64,000 nucleotides of DNA from NCBI GenBank assembly GCA_963693285.1, contig OY848921.1:2964497-3028496 (forward strand), written 5' to 3'. The DNA comes from Xestospongia muta (lineage: Eukaryota > Porifera > Demospongiae > Haplosclerida > Petrosiidae). The notes beneath the pieces were generated by a model, which was given only the letters and a program-made list of their open reading frames with translations, was not told the DNA's origin and did not search any database. Shown here piece by piece: positions 1 through 64,000 of this stretch (within the stretch, counting starts at the first letter, position 1; each line of letters starts with the position of its first letter). Position numbers and translations under genes: made by a program.

Positions 1-171
1 AGGGATACTTCTATTGGAGGAGATTCTATACTCTCTATTAGAGAAGTGTTCATTAAATGGTCACAGTCTCGTTCTTCACCTTATAATTGGAAAACACTTC
101 TGTCAGCATTATCAACAGAAACTGTGGGAGAACGAGGTAAGAGAAACAGTAAGAGAACAAGGCCTGGCTGA
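1..171 (+). pseudogene. Gene A: 3' part of the last (Death-domain) exon, frameshifted
   Basis: The window opens inside the Death-fold exon of a ZU5-Death paralogue. The frame from base 1 reads RDTSIGGDSILSIREVFIKW and matches exon 9 of copies B, D and G. After the residues ETVGERG the copy carries about 25 extra bases (around 133-158) that partly repeat the local GAGAAC/GTAAGAGAA sequence. Because 25 is not a multiple of three, the usual ending (LAEEIAKRLKDRSV, still present at about 164-208 in another frame) is replaced by about ten basic residues and a TGA at 169-171. The last helix of the Death fold is therefore lost. The rest of the gene lies outside the window, so I cannot say whether it has an upstream array. 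It could also be a functional variant C-terminus. Confidence 0.75.
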
Positions 172-1012
172 AGAAATAGCCAAGAGGTTGAAAGATAGAT
201 CTGTGTAGATTACTCTTGTGACTATAAGCTATCAATATTTATATTGTATAGCTATTAACATTTGTTGACTAGTTGTAATTAAAACATTAATTAATAAAGA
301 TCCTGTTTTTTTCTCCTATACTACAGAAATATTACTGTTTTAACTTTTATGTGTGGCTAAATTTCAATTATTAACCCATTATCATATTTATCTATACAGA
401 CATCTAGATGTTTCTCTCTCTCAGTTTTATTATATCATTTAGATCTAGTTATAATTCAAATAAAAATAGTTAGTAGAGAATCATTTCAATGCTCTCATGA
501 TCATGGCATGTGCTGAGTGAATACATAGGGATATAATACAAACATGACTCTATACAAGGATTATCGTGTTCACCTGATCATGAGAGATGTTCTACAGCTG
601 ATAATTACTTGGATTTGTTTTAATCAAACTTTCAAAAAATGTAATGAAAACAGCTTTATATGAAATGCAACATATCATTTTACTAAGCAATTAAGTTAAT
701 ATGAATCTATTGTAAGTGACTAACTAGCAAGAATTGTAAATTAAGACTGATAACTTGCCAATACATTCTCCAAACAAGAAATGTTATATGTACCATAAAG
801 ATACATATAAATTCCTACGAGATTACGAGATTTAGACTTTATATAAACAATCATACGTGATTATTATTATAAATTTAAGACCCACATAATTATACTTAAT
901 TTATTTGTTAAGGTTCAGCAGGAAATTCATACCAATCCCACCCCTAAACCCTAATATTAAATTCAGCAAATTTACTTCCTGCTGTAGTCAACAGTTCCTA
1001 AGTACTTGACGG
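172..1012. other. 3' flank of gene A and 5' flank of gene B, a duplicated block
   Basis: No gene is seen here. The block recurs, diverged, after every copy of the family: 11122-12200 after B, 15760-16300 after C, 34765-35520 after D and 37503-38000 after E. Shared landmarks are a CTCTCTCAGTTTTATTATATCA stretch and a segment around CACCTGATCATGAGAG. This shows that the duplication unit includes the whole gene plus about 1 kb of flank. Confidence 0.6.
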
Positions 1013-1056
1013 GTAAGTTTGTGCTAGCTGGTGTTATTAACAACTAATGAAAACAG
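1013..1056 (+). other. Candidate 5'-UTR micro-intron of gene B
   Basis: GTAAGT at 1013-1018 and AAACAG ending at 1056 would define a 44-nt intron just upstream of the MGGCL start. The same pair can be picked out upstream of exon 1 in D (GTGAGT near 21806, ATACAG near 21872) and F (GTAAGT near 39300, ACAAAG near 39357). In the dead copy C the donor has changed. A length of 44-49 nt matches other introns in this family. Not proven without a transcript. Confidence 0.35.
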
Positions 1057-1089
1057 ATTTGTGGGACTCCTCAGCTGATAAAAAAGAGA

Positions 1090-1111
1090 ATGGGCGGATG
1101 TCTACGAAGAC
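1090..1111 (+). CDS. Gene B exon 1 (MGGCLRR), phase-1 exit
   Basis: ATG followed by 19 bases and then the donor GTAAGT (1112-1117). It encodes MGGCLRR and leaves one base (C) of the next codon. The block is conserved at 12205 (broken), 21897 and 39389, each time upstream of a family copy, and nowhere else in the window. Gly2 and Cys4 resemble a dual-acylation (myristoyl/palmitoyl) N-terminus, although Arg at position 6 is not ideal for N-myristoyltransferase. The start is chosen because this is the only conserved coding-like block ahead of the array and its phase matches exon 2. Confidence 0.6.
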
Positions 1112-1117
1112 GTAAGT

Positions 1118-4100
1118 CAAATCAAATCTTACAGACCATGCAATGAGGAATTTGTTGTTCATCAAATTATTGCACATAATTGAATATCTATGAATTTAAC
1201 AAGTTATAGTTCATTTTGGATTATGGATTCAAATAAAATATATCATGAACACCTATATTGCATTAATTTAACATCACTCTGAGATGCTCTCTTACTAATA
1301 GTGTTGTATTATTTATGCAAAACATAGACCCAATACAGTCTAATATCAAAGACAAGGCTTAACCATTTTTTAAAATAAATATCGTTTTGGATATAAAATC
1401 CGTATTTTATTGATAGTTCATTCCAGACCTCCACAGTGGCATAAGTCAGGTCAGCCACACTAGAGACTAATACTGTAGTGTGGTAATATCCTATGTCCTT
1501 TTCTTAGTCTGGCAAACAGACCTTTCACTTCTAGTTCTTTATTAAGATGGGGTAGACCAGAGAAATGTCTGGAGAATCTTGACATGATTCCATGGACTCT
1601 ACAGGAATGTTTGTAGAGCCAACAAGAAATATTAGCTAGCCACATTTAATATTAAGATGGAAAAAGCTATCAGGTAGCAGTGAAAGTGCTTGGTTGCATG
1701 AATTTACAAGAAAGCAGAAAGAAGCAATATTACACTACTTTCAAAGTAAAGAAAGGTACTGATGTTTATGGTACTGTGCCAACCAGACCAAATCTAGTGA
1801 CCTTAGCACATAATGCTACTTTTTTAGCCTTTCTTTTATTGAATTTGATAACAAGATACTTTAGTACAAAATATAATACATGATATCACATAATTGTATT
1901 CATAACAGAGCTATTACAACTATAACTAAAACTTACAATTATTTTACTGCTATAACTAACACTGATAAGATAAGAAAAGAGTATCAACACAAAATAGTAC
2001 ATGTGGTATTTTGTGTTGACACTATAATACTATTTTGTGTTGATATATAGTCTATACTATACCAATTGTTTGTACTATACCTATAGTTTACTTGTACCCA
2101 AGTAAACTATAGATAGAGTATAGACTGTATAATGTCCCTATACCAAATACTTCTTATATCATCAATATAAGTGCCTATATTGATACCTACATCAGGATAG
2201 TTACAACCCACATTGACATATGCATATAGAAATGCCATTATTATTATACATCAAATTATACGTGCACTTATGCACTTGCAACTGTAATATAGCTAATAGC
2301 TGTGACATTAAATTGTTGTCTACTAATACTTACCTGTTCTTAATAAAATCAATAAGACCTACAGTACTAGTACTGGATATGCTGCTGTCCAAATAAATCA
2401 TTTCTCATATATTGTCAAGTGTTGTTCATCACAACATACACAGTATAATGCTGTTTTCATTCTTTTATTTTATATACTTATAGATAACTTGGTTGTAATG
2501 TATTTTTGTAAGTATTTTACATTGGCTTTAGTATGATAGAAAAACATTTAAGAGTACTTGGTGAACAGGCTACACATAGCTTTCTCAGAACTTGAAATTG
2601 TTCACGGAAGTAGTAGTAGTTTCTTACAAGTGATATTTAGATTATTATAGTATATATTGTTCATTAGTAATGGATACTAATTATAATATTAATATTAAAA
2701 ATCTGAGCATAATTGTGATCAGCCAACCATGTGAACAAATGAGTCAAGGTGTTTCTTACTTGCTTGAAGGTCCATTTCTCATTTATTTCACTTGACATTG
2801 TTTGTGCTCTGACTTGTTACTGGAAAGAGACTGAAGCTACTGCAATACCTTGGTGTGATAAGCTGTTCTGTAAAGGATTACAGATGCAGAGTTGCATTAA
2901 AGTCCTCAAATTTGGTATAAAGTCCATACTACATGATAAAATGATCCTACTCCTAAACCCTAAACGACATCTATACATAGCAAAGTATAATTTCTACCTG
3001 ATCTATAGGCATTCTTATTGTAAACTCTGTCTAACAAGATAAAAGATTCTAATTAATCCGTAGGTTAAACATGATATATCTGCATATACACAAAATAATG
3101 GCCATGGAAGCAAATAATAAAAATTGTTTTGAAAAATGAAAAAAGAAAAAAAATAGAAAAAAAATAATAAAGAAACATTTCAAACATTGAAAGATGTAAG
3201 GATGACAATTCCTAAAAAGAAAGAAACAAGATAGAATGACTACACAAATTCATACTAAAATCCCAACATAAGTACTCAAATCTTAAAGTTAAGCAAAGCT
3301 GTTAATTATAATTACAACTTGAATAGTAAATACTGCTATATCATTGTATGTGGTCTTTCAGTAGGAGCAATGCATCGTGGATAAAATAAAAGCCTATAAT
3401 ACTGATACTGATACTGCTATACATACAGTCTTATATCTTGAATCAAATAAATATTAGTAAGACTGATATTGATTGGCTACTTATGTTGGGTTATGTATAT
3501 GTATTTGAGCATTTCCCTGTATTGTGTTTTTCCTTTTTGGGATTGTCATCTCCACGTGTTTCATTTTTAAAATGTTATTAAAATGTAATAGTGTAATAAC
3601 TTGTTCCATGTACAGACACCATAATCATATAGTGTAAAATAAAACAAACACCTCTCCTTACAACTATGTAGTAAACTAGAACCACTTAGCTGTCTAACGT
3701 CTGGTGATTAACTTTATCGTTCTTTGATATTCAACATTTATGTGTGATTTGTTTTCTTCCATATTAACTAATGTATTGTTCACAATTAATTTTTTATTCT
3801 ACATCAATGATCACTGAACAATACAGAACATATCTTATAGAAATTTTGGTGAGCGTTTTAATTTTTGCCACCACACTCAAAATTAATTAATGTACTCACT
3901 TTTAATAAACTTTCATCAGCTATTGAGTTTAGTCTACAAAATATCTTATTCCTAAATTACCTTTTAAATTTTAATCAAAAGTTGCAACAAACATTGTGTA
4001 AGTAGTTATAAGCTTATATTCCTGCATTATATTTTCTTTTTAATATCAATCAAAATTCTGTCAAAATTGTAATTAGTTGATTATTTTTCTTCTTCAACAT

Positions 4101-4120
4101 GAACCAAAATAATTGTATCA
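1118..4120 (+). other. Gene B intron 1, part upstream of the repeat array
   Basis: About 3 kb with no convincing exon. It holds a fold-back element (1985-2126) and a poly-A-rich stretch near 3120-3180. Open frames such as 2749-3042 have no recognisable protein features and are not conserved in the parallel introns of D and F. Confidence 0.5.
1985..2126. repeat. Fold-back (MITE-like) element, copy 1
   Basis: Two nested inverted repeats are visible. CAACACAAAATA (1985-1996) pairs with TATTTTGTGTTG (2007-2018), and CTATAGTTTACTT (2081-2093) pairs perfectly with AAGTAAACTATAG (2100-2112) around the loop GTACCC. Outside these, AGTCTATACT (near 2049) pairs with AGTATAGACT (near 2116). A diverged copy sits at the equivalent place in gene F intron 1 (41641-41780), so it predates that duplication. 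No coding sequence is present. Confidence 0.6.
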
Positions 4121-4151
4121 AATAATATTGGTGAATATTAAACCAATATAG

Positions 4152-7100
4152 AATGTAAGTTTAATATATTTATTAATTAATTTAATTGCCATTTTTGTCA
4201 ATTTTTTCTATTCAATATCTATTAATGATTGCATCAAATATTGGTGATTATGAAACAATACAGCTTGTGAGTGTAATATATTCACTGATATACTCAACTG
4301 ACATTTTCTCCATTCTTTTCTTTGATATCAACCAATGATCAAATATTGGTGATTATAAAACAATACAGCTAGTGAGTATATATACTTATTAATTTTCTCA
4401 ATTGACATATTGTCCATTCTTCTCTTAAATATCAACCAATGATCAAATATTGGTGATTATGATATTCTACAGAAAGTGAGTACAATAAACATATTAATCC
4501 ACTTAATTGATATTAAACTTGTCATTTCTCTTCAATATCAACCACTGATTACAATAAATATTGGTTATTATTAAACGATACAGCTGGTAAGTATATATAC
4601 TTATTAATTTGCTCAAATGACATTTCGTCCATTCTTCTCTTGAATATCAACCAATGAACTAAAATATTGGTGATTATGAAACATTATAGATGGTGAGTTT
4701 AGTATACTTATTAATTCCTTCATTTCACGTTTTGTTCATTCTTGTCTTCAATATCAACCAATGATTACATCAAATATTGGTGATTATCAAACAATACAGT
4801 TGGTGAGTATACTTTACTTGATACTTTATTTAATTGACATTTGTCCATTCTTCTTTTTGATATCAACCAATGAAAATATATATTGGTGATTATAAAATAT
4901 TATAGATCGTGAGTTTAGTATACTTATTAATTCACTCAAATGACTTTGTTCATTCTTCGCTTCAATATCAACCAATGACTCTATTAAATATTGGTGATTA
5001 TGAAACAATGTAGCTTGTGAGTATAATATACTTATTATTTACTCAATTGACATTTGTCCATTCCTCTCTTTAATGTCAACATGTTAAATTAAATAATGAC
5101 TAATTTGAAACAATACAGATCGTGAGTTAATTATGCTTATTATATCTCTCAATTGACATTTGTCCATTCTTCTCTCCAATATCAACTAATGACTGTATTT
5201 AATATTGGTGATTATCAAACAATGCAGCTTGTGAGTACACTATACTTATTAAATTACTCAATTAACATCTGTCTGTTCTTCTCTTTAATATTAACTAATT
5301 AAATATTGGTGATTATAAAACAATATAGATTGTGAGTTTAATGTACTTTTAAATTTACTCAATTGACTTTTTGTCTATTTTTCTCTTCAATAAACCAATG
5401 ATTACATGAAATAATGAAAATACAGCTGGTGAGTACAATATTTTTATTAATTTTACCCAATTAATTTTTATCCACTATTTACCTCAATATTAACAATGAT
5501 TACATCACATATTGACAATTATGAAACAATATAGATTGTGAGTACAATACACTTAATAATTTACTTGATTGACATTTTGCCTATTGTTTTCTTCATTTTA
5601 AACCAATTATCACATCAAATATTTGTTATTATGAAAATACAGCTGGTGAGTATAATATACTTAATAATTATTTAATTGACTTTTTGTCCATTCTTCTCTT
5701 CGATATCAACCAATGATTGCATCAAATATTGGGGATTATGTAACAATTCAGGTTGTGAGTTTAATGTACTTATTAATTTTATTCAATTGACGTTTTGTCC
5801 ATTCTTTTTTTAATATAAACTGATGATTGTATCAAATATTGTGATTAATATGAAACAATACAGATTGTGAGTATAATATACTCAATTGGTTTTTTTTTTA
5901 CTCAATTTGTATTTTTTTTATTCTTCTCTTCAATATCAACCAATATTGCATCAAATATTGGTGATTATAAAACAATATAGCTTGTGAGTACAATAATACT
6001 AATTGATTATTTCAATTTACATTTTGTTTATTCTTCTCTTCAATATCAATCAATTATCAATCAATGATTGCATCAAATATTTGTGACTATCACACAATAT
6101 AGCTCGTGAGTGCTTGAACTAATTAATTGTCAATTAACTTGTCCATTCTTTTCTTTAATGTCTACAAATATTTGCATCAATTAATAATGATTATAAAACA
6201 ATAAAGTTGGTGAGTGTAATATATCTATTAATTTACTCAATTCACATTTTAAATTCTTCCCTTCAATATTATCTAATGATTGCATAAAAATATTGGTTAT
6301 TTTAAATAATATAGCTGGTGAGTAAAATATGCATAATAATTAACTTAAGTGACATTCTGTCAATTTTCTCTTTAAAATCAAACAATGATTGCAACAAATA
6401 TTGGCAACTATGAAACATATAGCTTGTGAGTATAATATATTTATTAATTTTCTTACTTGAAATGTGTATATTTGTCTCTTAAATATCAAACATTGATTGC
6501 ATCAAATGTTTGTAATAATGAAACAATACAGCTCGTAAGTATATCTATCTATCTATCTATCTATCTATATATATATATATATATATACATATTTAATGAT
6601 TTTATTAAATGCTCAATTACTTTTTGTCAATTCTTCTCTATAATATCAACAAATGATTGCATCAAATTTTGATAATTATGAAACAATACAGGTGGTGAGT
6701 GTAATACTTGCTAATTTACTCAATTCACATTTTTATATTTTTTTCCTTCAATATTAACCAATGGTTATGTTAAATATTGATGATTATAAATGATACAGTT
6801 TGTGAGTAAAAATATATATTAATTTACTAAATTGATTTTTTGTTCATTTTCTCTTCAATATCAATCAACAATTGCTTTAAATGTTTGTCATTTAAAAACA
6901 ATATAGCTTGTGAGTATAATATACATATTAATTTGCTCAATTGACATTCTATTCATTCTTCTTTTCAATATCAACCAATGATTGCATGAAATGTTGGTCA
7001 TTTTGAAACATCAAAGCTCGTAAGTATAATGATTTTATTAATTTGCTCAATTGATTTTGTCAATTCTAATCAATATCAACAAATGATTACGTCAAATATT

Positions 7101-8941
7101 GGTGATTATGACACAATACAGGAGGTGAGTGTGATATACTTATTAATATATTATAATTACTCAATCCACAATTTTTATTTTCTTCCTTCAATATTAACCA
7201 ATGATTGTATAAAATATTAATGATTATGAAATAATACAGTTTGTGAGTATAATATACTTAATTTACTTAATTGACATTTTGTTCATTCTTTTCTTCAATA
7301 TCGATCAATGATTGCATCAAATATTGGTGATTAATAAACCAATACAGCTTGTGAGTGTATTGATTTATTTTAAATTTGTTCAATTGATTTTTGTTAATTC
7401 TTCTCTTCAAAATCAACAAAAATTGCATATATTTTTGGTAATTATGAAAATACAGGTGGTGAGTGTAATATTCTTGTTAATTTACTCAATTCACACTTTT
7501 CTATTTTCTTTCCTTCAATATTAACCAATTTATATATAATATATTGGTGATTATAAATGACACAGTTTGTGAGTAAAATATATAAATTAGTTTTCTAAAT
7601 TGACATTTTGTTCATTTTTATCTTCAATATTAACCAATCATGCTTCAAATATTGGTGTTATGAAACAATAATAGCTTGTGAGTATAATACACTTATTAAT
7701 TTACTAAATTTCATATTGTCCATTGTTCTCTTCAATATCAACCAATGATTGCATCAAATATTGGTGATTATAAAACAATACAGCTCGTGAGTGTATTAAT
7801 TTTTTTAATTTACTCAATTGATTTTTTTTCCATTTTTCTCTTCAATATCAATGAATGATTGCATTAATGTTTGGTGACAATAACACAATATAGGCAGTGA
7901 GTATAATATACTTATTAATTTACTAAATCACATTTTATCTTTTGTTCCCTTCAATGTTAACCAATGATTACATCAAATATTGATTATTATAAAACAATAC
8001 AGCTCGTGAGTGTATTAATTTTCTTAATTTACTAAATCTTTTTCCATTTTTTCTCTTCAATATCAATGAATGATTGCATTAATGTTTGGTGACAATAACA
8101 CAATATAGGCAGTGAGTATAATATACTTATTAATTTACTAAATCACATTTTATCTTTTCTTTCCTTCAATATTAACCAATGATTATATAAAATATTGGTA
8201 ATTATAAATGACACATGCAGTTTGTGAGTAAAATATATAAATTAGTTTTCTAAATTGACATTTTGTTCATTTTTCTCTTCAATATTAACCAATCATGCTT
8301 AAATCACATTCCATCTTTTCTTCTCTTCAATATCAACCAATGATTGCATTAAATATTGGTGATTATAAAACAATACAGCTCGTGAGTGTATTAATTTTTT
8401 AATTTACTCAATTGATTTTTTTTCCATTTTTTCTCTTCAATATCAATGAATGATTGCATTAACATTTGGTGACAATAACACAATATAGGCAGTGAGTATA
8501 ATATACTTATTAATTTACTAAATCACATTTCATGTTTTCTTTCCTTTAATATTAACCAATGTTTGTAACAAATATTGGTGATTATGAAAAATACAGGTGG
8601 TGAGTGTAATATTTTTATTAATGTATGAATTGAAATGCTGTCTCTTCTTCTCTTTTAATTTCAACTAGTGATTTCATCAAATATTATTGACTTGGATGTA
8701 GTTAGTGAGTATGATCTACTTAATACAATTGGTATTTTGTCTATTTTTTTACAATATCAATACCTGCTTTTCTCTGTGATATGAACTGAAAATTGTATCA
8801 AAAATTGATTATAAGTAGACAACAAGGTTGGTAAGTGAAATGATTTTATTTTTAATGAGCTCAATTATTTATTTAACATTATGTGTATTCCATTCAATAT
8901 CAACCATGCAATAATAATTTTTATACAATAAGCTGGTTAGT
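4152..8941 (+). repeat. Array 1 (gene B): 44 tandem ~111-bp units, each with YAG|NNN|GTRAGT
   Basis: Consensus order in a unit: donor GTGAGTATAATATACTTATT, AT-rich spacer, pyrimidine tract TTCTTCTCTTCAAT, ATCAACCAATGATTGCATC, ATATTGGTGATTATGAAAC, AATACAG, then three variable bases and the next donor. Position and triplet of each unit: 4152 AAT, 4264 CTT, 4369 CTA, 4473 AAA, 4584 CTG, 4690 ATG, 4800 TTG, 4906 ATC, 5014 CTT, 5119 ATC, 5228 CTT, 5329 ATT, 5426 CTG, 5535 ATT, 5643 CTG, 5752 GTT, 5864 ATT, 5981 CTT, 6103 CTC, 6207 TTG, 6315 CTG, 6423 CTT, 6532 CTC, 6692 GTG, 6799 TTT, 6907 CTT, 7017 CTC, 7122 GAG, 7240 TTT, 7348 CTT, 7456 GTG, 7566 TTT, 7675 CTT, 7784 CTC, 7894 GCA, 8003 CTC, 8109 GCA, 8221 TTT, 8379 CTC, 8489 GCA, 8597 GTG, 8702 TTA, 8827 (four bases, GTTG), 8933 CTG. 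Donors are GTGAGT except GTAAGT at 4155, 4587, 6535, 7020 and 8831 and GTTAGT at 8936. Read in phase 1 after exon 1 there is no stop; a middle stretch reads DVDPYPYSDSGYSSLAAS. The repeat structure is directly seen. Use as 3-nt exons is inference. Confidence 0.9.
6541..6589. repeat. (ATCT)n(AT)n microsatellite inside array 1
   Basis: A short tetranucleotide run followed by AT dinucleotides lies directly downstream of the donor GTAAGT at 6535. It lengthens that unit without touching the splice-like signals. Confidence 0.9.
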
Positions 8942-8982
8942 TAAATATGTATAAATAAATATAGTGATGGTTTGTTTTTTAG

Positions 8983-11121
8983 CTGCTTTTGAAACACCTT
9001 CACAATCAAATCAAAGTAAGACTACAATGTTAGTGTGTTATTATGTAATTATTACTCATAGCAGCTTTGGCAGTTGAAAAAGGTAATTTCAATGTGTTTT
9101 CTATCTCATTATTTTTATAATTATTGTCATTGCAATTAAAGAAACCTCAGGTATATGTTAGTATATTGTAAAATATGTATATATGTTTGCTGTATAATAG
9201 ATGATTCTCAGATAAAATTATCTGATAATCTGAATGATCTACTGCTCAAGTGTCCCAAACAAGTCACAGTTTGTAAAGAGCTGTCATTTATTGCAAAATA
9301 TGATGATCAACAGCAGATGTTTCAGTTGTCAGATTATGGAATAAAACTTATCATACCACCATCAGCTGTACCACATGATATTCAACAGATCACAATTGCT
9401 GTTCAAGTTATTGCTTCTGGTCCATTTATCTTTCCTTCTTATTGTCATCCAATCAGTTGTTTCTACTGGATCCAGTCCACACACAAATTCCTCAAACCAA
9501 TAGAAGTTCATCTTGAACATCATGCTGAACTTCTCTCTGAGGAAGATAGTCAAGAATTGGGATTCATTGTCTCTCCTAGCACTGAATCCTCCTCACCTCC
9601 ATATCGATTTCAGTTCTCTGATGGAGTCAATTCCATCTTTCCAGTTGGTTCTAGCTATGGTATTATCGAAGTTGCTGAGTTCTCAATTTTCTCTATTGCA
9701 TGGAAGAGGATAAGGGCTACATTTAGTGATCATTTCAGATATATATGGATGGTTTACTACAGGCAGAGTCATGAGAATAATTGGGAGTTACATGTAGTTG
9801 TGACAAAAAACTTGGGACCTTTTCTACAGGTATATTAGCTGTAAAGTTATTGTAAAAATATAAATTACCGTTTTATTATTATATGTGGACAGAGTCCTAG
9901 AAAGGAGTACATTATTATTAATAATTTATTATTTATTAAATTATTATTTATTAATTATTTATTATTTAATTTATTTTATTATGTAATTATTTATGGTATA
10001 TATTGACAGAGTGCTAAAGATGAGTATACTAACTGGATTGAGTACATTAAACCAAAGCTATTTCAATTTGATGATACTAAATCTATTCAAGTCAAGTTCC
10101 CAGAAGATGATCAAGTAGTCAACAATTGGAGACTATCAACTCAAGCTAATCCTTGTCGGGTAATGAGTAAATGTTTTGACTATATTTTATATTCCATTAT
10201 TGTATATAATAAGGTGAACAAATCTGATGTAGATGAAAGTAAACCAGATACTTGTTTACTACATCTTGACTTAAATGTGGAATTAGAGATGTCAAGCAGT
10301 ACAAGACAACTTCCTCTAGAAGTGAAGTTTCAAGGAATGAGAGAGGAAAACACTTCCTTTAAATTTTCTGTCAGAATATCAAGACCTATAACAGGTACTG
10401 CGAATTTGCATAATTGTAAAGATAAAATATGAACACTATAACTTAAAGTCCTTATACATGATTTGCAAGACACTAGAGGTACGTACACCTACTAGAGCAT
10501 GTTGTGACAGTACGTAATATACTAATTCAAACAATAGAAATATACTGGTGTCTGTAACACTACAAAATCATCACATCGTGCGGAATTTTCCAATGAAGCA
10601 TTTTATAAAGAACCTAAAATTATCGTTGTCTTTATTATAATAGATCCACCACATGTACAGTATGTTGAGTTTTCTGATACAGAAGTTTATGGAGAGCCTG
10701 AAATAGCAGAACTCATGGAGTTTGCTGGTACAAAGGTGAGTGTGTAATTATTAACCACATATTTAAAGAATTATATCTTAATACAGTAATTCTTTATCAA
10801 AGAGAGTTATATACTAAACTAATGTATATAAAGATGATTAAATCTTCATTATATTAATCTATTTTACAGATTTGTCACAAGTGGGACATACTTGGTGACA
10901 TGCTTAAAGTGCCAGACAGTATACTTGCCTCTATTAGGAGGAATACTTCTATTGGAGGAGATTCTAAACTCTCTATTAGAGAAATGTTCATTGAGTGGTC
11001 ACATTCTCGTTCTTCACCTTATAATTGGGAAACACTTCTGACAGTATTATCTACAGAAACAGTAGGAGAAAGAGGCCTGGCTAAAGAAATAGCCAAGAGG
11101 TTGAAAGATAGATCTGTGTAG
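8983..11121 (+). CDS. Gene B exons 2-9: ZU5-UPA-Death protein, intact
   Basis: Exons: 8983-9015 (33 nt), 9062-9082 (or from 9065), 9143-9151 (9 nt), 9201-9829, 10010-10159, 10214-10394, 10644-10735, 10870-11121 (TAG). The first three are phase 1 on both sides. Exon 5 carries the ZU5 domain, with the family core DYGIKLIIPPSAVPHD. Exons 6-7 look like the UPA domain that follows ZU5 in UNC5, PIDD and ankyrins. Exon 9 is a Death fold (KWDILGDMLKV...LSIREMFIEWS...YNWETLLTVL). With exon 1 and 43 of the 44 array triplets (leaving out the 4-nt one) the coding length is 1518 nt, about 505 aa with no stop. A 20-base remnant of an exon-6 start lies at 9891-9910, followed by an expanded ATT-rich stretch before the real acceptor at 10009. 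Related Death proteins act in apoptotic or immune signalling; the role here is unknown. Confidence 0.8.
10449..10478 (+). CDS. Candidate 30-nt cassette exon 7b of gene B
   Basis: Inside intron 7, AAAG is followed by 30 bases and then GTACGT. Read in phase 1 it gives VLIHDLQDTRG and returns to phase 1, so inclusion would keep the frame. In C a related sequence (HDLQGIRATPTK) is joined directly to exon 7 before a donor at 15227. In D and G the same segment is 29 nt and would shift the frame. This suggests an old alternative exon that is decaying in some copies. Confidence 0.4.
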
Positions 11122-12204
11122 ATTACTTTTGTGACTATAAGCTATTAGTATTTATATTTATAGCTGTTAACATTTGTTGACTAGTTTTACTTAAAAACGT
11201 AAAAAAATTAGCTAATTAAAAATTACAAACGTTAATTAATAAAGATCCTATTTTTGCATGTTTCCTATACTACAGGAATATTACTGTTTTAACTTTTAGG
11301 TGTGGCTAAATTTCAATTATCAATTTCAGTATCATATTTATCTATAAAGACATCCAGATGTTTCTCTCTCTCAGTTTTATTATATCATTTTGATCTAGCT
11401 ATAATTCAAATAAAAATAGTTAGTAAAAAATCATGTTCAATGCTTATATGATCATGGCATGTGCTGAGTGAATACATAGGGACATAATACAAACATGAGA
11501 AGCTATACAAACATTATCATATTCACCTGATCATGAGAAGCATTCCACAACTCAATCATTAACTTAGTTTGGTTTTAATCAAACTTTCACAAATGTATAA
11601 TGAAAAGAACTTCATATGACATGCAATGCATCGCTTTACTAAACAAAGTTAATATCTTGCAAGAATTATAAATCAACTAAATCAAGAATGGTAACTTATA
11701 AATTACCAAAATATAATCTCCAAACAAGAAACATTATATGTACTATAAAAATCCATATAAATTTCTACATTAATAATGATGAAATTGTTAAAAGGTAATT
11801 TACAAGATCAAATTTTATGTAAATAGTCTTTAATTTAAGTAACATTGTATTTAAGTTCAATTAGATTTAGTTATGCAATTAGATTTAGAGTCTAATTGCC
11901 TTGGCATCAGATAAATATTGACTTTACAGATGATAGAAAGAAGGGATAAAGAGTTTTAGACTTTATATAAATAATCATGCATAATTATTATTACAAATTA
12001 AACACCCATATAATTATATTTAATAATTTATTTATGAAGGTAGTCCATACCAATCCCATCCCTAAACCCTAATATTATACTCACCAATTTACTTCCTGCC
12101 AGGTCAACAGTTACTAAGCCCTTGACAGCTAAGTTTGTGCTAGCTGGTGTTAGTATTGATCGATAAATACAGAGTTGTAGACTCATCAGTTGATAAAGAA
12201 GAGA
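11122..12204. other. Intergenic duplicated flank between genes B and C
   Basis: Same flank block as at 172-1012, diverged. No gene is seen. It includes the conserved stretch around CTAAACCCTAATATTA that precedes exon 1 of B and C. Confidence 0.55.
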
Positions 12205-15200
12205 ATGGGAGGATATCTATGAAGACATAAGTCACAATCAAATTTTACAGACCATCCAATGAGGAAATTGTTGTTTACCAAATATTAATTGTTGCACATA
12301 ATTGAATATATATGCATTTAATAGTTATAGTTTATCTGCAAATCTTATTCTGGATTATGGATTTAAGTAAAACATATCACCAACACCTATGTTGTATTAG
12401 TAAAACATCACTCTCAGATGTTCTTTTACTAATAAAGAGTGTTGTCTCATATATACAAAACATAGACCCAATACAGTCTAATATCAAAGACAAGACTTAA
12501 CTACTTTGCATATTAAATATTGTTTTGTATGTTAAACATATATTTTATTGATAGTCCATCCCAGACCTACACAATGTCATAAGGCCAGTCAGCCCTTATA
12601 GAGACTATAATGTAGTCATATCCTATCTACATATCCTTTTCTTAGTCTAGCAAGCAGACCTTTCACTTCTGGTATTACATTGAGATGAGGCAAAGGAGGT
12701 CTGGAGACTCTTGACATGATTCCATGTACTCTACAGCAATGTTTATAGAGCCATTGAGGTGTGAGTACTAATAGTCACATGACTGAAATATTAGCTAGTC
12801 ACATGTGATATTAAGATGGAAGAGACTATTGGGCATCAGTGAAAGTGGTTGATTGAATGAATTTACGAGAAAGCCGAAAGAAGCTATATTGCAGTATCAT
12901 CAATGTAAAGGCACTGATGTTTGATGGTACTAGACCTTTTCTCCGCCCCATCTCAAAGTAAAAGTGGAAGTAGAAGGTCTGCTTACCAGGCTAAACATGT
13001 GTAGCATTAGTGGTCAAACATTTAACTAAGGCATACTTTCAAGCTTAGAAAAAATATGGCAATTTTGCTTCCAATATGACGCTTTGACAATAGTATGAAC
13101 ATTTATCTGATTTAGTTTGGTAAATAATAACCATTTTACCTGCATGTTTATACCAAGTTTTCTCTATATTATATGTACAAATGTGTTTATTACATATATA
13201 CTTCTTAAAATCCAGAAAATTATAGATTACAAATTTCTTGGTTAACATGAATCATGACATCAATGATATAAGAGATAAATTGTATACTGGATAGTTACAA
13301 TAGCACATCCAAACGTTTTGATGTATTAGTAACAAATGGTATTAGTAACAATATAATATATGCATTAATCTACTAATTGAACAATACAGGAAATTGATGT
13401 GAATGTTTTTTAAGTTAACAACTACTTACCTTACTTCATTGACCTAAACAATTATGTATATTCCTCTTTTCAATATGAACCTATTATCACACTTTAAAAT
13501 AATATTGGTCATTATTGACCAATATAGAATGTGAGTTTAATATACAAATTAATTTACTTAATTGACGTTTTGTTCATTCTTCTTTTTAATATCAACTAAT
13601 GAAAAGTATTAATGATTACAAAACAATACAGTTGGTAAGTTACCTTTTTTAATTTCAATGTCAGATTAAAGTGAGATTTTAAATTAAATGTTTAATTTGG
13701 TCTGTTATTATTATGTAACAATATTTGCAATTGTTATATGACACAGATAATGATAAGTTAATATTATAAAATAATAGACAATACTATGTTCTCTTTATAA
13801 TATTTTACTATCATGTAATTTGAATATTGTAGTTAGTTACTGTGTATATATCTCTCTATGTGTAAACATAAGCTACATCAGTGTTTAGTTATATATCAAA
13901 GTTGAAGTAGTTTATAATTCCTGACAATTATTACTTTTATTATTGTAAATTTTGTTATATTTTGCACAACTTTTGAATAATTGTAAAATTGTAATGATTA
14001 TTTGTTATTTAGCTCTTCCAGAAAAGTCTTTTCTATCAAAACAAAGTAAGACTACAAACATTTCGCGTGTTTAATGTCTAACTATTTCTTTAGCTACTCT
14101 GACAGTTGAAAACGGTAATGCTAATATTATAATTATTCTCATCGGAACTGAAGAAGCTTCGTGTATGTTGTATTAATTATTTTGGCTGTCTAATAGATCT
14201 ACTGCTCAAGTGTCCCAAACAAGTCACAGTTTGTAAAGAGCTGTCATTCATTGCAAAATATGATGATCAGCAGCAGATATTTCAGTTGTCAGATTATGGA
14301 ATAAAACTTATCATACCACCATCAGCTGTACCACATGATATTCAACAGATCCTGATTGCTGTTCAAGTTATTGCTTCTGGTCCATTAGTCCTTCCTTCTA
14401 ATTGTCATCCAATCAATTGTTTCTACTCGATCCAGTCAACACACAAATTCCTTAAACCAGTAGAAGTTCATCCTGAACATCATGCTGTACTACTCTCTAA
14501 GAAAGATAGTCAAGAATTGGGATTCATTGTCTCCCCTAGCACCGAGTCCTCTTCACCTCCATATTAATTTCAGTTCTCTGATGGAATCAATTCAATCTTC
14601 CCAGTTGGTTCTAGCTATGGCATTATCAAAGTTGCTGAGTTCTCAATTTTATCTATTGCATGGAGGAAGATAAGGGCTGCATTTAGTAGTCATTTCAGAT
14701 ATATATGGATGGTCTACTATAGGCAAACACAAGCCAACACTTGGGAACTTCATGTAATGGTGACTAAAGAGTTGGGGCTTTTTCTACAAGCAAGTTATAA
14801 TAGAGTTAACCATTCTAAATTATTTTGTATATTAATATGACAGAGAGCTAAAGCCGATTATAGTAGTTGGGTTGAGTGCATTAAACAAAACTGATTTCAA
14901 TTTGGAGAAAATAAATGTATCCAAATAGTATTTCCAGAAGATGATCAACCTTGGAAGGTATCTAGTCGAGTTACTCCATGTCAGGTATTAATGGATTGAT
15001 TTTTATTGTATTTCTATTGACATATAATAACTATATAAAGTTAAGAAATCTGATGTAGATGAAAGTACAGCAGATTCCTCTTTACAATATCATGAATTAA
15101 ATGTGGAATTGGAAATGTCAGGCAGTACTAGACAAGTCCCTCTAGAAGTGAAGTTTGAAGGAATGACAGAGGAGAACACAGTTCCTCTACATGATTTACA

Positions 15201-15709
15201 AGGCATAAGAGCAACACCTACTAAAGGTATGTATGCTATGATGTTACTATGTTAAATCAAGCAATAGCAACATAATTGTTGTCTTTATTATAACAGAATC
15301 ACCACATGTACAGTATGCTGAATTTTCTAATACAGAAGTTGATAGAGAGCCTGAAATTACAGATCTCTTGGAGCTTGCTGGTACAAAGGTGAGCATGTAA
15401 TAATTAATTACATATTTAAAAGATATTTCTTAATATGATAAGTCTATAATCAAACATAAATTTAGATAATTAAATGTTTGTCTCCTTGTTAATTTTATTT
15501 TACAGATTTGTCATAAGTGGGACATACTTGGTGACATGCTCAAAGTGCCAGACAGTATACTTGCCTCTATTAGGAGGGATACTTCTATTAGAGGAGATTC
15601 TATACTCTCTATTAGAGAAGTGTTCATTAAATGGTCACAGTCTCGTTCTTCACCTTATAATTGGGGAACACTTCTATCAGCATTATCAACAGAAACAGTG
15701 GGAGAATGA
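12205..15709 (+). pseudogene. Gene C: broken ZU5-Death copy with a collapsed array
   Basis: The exon-1 remnant at 12205 reads MGGYL then TGA, and its donor has become ATAAGT. Only two array units remain, AAT at 13528 and TTG at 13632. Exons 2 (14013-14045) and 3 (14094-14114) look normal; exon 4 (near 14150) no longer has a length divisible by three. The ZU5 exon starts at 14197 but has TAA at 14565-14567 where other copies have CGA, and its donor is lost (CAAGTT near 14790). Exon 6 (14844-14984) has a TGA, also from CGA. Exons 7 and 8 are near 15041-15226 and 15297-15388. The Death exon (15506 onward) stops at TGA 15707-15709, about 15 codons early. The many independent lesions make a functional protein very unlikely. 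Confidence 0.85.
13528..13640 (+). repeat. Two-unit remnant array of gene C (AAT, TTG)
   Basis: TAG|AAT|GTGAGT at 13528-13536 and CAG|TTG|GTAAGT at 13632-13640. These are the unit types found near the very start (AAT) and end (TTG) of the long array of D, so this looks like an array collapsed to its two edges by deletion. Confidence 0.75.
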
Positions 15710-15759
15710 GACCTGGCTGAAGAAATAGCCAGGAAGTTGAAACAAAGATCTGAATAGAC

Positions 15760-16710
15760 TACTCTTTGACTACAAGCTATTAGTATACATATTTTATAAC
15801 TGTTAACATTAGTTGACTAGTTTTAGTTGAAAAGTTAATTGATGTAAGTGATGAGTGAGTAGATAGGAACATAAAACAGACATGAAAATATACAAGCATC
15901 ATATTCACCTGATCATGAGAGATATTCCACAGATCATTAACTTGGATTGGATCCTCAAACTTTCATTAATATATGGATATCAACTTCATATGGACATCCA
16001 ACTATCACTTATAATAAAATTATTAAGTCAAGTTAGAAATTATAGAACATCTAATCTAGATTTATTATATGAATGTAATGTAAGTGACCATCTAATAATA
16101 ATTATGAATCAAGACTGGTACCCTATAAATTACTCCATAAAAGACATTCTTTGTACTGTAAGAATACATATTTATTCCTATGTTTAAACATAATGAAGTC
16201 ATTAAAGTGATTTACAAAATCAAAGTTAACATAAACAGACTTTAATTTAAGTAACACTGCATTTTGGAGCAATTAGATCTAGTTATGGAAAGGCAATAGT
16301 TATATGGCAAAAACTTTATTATGATTACAATTATAGATTATGTATCACATGGAAAATTATCAGTGCTCTATATATCATTATTCCTAGTAAATTACTGTTC
16401 TGTGTCCTATCTGAAACATTGACATTGATTTTAGGTCACTACTATATAGTTTAGTATATAAATTGAAAGATAGGATACATTAAAAAAATTAAAACCGATA
16501 AAACTGGATATGTACAGTGCTAGTTACAAAACAGGTAAATTATTTTATTTTGGTACGGTCATTGTACGAGCTCCTTTTCTGATCCAGACTGACAACTAAC
16601 CAGCCCAGATAAACCTGATCATGACATATGAAATTTTTTTTCTAATAATAAGTAAATTGAGTATTTTCGGAATATATTGTACATGAGATCTATACAACAA
16701 TCATTCATAT
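15760..16710. other. Flank of gene C up to the retroelement
   Basis: Begins as the shared 3' flank of the family and then becomes unique AT-rich DNA. No gene is seen. A short GC-rich inverted repeat (ACCGCCGGTC / GACCGACGGTC) lies at about 16710-16732 at the edge of the retroelement remnant. Confidence 0.5.
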
Positions 16711-16718
16711 ACCGCCGG

Positions 16719-19460
16719 TCAAGACCGACGGTCTTCAGATAGATAATAGTATACAAACAATAAATGTTCAATGTTCAATTCATATAGTAGGCCTGCTGGA
16801 CCTAAAAATGGGTGAAGAGGTATCAGACAATTATTATTAGGTAACCCACGATCACGCCTGATGGAATTGACTTCTTTAATGAAGTGGTCTTTCTGAATAA
16901 TTAACAGCCAATAGTTTCTAGCAGATGTCAACTCACCGACGAATAGTGATGGAGACTGGTTGGTCAAGTTATCATTCACTTTTGCACAGCAATTGTTGAT
17001 AAATCGGAATACCCAAGCAGTGACGTGTTTTAAACGAACAACACTTGAGTAGCGTTCAGTTGATATCAGTGGTTCCTGAGAATCTGTGATCATGATATGG
17101 CACACCTCTCTTTCCTCCTCAGGAACACTAACCTGTGGCCTGTCAAATTGCTTGGGTCACTCAGTCGATTCTCTCCGTAGCCATTCAGGGCCATCCCACC
17201 ACAAGGTGTGTTGTAAACGTTCAGAAGGGTAGAGACCTCTCGAAGCACAGTCTGCTGGGTTATCGACCCAATTTACATGGTGCCATCGTTCTGGTGGTAT
17301 TTGATCTATTATATGGGAGACACGGTTTCCCACATAAGTCTTAAACCTTCTGGGATTCCCTGTGATCCATCCAAGGACAATCATGCTATCCGTCCAGGCA
17401 TACACATCCACTAAGGGAATTCAAAATGTTTTTTTTACGTGGGAGAGCAAATCAGCCATGAGGCGGGCACCACACAATTCTAAATGAGGGATGGTCAGAC
17501 GTTTAATAGGAGTTACTTTCGTTTTTGAAGTCACCAAAGATACATGTACCCTTCCATTGGAGTCAACCATTCGCAAGTATATCACACCTGAATAAGCAGA
17601 CTCTGAAGCATTGGAGAAACCATGAAGTTGTAGAGTTCCAAGGCTAGTATCTTTGGGAAAACAGTAACGTGGAATAAGCTTGTCGGAGAGTAGCTTCAGC
17701 TCAGTCCTCCACTTCAACCATTCTTCACAAATATCTGTGGGAAGAGGATCATCCCAACCAACATTGAATTCCCAGAGTCATTGAAACAAGATCTTAACCT
17801 TGATCGTAGTTGGTGAAAACCACCCTTAAACATCATAAGTCTTAGCCACGTCAGATGTCAGAGCACGCTTGGTGATATTTTCCCCAGAAGGTAGTTTTGC
17901 CACGGTTAAGCGGAAATGGTCAGTACTCGAATTCCACTGCATGCCCAAGGTTTTGGTGAATTGATCGTGATCTGGAATATCTTGTGAGGATGGAGAATGT
18001 CGTAAATTAGGTGGTAGGTGCTCTATCACAAAAGGTTTGCTACAATTCCACTTATGTAGTAGGAAACACCACAGGCAAGGAGGTCCTGTAGCTGTTGCTA
18101 TAGTTTCTGTGCATCTTCTATGGTGTCTGCTCCTGTCAAACCATCATCCACGTAAAAGCTTCATGTACAACTTTGGCTGCTAGGGGGTACTCATTGACAT
18201 GGTCATAGGCATTCTGTTTGATGGCCATATTCGATATAAACGAGGAGGTAGAGACTCCAAATGTGACACGAGTCATTCGATAGTCAAGGATTGGATCTTT
18301 TGGAGACTTTCTCCATACAAAGCGATGGTAGTCACAATCAGTCAGTGCTAGTTCGATAGCATGGTACATATTACTAATGTCAGTTGTCAATGCAATGCAA
18401 TGAAGTCGGAAACGCAATAACACGTCAACAAGAGGAGGATGTACAGTGGGTCAAACCAACAGGGTATCGTTTAAGGAGACACCAGTTGAGGACTTAGCCA
18501 ATGCGTCAAACATAGCCCTGATCTTAGTCATAGAACTGGACTCCTTGGTGACTACATGTATTGGAAAATAGTAGACCAATTAATGTGACTTGTGCAATTC
18601 TGAAATGGGAACCATTTGTGTCCCAAATTAAAATATTCTTTAATGACAGTACCAAATTCCTTGAATTGATTCTTAGAATGTAATGATCATTCTAAAGAGA
18701 GAAATCTCCTAACTGCCTGAGACCGGGATTTGCCCAAAGGCTTGGCATCGGCCTTTCTTGGCAAGGGAACCACAAATCGGCCTTCTGTAGTTCGAGAATG
18801 ATGGATAGTGAAATGTTGCATGACAGATTTCTCTTCAGGGGTTGGATTCAGCTCATTCATTGGAACCTCTTCAAGTTCCCAAAACTTTTGTATCAGCTCA
18901 TCTCCAGTCATAACTGAAGTGAGGTGGGTTACAATTGCAAGAGTGCTGGTAACAGGAGGGTCACTGTTGCCAGCCAACACCCATCCAAACTTGGTTTGAG
19001 GAGCAACAGGTGATCCAGGGGGCCCAATCTGCCGGCAATGTCGTAGAACATTCACAAACACATCAACATACAAAAGGATATCAACTCTACCGGGTTTGCC
19101 AAATTCAGGGTCAGCTAATTGGATTCCCTTGATATGTTTTCAACTGGAATCATGTGGAACAGGGTTGACAGGGAGATCACAAGTGCCTTTTGGTATGACA
19201 ACTGCAATTATAGTGATTTGATTACTCAACGATGAAACAGCAGAAACAGAAAAGGTAGTTACTGAATGAGTAGTGGATCCACATGTTAAACCAGCAATAC
19301 CAGTGATACTGGTTACACAATGAGTAAACGGTAGATGTAGGGTACAAGTTAGTCGCTCAGAGATGAAGGATGCAGATGATGTAGAATCGAGAATGGCTCT
19401 GGCCTGCAAGTAAACTATATTTGTGTGCAAACAGTCCCAGATTCCACCAAAATATGTCAA
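16719..19460 (-). mobile_element. Decayed BEL/Pao LTR retrotransposon pol remnant
   Basis: Read on the minus strand, from 19460 down, the pieces follow Pao pol order. An aspartic-protease-like segment (19140-19460) has LDSTSSASFI in place of the usual LDSGS. A linker and RT N-terminus (18687-19073) follow, then RT (18136-18423, ALTTDISNMYHAI...FVWRKSP) with YVDDGLTG encoded at about 18131-18154 in a shifted frame. Next come an RT-connection piece (17826-18029), the RNase H-like region (17421-17717 with KRLTIPHLELCGA, and 17157-17411 with WTDSMIVLGWI) and a further segment (16719-17105). Frames are broken by several stops and shifts. No gag, integrase core or LTR pair could be recognised, so both ends are truncated. 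It is more GC-rich than its surroundings, as expected of an insertion. Confidence 0.85.
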
Positions 19461-21896
19461 ATCAAATGCAAAAAGTCAAAATTTTCCAGGGGAACATGCC
19501 TGTTTGTCACATGCAAAGAACACAGATATCACTTTGCCCCCCCCCCCCCCTCCCCACTCTCCATTGTATCACATTTTGCCCCCTCCCCTTGGCCAAAACC
19601 AGAAAGAAACCCTGATAAAGTATCAGACTTATTCCTATTCATCTAGTGCAATTCTCAAATTCATACCTCTTTTAAATTTAGTTCTAATACATGATAAATA
19701 GAGTCTTTATGACATACATAAGAGAACATGTACATGATAAAACCATTTCAGAGATTTACAAGTTGTAAAGACTCAAAACTATAGTTATATACATAATAGA
19801 TTGTGGCCCAAAGATATGCATACTGATGATAGGAAGGTTATACCATACTATATGTGTTAATAAACAAGTTGTTAATGTCTGATGTATGATTTAGATATTA
19901 AAGGAACTGTATTTCCTCTTGGGGGGTACAATTATATTTATACTAACACTGTTAGCCCATAATGTTAATATATTCAGATAGTAAGTGTTAGCACATAGTA
20001 AGTACATAGTAATATACTGTTAGTATTATCACATAGTAGTAGGTATAGTATTCAATGTATAAATTATATCAGTTGTGGTTTAAAAGGTTGTAGTTCTTAT
20101 TAACCAAACCCACATAATATTAATAATGATATAATTATCTTTGAATATAAAAATAAACTTATAAAGTGCATAATCTGTTCCATTGATAATTTATTTAGTA
20201 ATCAACTATGATTAATCCTACAGGGTAACACTATGAGAGGTGATTAGTGCCAAAATCATGTAGAGGTCAGTATAATTCACACTTAGTATAATCCTTGAGA
20301 GTTTAGGAATATTTGGGGTGGGGTATAGGAATATAATTACTCTGATATTGCTGACCCTTCCCTAAGAGAGGAAGGGTTTGTTGACAATTGCATATAGGAC
20401 TCATGCAGCAATAATGCAGGTGTGGGTAGAGCATACTTAGACCTGAGCATGTGTTAAGAGAATGAAAACACAAAATGGTTGTTGTAGTATGTATTGGATG
20501 TGGTAATGATATATCAAATAGAAGCACAGACCATCATCCTTTACTAACTAGCACTGCCTAGTGTGATTAGCCATTGTTGGACTCATGTCAATAGGCTTTA
20601 GGTGAAATAGACGAGGTCATAAGTGCACAAAGTGTTTCTGTGACCTTCAAGATTTTTGTAGGCTGTACTAGTTCTATATGCAAAGGGTTTGCAACACCAG
20701 ACTAGTATAAAATAGTATAAGAAGCATTGATTAATTTTGGCATACAACACCCTTCACCTAGGTTGTCTTTGTAATACAAACTTTGTGTAATATATAATTA
20801 TTTGATTAAAGCTTTTAAGATTGTTAGATAAGTGCATGCCCTATAAAAGCCAATGATATATATATATATATATATATATACTATAAGCTCTAAAATCTTT
20901 CATCACACACAATACTACTTTATATTAACATTAATCACATTTTGGCAACACTAAAAATAGTCACTAATGTTATAATTGTATTTGTAATTCAGTTGGAGTG
21001 TGGATTATGAAGTTTATGGGAGTGAGATTTGTTAAGGATGTATTTAGTATGTTACATTACATATTATAAAGAGTTGATAAGAGGGAATAGAGTGTGGAAA
21101 ATAATGTGATATGTATGTGATGTAGTTTCGTAAATTAGTATGCAATTATGGTAATCTTATGGTAAGCTTTTACTGTGTCTTTTCTCTTATCTACTCTTGA
21201 TATTATATTATCTGAGTTTGTGTAGTAAATTAACAAGTCCACTATCATATGACTGTTATCATAAATTCTTATATAAACATTCCAATTTGACCTATCATAT
21301 TTACTGTCTAAACTCTACTCATGTGACCTAATGAACTATGAATCTTAGTAGTATCCAATGGCCAGTAATGGCAAATAGTTTTAGTATAGTTACTTATATT
21401 ATTTTATATTGTTCCTATAATATGTACCCACATAAAATATTATGCCAATCTTTATTGTCACATTATAATGATCATATTTTATGATACATATATACTAAGC
21501 ACTACTTTGTCTATTTAATGTCATTGAAAGAATGTTATAACATCTTTAGTTTGTTACTTTTAATGATAATGGTTTCTTGTAAGTACATGTTCAACATGTT
21601 ATTATTTACATTTGTTGGGTCAAAGGGAGACTTCTTGGTTGTTAATTATTAGAGACTAATTGTTTTGACATCAAATAAATGAATTCCATCTTTATATCCA
21701 TATAGATTTTACGGTTATTATAATGAATAATAAATTTTGCACCCACATAATTATACTTCACGGAATCGAAGAGATCACAGTCAAAGAAATACGTATCTTG
21801 AGTCTTTTGTGAGTTACTTTGTGCTAGCTGATGTTGATACTGTCTATAAACCATTGAATACAGAGTTGTGAAACTCCTCAGTTGATAAAGAAGACG
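19461..21896. other. Region between the retroelement and gene D exon 1
   Basis: No gene is seen. It contains a C-rich tract at about 19536-19555 (which makes spurious proline-rich frames), a short CACATAGTAAG-type repeat at about 19985-20050, a TA microsatellite at 20854-20881, and the conserved family 5' flank from about 21750. Confidence 0.5.
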
Positions 21897-21918
21897 ATGG
21901 GAGGGTGTCTAGGAAGAC
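21897..21918 (+). CDS. Gene D exon 1 (MGGCLGR), phase-1 exit
   Basis: ATG plus 19 bases, then donor GTAAGT at 21919-21924. It encodes MGGCLGR with one base carried over. Of the four copies this one fits an N-myristoylation signal best (Gly at position 6), with Cys4 as a possible palmitoylation site. It lies 3.1 kb ahead of array 2. Confidence 0.6.
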
Positions 21919-21924
21919 GTAAGT

Positions 21925-22270
21925 CAAATCAAATTTACACACCAGTTTCATCAAGTACTAGTTGACACACGCATAATTGAATATTATACTTAAGAGCTAT
22001 AATACATATACTAAAACTTTGAATCTCATTTTGGATTATGGATTCAAGTAAATGTGTCAACAACACCTATATATATGGTATCAGTAAAAGATTGTTCTCA
22101 GATATCAAACCTGTTCTCTTACTAGTGCTGTCTTGTCATGCAAAACATAAATCTAATTTAAAGGTGTTAGTCTAATATGAAAGACAAGACTTAATAGTTT
22201 GTGTTGTTTTAATTAAACTAAAAATAGTTTAGTAGTAAAGGCATTTCTACAGTTAGTAAGCTATAATTGG

Positions 22271-22315
<45 letters not shown>

Positions 22316-24950
22316 GTAGAATGTCACTTATCCAAACACGTTGGGCTCGAAGGGTGTTCAGATAATTGAAATGTTCAGATAATTGAAGTGTTGATTACCA
22401 CAATACATAACAAGCATGTAACAAACATTATTATATAATTGAACACTTTTTAAATCACAATTTGGCAAAGTAATTACGAATATGTTTCTGTCTTTGATTC
22501 ATTACTCTGTTATTGTTCTTCACAATATCGTGAATGGTGGACTTACCAATTTCATACACGTTAGCTATGCTTTGTAAGATCCTTCCTTTTTTTGGCAAAT
22601 TCACAGATTTTTAGTTTATTGTGAATACTCAAGACTAGTTGCTTTCTTTTATGAGACGCAATCTCACTAGCCATGATTACACACGTATACTTGCAATAAT
22701 TATTAGGCGTGTCTGATGGGTTTGTCAGCCAACAAGACATTTGGTTAATCGACGTGTTTGTTGAATGAAGCTTGGATAAACAACGTTCTACTGTATATCC
22801 TACTATTGAAGAAATTAAAACAGGGTATGAAGGAGTAACAATGTTAAATGCTACCGCAATCCATTTACTAAAAGAGATATCAATTTTAAATTGATAGTAT
22901 CTTTTCTAAGAAACTGACTTGATGACGCTATCCAGTGTTCTTTTTTTAATCCTTTTATATCCAATACAAATTTATTTTATTTAAAATACTTTTTATATAT
23001 AGTAAACATCAAACTTACAAAAGTAGTAATTGAATTGTGACTAAAGTAATAGGCTGGATATGATTTGTTCCAATTAGCATTAATGGCACTAATAATTATT
23101 AATCATAATATATATATAAATATACATTTACTATGAAAGTTAGTGGCAAGATGTTTTAGTTCAAAAACATTTAGATAACTATAATGATATCACATAATTA
23201 CATCTATTGTTAACTATAACACTGTTACTATAACTATAAATTTAAACTACTTACTACTATAACTATAGAATAAGAATATTAACACAGCATGCCACAATTA
23301 AACCAGATTATACATATCTCCCACATTGTGGTATTGCCAAAGTAAACTACATATGAATACCATAGTAAATGACATGGATCAACATCTCATGTGTAATGTA
23401 CAAACGATTTATCTCAAAACTAACTTTGGTGAATCTATTGATATTATTACATTTGTGCATCACTATAAAAATGGATTGGTTGACTCAACCAATATATGAT
23501 AATACAGGTTACAGTAATTATTTGATTATAACTGAACCAAATACATAGTACATTAATAATAATAACAGCATGAACTATTTTCCTACTATAACTAATACTG
23601 ATCAAGATAGAATAAGAATATCAACACAGGATGCCACAATTAAACCAGATTATACACATGTCCCACATTGTGGTATTGACAAAGTAAACCACATATGAAT
23701 ACCATAGTAAATGACATATCTGATATCTAGAAAATGTCAAATTGATCTCATGTATAAAGTATAAACCATTTATCACTAACCTAACTTTGATGAATCTATT
23801 GATATTATTGTATTCATGTATGACATTGTTGCTTTGTCTGGTTTAGCTATTAACTTAGTTAAGCTGTCTTTTATTAAACGCCACAAGGTTTCATTTTCAA
23901 AGACACATCGACATATATAAGAATCCAATTATATACATAAATTTATATGTACAAGTATTTTATGCACCGATGGCTATACAATAAAGCACCTTATGTAGAT
24001 CACATGACATTGAAATGTTGTCTACTTATGTTTTTAGTTCTTAATAAAATTAATAAAACATATTGCATGTGGTGCACATGTTACAATCTAACTAAAATTA
24101 TTCCTTTCTCATATTAGCTATTGTTGTTGATCACTGTACTAGCTAAAGGCAGTACGATATACAGTTTAAGTTTTTCTGTCTTATATACTTATATATAACT
24201 TGTTGTATTGTTAGTATTTCACATGAATAAATCAGATAATTCACTAACTTGAGCAGTATAGCTGTGTTCTAATGCAATTTTTTAATGGCAGTGACTATTC
24301 ATATGGTATAGTAATTGCATAATCAAATATAACATTAATACTATACCCTAGACCATAAATCCTAAACTTTGACTTAAATTATTAATTTGGTAATGCAGTG
24401 AGCACTTTCTGGCCATACAAGTAGCCATTACATTTTATTACAAATACAGTGACTATGTGTTCAGGAGTCCAGTTTAGGAATTAGTATATATAATGTAGTA
24501 TAGACTTCCTAACAAACACCATAATGATATACTGTAAAAATGAAATAGATGTTATTTTTTATCATTACAAGATCATAGCATGTGTTACCAAACAAAGCAA
24601 AATTAAAAAATAACTAGTATACTAATCCCAATTAACTGATTATACTTTCAAATATCTGGTGACTTAACTTCATTATTTTTTACTATTTTATAGATGTGTC
24701 AATTTTCTTTATTTCACATTAACAATAATACCTCTGTTGGTAATTAATTTTATATTCTACATCAATGATTACTAAACAATAATGAACATAAGTTAATTTG
24801 TATAGAAAAGAAATTGGTTTTAGTTTTCCTCACATTAAAATAAATATAATCATTTTTAATATAACTTTAATTGCCAAATTTAAGATGCCCAAAATTTATT
24901 ACGAAGTTTCTTTTTTTGTAATCTAATGCAATATATTTATTATACTTCAA
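21925..24950 (+). other. Gene D intron 1, part upstream of the array
   Basis: No exon is recognised. It contains an AT microsatellite (22272-22306), the Tigger-like element and a pair of similar ~200-bp segments (about 23160-23480 and 23560-23830) that share a CATGCCACAATTAAACCAGA-like core, that is, a local tandem duplication. Confidence 0.5.
22314..22793 (-). mobile_element. Short pogo/Tigger-like DNA transposon remnant
   Basis: About 480 bp bounded by imperfect terminal inverted repeats. The left end begins CAGTAGAA and includes TTATCCAA; the reverse complement of the right end also begins CAGTAGAA and includes TTATCCAA. TA follows the right end, as expected for this superfamily; the left end abuts a (TA)n(CA)n microsatellite. 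On the minus strand a start at 22672-22674 gives MASEIASHKRKQLVLSIHNK..., and after a frameshift IANVYEIGKSTIHDIVKNN, ending at TGA 22455-22457. This is the helix-turn-helix N-terminus of pogo/CENP-B-type transposases. The DDE catalytic part is absent, so the copy is non-autonomous. Confidence 0.8.
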
Positions 24951-25025
24951 TTGATATTACTTGTATTTCTCTGTTTAATGTTGATCAATGGTTGCATCAA
25001 AATTGGTGAATATGACACATTACAG

Positions 25026-28000
25026 AATGTGAGTTTAATATACTTATTAAATTATTAATGGGAAAATTATCAATTCTTCTATTCAATATTAACCAATATT
25101 ACAACAAATATTGGCGATTGTGAAACTCTATAGCACGTGAGTTAATATACTTATTAATTTACTTAATTGATATTAAACATGTCCATTCTTCTTTTCAATA
25201 TCAACCAATGATTACAACAAATATTCATGATTATGAAATTCTACAGGACGTGAGTATAATATTCTCATTAACTTATTTAAATGTTATTAAACATATCCAT
25301 TCTTCTCTTCAATATCAATGAATGATTGCAACAAATGTTGGTGATTATGAAATTCTATAGGATGTGAGTATAATATACTTATTAATTTACTTATTTAATA
25401 TTAAACATGTCTATTCTTCTCTTCAATATAAACCAATGACTGAAACAAATATTGGTGATTATAAAACAATAAAGCACGTGAGTACTTATTATTATTTATA
25501 TTAAACATGTCCATTCTTCTCCTTAATATCAACCAATGATTGCAACAACTATTGGTTATTATGAAATTCTACAGAAAGTAAGAATAACATAATTTACTTA
25601 ATTTATATTGAAAATACTAATTCTTCTTTTCAATATCAACTAATGATTGCAACCAATGGTGACTATGAAACAATACAGTTGGTGAGTATAATATACTTAT
25701 ATATGTAGTCAACTGATACTTTGACGATTCTTTACTTCAATTTCAACCATTGATTGCATCAAATATTTGTAATTATTCAACTCTATAGAACGTGAGTATA
25801 ATATACTTAATAATTTACTTCATTGATATTAAGCATGTCCATTCTTCTCTTTAATATAAACCAACGATTACAACAAATGGTTTTTTTGAAACAACACAGT
25901 TGGTGAGTATAATATGCTTAATAATTTACTTAATTGATATTAAACATGTCCATTCTTCCCTTTAATATGAAATGATGACATTTCCATTTTCTTCTCAATG
26001 TCAACCAATGATGATAACTAATATTGAACTCTACAGGATGTGAGTATAACATACTTCTTAATTTACTTAATTGATATTAAATATGTCCATTCTTTTCTTT
26101 AATATCAATAAATGATTGCAACAAATATTGGTGATTATGAAACAACGAAGCTTGTGAGTGTAAAATATTTATTAATATATAATTGGTACTAAGCATGTCT
26201 ATTATTCTCTTTAATATGAACCAATGATTGAAACAAATGGTTTTGAAACAACACAGTTGGTGAGTATAATAAACTTATTTATTTACTCAACTGATATTTT
26301 GTTCATTCTTCCCTTCAATTTTAAATAATGATTGCATCAAATATTGGTGATTATGAAATTATAGAGCGTAAGTATAATATACTTATTAATTTACTTAATT
26401 GATATTAAACATGTACATTCTCCTCTTTAATATGAAATGATGATTATCTGAAATATTTGTGATCATAAAATTCTACAGCACGTGAGTATAATATACTTAT
26501 TAATTTACTTAATTTATATAAAAAATATGTCCATTCATCTCTTCAATATAAACCAATGATTGTAACAAATATTGGTGATTATGAAACAATACAGCTTGTG
26601 AGTATAATGTACATATTAATTTATTCAATTGACATTTTGTCTATTCTTCTTTTCCATGTCAATCAATGATTGCAACAAATATTGATGATTCTGAAACTTT
26701 ATAGCACGTGAGTATAATATACTTATTACTTATTTTATTGATATTGAACATTTCCATTCTCTCCTCAATATCAACCAATAATGATAACTAATATTGGTGA
26801 ATATGAACTCTACAGGATGTGAGTAGAATATACTTCTTAATTTACTTAATTGACATTAAATATGTCCATTTTTTTCTTTGATATCAACCAATGATTACAA
26901 CAAATATCGGTTATTTATGAAATAATATAGCACGTGAGTATAAAATACTTATTAATTTACATAATTGATATTAAACATGTCTAATCTTCTCTTCAATATC
27001 AACCAATGATAATAACTAATATTGGTGAATATGAACTCTACAGGAAGTGAGTATAATATACTTTTTAATTTACTTAATTGATATTAAATGTGTCCATTTT
27101 TTTTTTTGATATCAACCAATGATTAAAACAATTATTGGTGATTATGAAACAATACAGCGCGTGAGTATAAAATACTTATTAACTTACATAATTGATATTA
27201 AACATGTCCATTATTTTCTTTAATATCAATCAATGATTGCAACAAACATTGGTGATTATGAAACAATACAGCTTGTGAGTATAATATACATATTAATTTA
27301 TTCAATTGATATTTTCTCTATTCTTCTATTCTATTTTAAACAATGATTACAACAAATATTTGTGATTATGAAACTCTAAAGCAGGTGAGTATAATATACT
27401 TATTAATTTACTTAATTGATATTAAACATTTCTGTTCTTCACCTCAATATCAACCAATGATTACAACAAATATTTGTGATTATGAACTCTACAGGATGTG
27501 AGTATAATATACTACTTTATTTACTTAATTGATATTAAATATGTCTAATCTTTTTTTAAAAATCAATCAATAATTGCAACAAATGTTTTGTGATTATTAA
27601 ACAATATAGCATGTGAGTATAAAATACTTATTAATTTATTTAATTGATATTAAACATGTCTATTCTTCTCTTCAATATAAACCAATGACTGAAACAAATA
27701 TTTGTGATTATAAAACAATAAAGCACGTGAGTAAAATATACTTATTATTATTTATATTAAACATGTCCATTCTTCTCCTTAATATCAACCAATGATTGCA
27801 ACAACTATTGGTTATTATGAAATTCTACAGAAAGTAAGAATAACATACTTTACTTAATTTATATTGAAAATACTAATTCTTCTTTCAATATCAACTAATG
27901 ATTGCAACCAATGGTGACTATGAAACAATACAGTTGGTGAGTATAATATACTTATATATGTAGTCAACTGATACTTTGACGATTCTTTACTTCAATTTCA

Positions 28001-31000
28001 ACCATTGATTGCATCAAATATTTGTAATTATCCAACTCTATAGAACGTGAGTATAATATACTTAATAATTTATTTAATTGACATTGAACATGTCCATTCT
28101 TCCCTTTAATATGAAATGATGACATTTCCATTTTCTTCTCAATGTCAACCAATGATGATAACTAATATTGAACTCTACAGGATGTGAGTATAACATACTT
28201 CTTAATTTACTTAATTGATATTAAATATGTCCATTCTTTTCTTTAATATCAATAAATGATTGCAACAAATATTGGTGATTATGAAACAACGAAGCTTGTG
28301 AGTGTAAAATATTTATTAATATATAATTGGTACTAAGCATGTCTATTATTCTCTTTAATATGAACCAATGATTGAAACAAATGGTTTTGAAACAACACAG
28401 TTGGTGAGTATAATAAACTTATTTATTTACTCAACTGATATTTTGTCCATTCTTCCCTTCAATTTTAAACAATGATTGCATCAAATATTGGTGATTATGA
28501 AATTATAGAGCGTAAGTATAATATACTTATTAATTTATTAATTGATATTGAACATGTCCATTTTTCTCCTTAATATGAAATGATGATTATCTGAATTTTT
28601 TGTGATTATGAAATTCTGCAGGACGTGAGTATAATATACTTGTTAATTTACTTAATTGACATTAAATATGTCCATTCTTCTATTTAATATTAAATGATGA
28701 TTATCTGAAATATTTGTGATTATGAAATTCTATAGGACGTGAGTATAAAATACTTATTAATTTACTTAATTGATATTAAACATGTACATTCTTCTCTTTA
28801 ATATGAAATGATGATTATCTGAAATATTTGTGATCATAAAATTCTACAGCACGTGAGTATAATATACTTATTAATTTACTTAATTTATATAAAAAATATG
28901 TCCATTCATCTCTTCAATATCAACGAATGATTGCAACAAATATTGGTGATTATGAAACAATACAGCTTGTGAGTATAATGTACATATTAATTTATTCAAT
29001 TGACATTTTGTCTATTCTTCTTTTCCATGTCAATCAATGATTGCAACAAATATTGATGATTCTGAAACTTTATAGCACGTGAGTATAATATACTTATTAC
29101 TTATTTTATTGATATTGAACATTTCCATTCTCTCCTCAATATCAACCAATGATGATAACCAATATTGGTGAATATGAACTCTACAGGATGTGAGTAGAAT
29201 ATACTTCTTAATTTACTTAATTGATATTAAATGTGTCCATTTTTTTCTTTGATATCAACCAATGATTACAACAAATATCGGTTATTTATGAAATAATATA
29301 GCACGTGAGTATAAAATACTTATTAATTTACATAATTGATATTAAACATGTCTAATCTTCTCTTCAATATCAACCAATGGTGATAACTAATATTGGTGAT
29401 TATAAACTCTTCAGGATGTGAGTATAATATACTTCATAATTTACTTAATCAATATTAAATGTGTCCATTTTTTCTTTGATATCAACCAATGATTACAACA
29501 ATTATTGGTGATTATGAAACAATACAGCGCGTGAGTATAAAATACTTATTAACTTACATAATTGATATTAAACATGTCCATTATTTTCTCTAATATCAAC
29601 CAATGATTGCAACAAACATTGGTGATTATGAAACAATACAGCTTGTGAGTATAATATACATATTAATTTATTCAATTGACATTTTGTCTATTCTTCTTTT
29701 CCATATTAAACAATGATTACAACAAATATTTGTGATTATGAAACTCTAAAGCAGGTGAGTATAATATACTTATTAATTTACATAATTGATATTAAACATT
29801 TCCGTTCTTCACCTCAATATCAACCAATGATTACAACAAATATTTGTGATTATGAACTCTACAGGATGTGAGTATAATATACTACTTTATTTACTTAATT
29901 GATATTAAATATGTCTATTCTTTTTTAAAAAATCAATCAATAATTGCAACAAATGTTTGTGATTATTAAACAATATAGCATGTGAGTATAATATACATCT
30001 TAATTTACTTAATTGATGTCTATTCTTTTTTGATATCAACCAATAATTGCAACAAATATTTGTGATTATGAAACAATACAGCATGTGAGTATAAAATACT
30101 TATTAATTTTATTTAATTGATATTAAACATGTCTATTCTTCTTTTTAATATCAACCAATGATTGCAACAAATATTTGTGACTATGAAACAATACAGCATG
30201 TGAGTATAATATACATATTAATTTATTCAATTGACATTTCGTCTATTCTCCTTTTCCATATCAAACCATGATTGTAACAAATATTGGTGATCATGAAACT
30301 GTACAGCACGTGAGTATAATTACTTATTACTTACTGTATTGATATTAAACATGTCCATTCTTCTCTTCGATATCAACTAATCATTACAACAAATATTGGT
30401 GATTATGAACTCTACAGGATGTGAGTATAATATACTTCTTAATTAACTTAATCAATATTAAACATGTCCATTCTTTTCTTTGATATCAACCAATGATTGC
30501 AACAATTATTGGTGATTATGAAACAATACAGATGGTGAGTATAATATGCTTATTAATTTACTTAATTGATATTAATTATTTCCTTTCTTCTCTTCAATAT
30601 CAACCAATGATTACAACAAATATTGGTGATTATGAACTCTACAGGATGTGAGTATAATATACTTCTTAATTTACTTAATTGATATTAAACATGTCCATTC
30701 ATCTCTTCAATATCAACAAATGATTTGCAACAAATATTGGTGATTATGAAACAATACAGCTTGTGAGTATAATGTACATATTAATTTATTCAATTGACAT
30801 TTTGTCTATTCTTCTCTTTCGTGTCAATCAATGATTGCAACAAATATTGATGATTATGAAACTTTATAGCACGTGAGTATAATATACTTATTACTTATTT
30901 TATTGATATTGAACATTTCCCTTCTCTCCTCAATATCAACCAATAATGATAACTAATATTGGTGAATATGAACTCTACAGGATGTGAGTAGAATATACTT

Positions 31001-32074
31001 CTTAATTTACTCAATTGATATTAAATGTGTCCATTTTTTTCTTCAATATCAACCAATGATTGCAACAAATATTGGTGATTATGAACCAATACAGCTTGTG
31101 AGTATAATGTACATAGTAAATTCTTCAATTGACATTTTGTCTATTCTTCTCTTCCATATGAAACAATGATTATAACAAATATTGGTTGATTATGAAACAA
31201 TACAGATGGTGAGTATAATATGCTTATTAATTTACTTAATTAATATTAATTATTTCGATTCTTCTATTCAATATCAACCAATGATTACAACAAATATTGG
31301 TGATTATGAACTCTACAGGATGTGAGTATAATATACTTCTTAATTTACTTAATTGATATTAAATATGTCCATTCTTTTTTTTAATATCAACAAATGATTG
31401 CAACAAATTTGGTCATTATAAAACAATATAGCATGTGAGTAGAATATACTTCTTAATTTACTTAACTAATATTAAACATGTCCATTATTTTCTTTAATAT
31501 CAACAAATGATTACATGAAATTTTGGTGATTATCATGCAATAAAGATGGTATGTATACTAATTAATTTAAGTTGAAATTAAGTTTTTCTATTCTTTGTTA
31601 CAACTGCTGTTAGAACGTAAGTTAACACTGATAGTTTTAAATCACATTCCTGTCATCCTTGTTTTTATATGTTAATCAAAATTTTGTCTACTAATTCAAT
31701 AATGCAAAAGGTAAATTGTTGTTAATCTTTATTAAGCCAACAATTACTTGCCTTATTTCAATCACCTAAGCAATCATGTTTCTTTGTTTTTTTCAATATG
31801 AACCCATAATCACACTTAAAAATAATATTGGTGATTATTAATCAATATAGAATGTAGGTTTAATTTAGAAATTAATTTACTTAATTGACATTTTGTCCAT
31901 TTTACTCTATAATATCAACCAATGATTACTTGGAATATTATATTGATGATAACAAGATATCACAGTTGGTAAGTTTACTAAACGATTTTTCATTCAATTG
32001 GCATTATTTATGTGTATTCTATTAATAATAATTGTATCAAATATTAGTAATTATCAAACAATGCAGAATATAAG
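25026..32074 (+). repeat. Array 2 (gene D): 62 tandem units with YAG|NNN|GT donor
   Basis: Position and triplet: 25026 AAT, 25134 CAC, 25247 GAC, 25361 GAT, 25475 CAC, 25575 AAA, 25679 TTG, 25789 AAC, 25900 TTG, 26037 GAT, 26151 CTT, 26257 TTG, 26365 AGC, 26479 CAC, 26595 CTT, 26705 CAC, 26816 GAT, 26931 CAC, 27044 GAA, 27158 CGC, 27272 CTT, 27382 CAG, 27495 GAT, 27610 CAT, 27724 CAC, 27831 AAA, 27934 TTG, 28044 AAC, 28181 GAT, 28295 CTT, 28401 TTG, 28509 AGC, 28622 GAC, 28736 GAC, 28850 CAC, 28966 CTT, 29076 CAC, 29187 GAT, 29302 CAC, 29415 GAT, 29528 CGC, 29642 CTT, 29752 CAG, 29865 GAT, 29979 CAT, 30082 CAT, 30197 CAT, 30307 CAC, 30418 GAT, 30532 ATG, 30645 GAT, 30760 CTT, 30870 CAC, 30981 GAT, 31095 CTT, 31206 ATG, 31319 GAT, 31432 CAT, 31546 ATG, 31851 AAT, 31966 TTG, 32067 AAT. 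Donors are GTGAGT except GTAAGA (25578, 27834), GTAAGT (26368, 28512, 31969), GTATGT (31549), GTAGGT (31854) and a dead ATAAGT (32070). Phase 1 is open throughout and gives an S/R/P/G/Y-rich stretch, for example PPSRSRSPSGSSSSRYG. Units 5-24 are a duplicate of 25-45 at an offset of about 2.25 kb. Confidence 0.92.
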
Positions 32075-32302
32075 TTTAAAGTGTGATTTCAAATTAAAAT
32101 GTTTAGTTTTATGTGTTATTGTTATGTAACAACATTTGCATTTGTTATATGACACAGATGATGATAAGTTAATATTATAAAATGATTGACAATACTATGT
32201 TCTCTTTATAATATTTTACTATCATGTAATTTGATTATTGTAGTTAATTACTGTGTATATATCTCTCCTTATGTAAAAATAAGCTACATCAGTGTTTAGT
32301 TA

Positions 32303-32340
32303 TATATAAATAATAATAATAATAATAATATATATATATT
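32303..32340. repeat. (TAA)n(TA)n microsatellite
   Basis: A short trinucleotide then dinucleotide run between array 2 and exon 2 of gene D. It accompanies a local duplication of the segment TTACTGTGTATATATCTC (about 32247 and 32339). Confidence 0.85.
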
Positions 32341-32768
32341 TACTGTGTATATATCTCCCCATGTGAAAAAATAAGTTACTTCAGTGTTTAGTTATATGTG
32401 ATCTGATCTGCAATATAAGTAACGCTACTGGCAAAACATTTGTGACCTGATTTATGAAGAAGAATTATTGTTAAAACATCTCAAAAAACTTTTCCATATA
32501 CATACAGTCATTATATATGCACAACTATTCAGCATGTATACAAACCTGTTTTTGAGGTGTTTTTTTAATGATTTAAATATGGTCATCTTTCACAAATGGG
32601 TGACATAGAATTGGTCCCTAATTGCGAATCAGATCACATATATCAAAGTTCAAGTAGTTTTTAGTAATTAACAATTATTAATTTTATTGTTGTAAATTTT
32701 GTTATACTTTGTATAACTGTTTGAATAGTTGTATTATATAATAATTTTAATGATTATTTGTTATCTAG

Positions 32769-34764
32769 CTCTTCCAGAAAGGCATTCCCAATCAGAGGAA
32801 AGTAAGACTACAAATATCAGTGTATTTATTATCTAACTACTTTCTCATGGCTACTCTAACTGTAACAGTCAGAGTTGAAAAAGGTAATTCCAATATCGTA
32901 TCAATCTAATTATTTTTAAAATTATTTTTGTTGGACTTGAAAAAATTTTAAGTATACATGTATATTGTAGTGATTATTTTGGTTGTTTAATAGATCTACT
33001 GCTCAAGTGTCCCAAAGAAGTCACAGTTTGTAAAGAGATGTCATTCATTGCAAAATGTGATGATCAACAGCAGATGTTTCAGTTGCCAGATTATGGAATA
33101 AAACTTATCATACCACCATCAGCTGTACCACATGATATTGAACAGATCACAATTGCTGTTCAAGTTATTGCTTCTGGTCCATTTATCCTTCCTTCTTATT
33201 GTCAACCACTAGGTTGTTTTTGTTGGATTCAGTCCACAGACAAATTTCTCAAGCCGGTTGAAGTTCATCTTGAGCACCATGCTGAACTAATTACTGAGGA
33301 AGATAGTCAAGAATTGGGATTCATTGTCTCCCCTAGCACTGAATCCTCTTCACCTCCATATCGATTTCAGTTCTCTGATGAAGTCAATTCCATCTTCTCA
33401 ATTGGTTCTACCTATGGCATTATCAAAGTTGCTGAGTTCTCAATTTTTTCCATTGCATGGAGGAAGATAAGGGCTACATTTAGCAATCATTTCAGATATG
33501 TCTGGATGGTCTACTACAGGCAGAGTCATGAGAATAATTGGGAGTTACATGTAGTTGTGACAAAAGACTTGGGATCTTTTATACAGGTATATTAGTTATG
33601 AGATTTAGTAAAAATTAAATTATCATTAATTATTTGTTTTGTATATATGGACAGAGTGCTAGAAAGGAGTATGCTAACTGGACTGAGTACATTAAACCAA
33701 ATCGATTTCAATTTGATGATACTAAATCTATTCAAGTCATACTCCCAGAAGATGATCAAGTAGTCAACAATTGGAGATTATCAAGTCAAGTTAATCCTTG
33801 TCGGGTAATGAGTAAATGTTTTGACTATATTTTATATTAAATTATTGTATATAATAAGGTGAACAAATCTGATGTAGATGAAAGTACACCAGATTCTTCT
33901 TTACAACATCTTGAATTAAATGTGGAATTAGAGATGTCAGGCAATACAAGACAACATCCTCTTGAAGTGAAGTTTCAAGGAATGAGAGAGGAAAACACTT
34001 CATTTAAATTTTCAGTCAAAATGTCAAGACCTATAACAGGTACTAAGAATTTGCATAATTGTATAAGATAAAATATGAACACTATAACTTAAAGTCATTA
34101 TACATGATCTGAAGATATTAGAGGTACATACACCTACTAGAGCATGTTGTGACATGATCTAATATACTAAATCAAACAATAGGAATATACTGGTGTCTTT
34201 AATACTACAGAATCATCACATCATGCTGGATGTCCAATGAAGCATTTTATAAAGAGCCTAAAATTATTGTTGTCTTTATTATAATAGATCCATCACATGT
34301 ACAGTATGCTGAGTTTTCTGATACAGAAGTTTATGGAGAGCCTGAAATTGCAGAACTCATGGAGTTTGCTGGTACAAAGGTGAGTGTGTAATTATTAACC
34401 ACATATTTAAATAATTATTCTTAATAACGTAAGTCTCTATCAAAGAGAATTGTGTACACTAAAATAATGTATATAAATGAATAAATCTTCATTATATTAA
34501 TTTATTTTACAGATTTGTCACAAGTGGGACATACTTGGTGACATGCTCAAAGTACCAGACAGTATACTTGCCTCTATTAGGAGGGATACTTCTATTGGAG
34601 GAGATTCTATACTCTCTATTAGAGAAGTGTTCATTAAGTGGTCACAGTCTCGTTCTTCACCTTATAATTGGAAAACACTTCTATCAGCATTATCAACAGA
34701 GACAGTAGGAGAACAAGGCCTGGCTGAAGAAATAGCGAGGAAGTTGAAACATAGATTTGTGTAG
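32769..34764 (+). CDS. Gene D exons 2-9: ZU5-UPA-Death protein, intact
   Basis: Exons: 32769-32801 (33 nt), 32869-32883 (15 nt), 32994-33586, 33655-33804, 33859-34039, 34288-34379, 34513-34764 (TAG). The usual acceptor of exon 3 has decayed to ATGG, but a downstream CAG at 32866-32868 keeps the frame. The tiny exon 4 of B and F has lost its signals here, which is harmless because it is phase-symmetric. The ZU5 core reads FQLPDYGIKLIIPPSAVPHD. Exons 6-7 are the UPA-like part. The Death exon reads ICHKWDILGDMLKVPDS to KLKHRFV. With exon 1 and the 61 usable array triplets the coding length is 1521 nt, 506 aa plus stop. The frame closes exactly, which supports the exon model. The partner and pathway are not known. 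Confidence 0.8.
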
Positions 34765-35930
34765 ATTACTTTATAAGCTATTAGTATTCATATTTTATAG
34801 CTGTTAACATTAGTTGACTAGTTGTAATTAAAAATGTTAATTAATGAAGACCCTATTTTTTTCTCCTATAGTACAGAAATATTACTGTTTTAACTTTTAT
34901 GTGTGGCTAAATTTCAATTATTAATTCCAGTATCAAAATTTATCTATACAGACATCCAGATGTTTCTCTCTCTCAGTTTTATTATATCATTTAGATCTAG
35001 TTATAATTCAAATAAAAATAGTTAGTAGAGAATCATGTCCAATGCTCTCGTGATCATGGCATGTGCTGAGTGAATACATAGGGACATAATACAAACATGA
35101 GAGGCTATACAAACATTGTCATATTCACCTGATCATGAGAAGCATTCCACAACTCAATCATTAACTTAGTTTGATTTTAATCAAACTTTCACAAATTTAT
35201 AATGAAACGAACTTCATATGAAATGCAATGCATCACTTTATTAAACAAAGTTAATATCTTGCAAGAATTATAAATCAACTAAATCAAAAATGGTAACTTA
35301 TAAATTATCAAAATATAATCTCCAAACAAGAAGCATTATATGTACACTAAAGATCCATATAAATTTCTACATTAAATATGATGAAATTGTTAAAGGTAAT
35401 ATAAGTTAATGTAAATAGTCTTTAGTTTAAGTAACATTCTATTTAAGAACAATTAGATTTAGTTATGCAATTAGATTTAGCTTCTAATTGCTTTGGCATC
35501 AAATAAATGTTGACTTTATTTATGTATTTTCTCTTAATGTGGTATCCAATAATTGTATCAAATATTAGTAATTATCAAACAATCCAGAATATAAATTTAA
35601 ACTGAGATTTTAAATTAAATGTTTAGTTTTGTCTGTTATTGTATGTAATAATATTTGTATTTGTTATATGACACAGATGATGATAGTTTAATATTATAAA
35701 ATAATAGACAATACTATGTTCTCTTTATAATAGTTTACTATCATGTAATTTGAATATTGTAGTTAATTACTGTGTATATGTCTCTCCTTGTGAAGAAATA
35801 AGTTACATAAGTATTTAGTTGTATATCGAGATTCAACTGGTATTTAATTTCTGACAATTACTACTTTTATTATTGTAAATCTTGTTATACTTTGCACAAT
35901 GTTTTGATAATTTTAATGATTGTTTGTTAT
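34765..35930. other. Flank between gene D and pseudogene E
   Basis: Shared family flank, then sequence matching the 3' end of a first intron. Near 35588 one array unit survives (CAG|AAT) with its donor destroyed (ATAAAT). No MGGCL exon is present, so copy E was duplicated or deleted without its 5' end. Confidence 0.6.
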
Positions 35931-35934
35931 TTAG

Positions 35935-37502
35935 CTCTTCCAGAAAAGCCTTCCCTATCAAAGTAAAGTAAGACTATAAATATTATTGTATTTAATATCT
36001 AAATATTTCTTACAGCTACTCTGATTGTTAAAAGGTAATTCAAATATTTTATCTATTATTTGAATCGTAAAAGCCTTAAGTATAGATGTAAATAGTAGTA
36101 ATTATTTTGGTTGTATAATAGATCTACTGCTCGAGTGTCCCAAACAAGTCACAGTTTGTAAAGAGCTGTCATTCATTACAAAGTGTGATGATCAATAGCA
36201 GATGTCTCAGTTAACTTAATATACCACCATCAGCTTTACCACATGATATTCAACAGATCAAGATTGCTGTTCAAGTTGTTGCTTCTGATCCATTTATCAT
36301 TACTTCTCATTGTGATCCATTCAGTTGTTTCTAGTGGATTCAGTCCACATACAAATTCCTCAAACCAGTAGAAGTTCATCTTGAACATCATGCTGAACTT
36401 CTCTCTGAGGAAGATAGTTAAGAATTGGGATTCATTGTCTCCTCTAGCATTGAATCCTCCTCACCTCCATATCGATTTCAGTTCTCTGATGGAGTCAATT
36501 CCATCTTTCCAGTTGGTTCTATAAATGGCATTATCAAAGTTGCTGAGTTCTCAATTTTTTCCATTGCATGGAGAAGAATAAAGGCTGCATTTAGTAACCA
36601 TTTCAGATATATATGAATGGTCTATTATAAGCAAATACAAGCCAACATTTGGAAACTTCATGTAGTAGTGACTAAAGACTTGGGGCCTTTTCTTCAAGTA
36701 AATTATAGAGAATTGACTTTTTAAACTTGTTTTGCACATTAGTTAAGTGCATCAAACCAAATCGATTTCAATTTGGACTAAATAAATATATCCAAGTAGT
36801 ATTTCCAAAAGATGATCAACCTTGGAATGTATTCAGTCGAGTTACTCCATGTCAGGTATTAATGGATTGATTTCAATTTTACTTCTATTGACATATAATT
36901 TACTATATAAGGTTAAGAAACCTGATGTAGATGAAAGTACAGCAGATTCCTCTTTACAACATCTTGATTTCTAAATGTAGAATTGGAGATGTCAGGCAGT
37001 ACAAGACAAGTCCTTCTAGAAGTGAAGTTTGAAGGATTGAGAGAGAAGAAAACATCGTTTTTCTAATTAAGCAATTTATGGAGAGCCTGAAATTGGAAAT
37101 CTCATGGAATTTGGTGGTACAAAGGTGAGTGAGTGTGGCTATAAACCATGTCTAAAATGTTTTTTAAAAATAATCACACAGAATTGTATATTGAAAATAA
37201 TGTATATATAGGTGATTAAATCTTCATTGTATTATTGATATATTTTATAGATTAGTCACAAGTGGGACATACTTGGTGACATGCTCAAAGTGCCAGACAG
37301 TATACTTGCCTCTATTAGGACGGATACTTCTCTTGAAGGAGATTCTATGCTCTCTATTAGACAAGTGTTCATTAAATGGTCACAGTCATGTTCTTCACCT
37401 TATAATTGGGGAACTCTTCTATCAGCATTATCAACAGAAACAATGGAAGAACAAAGCCTGGCTAAAGAAATAGCCAGGAAGCTGAAACAAAGATTTGTAT
37501 AG
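35935..37502 (+). pseudogene. Gene E: broken ZU5-Death copy lacking exon 1 and array
   Basis: Exon 2 (35935-35967) contains an in-frame TAA. Exon 3 (36016-36034) is 19 nt instead of 21. The ZU5 exon (from 36122) has TAG at 36196-36198, a deletion after that, and further stops (TAG near 36332, TAA near 36419, TGA near 36614). Exons 6 to 8 are shortened fragments (about 36743-36856, 36913-37066, 37075-37124). The Death exon (37251-37502) alone is still open: ISHKWDILGDMLKVPDS to KLKQRFV. It is clearly dead as a full gene; transcription of the Death part alone cannot be excluded. Confidence 0.85.
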
Positions 37503-38339
37503 ATTTTTTTGACTAAGTTATCAGTATGCATATTATATAGCTGTTAACATTAGCTGAAAGATTTAATTGAGAAGTTAATTAAAGAACCTACTTTTCCATA
37601 AAAATATTATTACCATTTTGATTTTTTGTGTACCTAAACTTCAATTGTGAGTCATAATATTCATACACCAGCACATTTGGATCCTTTTCTCTCAGTTTTA
37701 TTCATATACATTTAATGTTGAATACAGATATATTGTTAGCAGAAGATCATATTTCATGTTGACATGATCATGGCATATGTGTTGTAAATGTTGAGTGAGT
37801 ATGTAAGGACAAAAAGCAGACATGAAACTATACAAACATCACATGTACACCTGATCATGTGTGATATATTTCACAGCTCATTAACTTTAATTGGGTCCTC
37901 AAACCTTCATTAATATAATGGATAAAAATTTTATATGAATAACTTGTAATAAAAATTATTAAGCCAAGATGAAATTATAATGAATAGTCTAGATTCGTTA
38001 TATAAATGTAATGTGAATGACTATTTGCCAATAATTACATATAACTACTGTCAATATCATTGAGGAAAGGGGCTAACTTACTACAAGAAAGTTAAAAAAA
38101 GGAGGACTAGGGCTTTAATCTCCCTAGTTCAACTGTGAAGCTTATATGATCATCCTATAAACTTTTATTTGTTATGTTTTAATATATATAGTATAGTATA
38201 ATTATTCAATTGACTTTGTCTATTTGTCTCATTAATATCAACCAATAATTGCTTTAAATATAGTTAGCGATTATGAAGCATTATAGAATTTTTAAAACTA
38301 TATTAATAATTAATTTTACATTTCCTTTTTTTCACTTTA

Positions 38340-38960
38340 ATATCAGCAGAGAGACATTCACTGTCTAAACAAAAAATAAGACAACAATAATAGTGTGTTT
38401 ATTGTTTAACTATTTCTCACAGAAACTGTGACAATTGAAAAGGTAACTGCAACATTTTATCATCTTATTATTTTACACTTACGTTGTAATGATTAACAGC
38501 AGTTGTTTCCATTGCCAGATTATAGAATGAAATTTATCATACCACCATCAGCTGTACCACATGATGTTCAACAGATCAAGATTTCTGTTCAAGATATTGC
38601 TTCTGGTCCATTTGTTCTTCCTTCTCATTGTCATCCAATCAATTGTTTCTACTGCATCTTGAACATCAGGCTGAACATCTCACTGAGGAAGATAGTAAAG
38701 AATCTGAATATATTTTCTTTCGCCCCTAGCACTGGCACTCCTTATCAATTTTATTTCCTTGATAGAATAATTTCCATCTTCTCACTTGGTTCTGTCTATG
38801 GTATAATCAAAGTTTCTGAGTTCTCAATTTGTCTATCACATGGAGAAGGAAGGATAAGTTCGTCATTACAACATCTTGAATTAAATGTGGAATTAAAGAT
38901 TTCAGAAGCACAAACACCTCCCTCTATAGAAGCAAAGTTTTAAGAAATGAGAGAAGAAAA
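38340..38960 (+). pseudogene. Gene E2: ZU5 scrap fused to exon 7
   Basis: A small remnant. Exon-2-like and exon-3-like bits lie near 38346-38440. A ZU5 fragment begins near 38494 (PDYRMKFIIPPSAVPHDVQQ), lacks about 100 internal bases, and runs straight into exon-7-like sequence (LQHLELNVELKIS) at about 38862, ending at TAA 38941-38943. The intervening UPA exon and introns are missing and there is no Death exon. Confidence 0.8.
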
Positions 38961-39388
38961 CATTCCTTTAAAAATTGTCTGTCAAGATACCAAGACCTAC
39001 AACAAATATATATGTAGTAATAGTAGAGATAATTGGCAAATGGTATATAAATACTATAACATACTGATGTTATAAGAAACAATGAGTCCTGGAATTATAA
39101 ACAATTTTCTGGATGATTATAAATTTTAACACCCACACAATAAACTTAATAACCTTTAGATCAGCAGGAAGTATATGGAGTATATTGATTGTGTATTAAA
39201 CCGCCTAAATCCTAAATATTAATACGGACACTAAGTATTAGTATTTACATTTAGTTACTGATCACTGAGGTCAACGTTCAAATTGATAGGATCTATTCGA
39301 GTAAGTTTGTACCTGCTGGTGTTAATAATATCCTTTTTATATACTAATGAATACAAAGTTGTAGGACTCCTCATTGATATAGAAGAGA

Positions 39389-39410
39389 ATGGGAGGATGT
39401 CTAAGAAGAC
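39389..39410 (+). CDS. Gene F exon 1 (MGGCLRR), phase-1 exit
   Basis: ATG plus 19 bases and donor GTAAGT at 39411-39416. It encodes MGGCLRR with one base carried over. Its upstream block (from about 39160) matches those of B and D, and the first array 3 unit follows 2.9 kb downstream. Confidence 0.6.
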
Positions 39411-39416
39411 GTAAGT

Positions 39417-42300
39417 CAAAATCAAATTTTACAGATGATCAGTAAATAATTGTTCATCAAATTGACACGCATAACTGAATACACACACTTGATAGCTATG
39501 TTCAGGTAAAGTATCAGCAACACCACTATTTATTGTATCATTAAAACATTGCACTCAGACATTAAACCTGTTCTCTAGCCAATATATTAAAATGTTATGT
39601 TACTAGACAAAACATACATCCAATGTACAAATTGTTGGTCTAATATGAAAGACAAGAGTTAAACATTTTGCTCATTATTAATTCTTGTTTTTTAGCCTAA
39701 CTTGCTTGCTACATCTGATAGAGCAGAGCTTTATCATGGCCTAAATCATGTTAGCCATGCTAGACCAGTACTAGTCTGGTCATATTCTATATCCTTTTCT
39801 GTGACTGTCTGCCAAACTTTCAATTTGTCACTTCTAAAAACAAAACAACACATAGAAAAGCAAATCAGCATTATTGCTATGTTTTTTTAAAACTGCGTGT
39901 GTCTATAATATTATGCTTATAAGAATTTAACTTTTGATGACTGTTATGTAAATTGGTTGTTTTAATCAATTTATTGTCAATTATGTTCCATACATACCTA
40001 CAGAATATACAATAAAAAGTGTTGATAACACATACTGTTTTTATTACTAATTACTATGGAATTCCATAGGCCATATGCTTCAATAAATGACTTTTCATAA
40101 AGTATATGTGTCTAGTATGGAGGGGTGTCCAATTATAAATTCCCCAATGACAGCACTCATACACAAGCACACACATTTATATGCTATCGCTTACAAGAAG
40201 CTTATGACTAGATACTTTATAACAAGAACCATTTAGATATAGCACATGACATCACAGAATTATATTCAATACTAACAATAGGAGTGTTACTACAACTATA
40301 ACTAAACTTACAATTATTTTATTACTATTAATAACACTGATCAAGACAGTAAAAATAAAATCAACACACACAAAATATCACAAGTAAATTAAAGGTATAG
40401 TACGACTGTATAGTGTTCAGTTCATATCTTATTCTGGATTATGAATTCGTGAGCAGATAAAAGTATCAGTGACACCAATATTGTATTTAGTAAGACATTG
40501 CTCTCAGGCATAAACTCGTTACTAATAAAGAAATGATTAATTATACAAAACATATACTCAAAATAGCATTTTGTCATTTCAACCATTGTCTTTGTTACCA
40601 TAATTTCATCAATATGACGTAAGCCCAATATTGAGTTACCACAAAGCCAAAACTGGTCTAACTCAATATGTATAAAGTCAACTAGAAGCCAAAAGGTACT
40701 CTTTGTAGTTATGTCTAGTAATTGAAGCTATGAGCAAGAGATGAATACTATTTCAACTTAACTAATTGGATTAGGAACAGTTGAAACAGAATCTGCTTAT
40801 AGCTTCAATTGAAGCAATGATTCAATTACTATAGCAAAGTGGATGTAAAAGAAATGTGGTTGTAGATGCAACTAGTTGGCTTTATGCATATTAAGATACA
40901 CTATAGTTGGCCTTGTAGCAACTTAGAATAGGTTTACATCATAATAATGAAACTGTGGTAACGAAGACCTCGGTTAAAATGACAAAATGCTTTTTTCAGT
41001 GTAGACCCAATGTATAACTCATTAGCCTAATATGAAAGACAAGACTTAACAATATTGCTCATTAATTCTTGTTTTTTAGTCTACCTTTGATGTTAAATCT
41101 AATAGACGAGAATCCTATAATGGCCTAAGTCATGTCAGTTATGCTAGACCAGTTTGATCATATCCTATGTCCTTTCTATAGATGTCTGTCGAACATTTAA
41201 GTTAATTGTCACTTCTGAAATCAAAGCAATACATATACAAGCAAATCAACTTTAATGCTATGTTTTTTAAGACTGCATGAGTCTAAAATACTATACTCAA
41301 GAAGTTAACTTTCTTGACACTGTTAAAAAATATTGGTTGTTTTGACCAATTCATGGTCACTTAAGTTGCATATATGCCTATACAAAATACAAGGAAAAGT
41401 GTTGACAACACACTATTGAATTGCACAGTTCATTAAAGGTGGAACAACACATAATCCTTAGCCTACCGTTTCAGCATTTCTTCCATTGAATTTGGTAACA
41501 AGATACTTTAGTACAAAAATATAATATATGATATGACATAATTGTATCGTACTAACTATAACAATGTTGTTACAACTATAGCTAAAACTTATAACTATTT
41601 TACTGCTATAACTAACACAGATAACGTAGGAAAAGAGTATCAACACAAAATAGTATATGTGGTATTTTGTGTTGACACTATATTACTATTTTGTTTTGAT
41701 ATATAGTCTATACTATACCTATAGTTTATACTATATCTATGGTTTACTTGTACCCAAGTAAACTATAGATAGAGTATAGACTGTATAATGTCCCTATACC
41801 AGATACTTCTTACATCATCAATATAAGTGCCTATATTGATACCTACACCAGTATAGTTACAACCCACATTGACATATGTATAGGAGTGCCATTATTATTA
41901 TACATCAAATTATACTTATGTACCTGGAACTGTAGTATGGCACCTTATGAAGGCCAAGCAAATTTAAGTGTTGTCTACTTATACTTAATTGTTCTTAATA
42001 AAAATGAAAAGATATATTTAGCTGTCAAAATCTGGTGATTTTATTGTTCTTTGGTATTTTTATATATGTGTGTTTTCTTTTCTTCCATATAAACTAATGT
42101 CTCTTTTGATGATTAATTATCTATACTACATCAATAAGAAATGAACGATACAAAATGTTAGTTAACATATTATTGGAAATTTTGATGCTGGTTATAATTT
42201 GCCACCACACTCTATAGTATTGTAGATTTATGTCATAATTTTGTTAATTCATCAACAATTTGTCTTCTTTCAATGAAGTATTTACTTTTCCTTTCAATAT
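39417..42300 (+). other. Gene F intron 1, part upstream of the array
   Basis: No exon is recognised. Two diverged copies of one ~350-bp segment are present (about 39580-39960 and 41000-41340), followed by a block (about 41440-42000) that matches 1800-2345 in gene B and includes the fold-back element. Confidence 0.5.
41641..41780. repeat. Fold-back (MITE-like) element, copy 2
   Basis: CAACACAAAATA (41641-41652) pairs with TATTTTGTGTTG (41663-41674). CTATGGTTTACTT (41737-41749) pairs with AAGTAAACTATAG (41756-41768), now with one G-T wobble. It occupies the same place relative to exon 1 and the array as the copy at 1985-2126. Confidence 0.6.
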
Positions 42301-42348
42301 GAACAATAAATGCATCAAAATAATATTGGTGATTATTAAACAATACAG

Positions 42349-45300
42349 CTTGTGAGTATAACATATATATTATGCTTATTAAATTGCTCAATTGACATTT
42401 TCTTCATTCTTCATTTCTATATCAACCAATGATTGTATCAAACATGGGTGATTATCCTATAATATAGCTGGTGAGTATAATATATCAATTAGTTTACTCA
42501 ATTAAATTTTTCCCACTTTTCTCTTCAATATCAACCAATGATTGTATCAAATATTGGTGATTATCTATACAATACAGCTTGTGAGCATAACAACTTACTA
42601 ATTTGTTAATTAACATTTTGTCTACTCTTCTCTCCTCTCCAATATTAACCAATGAATACATTAATATTGACAAATATGTAACAATACAGCTAGTGAGTGC
42701 AATATATTCATTAATTTACTTATTTAACATTTCTCCATTCTTCTCTTTAATATAAAAAATGATTGAATTGAATATTGTGATGATAAAACAATACAGATCG
42801 TGAGTATAATATATATTCATTAATCTAATTAGTTACATTATGTCTATTTTTAACCAATTATTGTGCAAATATTGGTGATTATGTAACAATACAGCTGGTG
42901 AGTATTATATATACTTATAAATTTACTTAATTTACATTTTGTCCACTCTTCTCAAACATTAATTGTATTAAATGCTGGTTATTATGAAACAATACAGTAG
43001 GTTAGTATAATATAACTATTAATTTGCTTAATTGACATTTTGTTCACTCTTCTCTTCAATATAAATCAATGATTACATCAACTATTGGTAATTATTAAAC
43101 AATATAGCTAGTGAGTATAATATACCTATAATCTTTACTCAATTAACATTTTGTCCATTTTCTTCAACCATATATTATATGAAATATTGTGATTAATATG
43201 AAACATTACAGATTGTGAGTATAATAAACGTATGAATTGAGTAGTTGACAATTTGTTCATTTTTCTCTTCAATATCAACCAATGATTACATCAAATATTA
43301 ATGATTATCATGCAATCTAGCTGGTGAGTATAATATACTTATTATTCCAACTCAAATATTTTTTGTCCTTCAATAATAACTAATATTAGCATCAAATATT
43401 GCGATTAGTATGGACAATACAGATTGTGAGTATAATAAACTTTTTAATTTATTCAATTGACATTTTGTCCACTCTCTATTTAATATCAACTAATGATTAC
43501 ATCAAATATTGGTGATTATCATACAATATAGTTTGTGAGTTAAAAAAATTATTAATTTACTAAATTGACATTTGTCCACTCTTCTATTTAATATCAACCA
43601 ATGACTGCATCAAATATTGGTGATTATCATACAATACAGTTTGTGAGTTTAAAAAATATATATATGAAATTCGATTGACATTTGTCAACCCTATTATTTT
43701 ATACCAACCAATGATTGTATGAAATATTGACAAATATGTAACAATACAGCTAGTAAGTGCAATATATTTATTAAAAATTTTATTGATATTTGTCCATTGC
43801 CCTCTTTACTGTCAAAAAATCATTTGATCAAATATTGGTGATTATAACAAAAATACAGACCGTGAGTATAAATATGCATATTTATTAATTTACTTCATTT
43901 ACTTTTTTTCCATCTTTCTCAACCAATGATTGTGCAAATATTTGTGATTATGTAACAATACAGCTTGTGAGTATAATATATACTTATTAATTTACTTAAT
44001 TTGTATTTTTTCCATTCTTCTCAAACATTGATTGTATTAAATGTGGATAATTATAAAACAATACAGTAGGTTAGTATAATATAACTATTAATTTGCTTAA
44101 TTGACATTTTGTTCACTCTTCTCTTCAATATAAATCAATGATTACATCAACTATTGGTAATTATTAAACAATATAGCTAGTGAGTATAATATACCTATAA
44201 TCTTTACTCATTTAACATTTTGTCCATTTTCTTCAACCATATATTATATGAAATATTGTGATTAATATGAAACATTACAGATTGTGAGTATAATAAACGT
44301 ATGAATTGAGTAGTTGACAATTTGTTCATTTTTCTCTTCAATATCAACCAATGATTACATCAAATATTAATGATTATCATGCAATCTAGCTGGTGAGTAT
44401 AATATACTTATTATTCCAACTCAAATATTTTTTGTCCTTCAATAATACCTAATATTAGCATCAAATATTGCAATTAGTATGGACAATACAGATTGTGAGT
44501 ATAATAAACTTTTTAATTTATTCAATTGACATTTTGTCCACTCTCTATTTAATATCAACTAATGATTATATCAAATATTGGTGATTATCATACAATATAG
44601 TTTGTGAGTTAAAAAGATTATTAATTTACTAAATTGACATTTTGTCTTCTCTTCTATTTAATATGAACCAATGACTGCATCAAATATTGGTGATTATCAT
44701 ACAATACAGTTTGTGAGTTTAAAAAATATATATATGAAATTCGATTGACATTTGTCAACCCTATTATTTTATACCAACCAATGATTGTATGAAATATTGA
44801 CAAATATGTAACAATACAGCTAGTAAGTGCAATATATTTATTAAAAATTTTATTGATATTTGTCCATTTCCCTCTTTATTGTCAAAAAATCATTTGATCA
44901 AATATTGGTGATTATAACAAAAATACAGACCGTGAGTATCAATATACATGTTTATTAATTTACTTCATTTACTTTTTTTCCATCTTTCTCAACCAATGAT
45001 TATGCAAATATTTGTGATTATGTAACAATACAGCTCGTGAGTATAATATATACTTATTAATTTACTTAATTTGTATTTTGTCCATTCTTCTCAAACATTG
45101 ATTGTATTAAATGTGGATAATTATAAAACAATACAGTAGGTTAGTATAATATAACTATTAATTTGCTTAATTGACATTTTGTTCACTCTTCTCTTCAATA
45201 TAAATCAATGATTACATTAACTATTGGTAATTATTAAACAATATAGCTAGTAAGTATAATATACCTATAATCTTTATTCAATTAACATTTTGTCCATTTT

Positions 45301-48300
45301 CTTCAACCATATATTACATCAATATTGTGATTAATATGGAACATTACAGATTGTGAGTATAATAAAGTTATTAATTGAATAGTTGACAATTTGTTCATTT
45401 TTCTCTTCAATATCAACCAATGATTACATCAAATATTAATGATTATCATGCAATCTAGCTGGTGAGTGTAATATACTTATTATTCCAACTCAGATATATT
45501 TTGTTCTTCAATAATAACTAATATTAGCATCAAATATTACGATTAGTATGGACAATACAGATTGTGAGTATAATAAACTTAATTTATTCAATTGACATTT
45601 CACTCTTCTATTTAATATCAACTAATGATTACATCAAATATTGGTGATTATCATACAATACAGTTTGTGAGTTAAAAAAATTATTAATTTACTTAATTGA
45701 CATTTTGTCCACTCTTCTCTTCAATATCAACTAATGATTGCATTATATATTTATAATTATCGTACAATACAGTTTGTGAGTTTAGAAACTTATTAATTTA
45801 ATTCAATTGAATTTGTCAACTCTATTCTTTTATACCAATCAATGATTGCATCACATATTGACAAATGTGTAACAATACAGCTAGTAAGTGCAATATATTT
45901 ATTAAAATATTTTATTGACATTTGTCCATTACCCTCTTTGTTATCAAAAAATTATTTAATCAAATATTGGTGATTATAAAAAATACAGACCGTAAGTATA
46001 ATATATATATATATTTACTTCATTTACATTTTGTCCATTTTTCTCAAACAACGATTGTTCAAATGTTGGTAATATGTAACAATGCAGCTGGTGAGTACAA
46101 TATACTTATTAATTTACTCAATAAACATTTTATCCCTTTTTGTTATTCAATGATGTTGTTAAATATTGATGATTTTGAAACAATATAGCTGGTGAGTATA
46201 ATATATTTATTAATTTTCTTATTTTACATTTTGAGCATTCTTCTCAACCATTGATTTTATTAAATGCGGATAATTATGAAACAATACAGTTGGTTAGTAT
46301 AATATAACTATTAACTTACTCAATTAACATATTATTCACTCTTCTCTTCAATATAAATCAATGATTACATCAACTATTGGTAATAATTAAACAACATAGT
46401 TAGCGAGTATAACATACTTATAAATTTTATTCAGTTAACATTTTGTTCATTTTCCTCAACCATTTATTGCATCAAATGTTATTATTAATATGGAACATTT
46501 ACAGATTGTGAGTATAATAAATTTATGATTTTATTAATTACCTTTTGTTCATTTTTCTCTCTAATATCTATCAACCAATGAATGCACCAATTTTTGGTGA
46601 TATAACAATACAGTTGGTGAGTATGATATACTTACTAATTTTACTCAATTGGTATTTTATTCTTCAATATTAAACAATGATATCACCAAATATTGTCATT
46701 AATATGGAACAATTCAGATTGTGAGTATAATATTCTTATTAGTTTACTCAATTGACGTTTTTCCATTTTCTATTCAATATAAATCAATGATTGTATCAAC
46801 TATTGGTAATTATTAAACAATATAGCTGGTGAGTATCATATACTTTTAAATTTTACTCAGTTAACATTTTGTCCATTTTCCTCAACCATTTATTGCATCA
46901 AATATCATTATTAATATGGAACATTACAGATTGTGAGTATAATAAACTTATTAATTTATTCAATTGACATTTTGTCCATTTGTCTCTTCAATATTAACCA
47001 ATATTATATGAAATATGGTGATTATAAAACATTATAGCTGGTGAGTATGATGTTCCTATAAATTGACTCAATTGACTTTGTGTCTATTCTTCTCAAACAT
47101 CGATTGCATGCATCAATATTGGTGATTATTTGTTCTTTAACCAATTATTTCACCAAATATTGTCATTAATATGGAATGATACAGATTGTGAGTATGATAA
47201 TCTTATTAATTTATTCAATTGACATTTTGTCCATTTTCCTTTTCAACATCAACCAATGATTATATCAAATATTGGTGATAATCATACAATATAGTTTGTG
47301 AGTTAAAGCGTATAAATTCACTTAATTGACATTTTGTCCACTTTTCTCTCCATTAACAACCAATAATTATATTTAAAATGTTGATTGTCATACAATACAG
47401 TTTGTAAGTTCAAAATCTTGTTATTTTATTAAATTGACATTTTATCCACTCTTTTCTTTAATAACCAATGATTACATCAATATTGACAAATATGAAACAA
47501 TACAGCTAGTGAGTGCAATATATTTGTTAATTTACTTAATTGACATTTGTTTATTCTTCTCTTCAATATCAACCATTGATTGAATCAAATATTGGTAATT
47601 ATTATAACAATACAGCTGGTGAGTATAATATACTTATTAATTTTACTCAAATGAGTGCCCATTTTATCCATTTTTCTCAACCAATGATTGCATCAAATAT
47701 TGTGATTAAAATGGAACAATACAGATTGTGAGTATAGTTATTAATTTACTTAATTGACATTTTGTCTTTAATACAAACCAATGATTATGTCAAATATTGG
47801 TGTTTATGAAAAATACAGCTGGTGAGTATATTACACTTATTTATTTATTTAATTGATAATTTGTCCATTCTTCTTTTCCATATCAACCAATGCTTGGATC
47901 AAATATTGGTGATTATGAAACAATATAGCTTGTAAGTATAATATGATTATAACTTACTTGTTTGATAATTTTCTATTCTTTTCTTCATTATCAATAAATG
48001 ATCAATGATAAATGATAAATGATTAAAAATTTGTAATTATGAAACAATACAGCTGGTGAGTATAATATACTCAATTGATATTTTTACCAATTCTTCACTT
48101 CAATATCAACAAATATCTACTTCAAATTTTGGTGATTATTATTTAATACAGTTTGTGAGTTAAAAACCTTAGTTTACTTAATTGACATTTTCTCCACTGT
48201 TTTCTTTATAATCAACCAATGATTATATCCAAATTGATAAATATGTAACAATACAGCTAGTGAGCACAATATATTTATAAATATTATTCTAATATTTTGT

Positions 48301-50059
48301 CCATTTTTTTCTTTAATCAACCAATGATTGTATCAAATATTAATGATTATCATACAATATAGCTGGTAAGTATAATATACTTATTATTCCAACTCAAATA
48401 TTTTTTGTCCTTCAATAATAACTAATATTAGCATCAAATATTGCGATTAGTATGGACAGTACAGATTGTGAGTATAATAAACTTAATTTATTCAATTGAC
48501 ATTTGTCCACTCTCTATTTAATATCAACTAATGATTACATCAAATATTGGTGATTATCATACAATATAGTTTGTGAGTTAAAAAAATTATTAATTTACTA
48601 AATTGACATTTTGTCCACTTTTCTATTTAATATCAACCAATGACTATCAAATATTGGTGATTACCATACAATACAGTTTGTGAGTTAAAAATATATTAAT
48701 ATACTTCAATTGACATTTTGTCCACTGTTCTCTTTAATATTAACCAATGAGTACATCAATATTGACAAATATGTATCAATACAGCTAGTGAGTGCAATAT
48801 ATTCATAAATATACTTATATAGTTGACATATGTCCATTCTTCTCTATAATATAAAAAATGTTTCAATCAAATATTGGTGATTATTACAAAATACAGACGG
48901 TGAGTATAATATATATTTATTGATTTAATTTTGTCCATTTTTCATTTCAATGGTTGCATCAAAAATTTATTATTATTAAATAATACAGCTGGTGAGTACA
49001 ATATTACTTGATTTACTCAATTTAAAATTTTTCCATTTTTGTCAACCAATGATTGTTGAAATGTTGGGCAATTATGTAACAATACAGGTGGTGAGTGTAG
49101 TATACTTATTAATGTACTCAATAGACATTTTATTCCTTTTTGTCATCCAATTATTTCATCAAATATTGATGATTGTTAAACAATACAGCTGGTTAGTATC
49201 ATAAACTTTAAATTCTTACTCAATTGACATTTTTCCATTTTTCTTCAATATAAATTAATGATTGTATCAACTATTGGTAATTATTGAACAATATAGCTGG
49301 TGAGTATAATATACTTAAATTTTTTTACTCAATTGACATTTTGTCTATTTTCCTCAACCATTAATACATCAAATATCTTGATTAATATGAAACAATGCAG
49401 ATTGTGAGTATAATAAACTTATGAATTTATTAATTAACAATTAATTCCCTTTTCTCTCTAATATCAACCAATGGTTGCAATAAATATTAATGGTTATGAA
49501 ACAATACAGCTGGTGAGTATAATATACTTATTGAGTTTACTCAATTGGTATTTTATCTTTTAATATTAACCAATGATTGCACCAAACATTGTGATTAACA
49601 CGGAACAATACAGATTGTGAGTATCATATACTTATTTATTTACTTAATCAAAATTTTGTTTGTTCTTCTTTTTAATATAAACCAATGATTGAATCAAATA
49701 TTGGTGATTGTGAAACATAGCAGCCGGTGAGTATGATATTTTTATTAATTTACTCACTTGTCATTTTCATTCATTCTTTTCTTTAATATTAACCAATGAT
49801 TATATCAAATATTGTTGATTATCATACAATACAGTTTGTGAGTTAGAAACTTATTAATTTACTTTATTGAAATTTTGTCCATTCTTCTCTTCAATAACAA
49901 CCAATGATTGAATTATTAACTATTGTTAATTATACAATATAGCTGGTGAGTATCATATACTTATTAATGTTCTCAATCATTTGTTGATTCTTTTCATTGA
50001 TATCAACTAATGATTTCATGAAACATATTGATGAATACAAATCAATACAGTTGGTAAGT
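42349..50059 (+). repeat. Array 3 (gene F): 73 tandem ~107-bp units with YAG|NNN|GT donor
   Basis: Position and triplet: 42349 CTT, 42468 CTG, 42578 CTT, 42690 CTA, 42797 ATC, 42895 CTG, 42998 TAG, 43108 CTA, 43212 ATT, 43321 CTG, 43423 ATT, 43532 TTT, 43640 TTT, 43750 CTA, 43859 ACC, 43964 CTT, 44067 TAG, 44177 CTA, 44281 ATT, 44390 CTG, 44492 ATT, 44601 TTT, 44710 TTT, 44820 CTA, 44929 ACC, 45034 CTC, 45137 TAG, 45247 CTA, 45350 ATT, 45459 CTG, 45561 ATT, 45664 TTT, 45773 TTT, 45881 CTA, 45989 ACC, 46088 CTG, 46189 CTG, 46290 TTG, 46400 TTA, 46505 ATT, 46614 TTG, 46718 ATT, 46826 CTG, 46930 ATT, 47038 CTG, 47185 ATT, 47295 TTT, 47401 TTT, 47506 CTA, 47616 CTG, 47725 ATT, 47819 CTG, 47929 CTT, 48053 CTG, 48152 TTT, 48257 CTA, 48363 CTG, 48465 ATT, 48570 TTT, 48677 TTT, 48785 CTA, 48897 ACG, 48989 CTG, 49088 GTG, 49189 CTG, 49297 CTG, 49401 ATT, 49510 CTG, 49614 ATT, 49724 CCG, 49835 TTT, 49943 CTG, 50051 TTG. 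Non-GTGAGT donors are GTAAGT, GTTAGT, GTGAGC and one GCGAGT (46403). One unit near 47101-47160 has lost its signals. Phase 1 is open; a ten-residue motif NSDFFSNPLA recurs. Confidence 0.92.
42998..46087 (+). repeat. Higher-order repeat in array 3: ~1.07 kb ten-unit block, three copies
   Basis: The TAG-bearing units at 42998, 44067 and 45137 are 1069 and 1070 bp apart, and the nine units after each carry almost the same triplets in the same order. Near-identical sequence between the first two blocks shows recent tandem duplication of ten units at once, which in the coding reading adds ten residues. Confidence 0.9.
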
Positions 50060-50499
50060 TAACTTATTTTTTTTGTTCAATTGACATTACTTACATATTT
50101 TTTGCTTAATGTGGTACCCAATAATTGTATGTAAGTTTAAAGTGATATTTTAAATTAAATTGTCAATTTTATGTGTTATTATTATGTAACAATATTTGCT
50201 TTTGTTATATGATACATAATTATAGTAAGTTAATATTATAAAATGATAGACAATACTATATTCTCTTCATAATATTTTAAAATCATGTAACATGAAAATG
50301 ATTTGAATATTGTAATTAATTACTGTGTATATATCTCCCCATGTGAATAAATAAGTTACATCAGTGTTTAGTAATATATATCAAAGTTCAAGTAGTTTTT
50401 AAAACTAACAATTATTACTTTTATTATTGTAGTTTTGTTATACTTTGTACAACTGTTTGAATTATTATATAGCAATTTTAATGATTGTTTGTTATTTAG

Positions 50500-52257
50500 A
50501 TCTTCCAGAAAAACCTTCCCTATCAAAGCTAAGTAAGAGTACAAATATCAGTGAAATTAATATCCAATATTTAATATGTATTTAATGTCTAACCATTTCT
50601 TACAGCTGGTCTGACTGTTGGAAAAGGTAATTCAAATATCTTACCTATCTTATTACAATATTATTGTTGGAATTGAAAAAGCCTCTGGTATACATGTATA
50701 TTGTATTAATTATTTTGGCTGTCTAATAGATCTACTGCTCAAGTGCCCCAAACAAGTCACAGTTTGTAAAAAGCTGTCATTCATTGCAAAATGTGATGAT
50801 GAACAGCAGATGTTTCAGTTGCCAGATTATGGAATAAAACTTATCATACCACCATCAGCTGTACCACATGATATTCAACAGATCACAATTGCTGTTCAAG
50901 TTATTGCTTCTGGTCCATTTGTCTTTCCTTCTTATTGCCAGCCAATAGGTTGTTTCTACTGGATCCAATCCACACACAAATTCCTCAAGCCAGTAGAAGT
51001 TCATCTTGAACATCATGCTGAACTTCTCTCTGAGGAAGATAGTAAAGAGTGTGGATTTATTATCTCCCCTAGCACAGAATCCTCCTCACCTCCATATCAA
51101 TTTCAGTTCTATGATGGAATGAATTCCATCTTCCCAGTTGGTTCTAGCTATGGCATTATCAAAGTTGCTGAGTTCTCAATTTTCTCCATTGCGTGGAGGA
51201 AGATAAAGGATGCATTTAGTGATCATTTCAGATATGTCTGGATGGTATACTACAGGCAGATTAATGAGAATAATTGGGAGTTACATGTAGTTGTGACAAA
51301 AGACTTGGGACCTTTTATACAGGTATATTAGCTATGAGATTATTGTAAAATTTAGGTTATCATTAATTATTATTTGTGGTATATATTGACAGAGCGCTAA
51401 AGACGAATATACTAACTGGACTGAATGCATTAGACCAAATCGATTTCAATTTGATGATACTAAATCAATTCAAGTCATGCTCCCAGAAGATGATCAAGTA
51501 GTCAACAATTGGAGAATATCAAGTCAAGTTAATCCTTGTCGGGTAATGAGTAATTGTTTTGAATGTATTTTATATTAAATTATTGTATATAATAAGGTGA
51601 ACAAATCTGATGTAGATGAAAGTACACCAGATACTTGTTTACAACATCTTGAATTAAATGTGGAATTGGAGATGTCAGGTAGTACAAGACAACTTCCTCT
51701 AGAAGTGAAGTTTCAAGGAATGAGAGAGGAAAAGACTTCCTTTAAATTTTCTGTCAGGATACCGAGACCTTCAACAGGTAGTAGTGTATTAGTGGAGTTA
51801 ATAATGCTATAAGATAACATATTAACACTATAATGTAATAATTTGTTTCCATATAGTACCAACTCTTCCACCTACATCACAATATGAAGAGTTTCACAAC
51901 ACAGAAATTTATAGAAACCCTGAAATGGCAGATCTTGTATTATTTGAAGTGACAAAGGTGCCCTAAAGTATAAATTGGTGTATAAAGTAAATGATATTTT
52001 TGTAGATTTCCAAATGGAAATCACTTGGTGATGTACTTAAAGTACCAAACAATGATCTGTCAATTATTATGAGTGACCATCAAAGATGTGAGGATCGCTG
52101 TAGAGAAATGTTTAGTAAATGGATGCGATTATGTTCTACACCTCACACTTGGGGAACTATTCTGGTAGCTTTATCAACAATTGGAGAATTAGCCCTTGCT
52201 GATAAAATAGCCTTGGAGCTGAGAAAAAGATATTCCACATCTTCTGTATTCAATTAA
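50500..52257 (+). CDS. Gene F exons 2-9: ZU5-UPA-Death protein with divergent Death exon, intact
   Basis: Exons: 50500-50532 (33 nt), 50606-50626 (21 nt), 50682-50687 (6 nt), 50730-51322, 51393-51542, 51597-51777, 51857-51957, 52006-52257 (TAA). Exons 2-7 are close to D and G (DYGIKLIIPPSAVPHD core), but exons 8 and 9 are very different. Exon 8 is 101 nt (VPTLPPTSQYEEFHN...) instead of 92, and the Death exon reads ISKWKSLGDVLKVPNNDLSI... to YSTSSVFN with only scattered identity to the others (W, LGD, LKVP, MF.KW, TW/NW, AL). Introns 7 and 8 are also much shorter. With exon 1 and 73 array triplets the coding length is 1578 nt, 525 aa plus stop. F may be the oldest copy, homogenised only in its 5' and middle part. 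Confidence 0.8.
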
Positions 52258-52619
52258 TATATTCCATCTAACATTACTCTTAGAATTGATGAATTTTATT
52301 TAGAAAATTGACCTAAAAATTTAGAGAACACATACACACATCACTATATAACTGACCCCTTAATGATAGTTCACCATTTTTCAAATAATAAAAATGTCTT
52401 TGTGATCATAATGAAAAAATATTTTTAAGGCTGTAGTTATTGAAAATGAAATGTTATCAGATATATTGTGGCAAAATGTCTGTCCTTCAATATTCACTCT
52501 TTTGTTTACAGCTGGCAAATATACAATATTGCAAACGTTTATCACCCTTCTCCAGAGTTTACCTCCAATAAAATGCATTGTACCTTATAAATATAACTCA
52601 AAGTATTATAAATACTTAT

Positions 52620-53565
52620 CTATATATATATAGGTTGTATAATGACCAGCAATTTTATTCTGATAGGGTTATCATAGATAGGTTTTTGGACAGAAATAAC
52701 ACAGATAACCCAAACCACGACACCAGTTTAGCTGATAAACATTTTTTGCCTTATCTATCAAACTCTACAGTTTTACTTTAACAGTAAACAATACCATTCC
52801 TACTAACTTCATTATTATAACAACGTTGTAATAACATATTGTCTGTTCATTTGGTCAGCTGTTGTAAGTATAACTGTGTAAGCTATGTATAAAACCTAAT
52901 TGTAAAAAAAATTTAAAATTGAATCAGTGGTTTATCTGCTTCTTCAACCAATGTATGACGCTTGATATCATCATATTTGAATGTATTATCTTCAATGGAT
53001 GCAGGACGACCATTATGATCAATAACCAACTCTTGAAAACCATCATCAATGTCTTCAATGACAGTTACATCATGAGTACTCCTATATAGTATACAAAAAA
53101 TGGTATAGGTAGTAATTTAGTGTAGCACCAGTGAAGAATTATGTACAACTAATGGCATCAATTTGTGACAGGAATTTTATATACAAAAGACATGATATAT
53201 TACCAATTCTTACTATACAGTATGCACTATGTTAGAAAGAAAGAATATAACTAATACCACTCATAATTGACTAATGTGATTCATATGGCTTCTATAGATG
53301 TTATAAATATGAGTAATATTTTTAAAAAGTGGATTAAAAATTTAGTCATTTGTGACTATGACAGTCATATTAACAAATGTTGGCAATAGTTGTGTGTGAT
53401 TATTAAAAGCTCATCAAATCTCCTATACATTACATTTTTTGATATCAGATCAAGCTAAACTTAATTACGTACATAATAAAACTGTATTATTATGTATATA
53501 AAAACAGTTGTTAACAGCTGTTTACTGGAGGCTTCATTTTTAACTTTTACTTTTTCCAGTAACTG
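52620..53565. repeat. Segmental duplicate of 57080-58045
   Basis: The two segments match along their length with small indels. The shared text begins near ATAGGTTGTA...GACCA, continues with TTTATTCTGATAGGGTTATC and ends in the PTB exon end. Each lies directly downstream of a ZU5-Death gene (F and G), so the unit that duplicated was Death gene plus neighbour's 3' end. Confidence 0.8.
52913..53081 (-). pseudogene. Duplicated last exon of the PTB adaptor gene
   Basis: On the minus strand the copy still reads STHDVTVIEDIDDGFQEL, continues to TLVEEADKPLIQF and ends in TAA, so it is young. Its acceptor junction has lost one base (ATATAG|GA in place of ATATAG|GTA), which would break the frame with an upstream exon. 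A matching piece of the preceding exon end (KVKNEAS with a donor) lies at about 53513-53562, while the rest of the PTB exon is absent. The AP-2 motif Arg has become His. Confidence 0.8.
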
Positions 53566-53574
53566 TTGACATGC

Positions 53575-53935
53575 AGTAAGTATTGGGACATAGTATTGGT
53601 GTTAATGTTAGCACATAGTAAATATTAGCACATAGTAAGTCTTAGTACATAGTATTAGCATTAATGTTAGCATATAGTAAGAGTTGAACATAGTAAATGT
53701 TGGTACATAGTAAGTGCTAGCACATAGTAAGTCTTCACACATAGTAAGTGTTTTAGCACATAGTAAGTATTATCACATAGTATTAGCGTTTGTGATAGCA
53801 CGTAGTAAGTGTTAAGACATAGCAACTGTTAGCATATACTAAGTGTTGTTAGTATAGTAGTGTTATAACACATAGTGAGTGTTAGTACACAGTATTAGTG
53901 CTTGTGTTAGTATATTGTAAGTGTTGTAAGTAACT
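53575..53935. repeat. Minisatellite of ~17-20 bp, core CACATAGTAAGTGTTAG
   Basis: About 18 imperfect copies of a unit such as TTAGCACATAGTAAGTG, with variants inserting ATTAGTGTT. A shorter relative occurs at about 19985-20050. It is not part of the adaptor duplication. Confidence 0.8.
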
Positions 53936-54291
53936 TAACTTCATTTTTTTCTATTTTACACATACATGTATTTGATTTCTTCCATAAAAATAATAATACC
54001 TCTCTTGATAATTAATTTTCTATTCTACATCAATGATTACTTAACAATAGAGAACATAAATTAATTTAAATATTGTATAGAGGAAAATTTTTGGTGTGGA
54101 TTTTAATTTTTACTTCAGATTCAAATCAATGTAATCACTATTAATATGGCTAACATTTATAACAAAATTTCTTTTGTTGTATGTTAACCATAATATAGTT
54201 TATATTAATATATTCAAATGACATTATTTGTATTTTTCTGTTTAATGTTGATCAATATTTGCATTAAATTGGTGAGTATGAAACACTGCAG

Positions 54292-54402
54292 GAAGTAAGT
54301 ATAATATATTTATTAATTAACATTTTGTCTATTTATCTCTTCAATATCAACTAATGATTACATCAAAATATTGGTGATTATGATACAATACAGTTGGTAA
54401 GT
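54292..54402 (+). repeat. Two-unit remnant array of gene G (GAA, TTG)
   Basis: CAG|GAA|GTAAGT at 54292-54300 and CAG|TTG|GTAAGT at 54394-54402. The second matches the terminal TTG unit of the arrays of C, D and F. Confidence 0.75.
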
Positions 54403-54535
54403 ATAATATACTTATTAATTTATTTACTAAATTAATAATTTACTTAGTTAATAATTTGTCCATTTTTTATTCAATATTAACTAACTATTAACTAAAATAA
54501 TTTGAATATTGTAGTTAATTACTGTGTAGGAAAGA

Positions 54536-54536
<1 letters not shown>

Positions 54537-54576
<40 letters not shown>

Positions 54577-54592
54577 GTGTGTGTGTGTGTGA
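54537..54592. repeat. (TA)n(TG)n microsatellite
   Basis: A dinucleotide run in the gene G intron between the array remnant and exon 2. It replaces the GTATATATCTC stretch present in the other copies. Confidence 0.9.
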
Positions 54593-54745
54593 ATAAATTA
54601 CAACAGTGTTTACTTGTATATCAAAATTCAAATAGTTTTAATAACTAACAATTATTACTTTTATTATTGTAAATTTTGTTATAATTTGTACAACTGTTTG
54701 AATAATTATAATATATAATAATTTTAATGATTGTTTGTTATTTAG

Positions 54746-56639
54746 ATCTTCCAGAAAAGCCTTCCCAATCAAAACAAAGTAAGACTACAAACATTTAGTG
54801 TATTTAATATCTAACCATTTTTTTCAGCTACTTTGTCTGTTGAAACAGGTAATTCCAATATTCTATCTATAGCTATCTCATTATTTTTAAAATTATTTTT
54901 GTTGGAATTGAAAAGTCTATATATACATGTATATTGTATTAAGCTGTCCAATAGATCTACTGCTCAAGTATTCCAAAGAAATCATACCTTGTAATAAGCT
55001 ATCATTTATTGCGAAATGTGATGATCAACAGCAGATGTTTCAGTTGCCAGATTATGGAATAAAACTTATCATACCACCATCAGCTGTACCACATGATATT
55101 GAACAGATCACAATTGCTGTTCAAGTTATTGCATCTGGTCCATTTGTCTTTCTTTCTTATTGCCAGCCAATAGGTTGTTTCTACTGGATCCAGTTCACAC
55201 ACAAATTCCTCAAACCAGTAGATGTTCATCTTGAACATCATACTGAACTTCTCTCTGAGGAAGATAGTCAAGAATTGGAATTTCATTGTCTCCCCTAGCA
55301 CTGAGTCCTCCTCACCTCCATATCGATTTCAGTTCTCTGATGGAATCAGTTCCATCTTCCCAGTTGGTTCTAGCTATAGAATTATCAAAGTTGCTGAGTT
55401 CTCAATTTTCTCTATTGCATGGAGGAAGATAAGAGCTGCATTTAGTGATCATTTCAGATATGTCTGGATGGTATACTACAGGCAGAGTCGTAAGAATAAT
55501 TGGGAATTGCATGTAGTTGTGACAAAAGACTTGGGATCTTTTATACAGGTATATTAGTTGTAAGATTTAGTAAAAAAATTACCATTTAATTATTTGTGTT
55601 GTATATGTGGACAGAGTGCTAGAAAGGAGTATACTAACTGGATTGAGTACATTAAACCAAGGCTATTTCAATTAGATGATACTAAGTCAATTCAAGTCAA
55701 GTTCCCAGATGATCAAGTAGTCAACAATTGGAGAATATCAAGTCAAGTTAATCCTTGTCGGGTAATGAGTAATTGTTTTGACTATATTTTATATTAAATT
55801 ATTGTATATAATAAGGTGAACAAATCTGATGTAGATGAAAGTACACCAGATTCTTCTTTACAACATCTTGAATTAAATGTGGAATTGGAGATGTCAGGTA
55901 GTACAAGACAACTTCCTCTAGAAGTGAAGTTTCAAGGAATGAGAGTAGAAAACACCTCCTTTAAATTTTCAGTCAGAATATTAAGATCTATAACAGGTAC
56001 TGAGAATTTTCATAATTGTATAAAATAAATATGAACACTATAACTTAAAGTCCTTATACATGATCTGAATATATTAGAGGTACATGCACCTACTAGAACA
56101 TGTTGTTTGTAATGTACTAATCAAACAATAGGAATATACTGGTGTCTTTAATACTGCAGAGTCATTATATTATGCTGAATTTTCTGATGAAGTATTTTAT
56201 AGAGCGCCTGAAATTAGAGATCTCATGGAGTTTGCTGGCACAAAGTCGAGTAAGTAATTATTAACCACATATTTAAAGAATTACTCTTAATACAGTAAGT
56301 CTCTAATCAAAGAGAATTGTATACTTAAAATAATGTATATACAGGTGATAAGTTTTCATTGTATTATTAATTTATTTACAGATTTGTCACAAGTGGGACA
56401 TACTTGGTGACATGCTCAAAGTACCAGACAGTATACTTGCCTCTATTAGGAGGGATACTTTTATTGGAGGTAATTCTATGCTCTCTATTAGAGAAGTGTT
56501 CATTAAATGGTCACAGTCTCATTCTTCACCGGTACCTTATAAATGGGAAACACTTCTGTCAGCATTATCAACAGAAACAGTGGGAGAACAAGGCCTGGCT
56601 GAAGAAATAGCTAGGAAGCTGAAACAAAGATCTAAATAG
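54746..56639 (+). pseudogene. Gene G: ZU5-Death copy with one frameshift and a lost donor
   Basis: Exons: 54746-54778, 54828-54848, 54955-55548, 55615-55761, 55816-55996, 56160 to about 56245, 56382-56639. Exon 5 is 594 nt instead of 593: one extra base near 55280 (GAATTGGAATTTC in place of GAATTGGGATTC) shifts the ZU5 frame to a stop at 55296-55298. The exon-8 donor reads TCGAGT in place of GTGAGT; a nearby GTAAGT (56250) would leave the wrong phase. Exon 6 lacks one codon and the Death exon has an in-frame insertion of two (SSPVPYKW). There is no exon 1. The single-base shift alone could be an assembly error; with the lost donor and missing start I favour a recent pseudogene. Confidence 0.75.
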
Positions 56640-57377
56640 ACTACTCTTTTTACTGTAAGCTATCAGTATACATATTTTATAACTGTTAACATCAACTGAC
56701 TAATTTTAAATATTATTTATAAGTTATTTATAAACATTGTTATCACAAAAGAAATATGTTTGCTATATATTTAAAGTCAGAAAACTGGGTCTTCAGATGA
56801 GTCTGTTTTGGCATATCCAATTAATTACTGAAGAGGCATTATGTTGTCTGTCTCTTTGGATAACTAAATAGTCTTGTCTTGTTACTTAATTAACTTGAGG
56901 TAGATTACAGTATGACATACAACTTTTGAGGTGTCTTTGAATTAGTTTTGTCTTATTACCCAATTAACTCCAGGGTATAGATTACAGGATGACCTCCAAC
57001 ATTTGCTTGTTATGCTTATGGATTACACCAGATCTATTATACATGAATCTCTTAACATTAACATTAATCCTTCATCTATATAGGTTGTACGATGACCATG
57101 CAGCACTTTTATTCTGATAGGGTTATCATAGATAGGTTTTTGGACAGAAATAACACTGATAACCCAGCTCTGTAGCTACCATGACACAAGTTTAGCTGGT
57201 AAACATTTTTTAACCTTATCTATCGAAATCTACAGTTTTACTCTAACAGTTAAAAATTCCATTTCTACTAAGTTCATTATTATAACAGCATTGTAATAAC
57301 ATATTGTCTGTTATTCTGGTCAGCTGTTGTAAGTATAACTGTGCAAGCTATGTATAAAACCTAATTGTATTAAAAAA
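56640..57377. other. Intergenic, downstream of G and of the PTB gene
   Basis: Convergent 3' ends face each other. No gene is seen. From 57080 the sequence matches 52620 onward. Confidence 0.5.
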
Positions 57378-58800
57378 TTAAAATTGAATTAGTGGTTCAT
57401 CTGCTTCTTCAACCAATGTATGACGCTTGATATCATCATATTTGAATGTATCAGGATTTTCATCTCCAATGGATGCAGGACGACCATGGCCATGACGATC
57501 AATAGCCAACTCTTGAAAACCATCATCAAAGTCCTCAGTGACAGTTACATCATGAGTACTACCTATATAGTATACAGATAATGGTATAGGTAGTAATTTA
57601 GTGTAGCAACAGTGAAGCATTATGTACAACTAATGCCATCAATTTGTGCCAGGAATTTAATAAACAAAAGATATATGATATATTACCAATTCTTACTATA
57701 CAGTATGCACTATGTTAGAAAGAAAGAATATAACTAGCATCTGATCATAACTGACTAACGTGATTCATAAGTAGTTCTATGGGTGTTATGAATATGATTA
57801 ATATTTCAAAAAACTGGATTAAAATTTTGGTCATTTGTAACTATGACAGTCATATTAAGAAATATCAGCAATAGTTGTGTGTGGTTGGCAAAAGCTCATT
57901 AAATCTCTTATATATTACATTTTTTCATATGAGGTCAAACCAAACTTAATTAAGTACATAATAAAACTATATTACAATGTATATAAAAGCAGTTGTTAAC
58001 AGCTGCTTACCAGAGGCTTCATTTTTAACTTTTACTTTTTCCAGTGCAGGATTTTTGAGAGTAGCAACCATTTTGGCAACTCCTACATCATCATCACCCA
58101 AAGATCCACTTCGTGGACGCTCATCTGTAATACTCTGACCCTTTTCAGGGCTTTTACGTGGAATGGGTGGAGTATAATAGCCTCCAGTTGAAGCAGCAGC
58201 TTTCTCTACTGCTGTTCGGCCTAGATTTACCGTGTCTTTATCTTTAGCTGTCTTTTGTTGTAAAAGAGGTGAATTTCTTGGTGAACTCTGTCGCTGTTCT
58301 TGGCGTTTTTTGGTCTGCCATGCTTTATAAGCAATGCTGAATGCTTTAGAAATGGTTCTTGTGATTGCAAGTACCTTCTCTGCAGTGGAGCATTTAAAGA
58401 TTTCAGCACGAATTTTCTGATCACTCTGGTTTTTGTGGATGAAGAAGAAGATAATGTCTGCATCTCTTGCATTGCCACAATAAGATACCATGTAGATTGG
58501 GTATGAGACCTCAGACTTTGTATGAGTATCTCTCACAGTCAAAGAAATGGCTTTGACTATAATAGTGACTTTTTTGGTATCTTTTTTCGATTTTTGTACT
58601 TCATCTAAAGCTTTGTTGACGACTCTGTGCACATTATCTGTGCCCACACGATCTGGAACTTCAATAGATGCAATGTAGTTGGCTTGGAAAGGAATGCCTT
58701 GTACAAAAGGATCGCTATTCTGAGTAGTAATTGGAGAGTAGCCACCTTTTCGTCCAACTATTGGACTGTTTCGAACAGCTTCAACGATTTTTGATGCCAT
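57378..58800 (-). CDS. PTB-domain endocytic adaptor, ARH/LDLRAP1-like
   Basis: Two exons on the minus strand: 58800 down to 58011 (phase 1, donor GTAAGC) and 57562 down to 57378 (TAA), about 324 aa. Residues about 36-162 form a PTB/PID domain: it opens IPFQANYIASIEVP, has the strand VSYCGNARDADIIFFFIH and ends with the helix ISKAFSIAYKAWQ. The middle is basic, Ser/Pro-rich and probably disordered. The last exon contains EDFDDGFQELAIDR, which fits the published AP-2 beta2-appendage-binding helix of ARH, [DE]n-X(1,2)-F-X2-[FL]-X3-R. PTB adaptors of this type link NPxY-tailed receptors such as the LDL receptor family to clathrin coats. No clathrin box of the LLDLE type was noticed. The start codon is 234 bp from the divergent SHPRH start. 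GULP or another PTB family remains possible, but the C-terminal motif favours ARH. Confidence 0.75.
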
Positions 58801-59034
58801 TTAGCTTTAAAAGGAGAGAGTACGTCTGCAAAAGAGGGAGGTTTTGTCTGCTCCACCCAGTTTTGTGCAGAAGCCCGACAATAGCTAGATTTTGCAAATT
58901 ATCAAGTCATGAATAATAAATTAGTAGGTGGAACGAGCCAAAGGTGTGGTTTCCACGTGCTATAAATTCGAGAACTCAGTCACTAAGTCTTATCATATTC
59001 TTTCTGTTCTGGTTATACAGAGATTCGTTTTAGA
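58801..59034. promoter_or_regulatory. Shared divergent promoter region
   Basis: 234 bp separate the two oppositely directed start codons of the PTB adaptor and SHPRH, so both core promoters must lie here or overlap their 5' ends. No clear TATA box at a proper distance was identified. The stretch is visibly more GC-rich than the introns. Confidence 0.5.

Positions 59035-64000
<4,966 letters not shown>

What the first reader, a model, noticed from the sequence alone, without database searches (positions are those of the whole stretch)
1090..52257. Tandem arrays of 3-nt exons (one codon per repeat unit) in a ZU5-Death gene family
Seen directly: three arrays (44, 62, 73 units) between exon 1 and exon 2 of copies B, D and F. 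In all but two of the 179 sites an AG preceded by C, T or A (never G) is followed by exactly three bases and then a GT (or one GC) donor hexamer. The three bases vary freely (CTT, GAT, CAC, TTT, ATG, ACC and others) while both flanks are fixed. Established: introns need a GT donor and YAG acceptor, and exons as small as 3 nt exist in animals, although I know of no array of them. Inference: each unit is an intron of about 105 nt plus a one-codon exon, so the gene builds a linker one residue per repeat. Exon 1 (22 nt) exits in phase 1, exon 2 enters in phase 1, and the full joins total 1518, 1521 and 1578 nt, each divisible by three and open to the stop.
Basis: partly seen in the sequence, partly recalled or inferred. 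Interest (0 to 1): 0.97.

Follow-up and report, generated by a model that had tools for sequence, protein, structure and literature searches.

The report
Genes spliced one codon per exon
A cluster of neighbouring genes in an unnamed, likely animal, genome carries tandem arrays of up to 165 sites, each an intron-like repeat followed by exactly three bases, and splicing is predicted to join those triplets into a protein linker written one codon per exon, which would be a gene layout without known precedent.

Summary
Beyond B, D and F (42, 61, 73 profile-supported units), the same cluster has five more genes with arrays of 12-165 units. A profile finds 477 units, all on one strand. In 473 of 473 alignable units exactly three bases lie between acceptor and donor. 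First and third triplet bases are the most variable columns of the unit; AG and GT are the least variable.

Joining each triplet to the next in the phase of exon 1 gives 0 stops in 447 junctions (0 of 244 distinct per-gene pairs; shuffles average 13.3, 0 of 20,000 reach zero). Joining at distance 2-12, reversing the order, or using the two other phases does give stops. Wobble positions are 96% A/T. AG is depleted only downstream of a putative branch region (26 seen, 118.6 expected). Donors match U1 almost perfectly.

Most likely these are real, normally all-included one-codon exons, joined stepwise into a serine-rich linker between an MGGC N-terminus and a ZU5-Death-like tail. No transcript was available, so splicing is inferred, not shown. 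Seven searches of an open-licence library listed no precedent.

The parts
1090..1111 (+). Gene B exon 1 (22 nt, MGGCLRR, exits in phase 1, donor GTAAGT)
   Evidence: sequence
4150..8706 (+). Gene B array: 42 canonical units of about 108 nt, each AG|NNN|GTRAGT
8925..8941 (+). Candidate last unit of B, AAG|CTG|GTTAGT, also present in genes 3 and A
   Evidence: not in the unit profile
8983..9150 (+). Gene B small phase-1 exons 2, 3, 4 (8983-9015, 9065-9082, 9142-9150)
9201..9829 (+). Gene B exon 5, ZU5-like domain
   Evidence: 8 of 8 paralogs match Pfam ZU5, best E 1.3e-4; B itself just under the curated cut-off
10010..11121 (+). Gene B exons 6-9 (10010-10159, 10214-10394, 10644-10735, 10870-11121), Death-like last exon
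12205..15757 (+). Copy C: pseudogene with 2 units (13526, 13630), exon-1 donor ATAAGT, in-frame stop in the ZU5 exon at 14565
21897..21918 (+). Gene D exon 1 (MGGCLGR)
25024..31970 (+). Gene D array: 61 canonical units
32769..34764 (+). Gene D exons 2-9 (32769-32801, 32869-32883, 32994-33586, 33655-33804, 33859-34039, 34288-34379, 34513-34764; no exon 4)
39389..39410 (+). Gene F exon 1 (MGGCLRR)
42347..50055 (+). Gene F array: 73 canonical units (with repeats of a ten-unit block of about 1070 nt)
50500..52257 (+). Gene F exons 2-9 (50500-50532, 50606-50626, 50730-51322, 51393-51542, 51597-51777, 51857-51957, 52006-52257; no exon 4); Death domain E 3.8e-6
54290..56633 (+). Copy G: 2 units (54290, 54392) plus ZU5/Death exons, no exon 1 found; exon-8 donor altered, likely a remnant
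1..208 (+). End of the last exon of gene A (the rest, with a 36-unit array, lies upstream of the window)

Best explanation
Eight neighbouring ZU5-Death-like genes carry, between exon 1 and the next large exon, tandem arrays of 12 to 165 repeat units, and each unit is predicted to be a spliceosomal intron of about 107 nt plus a one-codon (3-nt) exon, so that splicing likely writes a variable, serine-rich linker one residue at a time. SHOWN by sequence: the fixed AG-NNN-GT spacing, the hypervariable triplets between invariant sites, the absence of stops only when neighbouring triplets are joined in order in the exon-1 phase, the AG-poor zone before the acceptor, the U1-like donors and a remote pyrimidine tract at -51 to -61. 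INFERRED: all or nearly all units are included; they are joined stepwise, because U1 and U2 are thought unable to sit on both sides of so short an exon at once. Each splice would add one codon to the growing exon and present the next, nearly perfect donor. INFERRED: the product is an MGGC N-terminus, a disordered linker of 12 to about 165 residues and a ZU5-Death-like tail. Since every unit is three bases, gain or loss of units would never shift the frame, so the linker could change length freely in evolution.
For: Order and phase: 0 stops in 447 consecutive junctions, 0 of 176 pooled distinct pairs (shuffle mean 9.0, 0 of 5000 reach zero), 0 of 244 per-gene distinct pairs (mean 13.3, 0 of 20,000 reach zero). 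Lags 2-12 give 10-19 stops per 181-190 distinct pairs, near expectation; reversed order gives 12 of 176. Phase 2 gives 15 distinct stops against 11.7 expected; phase 0 meets TAG four times, in A and F. Keeping every unit whatever its splice sites still gives 0 of 461. Variability: triplet columns 1 and 3 have the highest entropy of 112 columns (1.73, 1.92 bits; middle 1.22); AG and GT are 0-0.09; indels per column 0.035 outside the core, 0-0.011 inside it (450 of 477 units). Introns: n = 427, median 107 nt; 409 of 427 have no AG in the 60 nt before the acceptor, against 8 of 49 ordinary introns of the same genes, many of which are shorter than that. Column-controlled AG test: upstream part 55 seen, 54.9 expected; from just before the pyrimidine tract to the acceptor 26 seen, 118.6 expected, z -15, while GA is not depleted. 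Donors: GTGAGT or GTAAGT in 437 of 473 units; at least 7 of 8 U1-paired positions in 425 of 458 canonical units, which were chosen to have G at +5, against 7 of 49 ordinary introns (the 7 and the 8 counted by me from its list). Codon structure: linker G+C at codon positions 1, 2, 3 is 0.47, 0.63, 0.04 pooled, third position 0-0.08 in each of eight genes. Peptide conservation: B shares six consecutive triplets (DSGYSS) with 3 and with A although the introns beside them are no more alike (0.76-0.89) than random units (mean 0.82). Six of eight joined genes are open to a normal stop.
Against: No transcript or peptide was available. Protein searches found no spliced product: none; one search gave 27 hits, and none of the 18 of 27 that I read carries a linker; the closest run from the ZU5 exon into intron sequence, so they are genomic frames. 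Exon 1 joined directly to the next exon is also open and in frame in 8 of 8 genes, so an array-skipping mRNA is possible. Some units look dead: 7 of 473 lack GT/GC and 2 lack AG, and genes 3 and A repeat a broken unit several times. Two pairs of units in gene 1 are only 30 nt apart (a 27-nt intron), too close for both to be ordinary exons. F, 2 and 5 could not show stop avoidance, since no lag from 1 to 8 gives a stop there. The z-scores of the AG test are generous: in the first form of it TA and CT also deviated strongly (z -20.5, -13.8), though only to 0.94 and 0.91 of expectation, and CG fell to 0.61; AG falls to 0.22 in the zone. A possible trade-off between G at -1 and weak donors is not significant after collapsing duplicates (p 0.19). 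I know of no case of 165 such exons spliced in a row.
Confidence: 0.87

Rival explanations
1. The array is an intronic minisatellite that spread by unequal exchange; its splice-like motifs are copied passively and mature mRNA joins exon 1 straight to exon 2.
For: Tandem duplication is obvious, including large repeated blocks. Exon 1 to the next exon is in frame without the array in 8 of 8 genes. No transcript seen.
Against: Passive copying would not keep 0 stops in 447 consecutive junctions in one phase while the other lags, order and phases tried have them. It does not explain the most variable columns lying between the least variable ones, an AG-poor zone with a sharp start, or A/T confined to the codon-wobble base.
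Confidence: 0.05
2. The triplets are real exons but are spliced in and out in many combinations, so that one gene makes a repertoire of linkers, as in schistosome micro-exon genes.
For: Every unit is frame-neutral. In F, 2 and 5 no single skip makes a stop (0 of 71, 0 of 29, 0 of 10). Duplicated genes of a family with Death-like domains could use variation.
Against: Skipping is not protected: lag-2 joins give as many stops as chance, and single skips would make stops in D 16 of 59, gene 1 11 of 163, A 2 of 34, B 2 of 40, gene 3 2 of 27. Donors are mostly near-perfect rather than graded.
Confidence: 0.15
3. The units are recursive (ratchet) sites that help remove a long first intron; the three bases are a harmless by-product.
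For: Acceptor and donor are nearly juxtaposed, as at recursive sites (AG/GT; passages of PMC6110457).
Against: Recursive sites leave no bases; here three remain and look to be under coding constraint. The array itself makes up more than half of the intron (B 4.6 of 7.9 kb) and units repeat every 110 nt or so, not every kilobase or more.
Confidence: 0.03
4. The arrays once worked but are now relics; current mRNAs skip them.
For: Some units are broken; copies C and G with two units each look like pseudogenes.
Against: Recent duplicate units still differ hardly ever at AG and GT (0, 0.008, 0.016 and 0 per site in 123 pairs) while triplet bases 1 and 3 do (0.041, 0.065), and stop avoidance is complete even when weak units are kept.
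Confidence: 0.03

Closest known systems
Single 3-nt microexons (NCAM, Drosophila troponin T) and the 1-nt exon of Arabidopsis APC11
   Same: Spliceosomal exons of one codon or less can be included (abstract of PMC4674806; passages of PMC8042270).
   Different: Those papers describe single such exons in a gene. Here 12-165 lie in a row and together would encode a whole protein segment.
Schistosome micro-exon genes (MEGs)
   Same: Many very small symmetrical exons within one gene (passages of PMC4350168).
   Different: In MEGs such exons make up most of the coding region and are used for alternative splicing (same passages). Here units are exactly 3 nt, they arose by amplification of one intron+codon unit, most coding sequence is in ordinary exons, and order is constrained as if all are included. 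Sequence relation was not tested.
Recursive splicing / ratchet points of Drosophila long introns
   Same: Acceptor almost touching a donor, so each splice restores a 5' splice site (passages of PMC6110457).
   Different: Ratchet points are AG/GT with nothing between; here three coding bases would be kept at each step and the repeat is about 110 nt, while nearly all recursive segments in that study exceed 1 kb.
ZU5-UPA-Death proteins (UNC5b, PIDD) and FIIND proteins
   Same: ZU5-like exon (8 of 8 paralogs match Pfam ZU5) and Death domain (E 3.8e-6 in F) in the same order as in UNC5b and PIDD (passages of PMC3210808).
   Different: The Pfam scan of B and F shows no LRR or CARD (transmembrane parts not tested); a tiny MGGC exon plus codon array stands in place of a larger N-terminal part.

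Membership tests
Microexon (exon of 30 nt or less) | Short segment between an acceptor and a donor | tested here: met
   3 nt in 473 of 473 alignable units; AG 471, GT/GC 466; AG-poor zone and U1-like donors. Function of the sites is inferred from constraint.
Microexon (exon of 30 nt or less) | Inclusion in mature mRNA | not testable with these tools
   No RNA data; protein searches returned no spliced product (18 of 27 hits read).
Schistosome-type micro-exon gene | Several very small symmetrical exons in one gene | tested here: met
   12-165 predicted exons of 3 nt per gene.
Schistosome-type micro-exon gene | Most of the coding region is in small symmetrical exons | tested here: not met
   The array gives 12-165 of 440-614 residues; the ZU5 exon alone is 593-629 nt.
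Schistosome-type micro-exon gene | Alternative splicing of the small exons | tested here: inconclusive
   Skips are not protected from stops in genes 1, 3, A, B, D, which argues for full inclusion; RNA needed.
Recursive splice site (ratchet point) | AG directly followed by GT, leaving no exon bases | tested here: not met
   Three bases lie between in 473 of 473 aligned units.
ZU5 domain family | Pfam PF00791 match above cut-off | tested here: inconclusive
   8 of 8 members match, best E 1.3e-4, but B (20.1 bits) is just under the cut-off of 21; 4 of 27 hits, all distant, carry precomputed PF00791. The structure model was too poor to use (pLDDT 38.9).
Death domain family | Pfam PF00531 match above cut-off | tested here: met
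   F: 27.4 bits, cut-off 22.6. B itself does not match at E 0.1; its last exon is 44% identical to that of F.
N-myristoylated and palmitoylated proteins | Gly2 with a permissive position 6, Cys near the N-terminus | tested here: inconclusive
   MGGC in 8 of 8 assembled array genes, but residue 6 is R, Q or G; the motif is recalled and no predictor was run.

The most novel reading that the evidence does not exclude
This is a new gene architecture: a protein segment stored as a tandem array of intron+codon units and written codon by codon through ratchet-like, all-inclusive splicing, up to about 165 times in one transcript. Array expansion, contraction and codon replacement would give a frame-safe way to remodel the linker of a Death-domain protein family, with the codons themselves diversifying faster than the introns around them.
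Probability: 0.5. Interest if true: 0.98.

Novelty: categorically new. Interest (0 to 1): 0.95.

Why it matters
If transcripts confirm it, a gene can store a protein region one codon per exon, over a hundred times in a row, and the spliceosome can join such exons faithfully in order. That would set a new lower bound for modular gene structure and challenge the steric argument that very small exons are hard to recognise. It would give a natural system for studying stepwise splicing, with over 400 variants of the same intron in which donor, acceptor, branch region and AG exclusion can be read statistically. It also means that standard spliced aligners, for which 3-nt exons are hard to place, may have mis-annotated such genes wherever they exist. 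The parts (GT-AG introns, 3-nt exons) are known; the arrangement fails a defining feature of each of the two closest systems, micro-exon genes and ratchet sites.

Tried and rejected
Structured or known RNA in the units: Rfam finds nothing in the window at gathering scores. Structure prediction of the ZU5 exon from 8 paralogs failed (pLDDT 38.9) and was not searched further. PDB sequence search of the F tail gave no relative (best E 0.97). Exact matches to the unit core are absent from viral contigs and from bacterial/archaeal genomes, and no relative of the ZU5 exon was found there. Donor compensation by G at -1: significant only with duplicates kept (p 0.003 against 0.19 collapsed), so not used. 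Faster change of nonsynonymous triplet bases: in 123 mutual nearest pairs positions 1, 2, 3 changed 5, 2, 8 times against about 2.6 expected each at the intron rate of 0.0209; suggestive, too few to claim selection. Two first AG tests on gap-stripped columns created false AGs and were replaced. I wanted the number of such arrays genome-wide beyond this cluster; the only answered genome search (one unit core with up to 3 mismatches, a lower bound by the tool's own words) gave 97 matches, all at C5:2.890-3.014 Mb on one strand.
Full report
WHERE IT LIES. ZU5-Death-like genes, GT-AG introns and a PTB gene next door suggest an animal; a demosponge such as Amphimedon is my guess from recall and was not tested. 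I read 204 kb (C5:2864497-3068496, with one stretch of N) and laid out the family with exons of gene B as blastn queries. There are eight array genes: 1, 2, 3, 5 and A upstream of the window (A ends in it), B, D and F inside it. There are also copies C and G with two units each, a fragment with five canonical units and no gene found (4x), and several broken exon sets. The units are all on one strand.

THE UNITS. A scan without a profile shows three bases as the only favoured spacing between acceptor-like and donor-like motifs in the window: 175 sites, against at most 13 for any other spacing from 0 to 24. A profile of the whole repeat finds 477 units. Of the 473 with both splice columns aligned, 473 have length 3, 471 have AG, 466 have GT or GC. 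Canonical units (AG, GT/GC, G at +5) per gene: gene 1 165, gene 2 31, gene 3 29, gene 5 12, A 36, B 42, D 61, F 73, that is 449, plus 2, 2 and 5 in C, G and 4x, 458 in all. In gene 1 two pairs of units are only 30 nt apart, leaving a 27-nt intron, so 163-165 is the fair count.

VARIABILITY. Of 112 profile columns, first and third triplet bases are the most variable (1.73 and 1.92 bits; middle base 1.22); the AG and GT beside them are almost invariant (0-0.09). Indels per column run at 0.035 outside this core and 0-0.011 inside it (450 of 477 units, those with many gaps left out). A repeat that drifts as a whole should not look like this.

THE ORDER TEST. If triplets are joined in order after exon 1 (which ends one base into a codon), each codon is the last base of one triplet plus the first two of the next. 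In that reading 0 of 447 consecutive junctions is a stop. Distinct pairs pooled: 0 of 176, shuffle mean 9.0, none of 5000 shuffles at zero. Distinct pairs per gene, shuffled within genes: 0 of 244, mean 13.3, minimum 4 in 20,000 shuffles. The same triplets joined at distance 2 to 12 give 10 to 19 stops per 181-190 distinct pairs, near expectation; reversed order gives 12 of 176. The phase shifted by one gives 15 distinct stops against 11.7 expected, and reading triplets as plain codons meets TAG once in A and three times in F. Keeping all aligned units, weak ones included, still gives 0 of 461. The signal comes from genes 1, 3, A, B and D; in 2, 5 and F no lag from 1 to 8 gives stops, so they are silent. 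I read this as constraint on exactly this order, this phase, and inclusion of neighbouring units.

CODON STRUCTURE. Pooled over 458 codons, G+C is 0.47, 0.63 and 0.04 at codon positions 1, 2, 3; the third position is 0-0.08 in each of the eight genes, against 0.27-0.29 in their ordinary exons. The intron sequence is 0.21 G+C. A splicing constraint on the middle base could add to this. The predicted linkers are rich in S (146 of 458), P, L, A, T, Q and R. Gene B shares six consecutive triplets (ATT CTG GTT ATT CTT CTC, read DSGYSS) with gene 3 and with A. Shuffling the order in one gene gives such a run in 1 of 300 (3-B) and 0 of 300 (A-B) cases, while the introns beside those units are 0.76-0.89 identical between B and 3 or A, like random units (mean 0.82). 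Genes 3 and A are recent copies there (introns 0.94-0.99), so they count once. I noticed this motif before testing it; the shuffles ask for any shared run. DSGxxS resembles a phosphodegron from recall; untested.

THE INTRONS. 427 unit introns have a median of 107 nt. Donors are GTGAGT or GTAAGT in 437 of 473 units; at least 7 of 8 U1-paired positions match in 425 of 458 canonical units (chosen for G at +5), against 7 of 49 ordinary introns of the same genes (my count from the list). The pyrimidine tract lies far upstream, at -51 to -61 (0.81-0.94 pyrimidine per column), and 409 of 427 introns have no AG in the last 60 nt. To control for shared ancestry I compared A before G with the base frequencies of the same column: upstream of the tract 55 AG seen and 54.9 expected, from just before the tract to the acceptor 26 seen and 118.6 expected (z -15), while GA is not depleted (425 introns). 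Other dinucleotides also deviate in such a test (TA and CT at 0.94 and 0.91 of expectation, CG at 0.61), but AG falls to 0.22 and only in the zone. This is what scanning from a branch point to the first AG would select. The branch point itself is not identified; TTGA(C/T) just upstream of the tract is a candidate by eye.

HOW IT PROBABLY WORKS. Microexons are proposed to suffer because U1 and U2 cannot assemble on both sides at once (passages of PMC4317164 and PMC10250204). I infer that units are handled as introns one at a time: after one splice the triplet belongs to a longer exon, and its donor, nearly perfect over +1 to +8, is ready for the next. The remote pyrimidine tract and AG-poor spacer may give room between U2/U2AF and the next U1. 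Which direction the array is spliced in is unknown. Product: exon 1 (MGGC...), linker, small phase-1 exons (absent in gene 5), ZU5-like exon, Death-like last exon. Six of eight joins (2, 3, 5, B, D, F) are open to a normal stop; gene 1 is open but its usual stop is out of frame and the next lies 4 codons further if the exon runs on; A is shifted near its C-terminus by a 25-nt insertion and meets two stops there. The domains: ZU5 in 8 of 8 paralogs at best E 1.3e-4, the scanned first member just below the cut-off; Death in F at 3.8e-6.

AGAINST. No RNA was available. Exon 1 joined directly to the next exon is also open and in frame in 8 of 8 genes. Public protein searches returned no spliced product (none; of 27 hits I read 18, none with a linker). 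Broken units exist. These leave room for skipping, at least in some tissues.

PRIOR WORK. Searches for Amphimedon or sponge microexons, 3-nt exons, tandem or consecutive microexons, single-nucleotide exons with recursive splicing, micro-exon genes, and one-codon exons listed no array of this kind by title or abstract; the library is open-licence PMC only. Papers seen: PMC4674806 (abstract, opening and outline); passages only of PMC4350168, PMC6110457, PMC8042270, PMC4317164, PMC10250204, PMC3210808 and PMC12909245. Individual 3-nt exons and even a 1-nt exon are known, as are genes rich in small symmetrical exons and ratchet sites without exon bases. The codon-per-exon array fails a defining feature of each of the last two, which is why I rate the architecture categorically new while its parts are familiar.

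Noticed in passing
C5:2887545-2911025, upstream of the window (L011-L013): The largest copy (gene 1): MGGCLRK exon 1, 165 canonical unit sites over about 18.7 kb, then ZU5-like and Death-like exons; two unit pairs are only 30 nt apart.
   Followed up: yes
window 16719-19475, - strand: Broken BEL/Pao-type retroelement remnant: one frame matches Peptidase_A17 (E 1e-31); four other frames tested match nothing in Pfam.
   Followed up: partly
window about 22310-22800: Element with inverted ends (CAGTAGAA...TTCTACTG) inside the first intron of gene D, resembling a pogo/Tigger-type DNA transposon by eye.
   Followed up: no
window 57967-58800, - strand: Single-frame gene with a PTB/PID domain (E 4.6e-10); 25 relatives in public data, best 95% identical.
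   Followed up: partly
window 58987-61879, + strand: Start of a SNF2-family gene with a PHD finger (SHPRH-like by eye), with a 66-bp direct repeat spanning what looks like an intron end and exon start at 61417-61546.
   Followed up: no
window 1-208: The last exon of gene A has a 25-nt insertion relative to paralogs that shifts its C-terminus.
   Followed up: partly
genes 3, A, B (window 5533-6101 in B) and, as DSGY, gene 2: The linker peptide DSGYSS is kept across paralogs; it resembles a DSGxxS phosphodegron (recalled).
   Followed up: partly
end of the ZU5 exons, e.g. window 9201-9829: EFSIFS motif, invariant in 8 of 8 aligned paralogs, reminiscent of the SF/S and HFS autocleavage motifs of ZU5-UPA proteins (PMC3210808 passages); not tested.
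   Followed up: no
window 53575-53925 and 19976-20060: A minisatellite of ACATAGTAAGT-like units (for the first stretch, by eye for the second); its GTAAGT motifs are not part of the arrays.
   Followed up: no
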